Below are positions 1 to 64,000 of a stretch of 64,000 nt of DNA, piece by piece; the stretch's first letter is position 1, and each line of letters opens with the position of its first letter. The notes below the pieces were generated by a model. That model ran no database searches and was not told where the DNA came from. It saw nothing but the letters and a program-made list of their open reading frames with translations. The position numbers and the translations under genes were made by a program. Source of the stretch: Pseudomonas izuensis (GTDB lineage: Bacteria; Pseudomonadota; Gammaproteobacteria; Pseudomonadales; Pseudomonadaceae); assembly GCF_009861505.1 (NCBI RefSeq), contig NZ_WTFT01000003.1, positions 147,384-211,383 of the forward strand, in the 5' to 3' direction.

Positions 1-114
1 GGGATCTGGCTGAGTGCGGCGGCGGTGTTGGGGTTGATTGCGACGCTGGTATTGTTCCGTGGCAACAAGCATGAGCTGCGGACGGCGAAGGCAGCGGTAG
101 CAGGCGGCGCCTGA
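1..114 (+). CDS. C-terminal end of a membrane protein, probably an MFS transporter (5' end outside window)
   Basis: The frame is open from base 1 to a TGA at 112-114 and gives 37 residues. They contain one hydrophobic stretch (about residues 5-19, rich in A, L, V and I) followed by a basic, charged tail (RGNKHELRTAK). This looks like the last transmembrane helix and cytoplasmic tail of a 12-helix transporter such as an MFS permease. Too little is visible to assign a substrate, and other polytopic proteins are possible. It is followed by a REP dyad and a bidirectional terminator shared with the convergent gap gene. Confidence 0.5.
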   Translation, partial: GIWLSAAAVLGLIATLVLFRGNKHELRTAKAAVAGGA

Positions 115-120
115 TAAATC

Positions 121-190
121 GCCATCGCAGGCAAGCCTTGCTCCCACAAGGGCAGCGCAATATCTGTGGGAGCAAGGCTTGCCCGCGAAG
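121..190. repeat. REP/REPIN dyad, GTGGGAGCAAGG class
   Basis: Two inverted arms, GCAAGCCTTGCTCCCAC and GTGGGAGCAAGGCTTGC, are separated by a short spacer. It lies between two convergent genes, a typical place for Pseudomonas REP sequences. The same class recurs at 8861-8957. Confidence 0.85.
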
Positions 191-235
191 AGGCCGGTCC
201 AGGCAACACACCTGCAATTGACACACCGCACAAAC

Positions 236-266
236 AAAAACGCCCCGACCAAAGTCGGGGCGTTTT
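236..266. terminator. Bidirectional rho-independent terminator between the partial transporter gene and gap
   Basis: A 9-bp GC stem CGCCCCGAC/GTCGGGGCG (241-249 and 254-262) has a CAAA loop. It is flanked by A5 on the left and T4 on the right, so it can stop transcription from both convergent genes. Confidence 0.9.
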
Positions 267-282
267 CATGTGCAGCTAAGGC

Positions 283-1731
283 TTAGCGCGGGAATGCTGG
301 CGGGTTTACACCGGCCATGTCTTCCATCACGCGAACCACTTGGCAGCTGTAACCGAACTCGTTGTCGTACCAGACGTACAGAACAACACGGTTATCCTGG
401 GTGATGGTCGCTTCAGCATCCACGACGCCGGCGTGACGCGAGCCAACGAAGTCGGTGGAAACCACTTCCTGGGAGCTGACGTAGTCGATCTGCTTGTGCA
501 GATCCGAGTGCATGGCCATCTGGCGCAGGTACTCGTTGATCTCTTCGCGAGTGGTGGCCTTTTCCAGGTTCAGGTTCAGGATAGCCATCGACACGTTCGG
601 CGTCGGTACGCGAATCGCGTTGCCGGTCAGCTTGCCCTTGAGCACTGGCAGCGCCTTGGCGGCTGCGGTGGCGGCACCGGTCTCGGTGATCACCATGTTC
701 AGTGGCGCGGCGCGGCCACGACGGCTGCCCTTGTGGAAGTTGTCGATCAGGTTCTGGTCGTTGGTGAACGAGTGAACGGTTTCGACGTGGCCATTGACGA
801 TGCCGAACTTGTCATTGACAGCCTTGAGCACCGGCACGATGGCGTTGGTGGTGCAGGAAGCCGCCGAGATGATCTTGTCGTCAGGGCTGATGTCGCCGTG
901 GTTGATGCCGTGAACGATGTTCTTCAGCGCGCCCTTGCCAGGTGCGGTGAGGATCACGCGGGCAGCGCCCGGGCAGGCCAGGTGCTGGCCCAGGCCGTCA
1001 GCGTCACGCCATACACCGGTGTTGTCGACGATCAGGGCGTTTTCGATGCCGTACTGGGTGTAGTCGACTTCGCTCGGGCTCTTGGCGTAGATCACCTGGA
1101 TCAGGTTGCCGTTGGCGCTAATGGTGTTGTTGGCTTCATCGATGGTGATGGTGCCATCGAACGGACCATGGACCGAGTCACGGCGCAGCAGGCTGGCACG
1201 TTTGACCAGATCATTCTCGGCGCCCTTGCGGACGACGATGGCGCGCAGGCGCAGGCCGTCGCCACCACCGGTTTTCTCGATCAGGATGCGCGCCAGCAGA
1301 CGGCCGATGCGACCGAAGCCGTACAGGACAACGTCGGTGCCTTTGCGGGCGGAAGCGTTTTGCTGGCCAACCACGTCGGCCATTTCTTCACGGACGAACT
1401 GCTCGGCAGTACGGCCATTGCCTTCGGCCTTGAATTTGGCCGCCAGCTTGCCCAGGTCTACCGAGGCGGCGCCGAGCTTGAGCTCGCTCATCGCCTTGAG
1501 CAGCGGGAACGTTTCGTGGACGGAGAGTTCGGTTTCGTCGGTCTGGCGATGACGGGCAAAGCGGTGCGCTTTGAGGATCGAAATCACCGAGCGGTTGATC
1601 AGGCTGCGGCCATAGATCGAGCTCACCACGTTGTTATTGCGGTAGAGCTGACCGATAAGCGGAATCATCGCTTCTGCGAGTGCTTCACGGTCGATCCATT
1701 CACCAAGACACTGGTCGGGCTTCTGAGTCAC
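283..1731 (-). CDS. gap: Glyceraldehyde-3-phosphate dehydrogenase, long form with N-terminal extension
   Basis: NAD(P)-dependent interconversion of glyceraldehyde 3-phosphate and 1,3-bisphosphoglycerate in the cytoplasm. The Rossmann motif YGFGRIGRLLARI lies near residue 140 and the catalytic cysteine sits in SAASCTTNAIVP. C-terminal residues WYDNEFGYS are typical of the family. At 482 residues it is about 150 longer than classical GapA; the extra N-terminal segment (about residues 1-130) is the type found next to mfd in other pseudomonads. I prefer the GTG at 1731 to the ATG at 1746 because GGAAGG lies just upstream of the GTG, whereas the ATG has no Shine-Dalgarno. A promoter is visible at 1771-1799. 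It is divergent from mfd. Confidence 0.93.
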   Translation of the reverse strand: MTQKPDQCLGEWIDREALAEAMIPLIGQLYRNNNVVSSIYGRSLINRSVISILKAHRFARHRQTDETELSVHETFPLLKAMSELKLGAASVDLGKLAAKFKAEGNGRTAEQFVREEMADVVGQQNASARKGTDVVLYGFGRIGRLLARILIEKTGGGDGLRLRAIVVRKGAENDLVKRASLLRRDSVHGPFDGTITIDEANNTISANGNLIQVIYAKSPSEVDYTQYGIENALIVDNTGVWRDADGLGQHLACPGAARVILTAPGKGALKNIVHGINHGDISPDDKIISAASCTTNAIVPVLKAVNDKFGIVNGHVETVHSFTNDQNLIDNFHKGSRRGRAAPLNMVITETGAATAAAKALPVLKGKLTGNAIRVPTPNVSMAILNLNLEKATTREEINEYLRQMAMHSDLHKQIDYVSSQEVVSTDFVGSRHAGVVDAEATITQDNRVVLYVWYDNEFGYSCQVVRVMEDMAGVNPPAFPR

Positions 1732-2108
1732 GGGAACCTTCCACATGTAGGGGCAGAAAAAAGGGGCTACATTATGCCGCTCCGCGCCTCACGTAGCAAT
1801 GCGCGCTTGTCGCACTGCCCGTAACAAAATCCTGTTCAAAAAAATTACGCTTCGCTGAAGCCCAATGAAACCGGGGCTTCCAGCGTCGTCAATTTTTTGG
1901 GGACAGCGCTGCCTTGTCCGTAACCATCCGTAACACCGCCTCATTTTGCCACTACATATTCACTAATTTCCGTTAAAAAACGGCCCGATTTTGTCATTAC
2001 CACTACATTTCGCCTCACCCGCGTATTAGACACATCTGCAACTGACAGCCGGCACCCTGGACCGCTACAATTACCGACTTTGTCGCAACGCTTGGAGCTC
2101 GACCTTCC
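1732..2108. other. Divergent gap/mfd intergenic region
   Basis: 377 bases between two divergent starts. Apart from the gap promoter it contains a short AT-rich palindrome CCGTT-AAAA-AACGG near 1968-1981 and the GGAG (2094-2097) preceding mfd. I see no gene or REP element here. Confidence 0.6.
1771..1799 (-). promoter_or_regulatory. Sigma70-like promoter of gap
   Basis: On the minus strand, TTGCTA (1794-1799) and CATAAT (1771-1776) are separated by exactly 17 bp. This would start transcription near 1764, leaving a leader of about 33 nt before the GTG start codon chosen for gap. Confidence 0.55.
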
Positions 2109-5100
2109 GTGCCCGTTCTGCGTCTACCGCATCTCCCTGCCGCGGCAGGTAAACAGCATTGGGGCAACCTGCCCGGTGCGTCCCTGAGCCTGGCCATCGC
2201 CGAGGCCGCCAGCGCTGCCAAGCGCTTTACCCTGCTGCTGACCGCCGACAGCCAAAGTGCCGAACGGCTGGAACAGGAGCTGAGCTTCTTCGCCCCGGAT
2301 TTGCCTGTGCTGCATTTCCCGGACTGGGAAACCCTGCCCTACGATCTGTTTTCACCGCACCAGGACATTATTTCCCAGCGCATCTCGGCACTTTATAGAT
2401 TGCCGGAGCTGAGTCACGGCGTGCTGGTGGTGCCGATCACCACCGCCCTGCACCGCCTGGCACCGACCAAATTCCTGCTCGGCAGCAGCCTGGTGCTGGA
2501 TGTCGGCCAGAAGCTCGACGTCGAGCAGATGCGCACCCGGCTCGAGGCCACCGGTTATCGCTATGTCGATACCGTGTACGAGCATGGCGAATTCACCGTG
2601 CGCGGCTCGCTGATCGACTTGTTCCCGATGGGCAGCAAGTTGCCTTATCGCATCGACCTGTTCGATGACGAAATCGAAACCCTGCGCACCTTCGACCCGG
2701 AGAACCAGCGTTCCATCGACAAGGTCGACTCGGTCAAGCTGTTGCCCGCGAAAGAATTCCCGCTGCAAAAAGAAGCCGTGACCCGCTTCAAGGCACGGTT
2801 TCGCGAACGCTTCGATGTCGACTTCCGTCGCTGCCCGATCTTCCAGGACTTGAGCAGCGGAATTACCCCGGCCGGTATCGAGTACTACCTGCCGCTGTTC
2901 TTCGAGGAAACTTCGACGCTGTTCGATTACCTGCCCCAGGACACCCAGGTGTTCTCGTTGCCGGGCATCGAGCAGGCCGCGGAGAACTTCTGGAACGATG
3001 TACGCAATCGCTATGAAGAGCGCCGTGTCGATCCATCACGTCCTTTATTACCACCCACCGAATTGTTTTTGCCGGTGGAAGACTGCTTCGCACGCCTGAA
3101 AAACTGGCCTCGTGTAGTGGCCAGCCAACAGGACGTGGAAACCGGTGCCGGCCGTGAGCGTTTCCCCGCGCGCGAACTGCCGAACCTGGCCATCGAAGCC
3201 AAGGCCACCCAGCCATTGGCGGCGCTCTCGGGTTTCCTCGACGAATTCCCCGGGCGCGTGTTGTTCACCGCCGAATCCGCGGGTCGGCGCGAAGTGCTGC
3301 TGGAGTTGCTGGAACGCCTGAAACTGCGGCCGAAGACCGTCGATAGCTGGCCGGATTTCGTCGCTGGCAAGGACCGTCTGGCGATCACCATCGCGCCGCT
3401 GGATGAAGGCTTGCTGCTAGATGATCCGGCCCTGGCACTGGTTGCCGAAAGCCCGCTGTTCGGTCAGCGCGTCATGCAACGCCGTCGTCGCGAAAAACGC
3501 GCCGACGCCAACAACGACGCCGTTATCAAGAACCTCACCGAGCTGCGCGAAGGCGCGCCAGTGGTGCATATCGATCACGGTGTCGGCCGCTACCTCGGCC
3601 TGGCGACGCTGGAAATCGATAACCAGGCCGCCGAGTTTCTCGCCCTAGAATACGCCGAGGGCGCCAAGCTCTATGTGCCGGTGGCCAACCTGCATTTGAT
3701 CGCACGCTACACCGGCAGTGACGATGCACTGGCCCCGCTGCACCGCCTCGGCTCCGAAACCTGGCAGAAAGCCAAGCGCAAGGCGGCCGAACAGGTGCGC
3801 GACGTCGCGGCGGAGCTGCTCGACATCTACGCCCGCCGTGCTGCCCGCGAAGGCTACGCCTTTGCCGATCCGAAAGCCGACTACGCCACCTTCAGCGCCG
3901 GTTTCCCGTTCGAAGAAACCCCCGACCAACAGACCACCATCGAAGCCGTGCGCGAAGACATGCTCGCGCCCAAGCCGATGGATCGCCTGGTGTGCGGCGA
4001 CGTCGGTTTCGGCAAGACAGAAGTGGCCATGCGTGCCGCGTTCATCGCCGTACACGGCGGTCGTCAGGTGGCCATTCTGGTGCCGACCACCCTGCTCGCC
4101 CAGCAACACTACAACAGCTTCCGCGACCGCTTTGCCGACTGGCCGGTGACTGTGGAAGTGATGAGCCGCTTCAAGTCGGCCAAGGAAGTGAACGCGGCGG
4201 TCGCGGATCTGGCCGAAGGCAAGATCGACATCGTCATCGGCACCCACAAGCTGCTGCAGGACGATGTGAAAATCAAAAACCTGGGCCTGGTGATCATCGA
4301 CGAAGAGCACCGTTTCGGTGTGCGCCAGAAAGAACAGTTGAAGGCCCTGCGCAGCGAAGTCGACATCCTTACCCTGACCGCCACGCCGATTCCGCGCACG
4401 CTGAACATGGCGGTGTCGGGCATGCGCGACCTGTCGATCATTGCCACGCCACCGGCCCGACGCCTGTCCGTGCGGACCTTCGTCATGGAACAGAACAAAA
4501 GCACGGTCAAGGAAGCCCTGCTCCGTGAACTGTTGCGTGGCGGCCAGGTTTACTACCTGCACAACGACGTGAAAACCATCGAGAAATGCGCCGCCGACCT
4601 CGCCGAACTGGTGCCGGAAGCGCGGATCGGCATCGGCCACGGGCAGATGCGCGAACGCGAACTTGAGCAGGTGATGAGCGACTTCTACCACAAGCGTTTC
4701 AACGTACTGATCGCCTCGACCATCATCGAGACCGGCATTGACGTGCCAAGCGCCAACACCATCATCATCGAGCGTGCCGACAAGTTCGGCCTGGCGCAGC
4801 TGCACCAGTTGCGCGGCCGGGTCGGGCGCAGTCACCACCAGGCTTACGCCTACCTGCTGACGCCGCCGCGCCAGCAAATCACCCCGGACGCCGAAAAGCG
4901 CCTGGAAGCGATCGCCAATACCCAGGACCTCGGCGCAGGCTTCGTGCTCGCCACCAACGACCTGGAAATCCGTGGCGCCGGCGAACTGCTCGGCGATGGG
5001 CAGAGCGGGCAGATCCAGGCCGTCGGTTTCACGCTGTACATGGAAATGCTCGAGCGCGCCGTGAAATCGATCCGCAAGGGCGAACAGCCGAACCTCGATC

Positions 5101-5558
5101 AACCGCTGGGCGGCGGCCCGGAAGTCAACTTGCGTGTACCGGCGTTGATTCCCGAAGACTATCTGCCGGACGTCCACGCACGCCTGATTCTCTACAAGCG
5201 CATCGCCTCGGCCACGGACGAGGAAGGCCTCAAGGATCTGCAAGTGGAAATGATCGACCGTTTCGGCCTGCTACCCGAGCCGACCAAGAACCTGATGCGC
5301 ATCACCGCCCTGAAATTGCAGGCCGAGTTGCTGGGCATCAAGAAAGTCGACGGCGGCCCGCAAGGCGGCCGGGTCGAGTTCGCGACGCAAACCCCGGTCG
5401 ACCCGCTGACCCTGATCAAGCTGATCCAGAGCCAGCCCAAACGTTACAAATTCGAAGGCGCCACGATGTTCAAGTTCATGGTCCCGATGGAGCGCCCGGA
5501 AGAGCGCTTTAATACTGTAGAGGCGCTGTTCGAGCGCCTCATCCCGAAAACTGCTTGA
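2109..5558 (+). CDS. mfd: Transcription-repair coupling factor Mfd
   Basis: ATP-dependent translocase that removes RNA polymerase stalled at DNA lesions and recruits UvrA for nucleotide excision repair. 1149 residues, the normal length. The order is a UvrB-like N-terminal module (about 1-330), an RNA polymerase-interacting CarD-like domain (HIDHGVGRYLGL, about 485) and a RecG-like motor. The motor has Walker A GDVGFGKTE (about 632-640), DEEH (about 733) and TATPIPRT. A C-terminal TRCF domain follows. The start is a GTG with GGAG 11 nt upstream. A CsiV-family gene begins 10 nt downstream, so the two may be cotranscribed. Confidence 0.97.
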   Translation: MPVLRLPHLPAAAGKQHWGNLPGASLSLAIAEAASAAKRFTLLLTADSQSAERLEQELSFFAPDLPVLHFPDWETLPYDLFSPHQDIISQRISALYRLPELSHGVLVVPITTALHRLAPTKFLLGSSLVLDVGQKLDVEQMRTRLEATGYRYVDTVYEHGEFTVRGSLIDLFPMGSKLPYRIDLFDDEIETLRTFDPENQRSIDKVDSVKLLPAKEFPLQKEAVTRFKARFRERFDVDFRRCPIFQDLSSGITPAGIEYYLPLFFEETSTLFDYLPQDTQVFSLPGIEQAAENFWNDVRNRYEERRVDPSRPLLPPTELFLPVEDCFARLKNWPRVVASQQDVETGAGRERFPARELPNLAIEAKATQPLAALSGFLDEFPGRVLFTAESAGRREVLLELLERLKLRPKTVDSWPDFVAGKDRLAITIAPLDEGLLLDDPALALVAESPLFGQRVMQRRRREKRADANNDAVIKNLTELREGAPVVHIDHGVGRYLGLATLEIDNQAAEFLALEYAEGAKLYVPVANLHLIARYTGSDDALAPLHRLGSETWQKAKRKAAEQVRDVAAELLDIYARRAAREGYAFADPKADYATFSAGFPFEETPDQQTTIEAVREDMLAPKPMDRLVCGDVGFGKTEVAMRAAFIAVHGGRQVAILVPTTLLAQQHYNSFRDRFADWPVTVEVMSRFKSAKEVNAAVADLAEGKIDIVIGTHKLLQDDVKIKNLGLVIIDEEHRFGVRQKEQLKALRSEVDILTLTATPIPRTLNMAVSGMRDLSIIATPPARRLSVRTFVMEQNKSTVKEALLRELLRGGQVYYLHNDVKTIEKCAADLAELVPEARIGIGHGQMRERELEQVMSDFYHKRFNVLIASTIIETGIDVPSANTIIIERADKFGLAQLHQLRGRVGRSHHQAYAYLLTPPRQQITPDAEKRLEAIANTQDLGAGFVLATNDLEIRGAGELLGDGQSGQIQAVGFTLYMEMLERAVKSIRKGEQPNLDQPLGGGPEVNLRVPALIPEDYLPDVHARLILYKRIASATDEEGLKDLQVEMIDRFGLLPEPTKNLMRITALKLQAELLGIKKVDGGPQGGRVEFATQTPVDPLTLIKLIQSQPKRYKFEGATMFKFMVPMERPEERFNTVEALFERLIPKTA

Positions 5559-5568
5559 AGGACGCCGC

Positions 5569-6135
5569 ATGCGCCTGTTTCGCTCACTGACCCTGCTGAT
5601 AACGCTGGTCGCACCTTCGGTGTTTGCCGATGATCTGTATCAGATTGAAATGATTCTGGTGCGGCAGAATGCCGTGCCGGCAATTGTCACCCGTGCCGCG
5701 CCGGAAGACTGGGACGCCGGCGCCCAACGCATCAACCCCGACAGCCTGCGCTCGCCGAGCCTCAACGGCGAGGTGGAAAAACTCACTGCCAGCAATCAAT
5801 ACGAGGTGTTGCTGCACAAGACCTGGCAACAGACCCTTGGCGAGGAAGCCACCAAAGTCGCGATCAGCGACGGCAAGGAACAATTCGGACAGTTCCCGAT
5901 CGAGGGCACGCTGAACATGAAACTGGGGCGTTTCACCGACGTCGACGCCGACTTCTGGGTCAACCAGATCAACACCGATGGCCTGGTCACTGCCAGTGAA
6001 CGCCTGAAGACCGAAAGCCATACCAAAAACGGGCAGCTGAACTTCCTCGATGCCGGTCATCTCGGCCTGCTGATCAAGATCACCTCGCTGACAGCCCCCG
6101 CGCCTCGGCCAGTCCCCGAAGAAATTCCGGACTGA
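5569..6135 (+). CDS. CsiV-family secreted protein
   Basis: 188 residues with a signal peptide (MRLFRSLTLLITLVAPSVFA, cleavage after VFA) and a mature part starting DDLYQIEMILVRQ, a pattern I recognise from the CsiV family. CsiV in Shewanella and related bacteria is a periplasmic protein reported to bind peptidoglycan; the function in Pseudomonas is not established. It sits between mfd and a SNF2 helicase gene on the same strand with 10-nt gaps on both sides, which suggests one operon. The family call rests on sequence recall and position (PA3003 equivalent). Confidence 0.75.
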   Translation: MRLFRSLTLLITLVAPSVFADDLYQIEMILVRQNAVPAIVTRAAPEDWDAGAQRINPDSLRSPSLNGEVEKLTASNQYEVLLHKTWQQTLGEEATKVAISDGKEQFGQFPIEGTLNMKLGRFTDVDADFWVNQINTDGLVTASERLKTESHTKNGQLNFLDAGHLGLLIKITSLTAPAPRPVPEEIPD

Positions 6136-6145
6136 TTGATCCCCT

Positions 6146-8839
6146 ATGTCCGCGACCCTGAGCAAACCCCTGGCACCTTCCTGGGTCAGCCGATTCAAGG
6201 AACAGAGCCTGGAGCGTGGCCGCCGCTACGCGCTGGAGAATCGCGTGAGGATCGTCGAGGCCGGCGATGCAACGATCATAGCGGCGTGCGAGGGTTCTGG
6301 CGGTAACGTTTACCGTCAGACCATTCGCTTGCGAGAGTCAGCCAAAGGCACTTTGCTGATGATCGACGCCACATGCTCCTGCCCGGTCCACAGCAACTGC
6401 AAACACTGCGCAGCGGTATTGCTGCAGGTGCAGGAAACCCTCGACTACCCCGCCGCCGCCAAAGACGCCGAGTTACTTGAAAAACTCCAGGCCGTGCTGG
6501 AAAACCGTAGCCCTAAAGCCTTGCCGCAATTGCTGGTGGACAATGTCCAACCGGTTCCGCGCCTGTGGCTGGCGAGCATCGAGTTCAGTGCCTTCGAACC
6601 GCGCAATGGCCGGATGCAGCGCTACATCCAGCACCGCGCCGCGCTGTCCTTCAGTTATCTGGATGAATACGTTTCCGGGCAGAAAAATGCCGACATCCTG
6701 ATTCGCCAGGAAACACAGACACTGCGGATAAAACGCCATCCGGAAGTGGAGCAGTCCTACCGGGAACAGCTACGGATTCTCGGCTTCAAAGTCGCCACCC
6801 GACAAAGCAAGGCCTTGCCAGAAAGCGCCGGCGAACTGTTCGAGATGGTCAACGACAGCGCCTGGCTGACCTTCACCCTCAATGAACTGCCGAAGCTGCG
6901 TACCCAGGGCTGGGAGTTGCAGATCAACGAAGATTTTGGCTTCGACCTGACCGCGGTGGACGACTGGTACGCTACGGTCGAACAGGCACCGGAGCGTGAC
7001 TGGTTCGACCTGGAACTTGGGATCATCGTCAACGGCGAACGTCTGAGCCTGCTGCCGATCCTGCTGAACCTGATGCGCTCGCACACCGAAATCCTCAACC
7101 CCGAACGCCTGGCCCGACGTCGCGACGACGAACTGATCCTGGTGAATATCCCCCATCGACCGAACTCCGAGCACGGCCCCTTGCAAGTCGCCCTGCCCTT
7201 CGGCCGCTTGAAGCCCGTGCTGGCGACCCTCGGCGAGTTCTACCTGCAAGAGCCCGGTGAAACCACATTACGCCTGAGCAAGGCCGACGCCACACGCCTG
7301 AACCCGCTCGAAGACCTGCCTCTCCTCTGGGAAGGTGGTGAGCAGATACGCACCTTTGCCCAGCGCCTGCGCGACATCAAGGACTACACCGCCAGCGTGC
7401 CGGAAGGCTTAAACGCAACACTGCGCCCCTATCAGCTGGAAGGCTTGAGCTGGATGCAGTCACTGCGGCAACTGGAGGTCGGCGGGATTCTCGCGGACGA
7501 CATGGGCCTGGGTAAAACCCTGCAAACCCTCGCGCATGTTCTCAGTGAGAAAAACGCCGGACGTCTTGATCGTCCCTGCATGGTGGTGATGCCGACCAGC
7601 CTGATCCCGAACTGGCTCGACGAAGCCGCCCACTTCACGCCGCAACTCAAAGTGCTGGCGCTGTACGGCGCCAGTCGCAAAAAGCATTTTGAAAACCTGA
7701 CTGATTACGACCTGATCCTGACCACCTACGCATTGCTGCCCAAGGATGTCGACCGCCTCGCAGCACAGCCGCTGCACGTGCTGGTACTGGATGAAGCGCA
7801 ATACATCAAGAATCCGAACAGCAAGGCCGCACAGGCCGCTCGCGAGCTGAACGCCCGACAGCGTTTGTGCCTGAGTGGCACGCCGCTGGAAAACCACTTG
7901 GGCGAGTTGTGGTCACTGTTCCACTTCCTCTTGCCAGGCTGGCTCGGCGATGTGAAAAGCTTCAACCGCGATTACCGCGTACCCATTGAAAAGCGCACCA
8001 GCGAAGTAAGACTTCAGCACCTCAACGGTCGGATCAAACCCTTCCTGTTGCGCCGGACCAAGGAACAGGTCGCCACCGAGCTGCCACCGAAAACCGAAAT
8101 CATTCATTGGGTCGAACTCAACGAGGCGCAGCGTGATGTGTACGAAACCATGCGCCTGGCCATGGACAAGAAAGTCCGCGACGAGATCACCCGCAAGGGC
8201 GTGGCCCGCAGCCAGATCATCATCCTTGAGGCGCTGCTGAAACTGCGTCAGGTGTGCTGCGATTTGCGCCTGGTCAACGATGCCGCCCTGCCGGCTCGCG
8301 GCAGCACCTCGGGCAAGCTCGATAGCCTGATGGAAATGCTCGAAGAGTTGTTCGAAGAAGGCCGGCGAATTTTGCTGTTCTCGCAATTCACTTCAATGCT
8401 GTTGTTGATTGAGGACGAACTGAACAAGCGCGGTGTGGCTTACGCGCTGCTGACCGGACAAACCCGCGACCGGCGCGCACCTGTGAAGGACTTCCAGAGC
8501 GGCAAACGTCAGATCTTTCTGATCAGCCTGAAGGCAGGTGGCGTTGGCTTGAACCTGACGGAAGCAGACACCGTGATTCACTACGACCCTTGGTGGAACC
8601 CGGCAACGGAAAATCAGGCAACCGACCGCGCCTATCGCATCGGCCAGGAAAAACCGGTGTTCGTCTACAAGCTGATCGCGCGAGGCACGGTGGAAGAGAA
8701 AATCCAGCACCTGCAGAAAGAAAAATCCGACCTCGCGGCCGGCGTACTGGATGGGCGTCAGGCCGGGGACTGGAAACTGCAGAGCGATGACATCGAGGCG
8801 TTGTTTGCGCCGTTGCCGGATAAATTGGAGAAGCGTTGA
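6146..8839 (+). CDS. SWIM zinc finger / SNF2-family DEAD/DEAH helicase
   Basis: 897 residues. An N-terminal SWIM zinc finger has ligands C77, C79, C85 and H87 (CSCPVHSNCKH). After a middle region of unknown role comes a complete SNF2 ATPase: Walker A ADDMGLGKTLQT near residue 450, DEAQ near 550, and the helicase C-terminal half with SLKAGGVGLNLT, HYDPWWNPATE and RAYRIGQ. Such proteins remodel nucleic-acid-protein complexes, as RapA does with RNA polymerase, but the target of this SWIM-SNF2 type is not known. It is 10 nt downstream of the CsiV gene and is followed by a REP dyad. Confidence 0.9.
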   Translation: MSATLSKPLAPSWVSRFKEQSLERGRRYALENRVRIVEAGDATIIAACEGSGGNVYRQTIRLRESAKGTLLMIDATCSCPVHSNCKHCAAVLLQVQETLDYPAAAKDAELLEKLQAVLENRSPKALPQLLVDNVQPVPRLWLASIEFSAFEPRNGRMQRYIQHRAALSFSYLDEYVSGQKNADILIRQETQTLRIKRHPEVEQSYREQLRILGFKVATRQSKALPESAGELFEMVNDSAWLTFTLNELPKLRTQGWELQINEDFGFDLTAVDDWYATVEQAPERDWFDLELGIIVNGERLSLLPILLNLMRSHTEILNPERLARRRDDELILVNIPHRPNSEHGPLQVALPFGRLKPVLATLGEFYLQEPGETTLRLSKADATRLNPLEDLPLLWEGGEQIRTFAQRLRDIKDYTASVPEGLNATLRPYQLEGLSWMQSLRQLEVGGILADDMGLGKTLQTLAHVLSEKNAGRLDRPCMVVMPTSLIPNWLDEAAHFTPQLKVLALYGASRKKHFENLTDYDLILTTYALLPKDVDRLAAQPLHVLVLDEAQYIKNPNSKAAQAARELNARQRLCLSGTPLENHLGELWSLFHFLLPGWLGDVKSFNRDYRVPIEKRTSEVRLQHLNGRIKPFLLRRTKEQVATELPPKTEIIHWVELNEAQRDVYETMRLAMDKKVRDEITRKGVARSQIIILEALLKLRQVCCDLRLVNDAALPARGSTSGKLDSLMEMLEELFEEGRRILLFSQFTSMLLLIEDELNKRGVAYALLTGQTRDRRAPVKDFQSGKRQIFLISLKAGGVGLNLTEADTVIHYDPWWNPATENQATDRAYRIGQEKPVFVYKLIARGTVEEKIQHLQKEKSDLAAGVLDGRQAGDWKLQSDDIEALFAPLPDKLEKR

Positions 8840-8860
8840 AAATTGCGTTGCCAGACAGAT

Positions 8861-8957
8861 CGCCATCGCGGGCAAGCCTTGCTCCCACAGGTTTTGAGTC
8901 GATCACTCAGTATGTGATCAACATTAAACCTGTGGGAGCAAGGCTTGCCCGCGATGG
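8861..8957. repeat. REPIN, GTGGGAGCAAGG class
   Basis: Inverted arms CGCGGGCAAGCCTTGCTCC and GGAGCAAGGCTTGCCCGCG flank a spacer. It lies between the convergent helicase and MTIP genes and belongs to the same class as 121-190. Confidence 0.9.
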
Positions 8958-8981
8958 GGTCAACCAGATCTAAAGCCTGGC

Positions 8982-9731
<750 letters not shown>

Positions 9732-10742
9732 TTAATCAATCAATTGAGCGCCTTTGAGCGCGCCGACAGCTGCCAGCCAGCGCGGATCCTGACGGTAGTC
9801 GGTGCGCGCATGCGACTGACCACGCATCCGCGCGATACGCGGTGACGGCTTGACCTTCATGCGTTGCGCGGCGCTCAGGGCCAGCTCGGCGGCCGCACGA
9901 TCGTTGCACACCAGGCCCATGTCGCAACCGGCGGTCAGCGCCGCTTCAATGCGGCTGGCGGCATCGCCCACCACATGAGCGCCAGCCATGGACAGGTCAT
10001 CGCTGAAAATCACGCCATCGAACTGCAGTTCGCCACGCAGGATGTCCTGCAGCCAGCGGCGGGAGAAGCCGGCGGGCTGGGCATCGACCTGCGGATAGAT
10101 CACATGGGCCGGCATGACGGCGGCCAGTTGCTTGCTCAATCTGGCGAACGGCACCAGGTCATTGGCACGGATTTCTTCGAGGCTGCGTTCGTCGTTCGGG
10201 ATCGCCACATGGGAATCCGCCTCGGCCCAGCCGTGACCAGGGAAGTGTTTGCCGGTGGCGGCCATGCCGGCGCTGTTCATGCCACGGATGAATGCACCGG
10301 CCAGCAGTGCTGCACGCTCCGGATCACCCTCGAATGAACGGGTGCCGACCACAGCGCTACGCTGATAATCGAGATCCAGTACCGGAGCGAAGCTCAGATC
10401 CAGGCCAACGGCCAATACTTCGGTGGCCATGATCCAGCCACACTGCTCGGCCAGGTATTCGGCGTTCGGGTTGTCGGCAATCGCACGCATCGCGGGCAGC
10501 CGTACAAAGCCCTGACGCAGACGCTGAACCCGCCCGCCCTCCTGATCCACCGCCAATAGCAGATCGGGACGAATGGCGCGAATCGCGGCGCTCAACTCCC
10601 GGACCTGACGCGGGTGTTCGATGTTGCGGGCAAAAATGATCAGGCCGCCCACTTCGGGTTGGCGCAACAGTTGGCGATCTTCGGCCGTCAGCCAGGTACC
10701 GGCGACGTCCACCATCAACGAGCCTTGCAGGCCAGCAGTCAT
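9732..10742 (-). CDS. nagZ: Beta-N-acetylhexosaminidase NagZ
   Basis: Cytoplasmic glycoside hydrolase family 3 enzyme that removes N-acetylglucosamine from 1,6-anhydro-muropeptides during peptidoglycan recycling. In pseudomonads it therefore feeds AmpC beta-lactamase induction. 336 residues with the GH3/NagZ signatures KHFPGHGWAEADSHV (catalytic His/Asp loop), VDQEGGRVQRL and FSDDLSMAGA. The ATG has AAGGA 7 nt upstream and overlaps the TGA of a 37-codon ORF by 4 nt (ATGA), which suggests translational coupling. The MTIP gene follows closely. Confidence 0.96.
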   Translation of the reverse strand: MTAGLQGSLMVDVAGTWLTAEDRQLLRQPEVGGLIIFARNIEHPRQVRELSAAIRAIRPDLLLAVDQEGGRVQRLRQGFVRLPAMRAIADNPNAEYLAEQCGWIMATEVLAVGLDLSFAPVLDLDYQRSAVVGTRSFEGDPERAALLAGAFIRGMNSAGMAATGKHFPGHGWAEADSHVAIPNDERSLEEIRANDLVPFARLSKQLAAVMPAHVIYPQVDAQPAGFSRRWLQDILRGELQFDGVIFSDDLSMAGAHVVGDAASRIEAALTAGCDMGLVCNDRAAAELALSAAQRMKVKPSPRIARMRGQSHARTDYRQDPRWLAAVGALKGAQLID

Positions 10743-10852
10743 AGAGATTCCTTGATAACGATGAATCCAGCCCGCACGAATTCGCCACCGAGGGCAATGC
10801 CCGGCAGGTCGGCGATATCAATGGGAAATGGATTCAGAACGAGAGTCGGCAT
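10739..10852 (-). CDS. Small 37-residue ORF translationally coupled to nagZ
   Basis: An ATG at 10852 opens a frame of 37 codons starting MPTLVLNPFPIDIADLPG and ending KESL. Its TGA overlaps the nagZ start as ATGA. An in-frame TAG just upstream fixes the start. The composition is protein-like (hydrophobic, with spaced charged residues), but I see no good Shine-Dalgarno before it and no family I recognise. It could be a small protein or a leader whose translation feeds nagZ. Confidence 0.5.
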   Translation of the reverse strand: MPTLVLNPFPIDIADLPGIALGGEFVRAGFIVIKESL

Positions 10853-10900
10853 GGGCGGCTAGCTTAACGGATGTCAGCTGCCGCGCCCACCCGTGCGCGG

Positions 10901-11608
10901 TCAAACCTTGGCGGCGACCGATGTCGACTTGCTGCGCGGACGCAATTGCGCGGTGGCCATGGCCGTGTCGGTGACGCCGGATTCGGCACGCATGCCGGCC
11001 GCGAGGAACGGCACCATCAGACGCATGACCTGCTCGATGGAGGTGTTTACCCCGAAGTCGGTTTCGGCGATTGCACGCAAGGCCTTGATGCCGGACATAC
11101 TGAACGCAGCCGCTCCGAGCATGAAGTGCACGCGCCAGAACAGTTCGATGGGAGGGATGCGCGGCGCAGCTTCGTTGACCAGCATCATGTAGCGGCGGAA
11201 CACCTTGCCGTACATGTCTTCCAGATAACGACGCAAATGCCCCTGACTCTGACTGAAGGCCAGGCCCAGCAAACGCATGAAGATCGAGAGATCATTGCCG
11301 CTGCGTGGCTGTACCACCAGGGCCTGTTCGACGAGGATTTCCAGCAGTTCTTCGAGCGTGGGCCTGATTTCAGGCTTGGCCTGGCGCCGCTCGAGCTCTT
11401 TATCGAGACTGAGGCAGAACGGCCCGAGAAAACGCGAAAAGACCGCTTGAATCAGCGCCTTTTTCGATCCGAAGTGATAGTTCACCGCTGCCAGATTGAC
11501 ACCGGCCTTGCTGGTGATCAGACGCAACGAGGTTTCAGCGAAACCTTTTTCCGCGAACAACTGCTCGGCAGCATCGAGAATGCGTTCAACGGTTTCCGAC
11601 TGGGCCAT
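10901..11608 (-). CDS. psrA: TetR-family fatty-acid-responsive regulator PsrA
   Basis: 235 residues. PsrA in pseudomonads activates rpoS, represses itself and fatty-acid degradation genes, and is released by long-chain fatty acids. The N-terminal helix-turn-helix (AEKGFAETSLRLITSKAGVN, then LAAVNYHFGSKKAL) is characteristic of TetR proteins, and the C-terminal ligand domain fits PsrA length (about 233). I chose the ATG at 11608 (MAQSETVERIL) rather than a start 96 nt further upstream, because the upstream frame overlaps the operator DNA. Two abutting palindromes of PsrA type lie 16-42 nt before the start, consistent with autorepression. It is divergent from lexA. Confidence 0.95.
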   Translation of the reverse strand: MAQSETVERILDAAEQLFAEKGFAETSLRLITSKAGVNLAAVNYHFGSKKALIQAVFSRFLGPFCLSLDKELERRQAKPEIRPTLEELLEILVEQALVVQPRSGNDLSIFMRLLGLAFSQSQGHLRRYLEDMYGKVFRRYMMLVNEAAPRIPPIELFWRVHFMLGAAAFSMSGIKALRAIAETDFGVNTSIEQVMRLMVPFLAAGMRAESGVTDTAMATAQLRPRSKSTSVAAKV

Positions 11609-11623
11609 GGCTACTCCGCCTGA

Positions 11624-11650
11624 CAAACACTTGTTTGAAACATACGTTTC
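11624..11650. promoter_or_regulatory. Two abutting PsrA-type operators upstream of psrA
   Basis: CAAAC-ACTT-GTTTG (11624-11637) and GAAAC-ATAC-GTTTC (11637-11650) are both perfect palindromes and share the base at 11637. They match the published PsrA consensus [G/C]AAAC(N2-4)GTTT[G/C]. Confidence 0.8.
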
Positions 11651-11775
11651 AGTCTGTGCATTGTCAAGTCTGGCAGTTCGTTTTGGGAATGGTCGGTCAG
11701 ACATTTAACCATACAACCGCAAAGCTTCAATCAGCAGGCTGAAAGACCGTCCGGCGGTTGGCAGAAACACGGGCA

Positions 11776-11827
11776 TTGCCAAGACCGTTCCACTGTATAT
11801 AATCCCAGTCACTGTATAAAAAAACAG
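11776..11827 (+). promoter_or_regulatory. lexA promoter with two LexA (SOS) boxes
   Basis: TTGCCA (11776-11781) and TATAAT (11798-11803) are 16 bp apart. An imperfect SOS box CTGT-N8-CCAG (11793-11808) covers the -10, and a consensus box CTGT-N8-ACAG (11812-11827) follows, ending 10 nt before the lexA ATG. This is the classic autoregulatory layout. Confidence 0.9.
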
Positions 11828-11837
11828 AGCGATCAAT

Positions 11838-12446
11838 ATGCTAAAGCTGACGCCACGCCAAGCCGAGATTCTGGCCTTCATCAAACGCTGCCTGGAAGAC
11901 AACGGCTACCCGCCGACCCGTGCGGAAATCGCTCAGGAACTGGGTTTCAAATCGCCCAACGCGGCGGAAGAACACCTCAAGGCGCTGGCCCGCAAAGGCG
12001 CAATCGAAATGACGCCTGGTGCGTCCCGCGGGATTCGCATTCCCGGTTTCGAAGCCAAGGCCGATGACGCCAGCTTGCCCATCATTGGCCGGGTAGCGGC
12101 CGGCGCGCCGATCCTCGCCCAGCAACATGTCGAAGAGTCCTGCAACATCAACCCTGCATTCTTCCATCCACGCGCCGACTATTTGCTGCGAGTGCATGGC
12201 ATGAGCATGAAGGACGTGGGTATTTTCGATGGCGACCTGCTGGCCGTCCATACCACCCGCGAGGCCCGTAATGGCCAGATCGTGGTGGCACGTATCGGTG
12301 ACGAAGTGACCGTCAAGCGCTTCAAGCGTGACGGCAGCAAGGTCTGGCTGATTGCCGAAAACCCTGAATTCGCCCCTATCGAAGTAAACCTTAAAGATCA
12401 GGAACTGGTGATCGAAGGCTTGAGTGTCGGCGTCATTCGCCGCTAA
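11838..12446 (+). CDS. lexA: SOS repressor LexA
   Basis: 202 residues. The winged-helix DNA-binding domain (about 1-70; [23 protein letters not shown]) is followed by an S24 autocleavage domain. The Ala-Gly cleavage site lies in RVAAGAPIL, the catalytic serine in [10 protein letters not shown] and the lysine in VTVKRFKR. It represses the SOS regulon, including itself, until RecA filaments trigger self-cleavage. sulA starts 10 nt after the stop, forming the usual Pseudomonas lexA-sulA operon. Confidence 0.98.
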
Positions 12447-12456
12447 AGGAGGCTTT

Positions 12457-12933
12457 ATGCAGTTCCCACACACATCACAGCAAGCCCAACTGCCACTGCT
12501 GTTCGAGGCATTCCTGGCGCAGCCGTTGGCGCCAATCCTGAAGGAAGTGGTCGAGTCGCCCTGGAGCGCCGAACCCGAGGTCTTCAGTGAGTTGTCTCTG
12601 CGTGGTGCAACCGGGAACTGCCTGAACCTTCTGGCACCGATCCTGCGGGAGTTGAGCCAGGATCAGGACGCACGCTGGCTGACACTGATCGCCCCACCCG
12701 CCAGCCTGACCCAGGCCTGGTTACGGGACGCAGGACTCAATCGCGAGCGCATCCTGCTGCTCCAGCCACGTGGTACCCAGAGCGCCCAGCAACTGACCTG
12801 TGAAGCCCTGCGCCTTGGCCGAAGTCACACGGTTGTCAGCTGGCTCAACCCGCTGAGTACAACTTCACGGCAACAGCTGATCAGCGCCGCCCGGACCGGG
12901 GACGCGCAAAGCCTGAATATTCGATTGGGTTAA
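12457..12933 (+). CDS. sulA: SOS cell-division inhibitor SulA
   Basis: 158 residues starting MQFPHTSQQAQLPLLFEAF, with a strong AAAGGAGG at 12446-12452. SulA binds FtsZ and blocks septation during SOS. The sequence has the RecA-like fold segments LNLLAPILRELSQ and ARWLTLIAPPASLT known from SulA. It is controlled from the lexA promoter, being only 10 nt downstream. A stem-loop GGCTTCTC/GAGAAGCC (12950-12973) follows but lacks a T tract, so I do not call it a clear terminator. Confidence 0.93.
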   Translation: MQFPHTSQQAQLPLLFEAFLAQPLAPILKEVVESPWSAEPEVFSELSLRGATGNCLNLLAPILRELSQDQDARWLTLIAPPASLTQAWLRDAGLNRERILLLQPRGTQSAQQLTCEALRLGRSHTVVSWLNPLSTTSRQQLISAARTGDAQSLNIRLG

Positions 12934-13010
12934 CACAAATACGGTGCAGGGCTTCTCCAGGGACAGAGAAGCCAATCTCTAGCGGTATTCGAAAAAACGA
13001 CGAACGGGTA

Positions 13011-13244
13011 TCAGTGAAGAACCCGCGGCCCCTCTTCCTTTTCGAATTCGCCCTCAACCAGGCGGCCTGCCATCTGAACACCGACGCTCAACATCGCTTT
13101 GGCGACTTCTACGTGTTGGCCTTGCAGAAATGCTTTGGCGTCCTCGGAGAAATCCAAAGTAACCAGAGAACCCTCGTCCTCAGCCCTGCGCAGCTCGATA
13201 CGGCCGTCTGGTAACTCGACAATTTCTAGAAAGGACGTTGGCAT
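13011..13244 (-). CDS. Small conserved hypothetical protein (77 aa)
   Basis: An acidic 77-residue protein beginning MPTSFLEIVELPDGRIELRR and ending EGEFEKEEGPRVLH. GGAG lies upstream of the ATG at 13244, which I prefer to a start 81 nt further out. It occupies the PA3009 position between sulA and topA in pseudomonads. I recognise no domain; the segment DFSEDAKAFLQGQHVEVAKAM suggests a compact helical fold. Function unknown. Confidence 0.75.
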   Translation of the reverse strand: MPTSFLEIVELPDGRIELRRAEDEGSLVTLDFSEDAKAFLQGQHVEVAKAMLSVGVQMAGRLVEGEFEKEEGPRVLH

Positions 13245-13398
13245 AAAGGTTTGTTCTCCACGAAAGGCGGGGATTATATAGGCATCGGCCAGGCTTCGCT
13301 CGGGATCTTGACAAGATGCCATCACGAAGAGAAATGTCTGACAACACTCTTCCCTGAACGGACAGCCTTCCGTGTCGTCCGTTAAATGGTTCAGTCCT

Positions 13399-13923
13399 TC
13401 AGCACTCGTTCAAGCCTTCGCGAAAGCGAATCGCCAGGCTTTTGAGGTTCTGACGCCAGCCCTCCAGCTCTTCACGGCTCAGCTCTTCAGGCACCTCTTC
13501 TTCGTCCAGGTTTACCGCCTGAATCAGCGGCTGCGTCACGTCACCCTTCGGTTTGCGCGGTGCCCGTGGCGGTTGAAACAGTGCTGCGTGGGCCGCCAGC
13601 AGCTTGGCCAGCCAGGTTTCCGGGTTGTTGGCCAGTTCGACCATCTCGGCCATTTCAGGAATGGCGATACTTTCCAGCACTTCCCGAGTCAGCAGCGTTT
13701 CGGCCCGGGACGCATTGGCCTGAGGCAACCGATAGAAACCGGCGATTTCATGGCACAGCCCCAGTAGCGCCCCGTATAGATGAAACAATGCCGATTCGCG
13801 GCCGGCCTGAATCAGCGCCAGGGAATTCATCGCCCGCGCCTCCTCAGCCCTGCCGAGTGCTTCCAGCGACAGGCCGGCGAAATAGATCTTCTGGTTGGTA
13901 CGGGTATAGAGTTCGTGGGCCAT
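13399..13923 (-). CDS. Conserved hypothetical protein, probably DUF6586 family
   Basis: A 174-residue soluble, helix-rich protein starting MAHELYTRTNQKIYFAGLSLEAL. It has a proline/lysine-rich linker (QPPRAPRKPKGD) and an acidic C-terminal segment. The frame stays open 165 nt upstream, but the topA terminator lies inside that extension, so the internal ATG is used. It is in the PA3010 position. The N-terminal helices resemble TPR-like repeats, though I cannot confirm this. Function unknown. Confidence 0.75.
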   Translation of the reverse strand: MAHELYTRTNQKIYFAGLSLEALGRAEEARAMNSLALIQAGRESALFHLYGALLGLCHEIAGFYRLPQANASRAETLLTREVLESIAIPEMAEMVELANNPETWLAKLLAAHAALFQPPRAPRKPKGDVTQPLIQAVNLDEEEVPEELSREELEGWRQNLKSLAIRFREGLNEC

Positions 13924-14008
13924 GACGGCAGCCTCCACAACGAAATAATGCTTCACGCAGGTCAGACAGTGTCGTGGATCACCCAAGTCCACCGCAAGCC
14001 CAAAACAA

Positions 14009-14048
14009 AAAGGCCGCATGAAAACCCGAAGGTTCTCATGCGGCCTTT
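14009..14048 (-). terminator. Rho-independent terminator downstream of topA
   Basis: A 13-bp stem AAAGGCCGCATGA (14009-14021) pairs with TCATGCGGCCTTT (14036-14048). On the minus strand it is followed by TTTTGTTTTG. It separates topA from the next gene downstream on the same strand. Confidence 0.88.
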
Positions 14049-14054
14049 GCACCT

Positions 14055-14155
14055 CTGTAGGAGCGAGCAAGCTCGCGATTGACGTCAACGATGACGCGGG
14101 CTGTCTGAATGCCCGCGTTACCTTGCGTTTTTCGCGAGCAGGCTCGCTCCTACAG
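14055..14155. repeat. REPIN, TAGGAGCGAGC class
   Basis: Inverted arms TGTAGGAGCGAGC and GCTCGCTCCTACA flank about 75 bases. It lies immediately downstream of topA. Confidence 0.88.
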
Positions 14156-14157
14156 TT

Positions 14158-16791
14158 TTAAGCCTTGGCAGTCTTCGCCGGACGCTTGTCTTCAACGGTC
14201 CACTTGCCGCCGTCGTAGTACGCCTTCCAGCCTGTCGGCTTTCCGTCGACTTCCGTCTGCACGTATTGCTCCTTGGTCTTGCGGCTGTAACGGATTACCG
14301 CAGGGAGGCCATCCGGATCTTTCTTCGGTGCTTCACACAGGAAGTGGTACTTCGGATCGATCTCATCCTTGTGCGGGATGATTTCCATGACCAGCGGAGC
14401 GCGGGTCTCGCGGTTTTTCGGGAACTGGCTGGCTGCCAGGAACAGACCGGAAGCACCGTCGCGCAGGATGTAGGTGTCGTTGACCTTTTCGCATTTCAGC
14501 TCAGGCATTTTCACCGGGTCCATCTTCGGCGGCGCTGCATCACCGCTTTTCAGCAGTTTGCGGGTGTTCTTGCAGGTCGGATTGGTGCAACCGAAGAACT
14601 TGCCGAAGCGGCCGGTCTTGAGCTGCATCTCGCTGCCGCACTTGTCGCATTCCAGACTCGGACCTTCATAGCCCTTGATGCGATAGACACCTTCTTCGAT
14701 TTCATAGCCATCGCAATCCGGGTTGTTACCGCAGATGTGCAGCTTGCGCTTCTCATCGAGCAGGTAGGCGTCCATCGCCGTGCTGCAGATCGGGCAGCGA
14801 TGCTTGCCGCGCAGCACCAGCGACTCCGACTCGCCTTCGTCGTCCGCAGCGATTTCGTCGCCCGGCACCAGGTTGACGGTGGCCTTGCAGCGTTCTTTCG
14901 GTGGCAGGCTGTAGCCCGAGCAACCGAGGAACACACCGGTCGACGCGGTACGAATCTGCATCGGGCGGCCGCAGGTCGTGCACGGAATGTCAGTCATCAC
15001 CGGCTGATTGGCACGCATGCCATTTTCCGCACCTTCGGCCACTTCGAGTTTTTTCTTGAAGTCACCGTAGAACTCGTCGAGCACGTTTTTCCAGTCGCGT
15101 TCGCCCTGGGCCACGTCATCGAGATGCTCTTCCATGCCGGCGGTGAAGCCGTAGTCCATGAGATGAGAGAAGCTTTCGGCCAGACGCTCGGTGACGATAT
15201 CGCCCATCTTTTCCGAATAGAAACGACGGTTGTGCAGCGCCACGTAGCCGCGGTCCTGGATGGTCGAAATGATCGCCGCGTAGGTCGAAGGACGACCAAT
15301 GCCGCGTTTTTCCATTTCTTTTACCAGGCTGGCTTCCGAGTAACGCGCCGGTGGCTTGGTGAAATGCTGGGTCGGATCAAGCTTGATCAGCTTCATCGCG
15401 TCGCCCTGGGCCATATCCGGCAGCACATCGTCATCGCCCGGTTTGGCGATTTGCGGCATGACGCGGGTGTAACCGTCGAACTTGAGGATACGGCCCTTGG
15501 CACGCAACTCGAAGTCGCCGGCACCGACAGTGACCGTGGTCGACAAGTATTGCGCAGGCAGCATCTGGCAAGCGAGGAATTGACGCCAGATCAGCTCGTA
15601 GAGCCGCTCTGCATCACGCTCCATGCCCGACAGCTTGCTCGGCTCGGTGTTGGCATCGGACGGACGAATCGCTTCGTGAGCCTCTTGTGCGCCTTCCTTG
15701 CTGCTGTAGACGTTCGGGGTTTCCGGCAGGTATTTCTTGCCGAACTCACCTTCAATATAGGTACGCGCCATCGCCACGGCATCGGCCGAAAGGTTGGTGG
15801 AGTCAGTACGCATATAAGTGATGTAGCCGGCTTCGTACAAGCGCTGGGCCATCATCATGGTTTTCTTCACACCGAAGCCCAGGCGGTTACTCGCGGCCTG
15901 CTGCAGGGTGGAAGTGATGAACGGTGCCGATGGCTTGCTGCTGGTCGGCTTGTCTTCACGCTTGACGATGCTGTAGCTGGAAGCCTTGAGCTTCTCCAGC
16001 GCGGCCATGGCCTGGGCTTCGTTAAGCGGCTTGAACGCCTCGCCCTTCTCGCGCGCGACGTCGAAACGCACGGTCGCGCCTTTGGCGGTGCCGAGATCGG
16101 CGTGCACTTCCCAGTACTCTTCCGGGATGAACGCGCGAATTTCACGCTCACGCTCGACCACCAGTTTGACCGCAACCGACTGCACGCGGCCGGCGGACAG
16201 ACCACGGGCGATCTTGGCCCACAACAGCGGCGAAACCATGTAGCCCACTACACGGTCGAGGAAACGACGCGCCTGCTGGGCGTTGACACGATCGATGTCC
16301 AGCTCGCCTGGCTGGGAGAAAGCTTCCTGGATCGCCTTCTTGGTGATTTCGTTGAACACCACGCGCTTGTAGCGGCTGTCGTCACCACCGATGGCTTCGC
16401 GCAGGTGCCAGGCAATAGCTTCCCCCTCGCGATCCAAGTCGGTTGCGAGATAGATGGTGTCAGCATCCTTGGCGAGCCGGCGCAGCTCTTCGATGACCTT
16501 TTCCTTGCCTGGAAGGATCTCGTACTTGGCTTTCCAGCCATGATCGGGATCGACCCCCATGCGAGCGACCAGCTGCTTGCGCGCCTTTTCTTTCGGCGAC
16601 AGTGCCGGCGCTTCACCCGCAGCAGCCTTGCCGCGCTTGGCGGCTGGCTCTTTGCTGGCGCTAGCCGAACCGCTGGTGGGCAGGTCTCGGATATGGCCGA
16701 TACTCGACTTCACCACGTATTCGTTGCCCAAATACTTGTTGATGGTCTTGGCCTTAGCCGGGGATTCCACAATGACCAGCGATTTGCCCAT
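14158..16791 (-). CDS. topA: DNA topoisomerase I
   Basis: Type IA topoisomerase that relaxes negative supercoils. 877 residues. The N-terminal TOPRIM begins [19 protein letters not shown] and has the acidic cluster [11 protein letters not shown]. The catalytic tyrosine lies in [13 protein letters not shown] (about residue 320). The C-terminus carries three zinc ribbons ([24 protein letters not shown]) and a final family-specific domain. An Ala/Lys-rich insert at about residues 40-75 is usual for pseudomonads. It is preceded by a near-consensus promoter and followed by a strong terminator. Confidence 0.97.
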
Positions 16792-16851
16792 GGATCAGAA
16801 AATTCCTGAATTCTAAAAGTGAAAGGCGGTTGGCGCCTGACGCGGCACCGC

Positions 16852-16880
16852 TATATATAGTGGCTACAAGGTGAGGTCAA
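16852..16880 (-). promoter_or_regulatory. Near-consensus sigma70 promoter of topA
   Basis: On the minus strand, TTGACC (16875-16880) and TATATA (16852-16857) are separated by 17 bp. It points toward topA, whose ATG is 61 bp downstream. Confidence 0.75.
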
Positions 16881-16905
16881 GCGCAGGGTTTTGCGCGCAC
16901 TCAGC

Positions 16906-17142
16906 TTATGGCTTGTTAAAAAGGCTCTCTTCGGCTTGCACCAAAGCAAAGCGCGGCACCTGTTCGCCGTCAACTTCGACCGACTCCAGGAACATGCTCA
17001 AGGGGCGTACCCAAAAGCCGTAATCGCCATACAGGGCTTGGTAGAAGACCACTTCTTCCTCGGTTTCCGAATGCCGCGCGACACTGAAAACGCGGTACTG
17101 CGGACCTTTGTAATGTTGGTAGAGCCCAGGTTGTATCGGCAT
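16906..17142 (-). CDS. DUF1653 domain protein
   Basis: 78 residues starting MPIQPGLYQHYKGPQYRVFS and containing the DUF1653 pattern VARHSETEEEVVFYQALYGD...WVRPLSMF. These small beta-rich proteins have no assigned function. The ATG at 17142 is preceded by GAGG at 8 nt; a TTG 18 nt upstream is a less likely start. It lies between fadA and topA on the same strand but has the fadA terminator upstream, so it probably has its own promoter. Confidence 0.85.
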   Translation of the reverse strand: MPIQPGLYQHYKGPQYRVFSVARHSETEEEVVFYQALYGDYGFWVRPLSMFLESVEVDGEQVPRFALVQAEESLFNKP

Positions 17143-17204
17143 GCTTTGGCCCTCACTCAAATTTTTTCAAAATAAAAACAAAAATAAATCCGGAAAAACA
17201 AAAA

Positions 17205-17223
17205 CCGGGGCACTTGGCCCCGG
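17205..17223 (-). terminator. Rho-independent terminator of the fadBA operon
   Basis: A stem CCGGGGC (17205-17211) / GCCCCGG (17217-17223) is followed on the minus strand by TTTTTGTTTTT. It begins 19 nt after the fadA stop. Confidence 0.9.
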
Positions 17224-17241
17224 CTTCCGTCAACGAAACGC

Positions 17242-18432
<1,191 letters not shown>

Positions 18433-18446
18433 CTAGTTGGGGGCGC

Positions 18447-20594
18447 TTAACCGAAGAAGCTCTGGCCGTTTTTGGCCATTTCGCGCAGCTTCGCGGTCGG
18501 GTGGTACAGCGCGCCCAAATCAGCGTACTGGTCAGCCAGGGCAACGAACTGTGCAACACCGATCGAGTCGATGTAGCGCAGCGCACCACCACGGAATGGA
18601 GGGAAACCAATACCGTAGACCAGACCCATGTCGGCTTCGGCAGCGGTTTCGACAATGCCGTCTTCCAGGCAACGCACGGTTTCCAGGCACAGCGGGATCA
18701 TCATCCAGTTGATGATGTCTTCGTCAGTGACTTCGCGCTGCTCGAACACGATTGGCTTGAGCACTTCCAGTACCGACGGATCGGCGACCTTCTTCTGCTT
18801 GCCCTTCTTGTCGGTCTCGTAGGCGTAGAAGCCCTTGCCGTTCTTCTGGCCCAGGCGCTTGGCTTCGTAGAGCACGTCCACAGCCGAGCGGCGGTCGTCT
18901 TTCATGCGGTCCGGGAAGCCTTCAGCCATCACGTCACGACCGTGGTGGCCGGTGTCGATGCCGACCACGTCCATCAGGTACGCCGGGCCCATCGGCCAGC
19001 CGAATTTTTCCATGACTTTGTCGATACGGACGAAGTCCACACCGGCGCTGACCAACTTGGCGAAACCACCGAAGTAAGGGAACAGTACGCGGTTGACCAG
19101 GAAGCCCGGGCAGTCGTTGACCACGATCGGGTTCTTACCCATTTTCTTGGCGTAGGCAACGGTGGTGGCAACCGCCAACTCGCTGGACTTCTCGCCACGG
19201 ATCACTTCCACCAGCGGCATCATGTGCACCGGGTTGAAGAAGTGCATGCCGACGAAGTTTTCCGGGTGCTTGAGGGCCTTGGCCAGCAGGCTGATGGAAA
19301 TGGTCGAGGTGTTCGAGGCAAGGATGGTGCCTTCTTTGACCTGAGCTTCGACTTCAGCCAGAACGGCTTGCTTGACCTTTGGGTTCTCGACGACTGCTTC
19401 GACCACCAGGTCTACGTGACCGAAATCACCGTAGGACAGGGTCGGACGAATGCCGTTGAGCACTTCGGCCATTTTCGCGGCGGTCATGCGGCCTTTATCA
19501 ACGCGGCCAACCAGCAGCTTGGCGGCTTCGGCCAGACCCTGCTCGATACCGTGTTCGTTGATGTCCTTCATCAGGATCGGCGTGCCTTTGGAGGCCGACT
19601 GATAGGCAATACCGCCACCCATGATGCCGGCGCCCAATACGGCGGCCTGCTTCACGTCCTTGGCGATTTCATCGTAGGCCTTGGCTTTTTTCTTCAGTTC
19701 CTGGTCATTCAGGAACAGACCGATCAGGCTCTGTGCGGCAGAGGTCTTGGCCAGCTTGACGAAACCGGCGGCTTCGACTTCCAGTGCCTTGTCGCGACCG
19801 AAGTTCGCGGCTTTCTGGATGGTCTTGATTGCTTCGACCGGCGCCGGGTAGTTCGGGCCAGCCTGGCCTGCCACGAAACCTTTGGCGGTTTCGAAAGCCA
19901 TCATTTGTTCGATGGCGTTCAGCTTGAGTTTTTCAAGCTTCGGCTGGCGCTTGGCCTTGTAATCGAACTCGCCGGAAATGGCGCGCTTGATCAGTTCCAG
20001 CGCGGCGTCCTGCAGTTTTTCAGGGGCGACCACGGCATCGACGGCGCCGACTTTCAGCGCGTCTTCAGGACGGTTTTCCTTGCCGGCGGCAATCCACTCG
20101 ATGGCGTTGTCGGCACCGATCAGGCGCGGCAGACGCACAGTACCGCCGAAGCCCGGGTAGATGCCCAGCTTGACTTCCGGCAGACCGATCTTGGCCTTGG
20201 TGGACATGACGCGGTAATCCGCCGCCAGGCACATCTCCAGACCGCCACCCAAGGCGATGCCGTTGATCGCGGCGACAGTCGGGACGTTGAGGTCTTCGAA
20301 ATCGCTGAAAATCTTGTTGGCTTCCAGGTTGCCAGCAACAAGCTCTGCATCCGGCAGCTTGAAGTTGTCGACAAATTCGGTGATGTCGGCGCCGACGATG
20401 AAGACGTCCTTGCCACTGCTGACGATCACACCCTTGATCGAAGCATCTGCCTTGATGGTGTCCACGGCCTGACGCAGTTCGTTCAGGGTTAGACGGTTGA
20501 ACTTGTTGACGGACTCACCCTTGAGGTCGAACTTCAGTTCGACGATGCCACTTTCAAGAGCCTTAACCGTGATGGCTTTACCTTCGTAAATCAT
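18447..20594 (-). CDS. fadB: Fatty-acid oxidation complex alpha subunit FadB
   Basis: 715-residue multifunctional enzyme. The N-terminal enoyl-CoA hydratase/isomerase domain has [17 protein letters not shown], near residue 110. The C-terminal 3-hydroxyacyl-CoA dehydrogenase begins with the Rossmann motif [18 protein letters not shown] (about 315-335) and includes [14 protein letters not shown]. Length equals the family norm. The ATG at 20594 has GGAG 8 nt upstream; a TTG immediately before it is less likely. It forms a complex with FadA. An inverted repeat at 20728-20751 may be an operator. Confidence 0.97.
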
Positions 20595-20727
20595 CAACTG
20601 ATCTCCACGATATGGAAGCTGAACAGTACACGTCGGACGCAGGCGACCGGCTTGGCAGGACGTTAAACGTCGATGCTACGCCAATCTGCCCGGCACACCC
20701 GCCAACGCGATAGTCGGGATTCTGTAG

Positions 20728-20769
20728 GAGCGTTTTTCAATACAAACGCTCAATTCATACGCCCGTTTG
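20728..20769. promoter_or_regulatory. Inverted repeat with PsrA-like half-sites upstream of fadB
   Basis: GAGCGTTT (20728-20735) and AAACGCTC (20744-20751) form a perfect 8-bp dyad with an 8-nt spacer. A CAAAC (20743-20747) and a GTTTG (20765-20769) match PsrA half-sites but are 17 nt apart, wider than the consensus. This is a candidate operator only. Confidence 0.35.
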
Positions 20770-20964
20770 ATTTGGGTACGCCACCTTCACGGAATTTCCG
20801 CCAATTGTCAATCGCCCAAAATGCGGGTTGAAATGCGACTTTGCGGTCATTTCTGTAAGACGAAGGCCTGCAACACGCGGCTGCATGTATAGACATTCAT
20901 AGAATCAATCATTAGAAAAGTCGCCCTAATTCACTGCAGCCTTTGTTTAACAGGCTAAGCTGGC

Positions 20965-21078
20965 GGAACTTCAGGGAAATTTTGAACGCCCACGGCGAAT
21001 GCCGGGCGTTAGATCAGCCCACACAGACTTACCGGCCTGCCTGGCCAACCCCGCCCGATGCTGTTGTCGGGCTTTTTA
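20965..21078 (+). ncRNA. Possible small RNA with intrinsic terminator
   Basis: No gene covers this stretch. It holds a strong composite hairpin AACGCC-CA-CGGC-GAAT-GCCG-GGCGTT (20985-21010) and a second dyad GGCC-TGCCT-GGCC. It ends in a terminator GCCCGA/TCGGGC (21053-21072) followed by T5. A -10-like TAAGCT sits at 20956-20961. There is no ORF with a ribosome binding site. The 5' end is a guess. An unusual leaderless peptide or terminator debris is the alternative. Confidence 0.4.
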
Positions 21079-21095
21079 TTGTCTGCGATAAATCC

Positions 21096-21197
21096 CTGTA
21101 GGAGCGAGCCTGCTCGCGATGGTCGTCAACGATGACGCTTGCAGCCTGACACCCCGCGGTGCTCTCAGGTGCATCGCGAGCAGGCTCGCTCCTACAG
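21096..21197. repeat. REPIN, TAGGAGCGAGC class
   Basis: Arms TGTAGGAGCGAGCCTGCTCG and CGAGCAGGCTCGCTCCTACA are perfect inverted repeats separated by about 60 bases. It lies downstream of the 145-residue membrane-anchored protein gene. Confidence 0.9.
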
Positions 21198-21211
21198 AGG
21201 GAGGCGTATGT

Positions 21212-21649
21212 TCAGGCGAGCGCCTTGAGGGTGGCATCGATGTGCAGCAACACCTCGGCTTCGCCCTTCTCGCCCCAATACAAAGCGATCATTTGCTTGT
21301 CGGCTTCGACCTTGTAGACGTTATCCGGCAATTTTTCGAAATGATTGAGCAGCGCTTGATCGTCACAGACCTCCTGCCACTGGTTCACCCACAGACCCGG
21401 TGTTTTTTGCCAGTAACTCCAGCAGGCAGGCTGGGTGCCGCGTCGTGGCCGGTGGTATTGCGCGCACGGGTTTGGCGGCTCCTGACCGAGCCAGTGCGGC
21501 CATTCCTGAGGTGCCAATTGCATGGCCAACCCGATGCGTCGTGCCTCCATGCGCAGGGCCATGCGGCCACTCTGGTGGCGGGACGGCCGCAACCATGCCA
21601 GCGGACTGAGCACCACCAGCAGGATTGACACCACTATCCAGACCGTCAT
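21212..21649 (-). CDS. Hypothetical membrane-anchored protein
   Basis: 145 residues. An N-terminal hydrophobic helix (TVWIVVSILLVVLSPLAWL) is followed by a basic stretch, then a soluble domain with several tryptophans and cysteines (EWPHWLGQEPPNPC, CWSYWQKTPGLWVNQWQEVC). It probably has one membrane span with the rest in the periplasm or cytoplasm. The ATG is preceded by GGGAG at 7 nt. It is divergent from the universal stress gene. I do not recognise a family; equivalents sit at this place in other pseudomonads. Confidence 0.75.
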   Translation of the reverse strand: MTVWIVVSILLVVLSPLAWLRPSRHQSGRMALRMEARRIGLAMQLAPQEWPHWLGQEPPNPCAQYHRPRRGTQPACWSYWQKTPGLWVNQWQEVCDDQALLNHFEKLPDNVYKVEADKQMIALYWGEKGEAEVLLHIDATLKALA

Positions 21650-21753
21650 ATCAGTACTCCCGATTCTTGATGGGCGTATTCAGTCACTTTGAAACCAATA
21701 CGCTTGAAACCAGCCATACTTACCAATATTGCATTCCTCAGGAGGAGCACCTC

Positions 21754-22194
21754 ATGCCCTACAACCACATTCTGGTCGCTGTAGATCTAACCGAAGAGTG
21801 CGACCCTGTAATCCACCGTGCTCGTGAGCTGTCGGTGAGCAACGGTGCGAAATTGTCCCTGGTGCACATTGTCGAGCCGATGGCCATGGCGTTTGGTGGT
21901 GACGTTCCGATGGACCTGTCACAACTGCAACAACAGCAGTTCGATCAGGCCAAGGAGCGCCTTGACCGGCTGATCATGAAGTATCCGGAACTCTCCAAGG
22001 AATACAGCCACCTGACCTACGGCCAGCCACGCCAGGAAATCCACCACCTGGCCAAGGAGCAAACCTGCGACCTGATTGTGGTGGGCAGCCATGGCCGGCA
22101 CGGCCTGGCACTGCTGCTCGGCTCCACCGCCAACGACGTACTGCACGGCGCGCCTTGCGATGTGCTGGCGGTGCGCCTGCAAAGCAAAAACTGA
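21754..22194 (+). CDS. Universal stress protein (UspA family)
   Basis: 146 residues with the UspA fold: start MPYNHILVAVDLTEE, and the C-terminal nucleotide-binding pattern IVVGSHGRHGLALLLGSTANDVL (G2xG9xGS-type). The chosen ATG has an excellent GGAGGAG 6 nt upstream. Usp proteins of this ATP-binding type help cells survive starvation or anaerobiosis; the exact role here is unknown. It is followed by a REPIN and a bidirectional terminator shared with the convergent ABC-F gene. Confidence 0.9.
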   Translation: MPYNHILVAVDLTEECDPVIHRARELSVSNGAKLSLVHIVEPMAMAFGGDVPMDLSQLQQQQFDQAKERLDRLIMKYPELSKEYSHLTYGQPRQEIHHLAKEQTCDLIVVGSHGRHGLALLLGSTANDVLHGAPCDVLAVRLQSKN

Positions 22195-22203
22195 TAACCG
22201 ATC

Positions 22204-22287
22204 CTGTAGGAGCCGGCTTGCTGGCGAATGTCGCACCTCGGTGTGTCAAGTACACCGCCTTCGCTGGCAAGCCAGCTCCTACAGGTA
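22204..22287. repeat. REPIN, TAGGAGCCGGC class
   Basis: Arms CTGTAGGAGCCGGCTTGCTGGCGA and TCGCTGGCAAGCCAGCTCCTACAG are imperfect inverted repeats. It is placed between the convergent usp and ABC-F genes. Confidence 0.9.
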
Positions 22288-22309
22288 GGAGTCGTGTGGC
22301 ATATGAAAA

Positions 22310-22342
22310 GCCCGGCGTTCATCACTGAACGCCGGGCTTTTT
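22310..22342. terminator. Bidirectional rho-independent terminator
   Basis: A 12-bp stem GCCCGGCGTTCA/TGAACGCCGGGC with a TCAC loop is flanked by AAAA on the left and TTTTT on the right. It serves usp and the ABC-F gene. Confidence 0.93.
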
Positions 22343-22356
22343 CATTGCAAGTTCAA

Positions 22357-24273
22357 TCAGGCATCCAGTTCGGCCCAGCGCTCGACCATCACGTCCAGCT
22401 CAGCCTGCAACTGCGACAGCTGAGCGATCACCGCAGCGGTTTCGGCTGCTGGACGCAGGTAGAAACCAGCATCCGCCATCTGCGCTTCCACCGCAGCAAT
22501 CTGCTGTTCCATGGCTTCGATCTGCCCTGGCAACGCTTCCAGCTCGCGCTGCAACTTGTAGCTGAGCTTCTTCTTCGCCGGCGCTTCTACAGCTGCCGCG
22601 ACTGGCGCTGGCTCAGCCTTCACCACCGCGGAGTTCAGGTCGGCCTTGCCGGACTTGCTTTCGGTCACACCCAACAGGCGCGGCGAACCGCCCTGACGCA
22701 GCCAGTCCTGATAACCGCCGACGTACTCGCGAACCTGACCTTCACCTTCGAACACCAAGGTGCTGGTGACCACGTTATCGAGGAATGCCCGGTCGTGGCT
22801 GACCATCAGCACGGTGCCGTTGAAGGTCAGCAGGACCTCTTCCAGCAGCTCGAGCGTTTCGACGTCGAGGTCGTTGGTCGGTTCGTCGAGAACCAGCAGG
22901 TTCGCCGGCTTGCTGAACAGCTTGGCCAGCAGCAGACGGGCACGCTCACCACCGGACAACGCCTTGACCGGCGTGCGGGCACGCTGCGGGCTGAACAGGA
23001 AGTCGCCGAGGTAGCTCAGCACGTGGCGGCTCTGACCGTCGATATCGATGAAGTCGCGCCCTTCGGCGACGTTGTCGATCACGGTCTTTTCCAGGTCCAA
23101 CTGGTGGCGCAACTGGTCGAAGTAGGCAACGTCGATCTTCGTCCCCTCTTCCACCTTGCCGCTGGTCGGCTGCAAGCCGCTAAGCATCAGTTTCAGCAGC
23201 GTGGTCTTGCCGGTGCCGTTGGCGCCGAGCAGACCAATACGATCGCCGCGCTGCAACACCATGGAGAAATCCTTGATCAGGAACGGCCCGCCCGGGTGAG
23301 CGAAACTCACGTTCTCGAGCACCATCACCTGCTTGCCGGACTTGTCGGCGGTTTCCAGCTGAATGTTGGCCTTGCCGGTGCGCTCGCGACGCTCGCTGCG
23401 TTCGACGCGCAAAGCCTTGAGGGCACGTACGCGGCCTTCGTTACGGGTACGACGGGCCTTGATGCCCTGGCGAATCCACACTTCTTCCTGGGCCAGGCGT
23501 TTGTCGAACAGCGCATTGGCGGTGGCTTCGGCGGCGAGTTCGGCTTCTTTGTGCACGAGGAAACTGGCGTAGTCGCCGTTCCAGTCGATCAGGCCACCAC
23601 GATCCAGTTCGAGAATGCGAGTCGCAAGGTTTTGCAGGAAGGAACGGTCGTGCGTGATAAACAGCACGGCGCCCTGGAAATCCTTCAGCGCTTCTTCCAG
23701 CCAGGCGATTGCACCGATGTCCAGGTGGTTGGTCGGTTCGTCGAGCAGCAGCAGATCCGGTTCCGACACCAGGGCCTGGGCCAACAGGACGCGTCGACGC
23801 CAGCCGCCGGACAATTCGGCGAGGGTCTTGTCGGCCGGCAACTGCAGGCGACTGAGGGTGCTGTCGACCAGGGTCTGCAAACGCCAGCCGTCGCGGGCTT
23901 CGAGGTCGTGCTGGACGTGCATCAGCTTGTCCAGGTCGGCATCGGTGACGATGTTCTGGCTCAGGTGGTGATATTCGGCGAGCAATGCGCCAACACCGTC
24001 CAGGCCTTCGGCAACCACGTCGAACACGGTCCGTTCGTCGGCTACCGGCAATTCTTGCGGCAATTCGCCAATCTTGAGTCCGGGTGCGCGCCAAACGGAG
24101 CCGTCATCGGGCTTCTGGTCGCCCTTGACGAGCTTCATCATGCTGGACTTGCCAGTGCCGTTGCGGCCGATGATGCACACCCGCTCTCCACGGGCGATCT
24201 GCCAGGACACCTTGTCCAACAACGGCATAGCGCCGAAAGCAAGGGACACATCGCTGAATTTGAGCAGGGTCAT
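22357..24273 (-). CDS. ABC-F family ATPase, Uup-like
   Basis: 638 residues with two ABC ATPase domains and no transmembrane segment. Walker A motifs are GRNGTGKSS and GANGTGKTT. Signatures are LSGGWRRRV and LSGGERARL. The domains are joined by the linker containing the arginine-rich segment RRTRNEGRVRALK, and a C-terminal coiled coil follows. This layout is that of Uup-type ABC-F proteins, which act on ribosomes or on DNA-recombination intermediates rather than in transport. The ATG at 24273 has GGAG 6 nt upstream; a start 27 nt further out lacks one. It corresponds to PA3019. Confidence 0.92.
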   Translation of the reverse strand: MTLLKFSDVSLAFGAMPLLDKVSWQIARGERVCIIGRNGTGKSSMMKLVKGDQKPDDGSVWRAPGLKIGELPQELPVADERTVFDVVAEGLDGVGALLAEYHHLSQNIVTDADLDKLMHVQHDLEARDGWRLQTLVDSTLSRLQLPADKTLAELSGGWRRRVLLAQALVSEPDLLLLDEPTNHLDIGAIAWLEEALKDFQGAVLFITHDRSFLQNLATRILELDRGGLIDWNGDYASFLVHKEAELAAEATANALFDKRLAQEEVWIRQGIKARRTRNEGRVRALKALRVERSERRERTGKANIQLETADKSGKQVMVLENVSFAHPGGPFLIKDFSMVLQRGDRIGLLGANGTGKTTLLKLMLSGLQPTSGKVEEGTKIDVAYFDQLRHQLDLEKTVIDNVAEGRDFIDIDGQSRHVLSYLGDFLFSPQRARTPVKALSGGERARLLLAKLFSKPANLLVLDEPTNDLDVETLELLEEVLLTFNGTVLMVSHDRAFLDNVVTSTLVFEGEGQVREYVGGYQDWLRQGGSPRLLGVTESKSGKADLNSAVVKAEPAPVAAAVEAPAKKKLSYKLQRELEALPGQIEAMEQQIAAVEAQMADAGFYLRPAAETAAVIAQLSQLQAELDVMVERWAELDA

Positions 24274-24486
24274 GAGCTTCTCCAAAAACCGGGCGCGCAT
24301 TCTACCTGAATCGAGGCTTCAGAAGGCCGGCAATTTCACTGTCGAAGCACTCTGCACAACAAATGTTGCGAACTGATGCAGACAGGTCCGCAAAGCTTTC
24401 GCCCGTTGCTGGCAAAAGGCTAAGCTACGGAGAATTCAGTGTGGGCATCGCCAGCACTTGTCATGGTTTTTCTGTCCGGACGTCTC

Positions 24487-26415
24487 ATGCGCAGTCGCCT
24501 TCTCAAGCTTTTGTCCTGTTTTTTACTCTCTGCCGCTGCCGTTCAATCCGCCCACGCGGTGGACCTGTCCACCCAACGCCAATATTACGACGAGGCCAAG
24601 CGCGCCCTGGCCAAGGGCGATACCGGACCTTACTTCCGTTACAGCCAGGCCCTGGCCGATTATCCGCTGGAGCCGTACCTGGCGTATGACGAACTGACCG
24701 CGCGACTGAAAACCGCGAGCAATGCCGAAATCGAAAAATTCCTCGCCGAACACGGCGACCTGCCCCAGGCCAACTGGATGAAACTGCGCTGGTTGCGCTG
24801 GCTGGCCGAACGCGGCGACTGGGCGACTTTCGTCAAATATTACGACCCAAAAATGAACTTCACTGAACTGGACTGCCTGAACGCGCAGTATCAGCTCAGT
24901 CATAATCTCAAGGCCGAAGGTAATGCCAACACCAACAAGCTCTGGCTGACCGGCAAATCCCAACCCGAGGCCTGCGACGCGCTGTTCGGCATGTGGGCCG
25001 CCGAGGGCCAGTTGACCGAGCAGAAACGCTGGGAGCGCGCCAAACTCGCCGCCCAGGCGCGCAACTACCCGCTGGCCAACGCCCTGGTCAACAGCCTGAC
25101 CACCCTCGCCCCCCGGGGTCGCCTGTTGATCGATGTGGCGCAAAAACCCGAGCTGCTCAACCAGCCGTCGCGCTTCACGCCAGCAGACGAGCCGATGTCG
25201 GATATCGTCAGCCTTGGCCTGCGCCGCCTCGCCCGCCAGGATCCGGACAAGGCCATGGAGCTGCTCGACGGTTATGCCAGCAGCATGCACTTTTCCCGCG
25301 ACGAAAAAGTGGCGATCGCCCGGGAAATAGGCCTGACCCTCGCGCGCCGTTTCGACGGCCGCGCGCTGGATGTGATGACCAAGTACGACCCGGAGTTGCG
25401 CGACAACACCGTGTCCGAATGGCGCCTGCGCCTGCTGCTGCGCCTGGCCCGCTGGGACGATGCCTATCAATTGACTCGTCGCCTGCCCCAGGACCTGGCC
25501 ACCACCAACCGCTGGCGCTACTGGCAAGCCCGCAGCCTGGAACTGGCGCAACCGCAGAACCCGGAAGCCCAAACCCTTTATAAGAGCCTTGCCCGCGAGC
25601 GTGACTTCTATGGTTTTCTCGCCGCCGACCGTTCACAGTCGCCCTATTCGCTGCTGAACAAGCCGTTGGTGCTGAGTCAGGCGACCATCAATAAGGTACG
25701 CAACACCCCCGGCGTACGCCGCGCCCTGGAGTTCCACGCCCGTGGCCAGATCGTCGACGGTCGCCGCGAGTGGTATCACGTCAGCCGGCACTTCAGCCGC
25801 GACGAAATGGTCGCCCAGGCCAAACTGGCCTACGACCTGAAATGGTATTTCCCGGCGATCCGCACCATCAGCCAGGCGCAGTACTGGGACGATCTGGACA
25901 TCCGCTTCCCGATGGCGCACCGCGAAACCCTGGTCCGTGAAGCCAAGGTCCGTGGCCTGCACTCAAGCTGGGTGTTCGCCATCACCCGCCAGGAAAGCGC
26001 CTTCATGGACGACGCCCGCTCCGGTGTCGGCGCGTCAGGCTTGATGCAACTGATGCCCGGAACTGCCAAGGAAACCGCGCGCAAGTTCAGTATTCCGTAT
26101 GCCTCGCCACAGCAGTTGTTCGATCCGGACAAAAACATTCAGCTCGGTGCCGCTTACCTGAGTCAGGTCCACAGCCAGTTCAACGGCAACCGCGTCCTCG
26201 CTTCCGCCGCCTACAACGCCGGCCCCGGCCGCGTCCGCCAGTGGCTGCGCGGCGCGGATCACCTGAGTTTCGATGTATGGGTGGAAAGCATCCCGTTCGA
26301 CGAAACCCGCCAGTATGTGCAAAACGTGCTGTCGTATTCGGTGATCTACGGCCAGAAGCTCAACTCGCCGCAACCGCTGGTGGATTGGCATGAGCGGTAT
26401 TTCGACGATCAATAA
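24487..26415 (+). CDS. slt: Soluble lytic murein transglycosylase Slt
   Basis: 642-residue periplasmic enzyme that cleaves peptidoglycan to 1,6-anhydro-muropeptides, later processed by NagZ. The signal peptide is MRSRLLKLLSCFLLSAAA, with cleavage near AHA. A long alpha-superhelical U domain follows. The C-terminal SLT domain has catalytic Glu in ITRQESAFMDDARSGVGASG, then LMQLMPGTAKETA and AYNAGPGRV. A GTG at 24439 with GGAG upstream would add 16 residues before the signal peptide. I prefer the ATG at 24487 because it gives a normal signal sequence, but the GTG has the better ribosome binding site. Confidence 0.94.
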   Translation: MRSRLLKLLSCFLLSAAAVQSAHAVDLSTQRQYYDEAKRALAKGDTGPYFRYSQALADYPLEPYLAYDELTARLKTASNAEIEKFLAEHGDLPQANWMKLRWLRWLAERGDWATFVKYYDPKMNFTELDCLNAQYQLSHNLKAEGNANTNKLWLTGKSQPEACDALFGMWAAEGQLTEQKRWERAKLAAQARNYPLANALVNSLTTLAPRGRLLIDVAQKPELLNQPSRFTPADEPMSDIVSLGLRRLARQDPDKAMELLDGYASSMHFSRDEKVAIAREIGLTLARRFDGRALDVMTKYDPELRDNTVSEWRLRLLLRLARWDDAYQLTRRLPQDLATTNRWRYWQARSLELAQPQNPEAQTLYKSLARERDFYGFLAADRSQSPYSLLNKPLVLSQATINKVRNTPGVRRALEFHARGQIVDGRREWYHVSRHFSRDEMVAQAKLAYDLKWYFPAIRTISQAQYWDDLDIRFPMAHRETLVREAKVRGLHSSWVFAITRQESAFMDDARSGVGASGLMQLMPGTAKETARKFSIPYASPQQLFDPDKNIQLGAAYLSQVHSQFNGNRVLASAAYNAGPGRVRQWLRGADHLSFDVWVESIPFDETRQYVQNVLSYSVIYGQKLNSPQPLVDWHERYFDDQ

Positions 26416-26422
26416 CCCGATC

Positions 26423-26509
26423 CTGTAGGAGCCGGCTTGCCGGCGAAGGCGTAGGCATTGGCGATGCAAGTCGCGAGGCCTCCTTCGCTGGCAAGCCAGC
26501 TCCTACAGC
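26423..26509. repeat. REPIN, TAGGAGCCGGC class
   Basis: Arms TGTAGGAGCCGGCTTGCCGGCGAAGG and CCTTCGCTGGCAAGCCAGCTCCTACA fill the whole gap between the convergent slt and ABC exporter genes. The right arm ends a few bases inside the ABC exporter frame. Confidence 0.88.
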
Positions 26510-28284
26510 TCGGTGACAGCTGCGCCATCACTGAACTGCAACGCCGCCAACCGCGCATACAACGCATTGCTGGCGATGAGCTCGTGATGCGTGCCCACCG
26601 CCACCAACCTCCCTTGATCCATCACCGCGATGCGGTCGGCGTTTTTGACCGTTGCCAGACGATGGGCGATGACCAGGGTGGTGCGATTTTTCATCAGGCT
26701 CGGCAGGGCTTGCTGGATCAGGTGTTCGCTTTGGGCATCGAGGGCGCTGGTGGCTTCGTCAAGCAGCAGGATGGGGGCGTCCACCAGCAGCGCCCGGGCG
26801 ATGGCCAGCCGTTGGCGCTGGCCGCCGGACAAGCCCAGGCCACCGTCACCCAAGTGGGTCTGGTAACCGTTGGGCATGGCTTGGATAAAGTCGTGGGCGT
26901 AGGCGATTTTTGCCGCTTCCTGGACGTCGGCCAGTGCCGCAGCAGGGTTGCCATAACGGATGTTGTCTTCGATGCTGCCGAAAAACAGCGCCGGGGTTTG
27001 CGAGACCAGGGCAAAACAGCGACGCAAATCCAATGGATCGAGCGAGGTCAGTGGCACGCCATCCAGCAAAATGCGCCCTTCCATCGGATCATAAAAGCGC
27101 AGCAACAGGTCATACACCGTCGATTTGCCGGCACCCGACGGCCCGACCAGGGCCAGGGTTTCACCGGCCCTGACCGTCAGGCTCAAGCCATCGACAGCGT
27201 AGCTTTCGGGACGTGACGGGTAGGAAAAACGCACGCCCTGCAACTGCAGGTCGCCCCTCACTCGCGCGGGCAAGGTCACCGGATCGGTGGTCGGTGGCAG
27301 GATGATGTTTTCCGAACGCAGCAGTTCCGCGATCCGTTCCGCTGCGCCTGCCGCGCGCTGAAGTTCGCCGATCACCTCGCTCAAGGTGCCGAACGCGCTA
27401 CCCACGATCAGGCTATAGAAGACAAACGCCGCCAGTTCACCCGCGGAAATGCGTCCGGCAATCACATCCATGCCGCCGACCCAGAGCATGACACCCACGG
27501 CGCCCAGCACCAGAATGATCACCAGGGTAATCAGCCAGGCCCGCTGGAAAATGCGTTTGCGCGCGGTATCGAACGCCTCCTCCACCGTCACGGCAAATTT
27601 GCGCTCATCCTGAACTTGGTGGTTGTAGGCCTGAACCGTCTTGATCTGGCCAAGGGTTTCGGAGACATAACTGCCGATGTCGGCAATCCGGTCCTGACTC
27701 AGGCGCGACAGGTTGCGAACGCGGCGGCCGAAGATCAGGATCGGCGCGATCACCAACGGCAAGGCGACCACCACGATACTGGTGAGTTTGGGGTTGGTGA
27801 TAAACAGCAGGACGATTCCGCCGATCACCATCAGCAAGTTGCGCAAAAACAGCGACAGTGAAGAGCCAATCACCGATTGCAGCAGCGTGGTATCGGCGGT
27901 CAGGCGTGACTGGATCTCCGAGCTGCGATTGTTTTCATAGAAACCCGGATGCAGGTAAATCAGATGATTGAACACCTGGCGACGGATGTCGGCGACGCAA
28001 CGCTCGCCGATCCACGACACCAGGTAAAACCGCGCAAAAGTGCCAACTGCCAGCCCCATCACCAGCAGCATGAACAAGCCGATGGACTGGTTGAGCAGGT
28101 GTGGGGACTGGGTCATGAAACCCTGATCCACCAACAGGCGGATGCCCTGTCCCATGGACAGGGTGATGCCCGCCGTGACGATCAACGCGAGCAAGGCACC
28201 GAAAGCCTGCCAGCGATACGGCACGATGAAACGGCTGGCCAGGCGAATCGCACGGCGGTGTCGAACAGAGAGCATTGGCATCAT
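26503..28284 (-). CDS. ABC exporter, fused permease-ATPase (MsbA/LmrA type)
   Basis: 593 residues. Six transmembrane helices in the N-terminal half are followed by one ABC ATPase: Walker A GPSGAGKST near residue 385, signature LSGGQRQRLAIARALL, and Walker B LLLDEATSAL. It would work as a homodimer exporting a lipid or drug across the inner membrane; the substrate cannot be read. The last bases overlap a REPIN, so the REP arm encodes the extreme C-terminus (DGAAVTEL). Several ATG codons lie at the start (28284, 28281, 28275) and none has a clear Shine-Dalgarno. Confidence 0.88.
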   Translation of the reverse strand: MMPMLSVRHRRAIRLASRFIVPYRWQAFGALLALIVTAGITLSMGQGIRLLVDQGFMTQSPHLLNQSIGLFMLLVMGLAVGTFARFYLVSWIGERCVADIRRQVFNHLIYLHPGFYENNRSSEIQSRLTADTTLLQSVIGSSLSLFLRNLLMVIGGIVLLFITNPKLTSIVVVALPLVIAPILIFGRRVRNLSRLSQDRIADIGSYVSETLGQIKTVQAYNHQVQDERKFAVTVEEAFDTARKRIFQRAWLITLVIILVLGAVGVMLWVGGMDVIAGRISAGELAAFVFYSLIVGSAFGTLSEVIGELQRAAGAAERIAELLRSENIILPPTTDPVTLPARVRGDLQLQGVRFSYPSRPESYAVDGLSLTVRAGETLALVGPSGAGKSTVYDLLLRFYDPMEGRILLDGVPLTSLDPLDLRRCFALVSQTPALFFGSIEDNIRYGNPAAALADVQEAAKIAYAHDFIQAMPNGYQTHLGDGGLGLSGGQRQRLAIARALLVDAPILLLDEATSALDAQSEHLIQQALPSLMKNRTTLVIAHRLATVKNADRIAVMDQGRLVAVGTHHELIASNALYARLAALQFSDGAAVTEL

Positions 28285-28535
28285 CCACAACGGAGCAATT
28301 GACAGGTTAACCCTACACCGCTCAATGGGGTGGAACTTGGTAAATCACAATGAGTCAGGTTAATTATGACCGCGAACACTAGGTCATAGACGCTATTGGT
28401 CTAAAGTCCGGGTGGCAACGTCATGGTATTTCTGGTGGACTGGTGTTGCCGCCATGAAACGATCGCAGGGAATTGTCATAACCCGGTCACCAGGCGGTTC
28501 TACAGTAAGCACACAACCTGATGAGGAGACAGGCC

Positions 28536-28715
28536 ATGTCCTTGCAAAACAGCAGCGATGTCACCGTTCCAGTGATCCGCCCGAAAGGAGATCAGTCTCT
28601 GGGTTGCTCGATTGTTGACGAAAAGGGCCGCGAAATACCGATCACTGAAGACATGATCCAGAAAGCGTGCCACGACCTGGAAAAGCGATTGGTCAAGCCT
28701 GCCGAACAAAAGTGA
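28536..28715 (+). CDS. Small conserved hypothetical protein (59 aa)
   Basis: 59 residues starting MSLQNSSDVTVPVIRPKGDQ and ending KRLVKPAEQK, preceded by GAGGAG. It is hydrophilic, with no membrane segment and a C-terminal amphipathic helix (TEDMIQKACHDLEKRLV). It is followed at once by a good terminator, so it is a single-gene unit. I do not recognise a family. Confidence 0.7.
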   Translation: MSLQNSSDVTVPVIRPKGDQSLGCSIVDEKGREIPITEDMIQKACHDLEKRLVKPAEQK

Positions 28716-28734
28716 TATAGCCACCGTCTTCTTG

Positions 28735-28762
28735 ACCCGGCCCTTGTAGGCCGGGTTTTTTA
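28735..28762 (+). terminator. Rho-independent terminator of the 59-aa gene
   Basis: A stem ACCCGGCC (28735-28742) / GGCCGGGT (28749-28756) with loop CTTGTA is followed by a T run. Confidence 0.9.
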
Positions 28763-28787
28763 TGTCTGATTATCGGAGGGTGCGATG

Positions 28788-28886
28788 CACCCATCGCGGG
28801 CAAGCCCGCTCCCACAAGGATTAGTATTGTTCACAGATTTTGTGGACACCAAATACCCTGTGGGAGCGGGCTTGCCCGCGATTGGG
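28788..28886. repeat. REPIN, GTGGGAGCGGGC class
   Basis: Arms CGCGGGCAAGCCCGCTCCCAC and GTGGGAGCGGGCTTGCCCGCG are perfect inverted repeats. It separates the 59-aa gene from the convergent pdxB. Confidence 0.9.
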
Positions 28887-28898
28887 CCAATGCGGTTT

Positions 28899-30041
28899 TC
28901 AGACAGCCGTCGCCCCCAACGCCGCCACAATCTTCTGCAATGCTGGCGAATCCCCATCGATCCGCACCTGCAACCCATCGATCTCACGCCGCGACGGGTA
29001 GTTCTTGCGCAATTCATCGAACGCCGCCCGCTGCTCACTCACGTTGCCTACCAGGCTGCGACGGAAGTCCGCATCGTCACGGCGCGGGTCGTACACGCCA
29101 CGGCACAACATCGCCAGCGCCCAGGCCGGATCACTCTCGGCACTCAATGTCACTTGCGACAACCAGGCTGCCGGCAGCAGATCATTCAAACGGACCCGGG
29201 CCGGCTGCCCGAGGAAATCGCAATAGGCCTGATAGATCTGCGCCGTGCCGCGCTGCTTGCCATCCAGGCTGTATCCGGCAATGTGCGGCGTCGCCAGCAC
29301 GCAGAGTTCGGCCAGCGCCACATCGACTTCCGGCTCGCCTTCCCAGACGTCCAGCACCGCTTGCAGGTCTTCACGCTCCAACAACACATTGCGCAGGGCG
29401 GCGTTATTGATCACCGGACCGCGGCTGGCGTTGATCAGCCAGGTACCGGTCTTGAGTTTCTTCAGGCGCTTTTCATCGAACAGATGCCAGGTCGGCTGAG
29501 CGCCACGCTTGTTCAAAGGCGTGTGCAGGCTGATCACGTCGCACTGCTCGATGATCTCCTCCAGGCTGACGTAATCTCCACCCTCGAAAGCATGCCGTGG
29601 CGGGTCGCAGACCAATACCTTCCAGCCCAGGCCCTGCAGGACCTTGACCAGCCGCCCGCCCACCTCGCCGGCACCGACCACGCCGTAAGTACGTTGCGTC
29701 AGGTCGACACCTTCGATTTCAGCCAGGGTCAGCAGGCTGCCGAGCACATAGTCGACCACACCCCGGGCATTGCATCCCGGCGCACTGGACCAGGTGATAC
29801 CGGCCTGCTGAAAGTAATCCAGGTCCAGGTGATCGGTGCCGATGGTACAGGTGCCGACAAATCGCACTTTGCTACCTTCGAGCAGGGCGCGGTTGACGTT
29901 GGTCACCGAACGCACCAACAGCACATCGGCCTGTTCGACCATGGTTCGGTCGATGGAACGTCCCGGCACCCGGCGGATTTCGCCGAAACCTTCGAAGAAG
30001 GCATCGAGCAGGGGGATATTTTCGTCGGCAACAATCAGCAT
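28899..30041 (-). CDS. pdxB: Erythronate-4-phosphate dehydrogenase PdxB
   Basis: Second step of DXP-dependent pyridoxal 5'-phosphate synthesis: oxidation of 4-phosphoerythronate. 380 residues, the family length. Substrate-domain signature [19 protein letters not shown]-binding [17 protein letters not shown] (about 120-136), and C-terminal PdxB dimerisation domain. The ATG at 30041 ([16 protein letters not shown]) has AAAGGAG 6 nt upstream. A long upstream extension of the frame (65 codons) runs through a REPIN and is not coding. Confidence 0.96.
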
Positions 30042-30091
30042 GGCAGGCTCCTTTGGCGGGTTGGCAGTGTAGGCGCAGAATTCATCCCTGT

Positions 30092-30203
30092 GTAGGAGCA
30101 GCCGGTCGACGCTCGAATGCTCGCGATGGGTGTTAACAAAAACGCTGGCTGTCTGACACCCCACGGCGCTCTCAGGTTTTTCGCGAGCGGGCTCGCTCCT
30201 ACA
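30092..30203. repeat. REPIN, TAGGAGC class, left arm diverged
   Basis: The right arm TCGCGAGCGGGCTCGCTCCTACA is intact. The left arm, starting TGTAGGAGCAGCCGGTCGACG, is degenerate and appears rearranged. It lies in the divergent gap between pdxB and the MATE gene. Confidence 0.75.
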
Positions 30204-30310
30204 GGGGGAATCAGCGCGATTACAAATACCCAACACAGTCTTTTCCTGACCGATGCGTCAACGCGTAGAATGCGCGGCCTTGCGCATCAAAACTTCTGGA
30301 CGCTTCGCCT

Positions 30311-31711
30311 GTGAATTCCGTGACTGACACCATCACCACCCCCCGCACGACCCCGGTTCGCCAGGAACTCAAAGGCCTGCTCGGGCTGGCCCTGCCGATC
30401 ATGGTCGCGCAACTGGCTACTACGGCCATGGGTTTCGTCGATGCGGTAATGGCTGGCCGTGTCAGCCCACGGGATCTGGCCTCGGTAGCCTTGGGTAACT
30501 CGATCTGGATTCCGGTCTATCTGCTGATGTCCGGCGTTCTGCTGGCCACCACACCCAAGGTCGCCCAACGTTTTGGTGCCGCACAACACGACGAAATCGG
30601 TCCTCTGGTCCGCCAGGCATTGTGGCTGGCGCTGTGTGTCGGTCTGATCGGCAGCGGCCTGCTGCTCAGCGCCGAACCGATCCTGCACTGGATGAAAGTC
30701 GATCCGCAGCTGATCGAACCAAGCATGGGCTATCTGCACGGTATCGCCTTCGGTTTTCCCGGAATTGCTTTCTATTACGTACTGCGTTGCTACAGCGACG
30801 GCATGGGACGTACTCGTCCGAGCATGGTCATCGGCCTGTGCGGACTGCTGCTGAACATCCCGCTGAACTATGCGCTGATCTATGGCCATTTCGGCATGCC
30901 GGCCCTCGGTGGCGTCGGTTGTGGCTGGGCCAGCGGCATTGTGATGTGGTTCATGGCGTTGAGCATGGCCGGTTGGACAGGCCGGGCGAGTTTCTATGCC
31001 CGCACGCGCGTGCTGGGGCGTTTCGACCGCCCGCAATGGTCGGTGATCAAGCGCCTGGTGAGCATCGGTCTGCCGATCGGTATCGCGGTGTTTGCCGAAT
31101 CGAGCATCTTCGCGGTCATTGCCCTGTTGATCGGCAGCCTCGGCTCCACCGTGGTCGCGGGACACCAGATCGCCCTGAACATCAGCTCACTGTTGTTCAT
31201 GATTCCTTATTCCCTGGGCATGGCGGTTACGGTTCGGGTTGGCCAGGCACTGGGCGCGGGCAACCCCTGGCAGGCGCGTTTCGCGGCGAAGGTCGGGCTG
31301 GGCGCGGCATTGGTGTTCGCCGCGTTTTCGGCAAGCTTTATCCTGCTGTTGCGCGAATCCATTGCTTCGATCTACACGCCCGACACGGCGGTGATCCAGA
31401 TTGCCTCCATGTTGATTGTCTATGCCGCGTTGTATCAGTTCTCCGATGCCATCCAGGTGATCTGCGCCGGCGCGCTGCGAGGCTATCAAGACACTCGTGT
31501 GACGATGATCCTGACGCTGTTCGCCTATTGGGGCATCGGTCTGCCGGTAGGCTATGTGCTGGGGCTGACCGATTGGTTCGGCCCGGCCAGCGGCCCGAGC
31601 GGGCTGTGGGAAGGTTTGATCGCAGGCCTGAGTTGCGCAGCGCTGATGCTGTCGATCCGCCTGACGCGCAGTGCACGCAAACGGATTCGCATCAGCCACC
31701 CGGTGGGTTGA
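30311..31711 (+). CDS. pmpM: MATE multidrug efflux pump, PmpM-like
   Basis: 466-residue, 12-helix MATE transporter. The N-terminal region PIMVAQLATTAMGFVDAVMA and the segment LLLNIPLNYALIYGHFGMP are very close to P. aeruginosa PmpM, an H+-coupled exporter of fluoroquinolones and quaternary ammonium compounds. Native substrates remain unknown. The start is a GTG (30311); a second GTG three codons later is possible and the Shine-Dalgarno is weak. It is divergent from pdxB. Confidence 0.88.
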   Translation: MNSVTDTITTPRTTPVRQELKGLLGLALPIMVAQLATTAMGFVDAVMAGRVSPRDLASVALGNSIWIPVYLLMSGVLLATTPKVAQRFGAAQHDEIGPLVRQALWLALCVGLIGSGLLLSAEPILHWMKVDPQLIEPSMGYLHGIAFGFPGIAFYYVLRCYSDGMGRTRPSMVIGLCGLLLNIPLNYALIYGHFGMPALGGVGCGWASGIVMWFMALSMAGWTGRASFYARTRVLGRFDRPQWSVIKRLVSIGLPIGIAVFAESSIFAVIALLIGSLGSTVVAGHQIALNISSLLFMIPYSLGMAVTVRVGQALGAGNPWQARFAAKVGLGAALVFAAFSASFILLLRESIASIYTPDTAVIQIASMLIVYAALYQFSDAIQVICAGALRGYQDTRVTMILTLFAYWGIGLPVGYVLGLTDWFGPASGPSGLWEGLIAGLSCAALMLSIRLTRSARKRIRISHPVG

Positions 31712-31723
31712 TCCAAAAAAGTC

Positions 31724-31818
31724 CTGTAGGAGCAAAGCTTGCTCGCGATGGCGTCAGTATATTCACGCTTTGATGCTGACTGATCTGACGCCATCGCGAG
31801 CAAGCTTTGCTCCTACAG
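31724..31818. repeat. REPIN with perfect 34-bp arms
   Basis: The left arm (31724-31757) and right arm (31785-31818) are exactly complementary over 34 bases, with a 27-base spacer. They begin CTGTAGGAGCAAAGCTTGCT and include CGCGATGGCGTCAG. It is the most perfect dyad in the window and lies between convergent pmpM and tusA. Confidence 0.95.
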
Positions 31819-31831
31819 TTTTCGCGGGACT

Positions 31832-32083
31832 TTAACCGGATTTCTTGCGAATCCAGTACAGGTAAGTGCCGGCATCTTCATGCTGCCCTACCAGTTCGTG
31901 GTCGAGAAATACGCAGAACTTGGGGATGTCACGCCGGGTCGACGGGTCGGTGGCGATCACCTTGAGCAAGCCGCCTGGCACCAGGTCACGGATGTGCTGG
32001 TGCAACATCATCACCGGCTCCGGGCAGTTGAGACCGGTGGCGTCTAGGGTGCCGTCAACCGGCGCATCAATCATTTCACTCAT
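31832..32083 (-). CDS. tusA: Sulfurtransferase TusA
   Basis: 83-residue TusA-family sulfur carrier with the CPEP motif (Cys20) that accepts persulfide from IscS for tRNA 2-thiouridine and other pathways. The fold segments [17 protein letters not shown] and [20 protein letters not shown] are typical. It is followed by a REPIN in the convergent gap with pmpM, and lies downstream of rlmM on the same strand with another REPIN between. Confidence 0.93.
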
Positions 32084-32157
32084 GATTCACTCCTGAAACT
32101 TGCCGGCATTGTCGCGCATTACCGGGTGCTCGGTCATCTGTGGCACAACGCCTCACC

Positions 32158-32247
32158 CCTGTAGGAGCTGGCTTGCCAGCGAAAGCCAGCACGCGGTGAA
32201 TCTGAATAACCGCGGTGCCGATTTCGCCAGCAAGCCGGCTCCTACAG
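32158..32247. repeat. REPIN, TAGGAGCTGGC class
   Basis: Arms CTGTAGGAGCTGGCTTGCCAGCGA and TCGCCAGCAAGCCGGCTCCTACAG are imperfect inverted repeats between rlmM and tusA. Confidence 0.88.
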
Positions 32248-32275
32248 GATTTGTGTTGACCGGCCAATTCATCGA

Positions 32276-33349
32276 TCAGCGGGATTTTGGCTTCTTCACA
32301 TCGAGTCGGCGAAGGTGGCACGTCACCTCTTCGCGGTCGTGGTACAGCTGCTTGCAGCCGATCTCCACGCGAATGCCCCGCGCCTTGAAGCCATCGGCGA
32401 TGCGCTCCAGCAGGCGCTTCACTTCGGCATAACGCTGTTTCATCGGCAACTTGAGGTTGACCACCGCTTCGCGGCAATGACCCTCGCCGATCCACTCTTC
32501 GAGCATCGCGGCGTTGCGCGCCGGTTTCTCGACGATATCGCAAACCATCCAGTCCACCGGCTGCTTGGGTTTGAAGGTAAAACCGTCGGCCATCAGGTGT
32601 TGCACCAGACCGGTGTCCATCAGGCTTTCGGCCATCGGACCGTTATCGATGGCGGTCACCAGCATGCCGCGATTGACCAGTTGCCAGGTCCAGCCACCGG
32701 GCGCCGCACCGAGGTCGACGCCGGTCATGTCGCCATGCAGGCGCTCGTCCCACTGGTCACGCGGGATGAAGTGGTGCCAGGCCTCCTCCAGCTTCAGGGT
32801 CGAACGGCTGGGCGCCTCGCGGGGGAACTTCAAGCGCGGAATGCCCATTGGCCACATCGCCGAGTTGTTCGACTCCGCCAGCCCCATGAACACTTCACGA
32901 CCGCTCTTGAACGTCAACAGCAGGCGCGGCTTGTTGGTGTCATCCACCAGTTTGCCGGCAGCGGTCAGTGCCTTGCGCAACGGGCCTTCGAACTTCTTGC
33001 AGAAGTTCGACAGTTCCTTGCCGTCGTTGGTGTCGACCACTTCCAGCCACAGACTGCCGCAGGTCGGAAAGTCCGCCAGGTGCGCGAGGATTACGCTGAT
33101 GCGGTCGGTTTCCGGCAGGTCGATGAAGATTCCCCGGGCCCACTGGCGCGGGAAGATCAACTGATCGAAACGCTGACCGCGCATCAGGCGTTCGGCGCCG
33201 TCTTCTTCGGTGCAGACAAATTCGGCGCAGGCGCTGGCGGTCTTGGCCTTGGCATAACCGGCTACGTTCAGCCGTGCGGCGAGGTCGGAAATCTCGGAGC
33301 AGACTTCGCCTTCGAAGCCCGGCCGGCAATGCATAAAGAGGGTGTTCAT
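32276..33349 (-). CDS. rlmM: 23S rRNA 2'-O-ribose C2498 methyltransferase RlmM
   Basis: 357 residues. An N-terminal THUMP-like part is followed by a Rossmann SAM-binding domain with VDLGAAPGGWTWQL (about residue 220). Later motifs are DWMVCDIVEKP and VNLKLPMKQRY, giving the K-D-K-E type tetrad of 2'-O-ribose methyltransferases. The ATG at 33349 has AGGAG 6 nt upstream. It is divergent from acnA, with about 220 bp of shared promoter region. Confidence 0.95.
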   Translation of the reverse strand: MNTLFMHCRPGFEGEVCSEISDLAARLNVAGYAKAKTASACAEFVCTEEDGAERLMRGQRFDQLIFPRQWARGIFIDLPETDRISVILAHLADFPTCGSLWLEVVDTNDGKELSNFCKKFEGPLRKALTAAGKLVDDTNKPRLLLTFKSGREVFMGLAESNNSAMWPMGIPRLKFPREAPSRSTLKLEEAWHHFIPRDQWDERLHGDMTGVDLGAAPGGWTWQLVNRGMLVTAIDNGPMAESLMDTGLVQHLMADGFTFKPKQPVDWMVCDIVEKPARNAAMLEEWIGEGHCREAVVNLKLPMKQRYAEVKRLLERIADGFKARGIRVEIGCKQLYHDREEVTCHLRRLDVKKPKSR

Positions 33350-33570
33350 TCTTACTCCTGGACAGATGGCGAGACATTCGCCACTGCGCGATGCCCAGAC
33401 TTGCGCTGGAGCAAAGCCTGTCACGAAAACCGGCGCATGATAGCTGACTTCGGAACCTCGGACTCAGCGATAGAGTCCTGTTATTAGCCAGCTACCTAAA
33501 ACAGGGCTAGGTTTAATGCTCTGCCCGTCCCCTCAGTCCGTAGCCGTGTGGACTTATAGGAGTGATCGTA

Positions 33571-36312
33571 ATGCCGTCCCTCGATAGCCTGAAAACTCTG
33601 AAAACCCTGCAAGTCGATAACAAGACCTACCATTACTTCAGCCTGCCGGATGCCGCCAAAAGCCTGGGCGACCTGGACAAGCTGCCGATGTCGTTGAAGG
33701 TGCTGCTGGAAAACCTGCTGCGCTGGGAAGATGAAAAAACCGTCACCGGCGCCGACCTCAAGGCGATTGCCGCCTGGCTCAAGGAGCGCCGCTCCGATCG
33801 CGAAATCCAGTACCGCCCGGCGCGGGTGCTGATGCAAGACTTCACCGGCGTGCCCGCGGTGGTCGACCTGGCCGCCATGCGTGCGGCGATGGCCAAGGCC
33901 GGTGGCAACCCGCAACGGATCAACCCACTGTCGCCAGTCGATCTGGTGATCGACCACTCGGTGATGGTCGACAAGTTCGCCAGCAGCAGCGCGTTCGAAC
34001 AGAACGTCGATATCGAAATGCAACGCAATGGCGAGCGCTACGCATTCCTGCGCTGGGGCCAAAGCGCGTTCGACAACTTCAGCGTGGTACCGCCGGGCAC
34101 CGGGATCTGCCACCAGGTGAACCTGGAATATCTGGGTCGCACGGTCTGGACCAAGGACGAGGACGGCCGCACTTATGCCTTCCCGGATACGCTGGTGGGC
34201 ACCGATTCCCACACCACCATGATCAATGGCCTTGGCGTGCTCGGCTGGGGCGTCGGCGGCATCGAGGCTGAAGCGGCGATGCTCGGCCAACCGGTATCGA
34301 TGCTGATTCCGGAAGTGATCGGTTTCAAGCTCACCGGCAAGCTCAAGGAAGGCATTACCGCCACCGACCTGGTGCTGACCGTCACCCAGATGCTGCGCAA
34401 GAAAGGCGTGGTCGGTAAATTCGTCGAGTTCTATGGCGACGGTCTCGCCGACCTGCCGCTGGCGGACCGCGCGACCATTGCCAACATGGCCCCGGAATAC
34501 GGCGCCACCTGCGGGTTCTTCCCGGTGGACGACGTGACGCTGGAATACCTGCGCCTGTCCGGCCGCCCCCTCGACACCGTAAAACTGGTCGAGGCCTACA
34601 GCAAGGCCCAGGGCCTGTGGCGCCTGCCGGGTAAAGAACCGGTCTTCACCGATAGCCTGGCGCTGGACATGGCCAGCGTCGAAGCCAGCCTCGCCGGACC
34701 GAAACGCCCGCAGGACCGGGTATCGCTGCCGAATGTCGCGCAAGCGTTCAGCGACTTTCTGGGTGTCCAACTCAAACCCACCAGCAAGGAAGAAGGCCGC
34801 CTGGAAAGCGAGGGCGGAGGCGGCGTGGCGGTGGGCAATGCGGATATGGCCGGCGAAGCGGACTACGACTTCGAGGGCCAGACCCACCGCCTGAAAAACG
34901 GCGCGGTGGTGATTGCCGCGATCACGTCCTGCACCAACACCTCCAACCCTAGCGTGATGATGGCCGCCGGCCTGGTGGCGAAGAAAGCCGTGGAAAAAGG
35001 CCTGCGACGCAAACCCTGGGTAAAAAGCTCGCTGGCCCCCGGCTCGAAAGTGGTCACCGACTACTACAAGGCCGCCGGTCTGACGCGCTACCTGGATGAA
35101 TTGGGTTTTGCCCTGGTCGGCTATGGCTGCACCACCTGCATCGGCAACTCCGGTCCCTTGCCGGAACCGATCGAAAAAGCCATCCAGCAGGCCGATCTGA
35201 CCGTGGCCTCGGTGCTGTCCGGCAACCGCAACTTCGAAGGCCGGGTCCACCCCCTGGTGAAAACCAACTGGCTGGCCTCGCCGCCGCTGGTGGTGGCTTA
35301 TGCACTGGCCGGCACCGTGCGCATCGACCTCAGCCGCGAGCCTTTGGGCGAGGACCAGAATGGCAAGCTGGTTTACCTGCGGGACATCTGGCCGAGTAGC
35401 AAGGAGATCGCCGATGCCGTGGAGCAGGTCAACACCGCCATGTTCCACAAGGAATACGCCGAAGTGTTTGCCGGTGACGAACAGTGGCAGGCCATCAAAG
35501 TGCCGCAAGCGGCTACCTATGTCTGGCAGGCGGATTCCACCTACATCCAGCACCCGCCATTCTTCGATGACATCGGCGGGCCACCGCCGGTGGTGAAGGA
35601 CGTGAACGGTGCCCGTGTGTTGGCGCTGCTCGGCGATTCGGTGACCACCGACCACATCTCCCCGGCTGGCAACATCAAGGCTGACAGCCCGGCGGGCCGC
35701 TACCTGCGTGAAAAAGGTGTTGAACCGCGAGACTTCAACTCCTACGGCTCGCGACGCGGCAATCATGAAGTGATGATGCGCGGCACCTTTGCCAATATTC
35801 GGATACGCAATGAAATGCTTGGCGGCGAAGAAGGTGGCAATACCCTCTACATTCCGACCGGGGAAAAACTGGCGATCTATGACGCGGCCATGCGTTATCA
35901 GGCAGCGGGCACACCGCTGGTGGTGATCGCCGGGCAGGAATACGGTACCGGTTCAAGCCGCGACTGGGCGGCCAAAGGCACTAACCTGCTGGGGGTCAAA
36001 GCCGTCATCGCGGAAAGTTTCGAGCGGATTCACCGCTCCAACCTGGTGGGCATGGGCGTGCTGCCGCTGCAGTTCAAACTCGATCAAAACCGCAAGAGCC
36101 TGAACCTCAAAGGCACCGAATCCCTGGACATCATCGGTCTGACCGGCATCGAACTGACGCCACGGATGAACCTGACCCTGGTCATCACCCGTGAAAACGG
36201 CACGCGGGAGAAAGTCGAAGTGCTGTGCCGGATCGACACGCTCAATGAGGTGGAGTACTTCAAGTCGGGAGGGATTTTGCACTACGTGCTGCGGCAGCTG
36301 ATTGCTTCATGA
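33571..36312 (+). CDS. acnA: Aconitate hydratase A
   Basis: TCA-cycle enzyme interconverting citrate and isocitrate. 913 residues. Iron-sulfur cluster cysteines lie in [13 protein letters not shown] and [13 protein letters not shown]. The C-terminal swivel domain has [16 protein letters not shown]. The ATG at 33571 has AGGAG 8 nt upstream; an in-frame upstream ATG 9 nt earlier overlaps that site. AcnA is the stress/stationary-phase isoform in many gamma-proteobacteria. It is followed by a REPIN. Confidence 0.97.
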
Positions 36313-36338
36313 TTGCCCGATGAAAAAACCGGCCCCTT

Positions 36339-36422
36339 GTAGGAGCTGGCTTGCCAGCGAAGGACCCAACAGCGACACGACAATCGCTGCGGGGCGGCGT
36401 TCCGACAAGCCAGCTCCTACAG
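36339..36422. repeat. REPIN, TAGGAGCTGGC class
   Basis: The arms TTGTAGGAGCTGGCTTGCCAG and ACAAGCCAGCTCCTACAG flank about 45 bases. It lies just after acnA. Confidence 0.85.
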
Positions 36423-36491
36423 GCGGTGTTTTTGTAGTCAACACAAGGCGGGGATTCGTATAAAAAACGGGATTGTGCCGAGCGGAATCTC

Positions 36492-36608
36492 CTACTCGAT
36501 ATCCTCTTTGTTCTTCAGATGTTGGATCCAACCATAAAGCGAAACGACAAGAACCATCAGGGTGAAAAACACCAACAATCCCACGACAATCACGGGCCAA
36601 GTAATCAC
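36492..36608 (-). CDS. Small single-span membrane protein (38 aa)
   Basis: A GTG at 36608, with GAGG 6 nt upstream, opens 38 codons: an almost purely hydrophobic helix (ITWPVIVVGLLVFFTLMVLV), then SLYGWIQHLKNKEDIE. This is a classic small inner-membrane protein: one helix with a short charged C-terminal tail. It sits between acnA and the capsule genes on the opposite strand. I do not know a family name. Confidence 0.65.
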   Translation of the reverse strand: MITWPVIVVGLLVFFTLMVLVVSLYGWIQHLKNKEDIE

Positions 36609-37089
36609 GTCCGTCCTCTGATACAGGATAATCCGCCAGCACGCCATTCAAGCGAATGGCCGGCGCATATCGACAAGGTAACACGCCAAGTTTTACGCAC
36701 CATGGAACAACGTCACAATTCCTGACTGGCGGCGATATGTGCCTAAATGCCGCACATTGAGGCACGCTCCGCCGAGCTAAAGGGTCGGGCCTGACATACC
36801 TGCGCGTCAACGTTAAAAATCATTAAAATTGTCCGCTCCATTCAGGCACTGTTATCGGCAACACCCGATAAACATTGAGGAAATCCGTTTTCCTGACCTG
36901 CGCCCATCGCTCCCGAACCGTTACTTTTAGTCAGGCACTGCCAGGGAACCAATCGGCTTGACGATTGTCTCCCCGACCGTTTAACCTCGCGCCCCTCGAA
37001 TGGAAGCGATCTATCTGCATAGGCAGAAAGTCCTCTGAAAATGAATTCAAACAACGCGTGCATCGCGCCGTTGTGCTTTGCGGTAACCC
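36609..37089. other. Upstream region of the capsule operon
   Basis: 481 bases with no gene. It contains an AT-rich patch (GTTAAAAATCATTAAAATTG, about 36811-36830) suitable for a promoter. A 10-bp direct repeat TCAGGCACTG occurs at 36842-36851 and 36931-36940. I looked for a JUMPstart/ops element (GGCGGTAG) and did not find one. Confidence 0.5.
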
Positions 37090-37884
37090 ATGCTCAAGCC
37101 TCGCTCCCCCCTGCAAATCAAAAAATCCGTCATTTTTGCCCTGGTGCTGCGTGAAGCGCGTTCGCGTTTCGGCGACCGACGCATGGGCGCCACCTGGACA
37201 CTGATCGAGCCCATTTGCCATCTGCTGATCCTGAGCGTGCTGTTTGCCTTGATTCGCGGCCGCACCGTGGCAGGCATCGACTTCCCGGTCTTTGTATTGG
37301 TCGGCCTGGCGCCCTTCCTGCTGTTTCGCAACATCGCCATGCGCCTGATGAACAGCCCCAAGGAAAACCGTGCGCTGTTTTCCTATAAACAGATCAAGCC
37401 CCTCGACACCTATATCGCCCGTGCGCTGGTGGAGTTCTGCATTTCGGCCAGCGTGTACGCCATTCTGGTGTTCGGCTTCGCCTGGTACGGCTTTGACATG
37501 TCCATCAAGTCGCCCATCGAGTGGATGCTGACCATCTTGCTGGGGGTCGTGTTCGCCTTTGGCCTGGGCATGCTGTTGTCGCTGATCGCCCATGCCATGC
37601 CCAGCAGTACATTGTTCCTGCGGATGATGTTCTTCCCGCTGTATTTCATCTCGGGCGTACTCATCCCCGCCGCCTACCTGCCGCACGCCATGCTGCCGCT
37701 GTTGCTGCTCAATCCGTTCCTGCACCTGCTTGAACTGCTCCGTGCCGAAATCTTTCCGCATTACGTTCCGGTCGATGGTGTCTCGGTGCACTACGTGATC
37801 GCCTTCACCCTTGTTTTGCTGTTCGTCTCCCTGGGTACTTATCGGGTTCGTCGACTGCATTTGATCTCCACCAAGAACGGCTAA
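37090..37884 (+). CDS. kpsM: Capsule ABC transporter permease KpsM
   Basis: 264 residues with about six transmembrane helices and the ABC-2 polysaccharide exporter pattern: an amphipathic N-terminus (LREARSRFGDRRMGATWTLI), then LRMMFFPLYFISGVLIPAAYLP. It forms the inner-membrane pore that exports lipid-linked capsular polysaccharide together with KpsT. It is the first gene of a run kpsM-kpsT-kpsE-kpsD on the plus strand; kpsT begins 13 nt after its stop. No strong Shine-Dalgarno is visible. Confidence 0.9.
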   Translation: MLKPRSPLQIKKSVIFALVLREARSRFGDRRMGATWTLIEPICHLLILSVLFALIRGRTVAGIDFPVFVLVGLAPFLLFRNIAMRLMNSPKENRALFSYKQIKPLDTYIARALVEFCISASVYAILVFGFAWYGFDMSIKSPIEWMLTILLGVVFAFGLGMLLSLIAHAMPSSTLFLRMMFFPLYFISGVLIPAAYLPHAMLPLLLLNPFLHLLELLRAEIFPHYVPVDGVSVHYVIAFTLVLLFVSLGTYRVRRLHLISTKNG

Positions 37885-37897
37885 TCGCAGGTTTCCC

Positions 37898-38551
37898 GTG
37901 TTCGAGCTCAGAAATATCACCAAGTCGTACCTGACCCCCAAAGGTCGCCGCCACGTGTTTCGCGACCTGTCGCTGAAAATCCCCGCCGGCAAGAACATCG
38001 GCCTGATCGGCCGCAACGGCGCAGGCAAATCGACCTTGATGCGCCTGCTGGGCGGCGCTGACATTCCAGACTCCGGCACCGTTGTCACCGACAAGAGCAT
38101 TTCCTGGCCCGTAGGCCTGGCCGGCGGTTTCCAGGGCACCATGACCGGCCGCGAAAACATCAAGTTCGTCAGCCGGGTGTATGGCGCCGAAGGTGATGCC
38201 ATGCGCCAGAAGATTGCCTACGTCGAGGACTTCGCCGAAATCGGCGACTGGATCGACGAACCGGTCAAGACCTACTCCTCCGGCATGCGCTCGCGCCTGG
38301 CCTTCGGCCTGAGCATGGCCTTCGACTTCGATTACTACCTGATCGACGAAGTGATGTCGGTGGGTGATGCGCACTTCAAGCGCAAGTGCGCCGATGTGTT
38401 CGAGGAGCGCCTGAAGAAATCCAGGGTTGTGCTGGTTTCCCACAGCATGCCCGATATCAAAAAGCTCTGTGACGTCGTGCTGCTGGTGCGCGATGGCGGG
38501 GTGCAGATCTATGACGATGTCGATGAAGGCATCAAGGCCTACAACACCTGA
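37898..38551 (+). CDS. kpsT: Capsule ABC transporter ATPase KpsT
   Basis: 217 residues: Walker A GRNGAGKSTL (about residue 41), signature YSSGMRSRLAFGLS (the reduced signature typical of polysaccharide ABC ATPases), and Walker B YYLIDEVMSVGD. It powers KpsM. Starts with GTG (37898), AGG upstream. Length matches the short E. coli KpsT type without the C-terminal carbohydrate-binding domain found in Wzt proteins, which suggests export is not controlled by recognition of a terminal sugar. Confidence 0.93.
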   Translation: MFELRNITKSYLTPKGRRHVFRDLSLKIPAGKNIGLIGRNGAGKSTLMRLLGGADIPDSGTVVTDKSISWPVGLAGGFQGTMTGRENIKFVSRVYGAEGDAMRQKIAYVEDFAEIGDWIDEPVKTYSSGMRSRLAFGLSMAFDFDYYLIDEVMSVGDAHFKRKCADVFEERLKKSRVVLVSHSMPDIKKLCDVVLLVRDGGVQIYDDVDEGIKAYNT

Positions 38552-38599
38552 TCGCCCTGACCGCGGCGTGATTGTTTTATTTCAAGGATGCGAGTGCAT

Positions 38600-39706
38600 A
38601 TGAGCAGTACGGGTAAATTCAAGGGCTGGCGCCTGACGCTGGGGCTGATCGTGCTCCCGATGGTTGTCGCCATCGTCTACTACAGCTTTTTTGCCGTGGA
38701 CCGTTTTGTCAGTTCCGCGCAAGTGGTCGTACGTCAGGACGGCAACAACCCTGCCGCTCAAATGCCTGGCCTGAGCATGCTGCTCAGCGGTGCCAACCCG
38801 GCCTCCCGGGAAGAGACCCTGTACTTGCGTGAATACATCGTGTCGATGGACATGATGCAGTTGCTGGAAGACCGCCTGCACTGGGTCGAGCAGTACAGCA
38901 AGCAACGCAATGACCCGTTCTTCTGGCTGGACAAGGACACCGAGCGCGAGGACCTGCTCGAGTACTACCAGCGCATGGTGTCCGCCCACTACGACGAAAC
39001 CACCGGCCTGCTCAAAGTTGAAGTACAAGCCTTCAGCCCGGAACTGGCCGAGCAAATGGTCAAGACCATTCTTGAGGCCAGCGAGCACTTCGTGAACGAA
39101 GTCTCCCACAGCATCGCCCGCGAGCAGATGCGTTTCGCCCAAGGCGAACTGGAAGGCGCAAAGAAGAACTACACCAAGCGCAAGGAAGAGCTGCTGAGCT
39201 TCCAGAACCGTAACAAGGTTCTGGACGGTAGAAGCTCGGCCCAGGGCCGCGCCAGCATCATCGACACCCTGGAAGGCGAGCACTCCAAAGAGCGCGCCGT
39301 ACTCACGCAAATGAGCTACAAGCTTCGCGCTGATTCACCTCAGGTTGCGCAGCAACAGCAACGCGTCAACGCCATTCGTGAACAGCTCAATGCCGAAAAA
39401 CGCCTGCTGGTGTCTGCACCCGATGGCGACCAGCTCAACGTGGTGGCTTCGCGCTTCCAGCAGCTGACCCTGGACGCCGGCATCGCCGAGGAAACCTACA
39501 AGACCGCCGTTGCCGCACTGGACAACGCACGCATTGAAGCCAGCAAGAAGATCCGCACCCTGGTGACCGTGGTCAGCCCTAACACGCCGCAAATGGCCCT
39601 CTATCCAGAGCGCCTGTACAACCTGGCAACCCTCTTCCTTGCCCTGCTCCTTCTGTACGGCATCACCCGCTTCCTAATTGCATCGATCGAGGATCATCGT
39701 GATTAA
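38600..39706 (+). CDS. kpsE: Capsule export inner-membrane protein KpsE (PCP family)
   Basis: 368 residues with an N-terminal transmembrane helix (about 10-30), a long periplasmic coiled-coil region (about 150-300; QGELEGAKKNYTKRKEELLS) and a C-terminal helix preceded by the proline motif SPNTPQMALYPERL. This is the polysaccharide co-polymerase/export layout that bridges KpsMT to the outer-membrane KpsD channel. An ATG at 38588, four codons earlier, is possible; AAGGA precedes both. Its last codons overlap kpsD by 8 nt. Confidence 0.9.
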   Translation: MSSTGKFKGWRLTLGLIVLPMVVAIVYYSFFAVDRFVSSAQVVVRQDGNNPAAQMPGLSMLLSGANPASREETLYLREYIVSMDMMQLLEDRLHWVEQYSKQRNDPFFWLDKDTEREDLLEYYQRMVSAHYDETTGLLKVEVQAFSPELAEQMVKTILEASEHFVNEVSHSIAREQMRFAQGELEGAKKNYTKRKEELLSFQNRNKVLDGRSSAQGRASIIDTLEGEHSKERAVLTQMSYKLRADSPQVAQQQQRVNAIREQLNAEKRLLVSAPDGDQLNVVASRFQQLTLDAGIAEETYKTAVAALDNARIEASKKIRTLVTVVSPNTPQMALYPERLYNLATLFLALLLLYGITRFLIASIEDHRD

Positions 39707-40829
39707 ATCCATTTCCGGCCTGCCCCTTCGCCCCCTGAACTTGAGCATGCGAAACAGCGCTGTCGCGGGTTTGATGCTGGTGACTTTGACCCTGGCGGGT
39801 TGCGGCGGCACCTTGTCTGGTGCAGGCCCGTACAAAGGCGATATCGAAAGCAAAAGCCAGAGCGCGGCGTATGACCTGGTGGACATCAACGCCAACACCA
39901 TCGCGCCGTTCATGCGCCCAGCCGCCAAGCCGACCAAAGCCAAAATCACCAGCCCCCTGGCGCAAAGCGTGCGCCTGATGGGCGGCGACGTGATCAATGT
40001 GCTGATTACCGACAACGCGCCGGAAGGCAGCGGCCTGTTCGCCCCGCTCTCCACGGGCGGCACCCAACTCAAGGTGCGCATCGACGACAAGGGGATGATC
40101 TCCCTGCCCTACGTTGGCCATCAGTTCGTCGCCGGCATGACCCTGATCCAGGTCGAAGACATGATCCGCCAGAAGCTCAAGGGCGTGACCACCGACGTGC
40201 AGGCGCACGTGGATCTGGTGGGTGATCTGTCGGGTTCGGTGTTGGTCGCCGGCGCAGTGAAAGCCCCAGGGCGATTCTCCACCCTGCAGGGTCCGCTGAC
40301 CTTGCTGGATGCGGTCAACCAGGCGGGTGGCCCGGTGATGGAGCCGCATTTGGTCAACGTCACGGTACGTAATGGTGCTCAAGCCAGCACCTACAACTAC
40401 GAAGATATCCTGGCCGGTAACAACTTCGTCCTGAAGCCCAATTCGGAAGTGATCCTGGACCGTGCGCGCCAGCGCTTTGTGGCGATGGGTGCTGTGGGCG
40501 AGCCAGGCTTGCACGACCTGCCGGCACAGAACGCCAGTCTGTTGGATGCACTGGGTTCCGTGGGCGGCCTGAAAGAAGCCAATGCAAACCCACAGGGTGT
40601 ATTCGTGTTCCGGATGGGGGAAGCCACCCCTACTCAAGTGGCCAAACCCATTGTCATGCGTATTGACATGCGTGATCCGGCTGCAATCTTTTACGCCCGC
40701 CAAGTCATGCTAAAGCCGGATGACACGATTTATGTCACCAACGCGGCTGTGTACGAGTGGCAAAAAATTATCGGACCCATCGTACAGACCCTTGTACTGG
40801 GTCGAGCCGTGGGCGTGAGCCCCAACTAA
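39699..40829 (+). CDS. kpsD: Outer-membrane polysaccharide export lipoprotein, Wza/KpsD family
   Basis: 376 residues. A signal region ends in a lipobox LTLAGC (Cys35 from the GTG start). It is followed by a polysaccharide-export domain (about 85-185; GGDVINVLITDNAPEGSG) and SLBB repeats (VLVAGAVKAPGRFSTLQG and FVAMGAVGEPGLHDLPAQ). It forms the outer-membrane exit of the capsule. It is Wza-like in length; E. coli KpsD is longer and not a lipoprotein. The GTG at 39699 has GAGG 6 nt upstream and overlaps the kpsE stop, indicating coupling. An internal ATG at 39747 would give a more ordinary signal peptide. Confidence 0.85.
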   Translation: MIKSISGLPLRPLNLSMRNSAVAGLMLVTLTLAGCGGTLSGAGPYKGDIESKSQSAAYDLVDINANTIAPFMRPAAKPTKAKITSPLAQSVRLMGGDVINVLITDNAPEGSGLFAPLSTGGTQLKVRIDDKGMISLPYVGHQFVAGMTLIQVEDMIRQKLKGVTTDVQAHVDLVGDLSGSVLVAGAVKAPGRFSTLQGPLTLLDAVNQAGGPVMEPHLVNVTVRNGAQASTYNYEDILAGNNFVLKPNSEVILDRARQRFVAMGAVGEPGLHDLPAQNASLLDALGSVGGLKEANANPQGVFVFRMGEATPTQVAKPIVMRIDMRDPAAIFYARQVMLKPDDTIYVTNAAVYEWQKIIGPIVQTLVLGRAVGVSPN

Positions 40830-40862
40830 GCAAGAAAGACAGTAAACACCTACGTGAATGCC

Positions 40863-40881
40863 GCCATGACCCTGTCATGGC
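40863..40881. other. Stem-loop after kpsD
   Basis: A perfect 8-bp stem GCCATGAC/GTCATGGC with a CCT loop lies 33 bp after the kpsD stop. There is no T tract, so it is not a classical terminator; it could protect mRNA ends or bind a regulator. Confidence 0.4.
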
Positions 40882-41047
40882 GACAATCCAAATCGATATT
40901 TACTTTGAGTTGAGTGTTTGTTGGGCCAGTGAATTTTGTACAGCACTAACAAGTTAAAAGACAGGGATGTCACATACTGGACTTTCTATAAGCTGACTCA
41001 AGGATTGCCCCGGCAGGAAACACTCCAGCAGATTTCAAGGAACTTGA

Positions 41048-44000
41048 ATGAACGTCCTTTTCTATCTGGAGCCCGCCATTGAGCTGGGCAATCCTGAATT
41101 TCGATACGCTACGCTTCGCAGCTCAATCGTGCCGCAAGTTGCCGCACTGCGTGGTGCCGGTGTAAACGTCCACTGCATCGTCAGCCAGGTCATTGCTGAA
41201 CGCGCATTGCGTGACGGCCACGTCGCTGCAATCGGCTCGATGTCGACCATCGATCCGCTGGACTGGACCGAAGGCGAAAACACCCTTGAACGTTCGCTCA
41301 GGCATCAAGCCAAGGACTACAAGGATGGTGAGCACGCGCGTCTCGGCGAACTGCTTAAGTCCGGCATCCCGGAAGGGTTCGAACCCGACGTCATTATCGT
41401 CTGGGAATCCCCTATGTCGTTCCTTGGAGAGATCTTTACCAAGGCGCGCATTGTTTATCAGATGCCGGGGTTTTTCTCCCGCGCGCCATTTGCCAATCTG
41501 GTCGCGTTTGACACCGGCCTTCTCGGCGATAGTACCTCTCCAGCAGATCGGTCTGTCAGCCGGGCAGAACTGGAAGCCCTCGAAACCCTGCGTGATCACG
41601 AAGCACGGTTCCTGGATTCGATTGCTCCAACGCAAGTGGCAATCAACGACCTTAAACAACGCTTTCGTAGCGTGATCCTGTTGCCATTGCAGATTGATGG
41701 CTACTTCATGATCAACTCTGTACTGGGCCGCCGCAGCCAATTCGATGTGCTGGTCGACATCATGGGGCGTATTCCGGCCAACCAGGCCTTGGTAGTGACC
41801 AACTACTGGTCAGGCCAGACACGAAGTGCCGTCCTGACAGAGCAAAACATCAGCTACCTGCGCTCGCGCTTTGCGAACTTCGCTTACTTCGAAAACTTCG
41901 ACAAAATTCCGTCAGTATCGCAGTTGCTGGTTCCTGAGATGGATGGCGTTATCACCATCTCCTCCTCCCTCGGTTATCAGGCAGCATTCTGGCAAAAACC
42001 TTTGCTGACACTGGGTGCCAGTCATATCACGCCATTCGCGACGACCAACGACTGGAATGAATTCTTTGCCCAGGTAACGGCGGGAGAGCCGATCGTACGA
42101 GATGATCTGATCATTTCAACAATCAGCTCCAAGCACCTTCCGACTCAAATGCTTGAGGAAGATGGCAAAGGCTACGCAGCCTGGCTTCGAAAACTCGTCG
42201 CTCGCCCTGCCGGGGATTTCCCACGCTGGACCGATAGCGAGCCTTTGGCCAATACACTATTGAATCTTCGCCGCGAACCCGAATACCTGAAGCAGCTTGG
42301 CTATTTCAATCTGGTACGTGAAGAGTCATCAATGGATCACTGCCGGGAGCTGTCGCAGCAGATTCAGCGGTACCCGATTATCTCGTTCGACGTTTTCGAT
42401 ACGCTTTTGTATCGACCATTCAAATCGCCTTCCGACATGTTTGAGTTTATGTCGGATGAAGTCCGCGAGATTTGCAACCTTCCATCCCTGGACTTTCGTG
42501 CAGCGCGGCGCGCCGCAGAAAAAGCCGCTTTCGAGGAGGCTATTGCACGTGGCGACGGTGAGACCCGGATCGATGAAATCTATCAGGCATTCGCGGAGCA
42601 AACGGGCGTAGGCCAGGAACTGGCGGAGCGTGTTCAGCAGCTCGAAATGCAGATGGAAATGGACATCCTCTATCCAAGGTTGTCGGGCTTCAAGGCATTC
42701 AATGAAGCCCGCAGCCTGGGCAAGCGCATCATCATCATTTCCGATATGTACCTGCCCCGCGACTTCCTCGAAGCCATCCTCAAAAAGAATGGCTACGAAG
42801 GTTATGAGCGCTTTTACGTTTCGTCCGAAGCGCGCGTCAAGAAACACAACGGCCGGCTATTCGATCACGTCCTCGAAGACATGAAGGTCGATCCGAAAAC
42901 GATTCTCCATGTAGGGGACAACGTTGCCGCCGACGTCGTAAAAGCCAAAGAACGCAATATCAAACCGTTCCACCTGGTCAAGGCGTCGGAAGTCTTTGCA
43001 GAGTGCGACAGCTTCAAGACGCCCTGGTCCCGCGATGAAGAGCGCCACTCCCTCGACTGGAAGATGATGCTCGCTGTCGCGGGCAATCGATTCCATGACA
43101 ACCCTTATTTGCCACATCGGCGCGGAACCCTGTTCTGTGGCGATCCTTGGCGCCTGGGCTACTACGGCCAAGGCCCAATGCTCCTGGGCTATACCAAGTG
43201 GTTGATGGAAAAAGCCATTCGCGACGGTGTGAAACGTCTGTACTTCCTGTCTCGCGACGGCTTGATCATGAAGGAAGCATACGACCGCATCGCCCAGAAC
43301 TACCCTGAGGCGCCAAGCAGCCATTACCTGCTCTGCTCGCGCAGGGCCGTAAATCTGGCCAAGGTGCGCGACGAACACGGCGTAATGGATCTGCTGCAAG
43401 TGGACTATGCACGCACGACCATCCAGCACCTGCTTTCGTCTCGTTTTGGTGTTTATCCAGCCAATGTCCCGGCCGAGATCCTCTCAAAACACGATCTGAC
43501 CCTCGAGACGATCGTCACCAATAAACATCAGGAAATGCTCAAGCCGTTTTTCCTTGATCTGCTTCCGCTCATCGTTGACGCGGCCAGCAAAGAGCGGGCG
43601 AATTACCTTGAATATCTGGAAGGAACAGGTCTGCTTGATGACGGTAAGGTTGCCCTGGTTGACATCGGGTATGCCGGTACCATGCAGGAATCCCTGTATC
43701 TGCTGACTGATCGCAAGAAGTTGTTTGGCGGTTACTATTTGATGACCTTCCGCCAGGCACTCAAGCGCGTCGATGCTTACGGTATGCCGATCAGAGGTTA
43801 CCTGGGCGAGTTCGTGGACCGTCACGACACCCACCATCCGTTCTGCCGAAATGTCCCACTCTACGAAACATTGTTCAGTAGCGTGGACACCTCCTTTGTC
43901 CGCATGGACCGTGACTGGAATGGCCGCCTCACCCCGATTTTCATGGAGCGCTTCGCAGCCGAGGCAAAACGTGAAGAGGTCGTGCATCGTATCCATAAGG

Positions 44001-44521
44001 GGGCACTGAGCTTTATTGAAGAAACAGCGCGCATCTTTGGCAGTCGCTTGAAAAATCTGGATATCGAGCCCGTCAAATCGCTACGCGTGCTCGAGAGATT
44101 TTTCAGTGATCCGCATCCGGTGGATGCACAGATGTTTGCCGGCCTTGTTTTTGAAGATGCCTATGGCGGCGCAGGCTTGAAGATAGTTCTTCCTGAAGAA
44201 AACAATCTAGAAGCCAACTGCGTGTGGAAAGTCGGCGCAAACGCCTTAAAGGCTCAGCAACCAAACGCCGCTTCCGCACAAACTATTCAAATTAAATTGG
44301 CACCCGAAAAAACCAAAACAGGACCCGTTGTTGCATCCATGCATGACGGCAAGAAAAACAACTACCTGGAGCAACGCTTTATTCACTGGTTAGTAAAAAA
44401 GACATCGAATGAAAAGAAAGTAAAGAAATTTGAACTTACCCCGGAACGTTTTTTTGCTGACTCGAAGTCTGCGCACGTAAGACTACTTGGAAGTATTTAC
44501 ATGCGAAGAGCCAAAAACTAA
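41048..44521 (+). CDS. Large capsule-locus protein: KpsS-like glycosyltransferase region fused to HAD-type hydrolase
   Basis: 1157 residues. The N-terminal part (about 1-420) contains DGVITISSSLGYQAAFWQKPLLTL, which parallels the KpsS segment GVITVNSTVGGSSLMHNVPT. It may therefore be a capsule-synthesis glycosyltransferase-like domain. A HAD domain follows (about 435-660): motif I SFDVFDTLLYR, motif II IIIISDMYLPRDF, and motif III/IV KKHNGRLFDH...ILHVGDNVAADV. The C-terminal region (about 700-1050) has a second HAD-like start LYFLSRDGLIMKEAYDRI. This resembles COG5610 HAD proteins of surface polysaccharide loci. Activity is unknown; it may be a phosphatase, nucleotidyl- or glycosyltransferase acting on the repeat unit. 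AAGGA lies 7 nt before the ATG. The 3' third has more AT than its neighbours. Confidence 0.7.
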   Translation: MNVLFYLEPAIELGNPEFRYATLRSSIVPQVAALRGAGVNVHCIVSQVIAERALRDGHVAAIGSMSTIDPLDWTEGENTLERSLRHQAKDYKDGEHARLGELLKSGIPEGFEPDVIIVWESPMSFLGEIFTKARIVYQMPGFFSRAPFANLVAFDTGLLGDSTSPADRSVSRAELEALETLRDHEARFLDSIAPTQVAINDLKQRFRSVILLPLQIDGYFMINSVLGRRSQFDVLVDIMGRIPANQALVVTNYWSGQTRSAVLTEQNISYLRSRFANFAYFENFDKIPSVSQLLVPEMDGVITISSSLGYQAAFWQKPLLTLGASHITPFATTNDWNEFFAQVTAGEPIVRDDLIISTISSKHLPTQMLEEDGKGYAAWLRKLVARPAGDFPRWTDSEPLANTLLNLRREPEYLKQLGYFNLVREESSMDHCRELSQQIQRYPIISFDVFDTLLYRPFKSPSDMFEFMSDEVREICNLPSLDFRAARRAAEKAAFEEAIARGDGETRIDEIYQAFAEQTGVGQELAERVQQLEMQMEMDILYPRLSGFKAFNEARSLGKRIIIISDMYLPRDFLEAILKKNGYEGYERFYVSSEARVKKHNGRLFDHVLEDMKVDPKTILHVGDNVAADVVKAKERNIKPFHLVKASEVFAECDSFKTPWSRDEERHSLDWKMMLAVAGNRFHDNPYLPHRRGTLFCGDPWRLGYYGQGPMLLGYTKWLMEKAIRDGVKRLYFLSRDGLIMKEAYDRIAQNYPEAPSSHYLLCSRRAVNLAKVRDEHGVMDLLQVDYARTTIQHLLSSRFGVYPANVPAEILSKHDLTLETIVTNKHQEMLKPFFLDLLPLIVDAASKERANYLEYLEGTGLLDDGKVALVDIGYAGTMQESLYLLTDRKKLFGGYYLMTFRQALKRVDAYGMPIRGYLGEFVDRHDTHHPFCRNVPLYETLFSSVDTSFVRMDRDWNGRLTPIFMERFAAEAKREEVVHRIHKGALSFIEETARIFGSRLKNLDIEPVKSLRVLERFFSDPHPVDAQMFAGLVFEDAYGGAGLKIVLPEENNLEANCVWKVGANALKAQQPNAASAQTIQIKLAPEKTKTGPVVASMHDGKKNNYLEQRFIHWLVKKTSNEKKVKKFELTPERFFADSKSAHVRLLGSIYMRRAKN

Positions 44522-44533
44522 CCACAATAGCAA

Positions 44534-44567
44534 AGCTTGCCCTGAGGCTGACGCTAAAGGGCAAGCT
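44534..44567 (+). terminator. Possible terminator hairpin after the GT/HAD gene
   Basis: A 10-bp stem AGCTTGCCCT/AGGGCAAGCT with a 14-base loop lies 12 nt after the stop. A T tract is missing, so this is a weak call. The remaining bases to 44802 are AT-rich and show nothing recognisable. Confidence 0.4.
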
Positions 44568-44802
44568 GGCTTAGCCAGCGCAAGCAATAAGCACAGAAAA
44601 AACCTGCGATAAAATTTAGGGTTTACACTCAACCGAAAGCTTGCATCCGCTAAAGTTGTCTTACTTCAACCAACAAGAAGTTAAGAGTCGAAGTGAAACA
44701 CCAGCAACGATAACAATCAGGGATTCTACCGAAGCGAACCTGAACAAATCGTCCGAGTTCGCTTGCTAGAAACACTAAAACCCCAGCTTCATGAATGACA
44801 CG

Positions 44803-45495
44803 CTATACCACAGGTGCAATGTCTCGAAACTCTGCCAATGCCAAAGTAAGATCTTGAGCAGCCCTTTGGTCATCTTGGCGCAAGATATGCAGCACTTTGC
44901 TGAGACGATCAGTAGCAGCTACAACATCAATCGTCTGATGTTGAACGCGAGGAAGTGGCACTACTTCAATATTAGCGACAGCTCTGATTGCCCCTAGATG
45001 AAACATATCAGCGGCGAACCCCGGATCACAAACAACCAAGGCGCCATCGATGCACTCTCCAGGACGAATTTCCATCCCGGCATGTAGCTCTGCATTAAAA
45101 AACTCAATATAACGCCGATCCACTACACCCAGCATATCCGGATCAATACTTGCTTGCGGGCTGAATGCCAGCACGTGCTTTGCTTGTAATTTAACGGAAA
45201 ATTTTAGAGCTGCATAACCGCCCATACTAAAGCCATAGCAAATAACCTCCTTGTACCGGGCTAATACAGGGCGAATCACCTCAAATATTTTTTCGAAATC
45301 TGAAACCGGATACCAATGCGGATGTTTTGGAACCAATCCAATACAAGCTATACCTAACTTCTCAGTTGCTGCCTGCCCCCAAAATGTACGCCGGCCGGGT
45401 TTCCCCATGTGGCCGAAAGTGATCATTAGATAATCAGATGTGCCCGGTTGAAAAAAGGCGCACGTGTGATCTGTCTCGATCAATAATTCGGTCAT
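44803..45495 (-). CDS. Alpha/beta hydrolase-like protein
   Basis: 230 residues with the nucleophile elbow GFSMGGYAAL (Ser90) of alpha/beta hydrolases. An upstream strand-loop ends in FGHMGKPGRRTFWG. A likely His lies in RVQHQTIDV. GAGGGG is 5 nt before the ATG. It sits on the minus strand inside the capsule locus, in the AT-richest part of the window, which suggests separate acquisition. Related proteins occur in polysaccharide loci where they may remove acyl groups, but nothing in the sequence fixes the substrate. Confidence 0.65.
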   Translation of the reverse strand: MTELLIETDHTCAFFQPGTSDYLMITFGHMGKPGRRTFWGQAATEKLGIACIGLVPKHPHWYPVSDFEKIFEVIRPVLARYKEVICYGFSMGGYAALKFSVKLQAKHVLAFSPQASIDPDMLGVVDRRYIEFFNAELHAGMEIRPGECIDGALVVCDPGFAADMFHLGAIRAVANIEVVPLPRVQHQTIDVVAATDRLSKVLHILRQDDQRAAQDLTLALAEFRDIAPVV

Positions 45496-45578
45496 ACTTC
45501 CCCTCAGGTTGCCGGTGGTTGTCCCGGCTATTACTCAATTTTTTATTAGGCTATGCAGAATCAACCTCTGACCGCCGT

Positions 45579-45707
45579 TTATTCAGCATTTAGCAGGCGC
45601 TGAAGACGCATTAGTTCTTCGGCTGAAATCAAAAAAAGTTTAGATACTCCCGCCCCTGCACAACGACGACAATGATTTACCTTTGAGACAGATAGGCATG
45701 AAAACAA
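45579..45707 (-). CDS. Possible small ORF with CxxC motif (42 aa)
   Basis: A TTG at 45707 opens 42 codons: FSCLSVSKVNHCRRCAGAG, then an amphipathic helix ISAEELMRLQRLLNAE, stop TAA. It lies between kdsD and the alpha/beta hydrolase gene on the same strand. There is no Shine-Dalgarno before the TTG, and the frame is closed by a stop ten codons further upstream. It may be a short zinc-binding peptide, the tail of a decayed gene, or chance. Confidence 0.2.
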   Translation of the reverse strand: MFSCLSVSKVNHCRRCAGAGVSKLFLISAEELMRLQRLLNAE

Positions 45708-45754
45708 TCTAATAAGGGGAATGGCTATCCAGTCGAGTCACAAGACCAACCGTC

Positions 45755-46690
45755 TCAGTCAAAAATCTCCACAACCCCCACCACCTCATCCCCACCATCC
45801 GCTGTCACCGGCAACGCCCGAATTTTGTGCTCCAGCATATAAGCTTCAGCCTCGGACAACTGCGCAGAGGCTTTAACCGTGTGCGGGTTCGGTGTCAGGA
45901 AAGTCGCCACGTTTTCGTTCACGACACCTGGATTGCCCAGCAGTGCGCGACGCAGGTCACCGTCGGTGACGATGCCGATCAACTTGTCTTGCTCCATCAC
46001 CAAGGCGAGGCCCAGGCGGCTGGAGGTCATGACCAGCAGGCAGTCGTGGAATGAGGTGTCGCGGGTGACTTTGGGGATGTTGGTGTGCATGACGTCGCTC
46101 ACGCGGGTCAGCAGTTTGCGGCCGAGGCTGCCGCCGGGGTGGTAGCGGGCGAAGTCCATCGGTTTGAAATCGAGGGCGCTGATCAGGGCAACGGCGAGTG
46201 CGTCGCCCATGGCCATGGTCGCCAGGGTCGAGGTGGTGGGGGCCAGGTTGTTCGGGCACACCTCGCGCTCTACCGAGATGTCGAGCCAGATGTCGGCGTG
46301 TTTGGCCAGGGTGGATTGGCCGTTGCCGGTCATGGCGATGATCTTGTTGCCGAAGGATTTCAGGCTCGGGATCAGCTTGATCACTTCTTCCGTTTCGCCG
46401 CTGTAGGAAATCAGGATCAGGACGTCAATCGGCTTGAGCATGCCGAGGTCGCCGTGGAAGGCTTCGGCCGGGTGCAGGAACAGGCTCGGAGTGCCGGTGG
46501 AAGCGAAGGTGGCGACCATTTTCTGGCCGATCAAACCGGACTTGCCCATGCCGCATACCGCCGCACGGCCTTTGCAACCGAGGATCAGTTCGACGGCGCG
46601 CTGGAATTCGCCATCCAGGCGTTCTGCAAGTTGACTGATGGCTTGTGCCTGGGCGCACAGCGCTTCTTTGGCGATGGGAAGGTGATTCAT
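45755..46690 (-). CDS. kdsD: Arabinose-5-phosphate isomerase, KdsD/KpsF family
   Basis: 311 residues. It converts ribulose 5-phosphate to arabinose 5-phosphate, the first step to Kdo. An N-terminal SIS domain (about 30-170) has GMGKSGLIGQKMVATFASTGT and PAEAFHGDLGML. Two CBS domains follow (about 200-311; VMHTNIPKVTRDTSFHDCL and TPNPHTVKASAQLSEAEA). In group 2 capsule loci a second copy (KpsF) supplies extra Kdo for the poly-Kdo linker, which fits its place beside kpsC and kpsS. The ATG at 46690 begins MNHLPIAKEAL; the Shine-Dalgarno is weak. It is divergent from kpsC. Confidence 0.9.
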   Translation of the reverse strand: MNHLPIAKEALCAQAQAISQLAERLDGEFQRAVELILGCKGRAAVCGMGKSGLIGQKMVATFASTGTPSLFLHPAEAFHGDLGMLKPIDVLILISYSGETEEVIKLIPSLKSFGNKIIAMTGNGQSTLAKHADIWLDISVEREVCPNNLAPTTSTLATMAMGDALAVALISALDFKPMDFARYHPGGSLGRKLLTRVSDVMHTNIPKVTRDTSFHDCLLVMTSSRLGLALVMEQDKLIGIVTDGDLRRALLGNPGVVNENVATFLTPNPHTVKASAQLSEAEAYMLEHKIRALPVTADGGDEVVGVVEIFD

Positions 46691-47143
46691 GGGGACGTTA
46701 TCGTTCCTTGATTTTGGGGGCGCGTATGTTAGCGGCTCATTGCCAGCGAGGGAATGTTGATATCGCGGACGCGGCAAGCTGGAGCCGCTGCGTGAGTTTA
46801 TGGGCGCGATTGCGTTGATGTCTGTCGGCGACTGTTACGCCCTCTTCGCTGGCAAGCCAGCTCCTACAATGTGCGAGGCCCTTCCTTGATTCGGCTTGAT
46901 AGTCAAGCGCCTTGAGCGGCTCGCCATGACCGCTCATCGGACAAGTCACTTTCCTACAACTGTCAAGTTTAAAAAAATCACATTTTTTGTGAAAAAGTTG
47001 TTAGAAAAGGGGCGTTTTGGTGAATGGCAGTTGGCCATTTGTATTATCATTTGCGCCACATTTGATTGAGCATTTTCTTCAGGCACGCACTGATTCGTGA
47101 CTGACAAGAGAGTGCGCTCGTTTATGGATATCCGCTGTTTTTT
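46691..47143. other. Divergent kdsD/kpsC intergenic region
   Basis: 453 bases. After the decayed REPIN comes an AT-rich tract with an inverted repeat TCACA-N5-TGTGA (46978-46992) and a -10-like TATTAT (47042-47047). These are possible promoter parts for the kpsC operon, but no clear -35 is visible. No gene seen. Confidence 0.5.
46735..46868. repeat. Decayed REPIN in the kdsD-kpsC gap
   Basis: The right arm CTTCGCTGGCAAGCCAGCTCCTACA (about 46844-46867) is intact. The left arm (ATTGCCAGCGAGGG, 46740-46753) is truncated. Confidence 0.65.
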
Positions 47144-49171
47144 ATGGACAATGCCGCTACACGTCGCTCTTTGCTGATTTTGTCTAAAGGTGCGCAACAA
47201 ATCCCCACCCTTTGCGCCTTGCTGCCCGAGTATCGGCTGCTGCGTGGAACGGTGCGCGACATTGCCCAGGCCGATGAAGTCCTCGCGTGGGGACGCAAAC
47301 CCAGCGCATTGCGCGCTCAAGCCGTAGCTCGAGAGGCTGGCTTGCCGCTGCTCACCGTCGAAGACGGCTTTTTGCGCTCGGTAGGTCTGGGCGTCGAAGA
47401 CCCACCACTGTCATTGATCGTCGATCCGCTGGGCATCTACTACGACGCCACCGCCCCTTCTCGCCTGGAACAACTGATTGCCGAACCGCTGACAGACGCG
47501 CAGATGCTGCGCGCCCGCGCGTTACAGGCGAGCTGGTGCGAGGAGCGTGTGTCCAAATACAACGGCGCCCGCATTGAAACCTGCGTATTGCCGCAGCCCT
47601 GCGTGCTGGTGGCCGATCAGACCCGCGGCGATGCGTCGTTGCAGGGCGCTACTGTCGCTGATTTCCAGCGCATGCTTGAAGCCGCACTGGCCCGGCATCC
47701 GCAGTGCACGGTGGTGGTGAAGGTTCACCCGGACGTGGTGGCCGGGCGCAAGCAAGGTCACTTTGACCTGGCGGCGCTGCGCAAACAGCCACGAGTTCAT
47801 CTGATCAGCGAAAACGTTCACCCGGCCGAGCTGCTGCCTGCCGTTCAGGCTGTGTACGTGATGACCTCGCAACTGGGCTTCGATGCCTTGTTGTGGGGCG
47901 TACCGGTGCATACCTTTGGCATGCCGTTCTATGCCGGTTGGGGTTTGACCACCGATGCCCTGCCCGCCCCTGCGCGGCGCCACCCCGTCAGCCTTGAACA
48001 ATTGTTGCATGCCGCGTTGGTGGAGTACCCGCGTTACGTCGATCCGGAAACGGGGGCGCCCTGTCAGCCGGAGACCGTTTTGGCGTGGCTTGGTTTGCAA
48101 CGGCGGATGCGCAGTCGGCTGCCGAAAGACTTGCGGATGGTCGGCTTCAGCAAATGGAAACAGCCATTAGTGCTGGATTTTTTCAACGGTTCGTCCATTC
48201 GTTTCCAGGGACGTTTTTCCCGTCAGCGCGCCTCAACTGCGGTCATCACTTGGGGGTGTCAGCACGACACGCCATTGACCCAAAAAGCTGGCAAGCACCT
48301 CGGCCGCGTCGAAGACGGCTTCCTGCGCTCCGTCGGCCTGGGCGCGAAGAAAACCCGTCCGCTGTCCTGGGTGTTCGACGACCTCGGCATTTACTACGAC
48401 GCGACCCGTCCGTCGCGCCTGGAACACCTCTTGCAGAACGAACCGTGCAACCCGGGCTTGTTGCAGCGGGCAGCGGCGCTGCGTGAAGCGATCTGTGCCG
48501 CCGGTGTCACCAAATACAACTTGCCTGGCACCTCGTGGAAACGTCCCGCCGGTGTCGAGAAAGTGATTCTGGTACCGGGCCAGGTCGAGTCCGACGCCTC
48601 GATTCGTTATGGCGCGTACCGGATCCGGCGCAATCTCGATTTGCTCAAGGCAGTGCGCGAGCGCCATCCGTTGGCGTGGCTGTTGTACAAGCCGCACCCC
48701 GAAGTACTGGCGGGCACCCGTAAGGCGGGCGAAAACGAAGAACGCACCAGCGACTGGTGCAACCAAGTGGTCGGCGATGTGCCTTTCCACGAACTGTTGT
48801 CCGAGGTCGATGAGGTGCATGTACTGACCTCGCAATCAGGCTTTGAAGCCTTGTTGCGCGGTGTGCCGGTCACCACCTACGGCCAGCCGTTCTATGCCGG
48901 TTGGGGACTGACCCGCGATCAGGGCATGAGCCCTGAAGTCCAGGCACGTCGTACGCGACGCCTGAGCCTGGACGAACTGGTGGCCGCGACCCTGATCCGC
49001 TACCCGACCTATGTCAGCCGCATTACCCGAAAATTCACCACCCCCGAACGCACATTAGTAGAGATCCAGAACTGGGATGAAGTACGCACACAAGGAAGAA
49101 CTACAACATGGCGAGAGATGATTCAGCGTTTGTTCCTGACCGCATTGAAACCGCGCATGAGAAACTCGTAG
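47144..49171 (+). CDS. kpsC: Capsule beta-Kdo transferase KpsC (two-domain)
   Basis: 675 residues made of two related glycosyltransferase modules. Each has a VEDGFLRSVGLG motif (about residues 75 and 385), a DPLGIYYDAT/DDLGIYYDAT motif, and an FYAGWGLT motif near its end. In group 2 capsules KpsC extends the Kdo put on phosphatidylglycerol by KpsS, alternating linkages through its two modules. The presence of both modules argues that a poly-Kdo linker is made here. It overlaps kpsS by 64 nt. Confidence 0.93.
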   Translation: MDNAATRRSLLILSKGAQQIPTLCALLPEYRLLRGTVRDIAQADEVLAWGRKPSALRAQAVAREAGLPLLTVEDGFLRSVGLGVEDPPLSLIVDPLGIYYDATAPSRLEQLIAEPLTDAQMLRARALQASWCEERVSKYNGARIETCVLPQPCVLVADQTRGDASLQGATVADFQRMLEAALARHPQCTVVVKVHPDVVAGRKQGHFDLAALRKQPRVHLISENVHPAELLPAVQAVYVMTSQLGFDALLWGVPVHTFGMPFYAGWGLTTDALPAPARRHPVSLEQLLHAALVEYPRYVDPETGAPCQPETVLAWLGLQRRMRSRLPKDLRMVGFSKWKQPLVLDFFNGSSIRFQGRFSRQRASTAVITWGCQHDTPLTQKAGKHLGRVEDGFLRSVGLGAKKTRPLSWVFDDLGIYYDATRPSRLEHLLQNEPCNPGLLQRAAALREAICAAGVTKYNLPGTSWKRPAGVEKVILVPGQVESDASIRYGAYRIRRNLDLLKAVRERHPLAWLLYKPHPEVLAGTRKAGENEERTSDWCNQVVGDVPFHELLSEVDEVHVLTSQSGFEALLRGVPVTTYGQPFYAGWGLTRDQGMSPEVQARRTRRLSLDELVAATLIRYPTYVSRITRKFTTPERTLVEIQNWDEVRTQGRTTTWREMIQRLFLTALKPRMRNS

Positions 49172-50430
49172 TTCCTGTCGAGCGCCCCCAACGTCCGGTA
49201 TCGGTAAAACCGCGCAACTCATTCCTGTTTCTGCAGGGCGTCAGTTCGCCGTTTTTCGCACGCCTGATCCAGGCACTGCGGGCCGAGGGACAGTGGGTCA
49301 AGTCGGTCAACTTCAACATGGGTGACATCCTGTACGGTAGCGGTGCGCGAGTGTTTTATTCGGCGCGCCCCGAGCAGTTGATGGACTTTTATAGCCAGTG
49401 CTTCAGGGCCGACCACATTACCGACGTGGTGCTGTTCGGTGACTGCCGTCCCGTGCATCAGCCGGCAGTGGAACTGGCCAGGTCGCTGGGCATTCGCGTG
49501 CACGTGTTCGAAGAAGGTTATTTTCGCCCCTACTGGATCACGCTTGAGCGCAATGGCGTGAACAATCACTCGCTGCTGCCCCGTGATCCGGAATGGTATC
49601 GGGAAGTGGGCAAGTACATCCCGCGTTATCAGAATGGCAATCCGTTCCACCTGTCCTTTGCCTCCCGGGCCCTTCACGACGTGATGTATCACATCGGTAG
49701 TGCACTGAATAAAGTGGTATTCCCGCACTACAAAACCCACGCGCCCTTCAACGCTGCGGTGGAGTACGCCGGCTACATTCGCCAGGGTATTCGCCTGGCC
49801 CGCGCCCAAGGCCGCGATTCGGAGGTGATCAGTCAAGTGGCGCGCAATCGCCATCGCACCTTCCTGTTGCCACTGCAACTGGACAGCGATGCGCAGATCC
49901 GCGATCACTCGCCGTTCAAGCACATGAAGGATGTGCTCAAGCATGTAATGGGTTCGTTCGCCCGCCATGCCGGCAGTGATACGCGTCTGGTGGTCAAGAA
50001 TCATCCCCTGACCCCGGGCATCGTCAACTACCACCGGATCACTCTGCGCATTGCTCACAAACTCGGCATCGCCGATCGCGTGGACTTCCTCGAAAGCGGC
50101 CACTTGCCGACACTGCTGTCCCACGTCGCGGGTGTGATCACGGTCAACAGCACTGTGGGCGGTTCATCGCTGATGCACAACGTGCCCACCATCGCCCTCA
50201 GCGACCCGATCTATAACCTCAAGGGACTGACCCATCAGGGCGGCCTCGACGATTTCTGGCACACGCCGGAACCGCCTGACACCACGCTGTTCCAGCGCTT
50301 TCGCAGCACCGTGATTCACACCACCCAGGTCAATGGCGGCTTCTATACGCGCTGCGGTATCGACATGGCCGTGAACAACTCGCTGGAAGTGTTGATGGCC
50401 AAAACCTCCAGGATTGAACGCTACCTATGA
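49108..50430 (+). CDS. kpsS: Capsule Kdo transferase KpsS
   Basis: 440 residues. KpsS adds the first beta-Kdo to the lysophosphatidylglycerol acceptor in group 2 capsules. Motifs: NSFLFLQGVSSPFFARLIQAL at the start, HVFEEGYFRPYWITLERNGVN (about 130), LVVKNHPLTPG, and GVITVNSTVGGSSLMHNVPT (about 345). It starts inside the kpsC 3' end (64-nt overlap) with AGGAAG upstream, and its last bases overlap the next gene (ATGA). It is therefore coupled to both neighbours. Confidence 0.92.
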   Translation: MARDDSAFVPDRIETAHEKLVVPVERPQRPVSVKPRNSFLFLQGVSSPFFARLIQALRAEGQWVKSVNFNMGDILYGSGARVFYSARPEQLMDFYSQCFRADHITDVVLFGDCRPVHQPAVELARSLGIRVHVFEEGYFRPYWITLERNGVNNHSLLPRDPEWYREVGKYIPRYQNGNPFHLSFASRALHDVMYHIGSALNKVVFPHYKTHAPFNAAVEYAGYIRQGIRLARAQGRDSEVISQVARNRHRTFLLPLQLDSDAQIRDHSPFKHMKDVLKHVMGSFARHAGSDTRLVVKNHPLTPGIVNYHRITLRIAHKLGIADRVDFLESGHLPTLLSHVAGVITVNSTVGGSSLMHNVPTIALSDPIYNLKGLTHQGGLDDFWHTPEPPDTTLFQRFRSTVIHTTQVNGGFYTRCGIDMAVNNSLEVLMAKTSRIERYL

Positions 50431-51203
50431 CGCTGCAAAAAACACCACGTTGCATCCTGATCACCGGTGCCACCGGTGGCATCGGTGGTGCACTGGCGCC
50501 TGCCTACGCGGCGCCAGGCGTCACCCTGATCCTGCAAGGCCGACGCACCGAGCGCCTGGAAGAAATGGCCGGGCAGTGTCGTGCCGCCGGTGCGCGGGTC
50601 ATCCTCCATGCGCTCGACGTTCAGGATCTGGTGGCGGTGCGCGAATGGATCACCCGCATCAGCGAAACCGAGCAGCCGGACCTGATCATCGTCGGTGCCG
50701 GCGTCAATACGGCCACCGGGCCGAACGCGGAAGATGAAGTCTGGGAACAGTCCCAGGCGTTGATCGAAGTGAACGTGATGGCGGCCATCGCGACCGTGCA
50801 GGCGGCCCTGCCGGCCATGCGCGCGCGCAAACATGGTCAGATCGCACTATTCAGCTCCCTCGCCGGTTGGCGCGGACTGCCCGTCACCCCCAGCTACAGC
50901 GCCAGCAAAGCGGCGATGAAGGCTTACGGCGAAGCCATGCGCGATCTGGTCGCTGCTGACGGCGTGCGGATCAACGTGATCATGCCGGGTTATGTCGAAT
51001 CGAAAATGTGCTTTGAAATGCCTGGGCCGAAACCGCTGCTGTGGAACCCGGACAAGGCCGCGCAGCGGATACGCCGTGGCCTTGCAGCCAACCAGCCACG
51101 CATCAGCTTCCCCTTCCCCCTGAACCTCGGATGCTGGGCCTTGAGTGTCATTCCCCCGCGGATGTCGTCTGTAATTTTGCGATGGCTGGACTACAGTGCC
51201 TGA
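50427..51203 (+). CDS. Short-chain dehydrogenase/reductase, RkpH-like
   Basis: 258 residues, classical SDR: cofactor motif ITGATGGIGGAL (about 11-22), catalytic Ser in LFSSLAGW, and YSASK (Tyr about 153, Lys 157). The ATGA overlap with kpsS couples its translation to the capsule operon. In S. meliloti an SDR (RkpH) accompanies an oxoamine synthase (RkpG) in the capsule set; in sphingolipid synthesis an SDR reduces the 3-keto group made by serine palmitoyltransferase. I infer reduction of the ketone made by the PKS/oxoamine synthase pair. A sugar-modifying reductase is the alternative. Confidence 0.8.
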   Translation: MTLQKTPRCILITGATGGIGGALAPAYAAPGVTLILQGRRTERLEEMAGQCRAAGARVILHALDVQDLVAVREWITRISETEQPDLIIVGAGVNTATGPNAEDEVWEQSQALIEVNVMAAIATVQAALPAMRARKHGQIALFSSLAGWRGLPVTPSYSASKAAMKAYGEAMRDLVAADGVRINVIMPGYVESKMCFEMPGPKPLLWNPDKAAQRIRRGLAANQPRISFPFPLNLGCWALSVIPPRMSSVILRWLDYSA

Positions 51204-52758
51204 TTTTCTGAACAGTTCTTTCTGCTGGGTCATGACTGGCGGTTTTCTTCTCTCCTGCATCATCGAAGCGATGCTGATCCCAAGGCCGGTCTTGCGCCGC
51301 CCGCTGCGCAGCTGGCTGCTGCATGCCGGTGCATGGCTGTTCTCGGTTGCCCTGCTGTATGGCATGACTGGGCGCCCGTATTTCAGTGCCGTGAATGTGC
51401 TGGCCCTGTGGCTGTTGATCGTGCTGGTGAGCAATTCGAAGTACCACTCGTTGCGCGAACCCTTTGTCTGCGCCGACTTTGAATACTTCAGTGATGCGGT
51501 GCGTTTTCCGCGCCTGTACCTGCCCTTCTTCGGCATTGGCAAAACCATTGTGCTGGCATTGGCGTTTGTCGCCTATCTGGCCGGCGGACTGTATTTCGAG
51601 GCCAGCGCCAGCGATGCGTTATCCACCGCTGCCATGGCGTTGGTCGGTGCCTCGCTATTGTTGGTCATCGGCGCGATGAAAGCGCTGCAACCCACTTACG
51701 ACGCCAGCCTGGATTTGCGCCGCTGGGGAATGGCCGCCAGTTTGTGGACCTACTTTTGCGCAGCCCGGCGCAAGGTGTCCCTCGACACACTGCATTCGCC
51801 TTTTGCGAACAATGCGCACGCAATGGCTCACCCTTGCGACATCGCCCTGCCCGACCTGGTCTCGGTGCAGAGCGAATCGTTTTTCGATATTCGAAGATTG
51901 TGGCCCGGCATCCGCGAGCAGGTACTGAGTCAGTACGATGTGCTGCGCAACGAAGCCAAGGTCCATGGTCGCCTGAAAGTCGCGGCCTGGGGCGCGAATA
52001 CCGTGCGCACCGAGTTCGCCTTCCTGACCGGGATTGCTGGTGACAGGCTGGGGGTTCATCGCTTCAATCCGTACCGCCACCTGGCTCGCCAGGGGCTGCC
52101 CAGCATCGCCGCCGAGATGAAACGCCGGGGTTATCGCACCGTGTGTGTTCACCCTTACGCGGGGAGTTTCTACGGCCGTGATCGCGTGCTGCCGGCACTG
52201 GGCTTCGATGAATTCATCGACGTGCGCAGCTTCAATGACGGGCAAAAAGCCGGACCGTTCATTGGCGATTGTGCCGTGGCAGACAAGATCATCGAGTTGC
52301 TCGACGACAGCGCCCGCACCCAGCCCTTGTACATCCACGCCGTGACCATGGAAAACCATGGGCCGCTGCACCTGGAGCAGGTTGAAGCGACAGAGCTGCC
52401 AAATTGGTTCGATCGCCCATTGCTGGATGGCATGCGTGACCTGGCGCCTTATCTGCGCCACCTGAGCAATGCCGACCGGATGCTCGGAAAGTTGCGCGAG
52501 TACCTGTTGGCCAGCCCGACCTCGACCGGGCTGTGTTTCTTTGGCGACCACGTGCCGATTCTCCCGGATGTGTATGCCGCACTGGGCGCACCCGATGGCG
52601 ATACCGATTACTTCATCTGGTCCAATCAGGCGCGCTCCTCCAATGCCCCCCGGACAATGGCGGTGGAACAGTTGGCGAAGGCCTTCGTCGAGCAGTCGGT
52701 TAACACCCGGTCATCCATCAGGAAAGCGAACCGGGCCCAGACCGCTACTCATGAATGA
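51196..52758 (+). CDS. Membrane phosphotransferase of the LTA-synthase/sulfatase fold
   Basis: 520 residues. About five transmembrane helices (1-175) are followed by an extracytoplasmic alkaline-phosphatase/sulfatase domain. Metal-ligand-like motifs are VQSESFFD (about 225) and FFGDHVP (about 448), and the segment NTVRTEFAFLTG holds the likely Thr nucleophile. Related enzymes move phosphoglycerol or phosphoethanolamine from a phospholipid to a glycan or lipid. Position after the SDR matches RkpI in the S. meliloti rkpGHIJ order. Starts with GTG 51196, overlapping the SDR by 8 nt. Exact donor and acceptor unknown. Confidence 0.75.
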   Translation: MPDFLNSSFCWVMTGGFLLSCIIEAMLIPRPVLRRPLRSWLLHAGAWLFSVALLYGMTGRPYFSAVNVLALWLLIVLVSNSKYHSLREPFVCADFEYFSDAVRFPRLYLPFFGIGKTIVLALAFVAYLAGGLYFEASASDALSTAAMALVGASLLLVIGAMKALQPTYDASLDLRRWGMAASLWTYFCAARRKVSLDTLHSPFANNAHAMAHPCDIALPDLVSVQSESFFDIRRLWPGIREQVLSQYDVLRNEAKVHGRLKVAAWGANTVRTEFAFLTGIAGDRLGVHRFNPYRHLARQGLPSIAAEMKRRGYRTVCVHPYAGSFYGRDRVLPALGFDEFIDVRSFNDGQKAGPFIGDCAVADKIIELLDDSARTQPLYIHAVTMENHGPLHLEQVEATELPNWFDRPLLDGMRDLAPYLRHLSNADRMLGKLREYLLASPTSTGLCFFGDHVPILPDVYAALGAPDGDTDYFIWSNQARSSNAPRTMAVEQLAKAFVEQSVNTRSSIRKANRAQTATHE

Positions 52759-53362
52759 CATCGACACCGTCCCTTTGCAGATCGCCCTCGGCTCCCACTT
52801 GCCGGAGCCTGATGAATCGATCGCGCGGATGATCACTTCGGGTCGCAGCTCCCTGGCCTTCTTGCTTGGTGATGAGGCCTGCCGCTACCGACTGCTGGCC
52901 GAGTCGATCAACTGGGACCGGGTGCTGATCGCCTACCGCGATCGCACCCCCCTTGGCTATGCCGCGTTCAAGCATCATCGGCGCGGGCCTTTCTCGCCCG
53001 GCGCCGGGCCTTTTCTGCGCGAGTTCGGCCGGTTGCGGGGCGCACTGCGCTACCTGCTGTTTGCAATTATCGAAGGGCGGGAGTGGTACTACGGCTTTTA
53101 TCTCTATGGATTGCACGTGCTCAAGCACGCCCGTCATCAGGGCATTGCCCGTTCGCTGATGGCAGCGATCTTTGACCAGGCCCGGCAAGCCGGCCATGAC
53201 CGGGTTGCGCTGGAGGTCCATGTGAAGAATCAACGGGCCCGACGGCTCTATGAGCAACTGGGCTTTACCCGGGTCCGGGCCACGCCAGTGAATTGGCTGG
53301 GCCGCCTTCTGCCCTTCCCCGCGGTGATCAACATGCGCCGCTCGCTGACATCCCAACCATGA
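52751..53362 (+). CDS. GNAT-family N-acyltransferase
   Basis: 203 residues. The GNAT acyl-CoA motif A lies in HQGIARSLMAAIFDQARQAG and motif B in NQRARRLYEQLGFTRV. An N-terminal part of about 75 residues precedes the core. It overlaps the genes on both sides (8 nt upstream, 4 nt downstream), so it belongs to the coupled string. It could N-acylate an amino sugar of the capsule or the amino group of the lipid made by the oxoamine synthase. Bacterial ceramide-forming N-acyltransferases are known from other lineages, but homology is not shown here. Confidence 0.78.
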   Translation: MNDIDTVPLQIALGSHLPEPDESIARMITSGRSSLAFLLGDEACRYRLLAESINWDRVLIAYRDRTPLGYAAFKHHRRGPFSPGAGPFLREFGRLRGALRYLLFAIIEGREWYYGFYLYGLHVLKHARHQGIARSLMAAIFDQARQAGHDRVALEVHVKNQRARRLYEQLGFTRVRATPVNWLGRLLPFPAVINMRRSLTSQP

Positions 53363-54825
53363 GCCTTGAAGAGATGAGTCGATCAGTCCCCCTTGATTCA
53401 CTGGTGGAAGGCCCCGGCTGGGTGGGCATCATGTCGCAATGGGTGATGTGGAAAGTCTTTCATCTGGGCGAGTTTCTCGACCCTGAAGGCCCACCACACT
53501 GGTTGTGGCGGCGTGGTCATCAACGGCCCGAAGGGCTGAAGGCGATTTCCGGGATCGGCTACAAGCGTTCGTCCGACCATGCACGGGTGTTGTGCAAACG
53601 CTGGGGCATTCCCTATGTGGCGCTGGAGGATGGTTTTCTGCGCTCCTCGTCGCTGGGAGTGGAAGGCGATACCCCGATGTCGATGGTGGTTGATCCCATC
53701 GGCATCCACTACCTGGCCGATCGACCGTCGTTGCTGGAAAACATCCTGCAAACCCCGCACACCCTGACCGCTGCGGAGCTGGCAACCGCCCGGTCGTTGA
53801 TTGCCCTGATGCGCAGCAGCGGCATCGGCAAATACAACAACGCCCCGGACTTGAGCAAGGACGACGCCCTGGGCCGTGACAAGCCGCTGATCCTGGTGGT
53901 GGACCAGACCTACGGCGACTTTTCCATTCCTGGCGGCGGGCTTTGTGAAGCGGACTTCATCCGCATGCTCGATGCAGCGTTGGCGGAAAACCCCAGCGCG
54001 GACGTACGAGTGCGGATTCACCCCGACTGCCTTAATGGCCACAAGAAAAGCTGCCTGCTCGACGCTGCCCTTGCACGGGGTGTGGCGCTGGAGAACCGCC
54101 ATGTGTCCTGGGCCTCCCTGGCGCGCCGGGCGCAACGGGTGTATGTCGGTACCAGCCAGGCCGGGCTCGAAGCCTTGATTCAGGGCGTACCGGTGACGTG
54201 TTTCGGGCTGCCGTTCTACGCGGGTTGGGGGCTGACCGACGATCGCTTGCCGATCCCGCGGCGTCAGGCCCGGCCAACGCTGGAGCAACTGGTCGCTGCC
54301 GCCTACATTCGCTATTGCCGCTATGTAGACCCCTTGACCGACCAACGCTGCGATGTGATGACCGTGGCCCGACAACTGGCCCGGCAGAAACAGCAGGACA
54401 GCCAGTTTGCAGGCCCGTTGACCGTGCTTGGCGTGCCGCGGCGCCGGCAACCGGCAGTCCGTCGCTTGCTCGATAGCCGTTGGGGCCAAGTGAAGTTCAC
54501 CCGCCATAGTGCTGACCTGATGACAGCAGTGGCGGGCGAAAACGGCAAGGTATTGGTGTGGAGCGACCATGAACCACATGATCTGTCGTCACGTGCCGCC
54601 GCACAGGGTGTACCGCTGTGGCGCATCAGCCCGGGCAACGCAACAGCCAGCTTGACCCTCAAGCGCAATGACGACGATGAACAACAACTGCAGCACGTCC
54701 GTGGCATGCCCTGCAGCCAGGAACAGGCGCAGGAGCACCACACACAACCTCGCCCGGTCCTGCTCGACAGCTGCCCGCGCTATCGGCAAGTGCGCCGCTA
54801 TCTCAAGGGCATGCTCTCTCTTTAA
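53359..54825 (+). CDS. Single-domain KpsC-like capsule glycosyltransferase, RkpJ-like
   Basis: 488 residues with one KpsC-type module: LEDGFLRSSSLGVEGD (about 93), DPIGIHYLADRPS, and FYAGWGLTDD (about 291). It also has a C-terminal extra region of about 190 residues, including a basic stretch and a low-complexity Asp/Glu/Gln patch. KpsC has two such modules, so this protein adds one glycosidic linkage or acts on another acceptor. It is in the place of RkpJ in the S. meliloti rkpGHIJ set. The ATG overlaps the GNAT stop as ATGA. It is the last gene of the coupled operon, followed by REP repeats. Confidence 0.82.
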   Translation: MSLEEMSRSVPLDSLVEGPGWVGIMSQWVMWKVFHLGEFLDPEGPPHWLWRRGHQRPEGLKAISGIGYKRSSDHARVLCKRWGIPYVALEDGFLRSSSLGVEGDTPMSMVVDPIGIHYLADRPSLLENILQTPHTLTAAELATARSLIALMRSSGIGKYNNAPDLSKDDALGRDKPLILVVDQTYGDFSIPGGGLCEADFIRMLDAALAENPSADVRVRIHPDCLNGHKKSCLLDAALARGVALENRHVSWASLARRAQRVYVGTSQAGLEALIQGVPVTCFGLPFYAGWGLTDDRLPIPRRQARPTLEQLVAAAYIRYCRYVDPLTDQRCDVMTVARQLARQKQQDSQFAGPLTVLGVPRRRQPAVRRLLDSRWGQVKFTRHSADLMTAVAGENGKVLVWSDHEPHDLSSRAAAQGVPLWRISPGNATASLTLKRNDDDEQQLQHVRGMPCSQEQAQEHHTQPRPVLLDSCPRYRQVRRYLKGMLSL

Positions 54826-54830
54826 CACCC

Positions 54831-55110
54831 TGCTGGAACCGGCTTGCCGGCGAAGGCGTCTCCATTGGCGCCGCATGACTCAAGGCCGCCTTCGCTGGCG
54901 AGCCAGCTCCTACAAAAAAACTGCGTACACACGATGATGTTGTGGACGACACCCAAGCTGTAGGAGCCGGCTTGCTGGCGAAGGCGTCTCCATTGGCGCC
55001 GCATGACTCACGGCCGCCTTCGCTGGCGAGCCAGCTCCTACACAACCACGTGCACACGATGATGTCGTGGACGACACCCAAACTGTAGGAGCCGGCTTGC
55101 CGGCGAAGGC
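54831..55110. repeat. Tandem REPIN array, 2.2 copies of a 125-128-bp unit
   Basis: Copy 1 (54831-54914), copy 2 (54958-55042) and a half copy (55083-55110) share arms of the TAGGAGCCGGCTTGC class. The linker ACACGATGATG...GTGGACGACACCC is also repeated (from about 54930 and 55055), so the unit including linker has been duplicated. The rest of the 378-bp gap to the RAYT gene shows only its Shine-Dalgarno. Confidence 0.9.
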
Positions 55111-55203
55111 TGCGGTCAGTACACATCAGGACCCAAACTTTACGACGTCAAATCATCTGCGCACTAGCCTTACCTTTCTCCACCTTTATAGGAGGGCAAA
55201 GGA

Positions 55204-55662
55204 TTGCCCACTCGCTCCCACGCTAATCAACTGCGCGCCGGCCGGTATTCCCAGTCCGGACAAATTTACCTGCTCACTGCCGTGACCCACCTGCGTGAAC
55301 CGGTATTCCGCGATTGGCGAGCGGGACGTTTGGTGGTGGATCAATTTCGTCTGGCCAAATCAGAAGGACGGGCAGACTCGCTGGCCTGGGTGGTAATGCC
55401 CGACCACTTTCACTGGCTGGTCGAACTCCAGAACAGCACACTGCCCAGGTTGATGCTTACAACCAAGTCTTGCAGCGCGAGAGAGATCAATGCCTACCTG
55501 GGTCGCTCAGGCCAATTTTGGCAAAAAGGTTTCCACGATCGCGCCATTCGCCGTGAAGAAAATCTGTTAGCCGTGGCCCGCTACATCATTGCCAACCCGT
55601 TGCGCGCAGGTCTGGTCAAACGCGTTCATGACTATTCGCTGTGGGATGCCATATGGCTATAG
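55204..55662 (+). CDS. REP-associated tyrosine transposase (RAYT)
   Basis: 152 residues of the Y1/IS200-like transposase fold. The metal-binding HUH motif is HFH (residues 68-70 in VVMPDHFHWLVEL) and the likely catalytic Tyr127 lies in AVARYIIANP; FWQKGFHDRAIR is also typical. The frame is intact. RAYTs are single-copy, domesticated transposases thought to spread REP sequences of matching class. Here it is bordered by a REP array upstream and REPs downstream, the first of which begins at the stop codon. Starts with TTG (55204) with GGAGGG upstream. Confidence 0.92.
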   Translation: MPTRSHANQLRAGRYSQSGQIYLLTAVTHLREPVFRDWRAGRLVVDQFRLAKSEGRADSLAWVVMPDHFHWLVELQNSTLPRLMLTTKSCSAREINAYLGRSGQFWQKGFHDRAIRREENLLAVARYIIANPLRAGLVKRVHDYSLWDAIWL

Positions 55663-55741
55663 AGGCCAGCTTGCCAGCGAAGGCGTTTTCGAGGGTGTCG
55701 CACGATCCGAGGCCGTCTTCGCTGGCAAGCCAGCTCCTACA
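55662..55741. repeat. REPIN adjoining the RAYT stop codon
   Basis: Arms AGGCCAGCTTGCCAGCGAAGGC and TTCGCTGGCAAGCCAGCTCCTACA. It starts within the stop codon of the transposase gene. Confidence 0.88.
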
Positions 55742-55779
55742 AAAAACGTTCACACCCACATGTTACGCACGCCATCAAT

Positions 55780-55812
55780 CCTGTAGGAGCCGGCTTGCCG
55801 GCGAAGGCGTTT
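55780..55812. repeat. Single REP, TAGGAGCCGGC class
   Basis: One arm CTGTAGGAGCCGGCTTGCCG followed by GCGAAGGCG, with no partner before the oxoamine synthase gene. Confidence 0.75.
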
Positions 55813-55845
55813 TCGAATATTGCACCGCTCTTTCGGCTGCCCGAC

Positions 55846-57195
55846 TTATAGCTTTTGCAGTTCCTGCGCAACAATGGCGACGGTTTCGGCGATTTGTTCC
55901 GGGGTGTGCAGGCACGACACGAAAAAGCGCACACGCGCCGATTTCTCGGGGACCGCCGGATGCAAGATGGGTTGGGCATTGATGCCGCGACGGGACAATG
56001 CGCTGGACAATTGGGTCGCCTTGAGTGAGCTGCCGGTGATGACCGGAACAACCGCCAGGCCGGTGCTGGTGCCGGTGTCCAGGCCCGCTTCCCGGGCAAG
56101 TTCCAGGAACTGCCTGCCACGCGCCTGCAGGGTGGCGACGCGTTCGCCATCTTCTGGCAGGCATCGCAACGCGGCCAAAGCTGCCGCCGTCACCGATGGC
56201 GGCATGCCGACACTGTAGAGAAAGCCCGGCGCCAGGAATTTGAGGTGCTCCACCAGTGCAGACTCGCCGGCGATGTAACCGCCGCAACTGGCCAGGCTTT
56301 TGCTCAAGGTGCCCATCCAGATATCTACGTCACTGCCGGCCAGACCGAAATGTTCGCGAATGCCCTTGCCGGTCTGTCCCATGACGCCCAGCGAATGCGC
56401 TTCATCGACCATCAGCAACACCTGATGTTTTTTCCTGAGTTCGACGAAGCGTGGCAAATCCGGGAAATCGCCATCCATGCTGTAAATGCCTTCGAGCACC
56501 ACCAACACCCGCTCGAAATGCTGACGCTGATCACTCAGTACCCGGTCAACCGCCTCCCAGTCGTTATGGGCAAAACTGAGGCGCCGGGCGCCGGACAACT
56601 GAATACCCTGGAGAACACTGTTATGAATCAGTTCGTCATGCAGGATCAAATCCCGCGGACCGAACAGATAACCGATGGTGGTCACGTTCGTCGCATGACC
56701 GCTGACGAATGTAATAGCGTCGTCCACCTCGTAGAGCCGGGCCAGTTCCTGCTCCAGCTCACGATGGATCGGCCGGTCGCCCGACACCGGGCGGCTAGCC
56801 GAAACCGAGGTCCCAAAACGATCGATGGCCGCCTTGGCAGCTTCGACGACAACCGGGTGTCCTGAGTAGCCCAGGTAGTTGTAGCTCGCGAAGTTCACGT
56901 AGAGGCTACCGCCCATGACGGTTTCGGCCCCGGCCAGGCCGTCGTGCTGCTTGAAGAACGGATTGACCAGGCCAAATCGCGCGGCACCGTCGAGCATGAT
57001 GCGCAAATGCTGATAGCCAGGGTGCTGGTCAAATCGGCAAAACTGCCCGAAGTCCTCGCGCCGGTTACCTTTGATGCTTTCCAGCGAGGGGCCTGGAGCG
57101 CCATCGCCGTTTTTGCGCATGCGCCGTTCCAGGGCTTGCTGGATCAGCTTGTCCTTCATCGAAGTGGCAAGCCCGGACGTGGTTCTATTGGTCAT
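55846..57195 (-). CDS. Alpha-oxoamine synthase (AONS/SPT family), RkpG-like
   Basis: 449-residue PLP enzyme. It has an N-terminal extension of about 90 residues, then the family core: FASYNYLGYSGHP, DEAHSLGVMGQTGKG, the PLP lysine (Lys299) in GTLSKSLASCGGYIAG, and FLYSVGMPPSVTAA. These enzymes condense an acyl thioester with an amino acid, releasing CO2 and giving an alpha-amino ketone, as BioF, serine palmitoyltransferase and CqsA do. It starts 8 nt after the PKS stop on the same strand, so it most likely uses the PKS acyl-ACP as substrate. The amino acid cannot be told from sequence. A TTG at 57207 overlapping the PKS stop is an alternative start. Confidence 0.88.
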   Translation of the reverse strand: MTNRTTSGLATSMKDKLIQQALERRMRKNGDGAPGPSLESIKGNRREDFGQFCRFDQHPGYQHLRIMLDGAARFGLVNPFFKQHDGLAGAETVMGGSLYVNFASYNYLGYSGHPVVVEAAKAAIDRFGTSVSASRPVSGDRPIHRELEQELARLYEVDDAITFVSGHATNVTTIGYLFGPRDLILHDELIHNSVLQGIQLSGARRLSFAHNDWEAVDRVLSDQRQHFERVLVVLEGIYSMDGDFPDLPRFVELRKKHQVLLMVDEAHSLGVMGQTGKGIREHFGLAGSDVDIWMGTLSKSLASCGGYIAGESALVEHLKFLAPGFLYSVGMPPSVTAAALAALRCLPEDGERVATLQARGRQFLELAREAGLDTGTSTGLAVVPVITGSSLKATQLSSALSRRGINAQPILHPAVPEKSARVRFFVSCLHTPEQIAETVAIVAQELQKL

Positions 57196-57203
57196 GGTTC
57201 GGA

Positions 57204-60200
57204 TCAATCAATCAAACGTGAGGGTTTTGAAACCTGGGTGTCGAGCCCATCGTTCATCGCAATATCGTCAGCGCTAATGTCGACCCCATGACGGGAAAGC
57301 GTATCGCTCGCCAGCGATTGCTGCGCATTTCCCGCATCCGGTTGCCCATCGCTCTCCTGATTACCGCGCAGGAGTTCAAGGATTCGAACGGTGATCTTAT
57401 CGATGCTTGATGCTTCGCTCAGCGCCATGACCGGTAGACGAACACCGAATCGTTCCTCGACGGCCACTACCAACTCGACGCTCATCAGCGAGTCCAGGCC
57501 CAACTCTTGAAGCGGTCGCGTGACGTCCAGCTTGCTGGTTGGCAAACGCAGGATTTCGCTGATTTCCTGCTTGAGCATTTCACTGAACAGCTCGATCAGC
57601 TCGGGGTCATCCATTTCTGCCAGCAGTCGCTGGATATCGTCGACATCGCTTTCTTCGTCCTGCTCACCCCCGTGCAACCTGGCCAGTTCACTGAACTTGG
57701 GCGAACCGGCAGCCGGCAGGAATCGCGACAGTGCTTTCCAGTCCAGCTCCAGCACGCCCAGCCCCGAACGTCGTTGCAGCAGCAGGCGCTCGAGAGTCTG
57801 CAGGGCTGCTTGCGACTGCAAGGCAGCGCCACCCATGCGGCTTTGCAGGGCGTCTTTGATGTCCTGGTTGCGCGCCAGGAAACCTGCATCGTCAATGGCC
57901 CCCCAGAGTACGCTGGTGGCCGGCAGCCCCAACGCCAGGCGATGACGCGCCAGCGCTTCGAGCCAATGGTTGGCGGCGACGTAGTTGGCCTGACCCGGGT
58001 TGCCGAACAAGGTCGTGGCCGAAGAGAACAGCACGAAGAAGTCCAGCGGCAGATGCGCCGTCAATTCATGCAGGTATTGCGCGCCTTTGGCCTTGGGCTC
58101 CAGAACGCGTTGCAGTTGTTCGCGGGTCAGATTGCGGATCAAGCCGTCGTCGAACACCGTTGCCGCATGCACCACGCCACGTAATGGCCGGGCACTGGCT
58201 TCAATGCGCGTCATGACGGACGCCAACTGCGCCGCGTCGGTGATGTCGCAGGCCAGCGCCTGAACCTCGATGCCCTGCTCGCGCCACAATGTCAGCAGGG
58301 GTTGCGCTTCTTCAGTCGCGGCACCACGGCGACCGAGCAGAACCAGGTGACGGGCACCTTTCTCCACCAGCCATTGCGCACTGCGCAGACCGAAACCACT
58401 GAGCCCACCGGTGACCAGGTAGGTGGCGTTTGCCTCCAGCATCAACACCTGCGAGCGCGAGACCGATGCACTGACAGTCTCCCGGATTGGCGTGCGATAC
58501 GTCACGACGATCTTGCCGATCTGCCTGGCCTGTTGCATGTAGCGGAACGCTTCAACGACTTCATTGGCATCGAAGGCGCGATAGGGCAATGGGGCCAGGA
58601 TGCCTTCGCGGAACAATCCCATCATTTCGCTGAACAGCCGACGGGTCAGCTGCGGGCGTTCACTCATGAGCTGGTCGGCGTCGATGCCGAAATAGCTGAT
58701 GTTATTGCGGAACGGTCGCAGGCCAATTTTGGTGTTCTGGTAAAAGTCGCGCTTGCCCAATTCGAGGAAACGACCAAACGGCTTGAGTACCCGCAGGTTA
58801 CGATTGATCGCCTCCCCCGCCAGGGAATTGAGTACCACGTCCACGCCGCGGCCATCGGTGATCGCCAGGATGTCATCGGCGAACGCCAGCGAACGCGAGT
58901 CAAAGATATGCTCGACGCCCATCAGGCGCAGGAAATCGCGTTTCTCGTCGCTGCCGGCCGTGGCGTAGATTTCGGCACCGCACCATTTGGCAATCTGGAT
59001 TGCGGCAATACCGACACCGCCCGCTGCGCCGTGAATCAGGATCTTCTCACCCGGCTCAAGCCGCGCCAGGTGATGCACGGCGTAATAAACCGTGAAGAAC
59101 GTACTCGGAATGGTCGCCGCCGCCTCGAAAGACATGCCTTCAGGAATGCGCGCCACGGCGTTGGCGTTGGTGACCAAGCGATTGGCGAAGCTCGACGGAC
59201 CAAAGCCGACGACACGATCGCCCGGCTGGAAATCGCCTTCAACCGACGAGCCCTTGCCACGCACCACACCGGCAAATTCGAAGCCCAGGGTCGGCCCCGA
59301 GAAACCGTTTTCGATCGCTTCATCCGACAGCAGACCCAACGCGTACATGACATCGCGGAAGTTCAGACCGGTGGCCTGAACCTCGATGTCCAGTTCATCG
59401 TCAGCCGGAACGAGCGGCGCTCGTGTTTCCCAGCGCAGATTGCGCAACTGCCCCGGCAAGTCGAAGCCGAGCCTGACCTGCGCCGGCGCATCCAGCGGCG
59501 TTGGAACTGGCAACTCATAGGGTTGGACCCGCAACCTTGCGACGTATCGATCGCCAGCCGCACTGACCACCAATTCGGTTTCTTCATCAGCGTTGAGCAA
59601 TGCCGGCACCAGCGCCTCGACACCGGCCCCCGTCGCCAGATCGAGCAGACGGACACGACAGCCAACCACTTCATTCGCCAAGGTCCGGCCGAAACCCCAC
59701 AAGGCCGCATCGGCAATACCTTGCACCGTCGTTTCCCCACGGGCGCCTTGTGGCAGCAGATGGACCGCGGCGCCTGAAGTCACCAGCCAGCAATCCGCAG
59801 CGACGCCGGCCGACTCACAGGCTTGCGTGATGTCTGCGGCGAGCATGCAGCGCTCAGCCTGCGCATCCAGCCCTTGGCGTGCCAACAACCCGGCCAGCAT
59901 CACAATGTGTTGAGGCGCAACGGGGCGTTCACGCAGCTGTTGCGCCAGCACCGATGCCGAGCCCGGTGCAAGCACGGCAACCTCTTGGCCTTGCTCGCGC
60001 AACAGCGAAGCCAGTGCCTGGGTCAATGGTCCTTCCGGACCTTGCCCGTCGGCAATCAGCAACCAGCTCTGAGACGGATGCCCGGCGGCCGTCGCGAGGG
60101 GCTTTGCACAGTCCTCGGTGGCCACCAACAGATAGCTCCCGGACGCCGAGTCCGGAATGAACTCCAGAGGCTCGCAGACTTTCAGGCCATGACGTTGCAG

Positions 60201-63200
60201 TTCCTGTTGCCAGAATCCCGGTGCCTGTTGTACCGACAGGGCCTGTTGCCCCTGCGGAGCCAGCCACCAGGAAGACTCGGCGCCGAAGGTGAAATCAGCC
60301 CATCGCGCCGGGTGTTGTGCCAGCAGCAGCAACTCACCGTTCACGCACAACCGTGCGGCGCCATGCTGCAAGCCTTGGCTGATGGCGTCCAGCGATGCCA
60401 AGTCGGTGGCGGCGAGGACCAAATCGAAGCTATTCGCCGGCGTCGGTGCAATATGTTCAGACGCCTCCAGACTCCGTATCTGCAGATCCGGGAAGTCAGC
60501 CTGGAGCATCGACAGCGATTCAATGTTTTGCGCAACGTATTGATAATCGACCCGGTCGAAATCCAGGCCGACACACAGCTCCGCCGCCAGAGATGCACCC
60601 TCGAAACCGAGCTCAAGAATACGCAGGCGTTGCCCGTCCGGCAGAGCGTCCAATCGTTGGGCAATATGCTCTCGCAGGCCACTCAACAACGCGTGGTGAC
60701 CGCTGGCACCGAGGACCATGCGGGTCAATACGGCGGGCGTGGTTTCCCGCGGTAGCAGTTGCGCCAGGTTCACCTGGCCACTGATCAGTTCCGCCAGGTG
60801 CATGCCGATCCGGCCGACCGAATGAATGATCTGGAAGTATTCGGGATAGCTGCTGAACAATTCCTGCCAGATGTCTTCCGCCCGGGCTCGTTCGCCCTGA
60901 TCGACAAGCTGCCAGCGCTTGTCGCCGACCGCGACCAGGCTGCCATCTTCCTGCGCTTGCTTGAGCAGATGCTCAAGATAATGGCCTGCTTCCCGGTCGG
61001 CATGCTGCTGCATAGTCAGCTCGCCACCGAGCTTTCCGATGGTTTCCAGCAGGAAACTGCCACACAGACCGTCCAGCAACGGGTCGATTTCATCGGCATA
61101 ACGGGCTTGCACGGGATCATCCGCGAGAGCGCAAAGGTGCTGCCGAAGTTGCGCCTCCAGCCGTGAAGCCGGCAATGGCACTGTGCGTTGACGGGCGGGA
61201 TAGGGTTTGGCTACCCCGACAAAATCCACCAGCTTGATGTCGCCACTGCGATCCTTGTGCAGGCGTACACCACGGAAACGAGCGTCCTTGATGCAGATGA
61301 CCGCGCGGCCATCAACGTCATACAGGGTGAAATCCGCCAGCAACGAATGCTCCGAGCGCCGCACCAGTTTCACCTGAGCCAGGCAAGGGGGCAGACTGCC
61401 AGCAGCAAAGGTGATGCGCCCCAGTTTCACCGGGATAAAGGCCAGGTCTTGACGACGACCGACGTCCTCACGCAGCAGTTGAGTGATCAACTGGAAAGCA
61501 CTGTCCAGCAAAGCCGGGTGCACATTCAGCGTTGCGAGTTCAGTCTCGATCGGTGCCGGGATCGTCAACCGCGCCAACACTTGGTTGCCCTCGATCCAGC
61601 CCGCTTCGACCGCCTGATAAGCCGGACCGTAATTGAGCCCGACCGCACAGGTCAGCGCCAGGTGCTCTGCCGAGGTGAAGTCGGGATCGCGCGCAGGCAA
61701 AACCGGCGCGGTGCAAGCCAACAGCCCGCCCTGCGCTTCGCCCGGAAGCCTGGCAACCACATGCTGCACCCATGGTTCAGCCTGGGCTGTACTGCGCGAC
61801 ACAATGGAAACGCCGCCATCGGAGCTGTCGATCATCACGCGGACTTTTTTACTGAAATCCGCATGGAGCAAGAGCGGGCTGTGAATTTCCAGCTCTTCGA
61901 TTTCTACAAATTCACCGGGTTGATACTGCAAGGCAGCGGCCAGCACGACTTCAGTGAAACCGGCTCCCGGGAACAACACCGAGTCGCCCACCCGGTGGTC
62001 GCCCAGTGACGGAAACAGTTGCGTATCGAGGCGATTGTCCCAAGTGAACTCATGCTCGGGCAGCGGGTAACCCAGCAGCGGATGGACGCGGTTACGGCTC
62101 AGGTTGCCGGAAGACTCGGGCGTGTCGACATGCCAGTGACGCTCGCGTTGCCAAGCGTAGTTGGGCAGTTGCACGAACCGGCCGGTGTGGGGAAACAGGC
62201 ATTGCAGGTCGATGTCGACGCCGGCAATCAGCACCTTAGCCAGTGTGCGATCGATCAGCTGCGGGCTTTCTTCACCGCGCAGCACCGTCGGGATAACAAC
62301 GCCTTCCAGCGCCTGGCTGGCCAGTGCATCGGCCACATAGGCACGCAGGATCGGGTGTGGCCCGACTTCCACGAAGACGTTGTAGCCCTGCCTGGCGAGC
62401 GCTTCACTCGCCGACTGGAACAACACCGGATACCGAATGTTTTTCCACCAGTATTCGGCGTCCAGATGCTCACCGGCCAGCACGTCACCGGCCACGGTCG
62501 AATACATCGGGATGCGGGCTGGCCCCGGGACGACATCGCTCAATACGTCGATGACTTGATCGGCAATCACCTCCATCGCCGGCGAGTGGAACGCATAATC
62601 GAGCGCCAGGCGACGGACGAACACCTGACGCTCGGTCAACGCCTGCTCCAGAATGTCCAGCGCGGGCACCGGACCGGCGACGGTTGCGCCTTTGAAGCTG
62701 TTCTCGCCAGCGACCACCAGCTCGCCGTCCAGGCCGAGCGTTCGCAACAGGCTCACCGTGTCGGCACCGGACAAACCTACCGCCGCCATCTTGCCGCAGC
62801 CCTTGGTCAAGCCTTGCAGGCGACTGCGATGGTAGATCACACGTGTGGCATCGCTCAGCGTCAGGGCACCGCATGCCCAGGCGGCAGCGACTTCACCGAC
62901 GCTGTGACCAATGACGGCCACCGGCACCACGCCTTTTTCGGCCAGCATGCGGGTAACACCCACTTGCAATGCAAACAGCGCCGGTTGCGCGAATTCAGTC
63001 AGGTGATAACGGTCATCACCCTGCTCGCCCGCCAGTTCGCCAATCAATGAATAACCGGACAGCGGTTGGAAAATGGCGTCCACCTCGGCAACCGCCTGAT
63101 GGAAAACCGGGTCGGACAGCAATGACTTGCCCATGCCCTGCCACTGCGATCCATTGCCGGAGAAGACGAACACCGGCCCTTTTGCCTCATCCAGGGCACG

Positions 63201-64000
63201 GCCACTTTCCAGCACCGTCGACAACGCCGGAACGCCCGGCTCAGTGGCAAAGTCCAGCAGTGCCTGTGCACTCTCCAGTGTTTGTGCGCCAAACACCACG
63301 ACCCGTTGCGGGTGCAACTCGCGTCGAAAGATCGACTGGTAGGCCACGTCGTAAAGGTCCGTCGCCTCTGGCCCGGACAAGAATTGCGCGAGTTGTTCGG
63401 ACTGAGCAGCAAGCGCTGCGCTGTCCTTGGCAGTGACCATCAGCGGCACCGACTGCCCTTGCCGGCTCGGCGTTTGCGGCACAGGTGGCGGACTTTCCAG
63501 GATGACGTGGGCGTTGGCCCCGCCAAAACCAAAGGAATTGACCCCGACCACCAGTTTTCCGTCGGCTTTGAGCGCCTGGGTTTCGGTGACCACACTGAGG
63601 TTGAGGTCTGCGAACGGAATGTTCGGATTGAGTTTCTTGATGCCGATGGTGGCCGGTACCTTGCGTTCGACCACGCAGTACAACGCCTTCATCAAACCGG
63701 CAACACCCGAGGCGGCTTCCAGGTGCCCGATGTTGCTTTTGATCGAACCGATCAGCAGTGGCTTATCCACAGGGCGCTGCTGCCCCAGTGCCTCACCGAT
63801 GGCCCGGCTTTCGATCGGATCGCCCACTGGCGTGCCCGTACCGTGAGCTTCCAGGTAGTCGATGTCCGCCGCATCGATGCCGGCGACGTCATAGGCCTGC
63901 TTCATCAGGGCAATCTGCGCCGTCGCGCTCGGGACAGTCAGACTCGACTTTCGCCCATCTGTATTGGCCGCACTGCCGGCGACGACGGCCAGGATCTGGT
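57204..64000 (-). CDS. Highly reducing type I polyketide/fatty-acid synthase, RkpA-like (N-terminus outside window)
   Basis: At least 2264 residues are visible; the frame is open to base 64000, within the ketosynthase. Order: C-terminal KS (EAHGTGTPVGDP, GSIKSNIGHLEA); AT (GHSVGEVAAAW, about 63.2-62.3 kb); DH (HRVGDSVLFPGAGF and HPALLDSAFQ, about 62.1-61.2 kb); a methyltransferase-like region with a weak SAM loop (ILELGFEGASLA, about 60.7-60.1 kb); ER (HGAAGGVGIAAIQIA, about 59.4-58.5 kb); KR (YLVTGGLSGFGLR, Ser/Tyr pair present); and ACP (ELGLDSLMSVELV, about 57.5 kb). No thioesterase follows. One full reducing module of this kind can act iteratively to make a saturated chain. The next gene, an oxoamine synthase, would release it. 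Confidence 0.92.
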   Translation of the reverse strand, partial: QILAVVAGSAANTDGRKSSLTVPSATAQIALMKQAYDVAGIDAADIDYLEAHGTGTPVGDPIESRAIGEALGQQRPVDKPLLIGSIKSNIGHLEAASGVAGLMKALYCVVERKVPATIGIKKLNPNIPFADLNLSVVTETQALKADGKLVVGVNSFGFGGANAHVILESPPPVPQTPSRQGQSVPLMVTAKDSAALAAQSEQLAQFLSGPEATDLYDVAYQSIFRRELHPQRVVVFGAQTLESAQALLDFATEPGVPALSTVLESGRALDEAKGPVFVFSGNGSQWQGMGKSLLSDPVFHQAVAEVDAIFQPLSGYSLIGELAGEQGDDRYHLTEFAQPALFALQVGVTRMLAEKGVVPVAVIGHSVGEVAAAWACGALTLSDATRVIYHRSRLQGLTKGCGKMAAVGLSGADTVSLLRTLGLDGELVVAGENSFKGATVAGPVPALDILEQALTERQVFVRRLALDYAFHSPAMEVIADQVIDVLSDVVPGPARIPMYSTVAGDVLAGEHLDAEYWWKNIRYPVLFQSASEALARQGYNVFVEVGPHPILRAYVADALASQALEGVVIPTVLRGEESPQLIDRTLAKVLIAGVDIDLQCLFPHTGRFVQLPNYAWQRERHWHVDTPESSGNLSRNRVHPLLGYPLPEHEFTWDNRLDTQLFPSLGDHRVGDSVLFPGAGFTEVVLAAALQYQPGEFVEIEELEIHSPLLLHADFSKKVRVMIDSSDGGVSIVSRSTAQAEPWVQHVVARLPGEAQGGLLACTAPVLPARDPDFTSAEHLALTCAVGLNYGPAYQAVEAGWIEGNQVLARLTIPAPIETELATLNVHPALLDSAFQLITQLLREDVGRRQDLAFIPVKLGRITFAAGSLPPCLAQVKLVRRSEHSLLADFTLYDVDGRAVICIKDARFRGVRLHKDRSGDIKLVDFVGVAKPYPARQRTVPLPASRLEAQLRQHLCALADDPVQARYADEIDPLLDGLCGSFLLETIGKLGGELTMQQHADREAGHYLEHLLKQAQEDGSLVAVGDKRWQLVDQGERARAEDIWQELFSSYPEYFQIIHSVGRIGMHLAELISGQVNLAQLLPRETTPAVLTRMVLGASGHHALLSGLREHIAQRLDALPDGQRLRILELGFEGASLAAELCVGLDFDRVDYQYVAQNIESLSMLQADFPDLQIRSLEASEHIAPTPANSFDLVLAATDLASLDAISQGLQHGAARLCVNGELLLLAQHPARWADFTFGAESSWWLAPQGQQALSVQQAPGFWQQELQRHGLKVCEPLEFIPDSASGSYLLVATEDCAKPLATAAGHPSQSWLLIADGQGPEGPLTQALASLLREQGQEVAVLAPGSASVLAQQLRERPVAPQHIVMLAGLLARQGLDAQAERCMLAADITQACESAGVAADCWLVTSGAAVHLLPQGARGETTVQGIADAALWGFGRTLANEVVGCRVRLLDLATGAGVEALVPALLNADEETELVVSAAGDRYVARLRVQPYELPVPTPLDAPAQVRLGFDLPGQLRNLRWETRAPLVPADDELDIEVQATGLNFRDVMYALGLLSDEAIENGFSGPTLGFEFAGVVRGKGSSVEGDFQPGDRVVGFGPSSFANRLVTNANAVARIPEGMSFEAAATIPSTFFTVYYAVHHLARLEPGEKILIHGAAGGVGIAAIQIAKWCGAEIYATAGSDEKRDFLRLMGVEHIFDSRSLAFADDILAITDGRGVDVVLNSLAGEAINRNLRVLKPFGRFLELGKRDFYQNTKIGLRPFRNNISYFGIDADQLMSERPQLTRRLFSEMMGLFREGILAPLPYRAFDANEVVEAFRYMQQARQIGKIVVTYRTPIRETVSASVSRSQVLMLEANATYLVTGGLSGFGLRSAQWLVEKGARHLVLLGRRGAATEEAQPLLTLWREQGIEVQALACDITDAAQLASVMTRIEASARPLRGVVHAATVFDDGLIRNLTREQLQRVLEPKAKGAQYLHELTAHLPLDFFVLFSSATTLFGNPGQANYVAANHWLEALARHRLALGLPATSVLWGAIDDAGFLARNQDIKDALQSRMGGAALQSQAALQTLERLLLQRRSGLGVLELDWKALSRFLPAAGSPKFSELARLHGGEQDEESDVDDIQRLLAEMDDPELIELFSEMLKQEISEILRLPTSKLDVTRPLQELGLDSLMSVELVVAVEERFGVRLPVMALSEASSIDKITVRILELLRGNQESDGQPDAGNAQQSLASDTLSRHGVDISADDIAMNDGLDTQVSKPSRLID

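Follow-up and report, generated by a model that had tools for sequence, protein, structure and literature searches.

In known cases, the anchor of group 2 capsules is (lyso)phosphatidylglycerol carrying poly-Kdo, according to the accessible text of PMC11666461. The Sinorhizobium rkp-1 region has been credited with a 'specific lipid carrier' in the available part of a review citing 1997 work on rkpGHIJ (PMC4881576), and most wcb and rkp genes are termed homologues in the accessible portion of PMC3908369. For Burkholderia pseudomallei, the consecutive genes BPSL2792 to 2787 are described, in the part of PMC4275268 open to us, as covering KpsS, an SDR, a sulfatase-like membrane protein, the WcbR polyketide synthase (PKS) and an 8-amino-7-oxononanoate-synthase-like enzyme. 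The terms 'rkp', 'polyketide' and 'sphing' are absent from the accessible text of a 2025 review of capsule attachment (PMC12220298). A literature search, with most subscription papers out of reach, found no description of this gene combination in Pseudomonas or of a sphingoid capsule anchor.

Here, a 64-kb stretch of Pseudomonas DNA (the window) was analysed, in which a capsule locus of the ABC-transporter type (kpsMTED, kdsD, kpsC and kpsS) is joined, at 37090-64000, to a lipid cassette. The cluster carries its own small fatty-acid factory, whose product is probably the lipid holding the capsule on the cell.

Gene content of the locus

The lipid cassette consists of an SDR, an RkpI-like membrane transferase of LtaS/GacH fold, a GNAT, a KpsC-like protein with a single module, an alpha-oxoamine synthase (AOS) and a type I PKS of the reducing kind (Table 1). 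On the capsule side, the KpsM/KpsT, KpsE and KpsD of a group 2-like, ABC-transporter-dependent system were recognised with Pfam (NCBIfam scores for KpsM and KpsE lie below the cut-offs), as were the beta-Kdo transferases KpsS and KpsC; the QxxxD nucleophile motif, taken from the KpsC paper, was found by eye in the translation of both KpsC modules. Five other Pseudomonas loci encode longer counterparts of the RkpJ-like protein, in open frames of 731-793 aa, and the one long protein tested contains two Capsule_synth stretches. When loci were compared, the polymerase varied between strains and the cassette was constant. The IS200-like gene probably stands outside the capsule/lipid system.

Table 1. 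Features of the capsule and lipid locus, in window coordinates
Feature	Position	Strand	Evidence
kpsM, capsule ABC transporter permease	37090..37884	+	PF01061/ABC2_membrane 1.8e-17; NCBIfam KpsM 178 bits, below cut-off 300
kpsT, ABC transporter ATPase	37898..38551	+	PF00005/ABC_tran 1.3e-16
kpsE, BexC/CtrB/KpsE-type inner-membrane export protein	38588..39706	+	TIGR01010 5.9e-90, 302 bits, below cut-off 437
kpsD/Wza-type export protein	39678..40829	+	Poly_export and SLBB domains
Putative capsule polymerase, 1157 aa, HAD domain, Bcs3/ribofuranosyltransferase-related	41048..44521	+	phmmer: 7shg 7.8e-19, 8a0c/9h50 Bcs3 2.5e-16
Possible alpha/beta hydrolase, 230 aa	44803..45495	-	Sub-threshold Pfam matches only
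kdsD/kpsF, arabinose-5-phosphate isomerase (Kdo precursor)	45755..46777	-	TIGR00393 2.5e-111, above cut-off
kpsC, dual-module beta-Kdo transferase	47144..49171	+	PF05159/Capsule_synth 2.2e-86, four stretches
kpsS, first beta-Kdo transferase	49108..50430	+	PF05159 1.5e-84; NCBIfam KpsS 282 bits, below cut-off 600
RkpH-like SDR, proposed 3-ketone reductase of the lipid	50427..51203	+	PF00106 4.3e-40
RkpI-like membrane enzyme, phosphoglycerol-transferase fold	51196..52758	+	PF00884 1.4e-31
GNAT-family N-acyltransferase, accessory	52745..53362	+	PF00583 6.6e-15
RkpJ-like KpsC paralogue, 488 aa, one module kept	53359..54825	+	PF05159 4.6e-38, one stretch
IS200-like (Y1_Tnp) gene between rkpJ and AOS	55204..55662	+	PF01797 1.3e-8
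RkpG-like AOS	55846..57207	-	PF00155 1.3e-47; start TTG 57207 or ATG 57195
RkpA/WcbR-like type I PKS	57204..64000 (in window)	-	Pfam on full protein; active-site motifs compared with three relatives

All kps, kdsD and lipid-cassette genes named in an earlier, sequence-only reading of this DNA gave significant family matches, and its assignment of the cassette to the Rkp families was supported, as was the idea of a dedicated lipid. Its inventory stood as far as it went, but the PKS gene runs on past the window, and the GNAT and the Bcs3-like polymerase had been missed.

PKS, AOS and SDR

The full PKS comprises 2519 aa and starts at window position 64763, 763 bases past the window end. As in Rkp/Wcb-type cassettes, it is a reducing type I enzyme with the order KS-AT-DH-ER-KR-ACP, with a stretch between DH and ER that by eye resembles a degenerate MT; active-site residues of DH and KR were taken from the alignment, the KR tyrosine from the window protein only. 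A C-methyltransferase was rejected for the DH-ER interval, which gave no Pfam match.

The AOS was below the cut-off for all 12 NCBIfam models that it matched: the best was bioF (328 bits, cut-off 426), and the serine palmitoyltransferase equivalogs gave 290 versus 640, 258 versus 500 and 207 versus 670 bits. A role in the biotin or threonine pathway was rejected because the scores fall below the BioF and KBL cut-offs. Lys303, Asp268 and His271 are invariant in 13 aligned sequences. Among 30 genomes, the RkpG-type AOS group scored 553-828 bits, well above the other AOS-family matches (207-385 bits); the highest of the latter were in genomes G463 and G654, and G463 was therefore labelled AOS-negative.

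The SDR gene immediately precedes rkpI in 76 of 80 named loci, the remaining four being truncated by the locus end. The window contains an AOS, an SDR and a sulfatase-fold membrane protein together with KpsS, the combination expected of an Rkp/Wcb-type cassette.

Fold and conserved residues of RkpI

Seven PDB sequences matched RkpI at E<=0.001, all of LtaP, GacH or LtaS type. A model from a deeper alignment reached pLDDT 90.8 (an earlier one, from alignment A1, with pLDDT 64, was set aside). Compared over model residues 194-505, a range that barely covers the membrane part, its nearest solved folds were GacH (Z 28.9 and 27.4), LtaP (24.8) and LtaS (23.9), with sulfatases at Z <=21.8 and phosphoethanolamine transferases at about 20. 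The unassigned Vibrio protein 3lxq gave Z 23.8, a score like that of LtaS, so the reaction cannot be read from the fold by itself.

Thr269, Arg328, His388, Asp451 and His452 are invariant in 40 aligned sequences including that of the window (alignment A4, which omits L037, with an internal stop, and L045), and align with like residues of LtaP and GacH. RkpI thus has the alkaline-phosphatase-like domain of LtaS/GacH-type enzymes, with the threonine and metal-ligand positions; we take the counterparts of these five residues to be the catalytic threonine and metal ligands in LtaS. NCBIfam scores were far under the equivalog cut-offs for LtaS (33.6 versus 970 bits) and phosphoglycerol transferase I (18 versus 572 bits). 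Judging by the family and five N-terminal helices, the catalytic domain should be periplasmic.

Co-occurrence and spread of the cassette

Among 398 Pseudomonas genomes, drawn from a larger group, KpsS (>600 bits) was found in 17, RkpI in 18 and this AOS (>700 bits) in 17. RkpI was present in 17/17 of the KpsS genomes and AOS in 16/17, an overlap of 16 genomes with a hypergeometric probability of 2e-26 when relatedness is ignored; no correction for relatedness was applied. The sequence-only reading would have been contradicted by PKS and AOS usually occurring without capsule genes; the opposite was found, with KpsS in 16 of the 17 genomes carrying this AOS. In two Pseudomonas genomes (G003 and G315), AOS and PKS are sited away from the kps locus.

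Outside Pseudomonas, AOS and PKS lay within the fetched stretch in 19 of 51 RkpI loci. Overall, 38 of 80 RkpI loci lacked a local AOS; the genomes of 34 of these (33 genomes; L043, L058, L079 and L089 were left out) were searched, and an AOS was found elsewhere in 29/33. It was undetected in Thermomonas hydrothermalis and two MAGs, and in P. syringae GAW0119, where the PKS frame ends at 1233 aa and kpsC, kpsS, sdr, rkpI and rkpJ are retained; the last is either a decaying locus or a sign that the lipid is dispensable.

The set also occurs in Methylococcaceae, Accumulibacter, Collimonas, Achromobacter, Halomonas, S. meliloti pSymB and a Pseudomonas plasmid, and the order of the capsule and lipid genes is kept across genera. 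By this order and the co-occurrence, an unrelated natural-product cluster lying next to capsule genes was ruled out. A PhyH dioxygenase accompanies the cassette in many Pseudomonas; the query that matched other loci gave no match in the genome of the window. By tblastn, GNAT was found in 1/51 and PhyH in 3/51 non-Pseudomonas loci, and the core was common to the loci.

Two lineages of KpsS

A KpsS tree was built from 30 KpsS-bearing Pseudomonadota genomes, 10 with an RkpG-type AOS, adjoined by the PKS in 10/10, and 20 without, 13 of which belong to one family (f55). A single branch (support 96/93) sets the 12 rows from the AOS-positive genomes apart from the rest, and none of 500 shuffles gave a value as low. 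In a second tree with reference rows, E. coli Nissle fell off the AOS side and S. meliloti pSymB on it, with support of 94/92, just under the tool's mark for a supported branch; the long-branched G495b of the first tree was omitted, and among the added rows those of five named loci, S. meliloti and the TMW plasmid had been picked as known cassette carriers. KpsS residue 47 is Ser in 17/19 AOS-positive and Gly in 21/22 AOS-negative rows, P. syringae GAW0119, which keeps its own label in the second tree, being excluded from the count. RkpI was found (E<=1e-8) in 7/10 AOS-positive versus 0/20 AOS-negative genomes. Because cassette loci were the source of the KpsS profile (A2), its scores are biased towards them, and the argument rests on the tree.

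By these sequence comparisons, there appear to be two evolutionary lines of the capsule-initiating enzyme, matching the presence and absence of the lipid factory. The tree split is also compatible with old descent, not just with a change of acceptor.

A proposed anchor-lipid pathway and its alternatives

From the observed gene content, conserved order, co-occurrence, KpsS split, conserved catalytic motifs and RkpI fold, we infer a series of chemical steps leading to a lipid that would be the KpsS acceptor. The iterative PKS would build a reduced acyl chain on its own ACP, and the AOS would condense this chain with an amino acid, releasing a 2-amino-3-keto lipid. By analogy with serine palmitoyltransferase the amino acid may be serine; an assignment from sequence was abandoned, the alignments not discriminating between amino acids. 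The SDR would reduce the ketone, and RkpI, with phosphatidylglycerol as donor, would attach phosphoglycerol at the free hydroxyl; the resulting single-chain phosphoglycerol lipid would mimic lyso-PG, and the GNAT perhaps acylates the amine. KpsS would then place the first beta-Kdo on the lipid, KpsC (and RkpJ) would lengthen the Kdo linker, the serotype polymer would come from the Bcs3-like enzyme and KpsMTED would export the product. On balance, we consider it probable that this KpsMTED capsule locus, of the Rkp/Wcb kind, supplies an anchor lipid of its own by these steps. The sequence-only reading had suggested either a second, special anchor or a lipid-modified capsule. Since KpsS proteins themselves divide according to AOS, the lipid would more likely be the anchor than a second one beside the ordinary one.

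With the catalytic domain of RkpI predicted to be periplasmic and KpsS cytosolic, the RkpI step would require a flip, and since RkpI was not found in three of the ten AOS-positive genomes, all of which have AOS and PKS, the step is either not universal or undetectable there. Both points agree with a reading in which the product of PKS, AOS and SDR is the anchor and is glycosylated by KpsS as the bare amino-alcohol lipid, with RkpI instead adding phosphoglycerol to the polymer or to a different envelope lipid; the position of rkpI directly after the SDR gene in 76/80 loci and its presence in 0/20 AOS-negative KpsS genomes speak against that reading, which we regard as unlikely. Loss of AOS with retention of kpsS in P. 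syringae GAW0119 would fit a separate envelope or carrier lipid, co-made with the capsule for export or retention and bearing no covalent link to it, with KpsS still acting on lyso-PG, but a KpsS split by AOS presence is unexpected if both groups had the same acceptor, and we judge such a lipid somewhat less likely again. That GNAT, and in many Pseudomonas PhyH, travel with the cassette might indicate that the lipid acylates or decorates the polymer elsewhere, giving a lipid-modified capsule; the rarity of both genes in non-Pseudomonas loci, though the core is common, and a polymerase that differs among strains while the cassette does not, make this very improbable.

Returning to the anchor lipid, a broader and more doubtful proposal is that two anchor chemistries exist. 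The E. coli line of KpsS would act on lyso-PG. The second line, which accompanies PKS-AOS-SDR-RkpI in Pseudomonas, Rhizobium and many further Proteobacteria, might act on a purpose-built sphingoid-phosphoglycerol lipid, RkpI being the phosphoglycerol transferase by which a long-chain base becomes a lyso-PG mimic. The KpsS split predicts a large group of Proteobacteria departing from the (lyso)PG anchor rule. The lipid preference of KpsS bears on the purpose of the dedicated rkp lipid that the 1997 rkpGHIJ work proposed, as cited in the available part of PMC4881576. If the proposal is true, anchor-directed capsule inhibitors would have to be designed in two versions, and a new function would be added to those of bacterial sphingoid-like lipids.

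Comparison with known systems

At the enzyme level, the AOS shares its fold family and PLP residues with serine palmitoyltransferase, AONS and KBL, and differs in its acyl donor, which is probably the ACP of the PKS. RkpI shares the fold and the positions of the conserved Thr, Arg, His and Asp with the phosphoglycerol transferases LtaS, LtaP and GacH.

The group 2 locus of E. coli Nissle 1917 has KpsF, E, D, C, S, M and T and the Kdo linker machinery in common with the window. In its 22-kb kps stretch, PKS, AOS, SDR and RkpI are not annotated and searches with the AOS and RkpI profiles gave no match, and its KpsS belongs to the other KpsS group. Sinorhizobium rkp-1 and rkp-3 combine dedicated lipid genes with capsule export genes, as does the window, by the accessible account in PMC4881576. 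On S. meliloti pSymB, PKS, AOS, SDR, RkpI, KpsS and KpsF stand in a row; these relatives, rather than the chromosomal RkpA, G, H, I and J, were used for comparison, and they are distant from the window proteins (identities of 49% for AOS, 35% for KpsS and 25% for RkpI). The wcb locus of B. pseudomallei has the same KpsS/SDR/sulfatase-like/PKS/AOS-like set, with an acetyltransferase (BPSL2786) next to it; unlike the window, it adjoins heptose-precursor genes, and BPSL2788 is named a deacetylase, for which no counterpart was noted in the window, the likeness resting on gene descriptions in the available part of PMC4275268.

The locus had been framed as an unusual hybrid, a description that gives way before the same set in wcb and rkp (as far as the accessible parts of PMC4275268, PMC3908369 and PMC4881576 go), on pSymB, on a Pseudomonas plasmid and in other Proteobacteria. 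It is a capsule set of the Rkp/Wcb kind, already described for Burkholderia and Rhizobium; what is new here is that KpsS divides according to AOS presence among the 30 Pseudomonadota genomes.

Organization of the locus

The locus, in a genome of 6.87 Mb, runs kpsM, kpsT, kpsE, kpsD, a polymerase gene, a gene for a small possible hydrolase, kdsD, kpsC and kpsS. Genes for an RkpH-like SDR, an RkpI-like membrane protein, a GNAT protein, an RkpJ-like KpsC paralogue and an IS200-like protein follow 3′ of kpsS, after which the RkpG-type alpha-oxoamine synthase (AOS) and the type I PKS lie on the opposite strand. With the starts used, neighboring genes from kpsC through rkpJ share 4 to 64 bases, so these probably form one operon. 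The AOS start and the PKS stop codon fall within about 10 bases of each other.

Coordinates of features in the window and in two further records
Feature	Coordinates	Observation
kpsM	from 37090	first gene of the series
Putative capsule polymerase	41048-44521	1157 aa, with HAD domain
RkpJ-like protein	53359-54825	one Kdo-transferase module, as in related Pseudomonas
IS200-like gene	55204-55662	between rkpJ and AOS; possibly RAYT-type
PKS start	64763	beyond window end
Pseudomonas sp. TMW 2.1634 plasmid locus (L191)	NZ_CP016850.1 1-32813	capsule-plus-lipid locus; strain from poultry meat
E. coli Nissle locus (L195)	NZ_CP007799.1 3418000-3440000	kpsS, then directly kpsT and kpsM

The IS200-like gene was also present in eight other Pseudomonas loci (49-90% identity). 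In other Pseudomonas, the RkpJ-like protein has two modules, and its gene is followed by one for PhyH.

The PKS and AOS both look intact. No thioesterase match accompanied the KS, AT, DH, ER, KR and ACP domains of the full-length PKS, which fits release by the AOS. Aligned with three relatives, including that of S. meliloti, it has the KS Cys and His, AT Ser, DH His and Asp, KR Ser and ACP Ser; for the KR Tyr, only the window PKS was read. Lys303, Asp268, His271 and Arg425 of the AOS were invariant among 13 aligned sequences, and the protein fell under the cut-off of all 12 NCBIfam models matched, including BioF, KBL, ALAS and SPT.

Relatives of the polymerase include Bcs3 of H. influenzae b and a ribofuranosyltransferase, and a 66% relative lies on the TMW 2.1634 plasmid. 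Bcs3 transfers ribose-5-phosphate from PRPP, and its HAD domain takes the phosphate off (PMC10299916). Since Bcs3 transfers ribose-5-phosphate, the polymer of the related enzyme likely contains ribofuranose.

Distribution of capsule and lipid genes

Pseudomonas was surveyed in one draw of 398 genomes, with AOS counted above 700 bits and KpsS above 600 bits. AOS was found in 17 genomes, RkpI in 18 and KpsS in 17; 19 more genomes had KpsS matches under 31 bits only, and two further AOS (347-359 bits, 46% identity) were of another kind. All 17 KpsS genomes carried RkpI and 16 carried AOS. In two genomes (G003 and G315) AOS and PKS lie together, away from kps, so linkage does not account for all of the co-occurrence. 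In P. syringae GAW0119 (G155; L055/L020/L199) the PKS frame ends at 1233 aa, and the searches found no AOS and no GNAT, while the remaining capsule genes were matched; this is possibly a natural loss of the lipid branch. In another genome (G196), a deletion with kpsC on one side and rkpI on the other has taken out kpsS and the SDR gene. At that junction (L198/L023), what corresponds to the first 488 codons of kpsC adjoins the 3′ half of rkpI.

The TMW 2.1634 plasmid locus includes kdsA and kdsB, and because the plasmid was typed as mobilizable, the capsule-plus-lipid locus can probably move. Among 100 matching plasmid records, KpsS relatives were carried by 17 from Escherichia, 21 from Klebsiella and 21 from Enterobacter; one E. 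coli plasmid (L193) has a kpsC-kpsS-like pair alongside sugar genes.

RkpI was also scanned with one genome per species, using the best 80 of 492 relatives' loci (29 from Pseudomonas, 51 from elsewhere). Both AOS and PKS lay inside the fetched stretch in 19 of these 51 non-Pseudomonas loci, many stretches ending early at a contig end. Among the 80, 38 loci had no local AOS; 34 were checked genome-wide, and AOS of at least 520 bits was found elsewhere in 29 of 33 genomes. Within the same 80 loci, L087 was the sole one outside Pseudomonas in which tblastn placed GNAT; the PhyH dioxygenase also appeared in L087, as well as in two Achromobacter and in many Pseudomonas, but had no match in the window's genome.

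Phylogeny of KpsS

KpsS was present at E ≤ 1e-30 in 30 of 269 Pseudomonadota genomes. RkpG-type AOS (553-828 bits; next best 385) was found in 10 of the 30, each with a PKS beside it, and RkpI (E ≤ 1e-8) in seven, all among these 10. Of the 33 KpsS rows in a maximum-likelihood tree, the 12 from AOS-containing genomes formed one side of one branch (support 96/93; recovered in 94% of bootstrap trees). Shuffles averaged 10 changes, and none of 500 was as low as observed. Members of one family (f38) and of the window's order occur on both sides, tracking AOS instead of taxonomy, though the branch bearing the two f38 rows without AOS is very long and a single family supplies 13 of the 20 genomes lacking AOS.

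A second tree (ten rows added, seven of them picked knowing that the cassette was present, and one dropped) kept the split at 94/92, just below the tool's star. KpsS of E. coli Nissle and of an E. coli plasmid fell on the side without AOS, and S. meliloti pSymB on the side with AOS, with P. syringae GAW0119 nested inside. Residue 47 was Ser in 17 of 19 rows with AOS and Gly in 21 of 22 without. In the Nissle record, the serotype-specific (K5) genes to be expected between kpsS and kpsT/kpsM were not annotated.

Predicted structure of RkpI and a candidate anchor lipid

All seven PDB sequences matching RkpI at E ≤ 0.001 were phosphoglycerol transferases of LtaP, GacH and LtaS type. The predicted model (mean pLDDT 90.8) combines a catalytic domain with five helices of membrane length at the N terminus. 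VIA-align ranked GacH highest (Z 28.9, rmsd 2.8, 275 residues), followed by LtaP (24.8), LtaS (23.9), an unassigned Vibrio alkaline-phosphatase-superfamily protein (3lxq; 23.8), sulfatases (≤21.8) and phosphoethanolamine transferases near 20 (BcsG 20.0, EptA 19.8); GacH, LtaP and LtaS likewise led in Foldseek. The model suggests a phosphoglycerol-transferase fold, which does not by itself prove the substrate.

In known systems KpsS places the first Kdo on (lyso)phosphatidylglycerol (PMC11666461). Because the KpsS tree follows the presence of the lipid-making cassette, the split most likely tracks a changed lipid acceptor. Together with the fold of RkpI, the split suggests an anchor consisting of a sphingoid-like base bearing phosphoglycerol, that is, a lyso-PG mimic. 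Judging from the enzyme families, the PKS would make an acyl chain, the AOS would convert it to an aminoketone and the SDR would reduce this. Phosphoglycerol transfer by RkpI is the boldest of the proposed steps, and it carries a topology problem. By inference, we lean modestly toward the cassette lipid being the capsule anchor.

Comparison with known systems

The literature searched yielded no description of the gene combination in Pseudomonas or of a sphingoid capsule anchor; judged by these searches, the split of KpsS and the assignment of RkpI are both new observations. The gene combination itself is already known. The wcb clusters of Burkholderia and the rkp clusters of Nitrosomonas and Rhizobium are described as mostly homologous and as combining capsule genes with a type I PKS (PMC3908369), and rkp-1 is credited with a specific lipid carrier (PMC4881576). 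In Burkholderia wcb, consecutive tags cover KpsS, an SDR, a sulfatase-like protein, WcbR and an AOS-like enzyme (PMC4275268).
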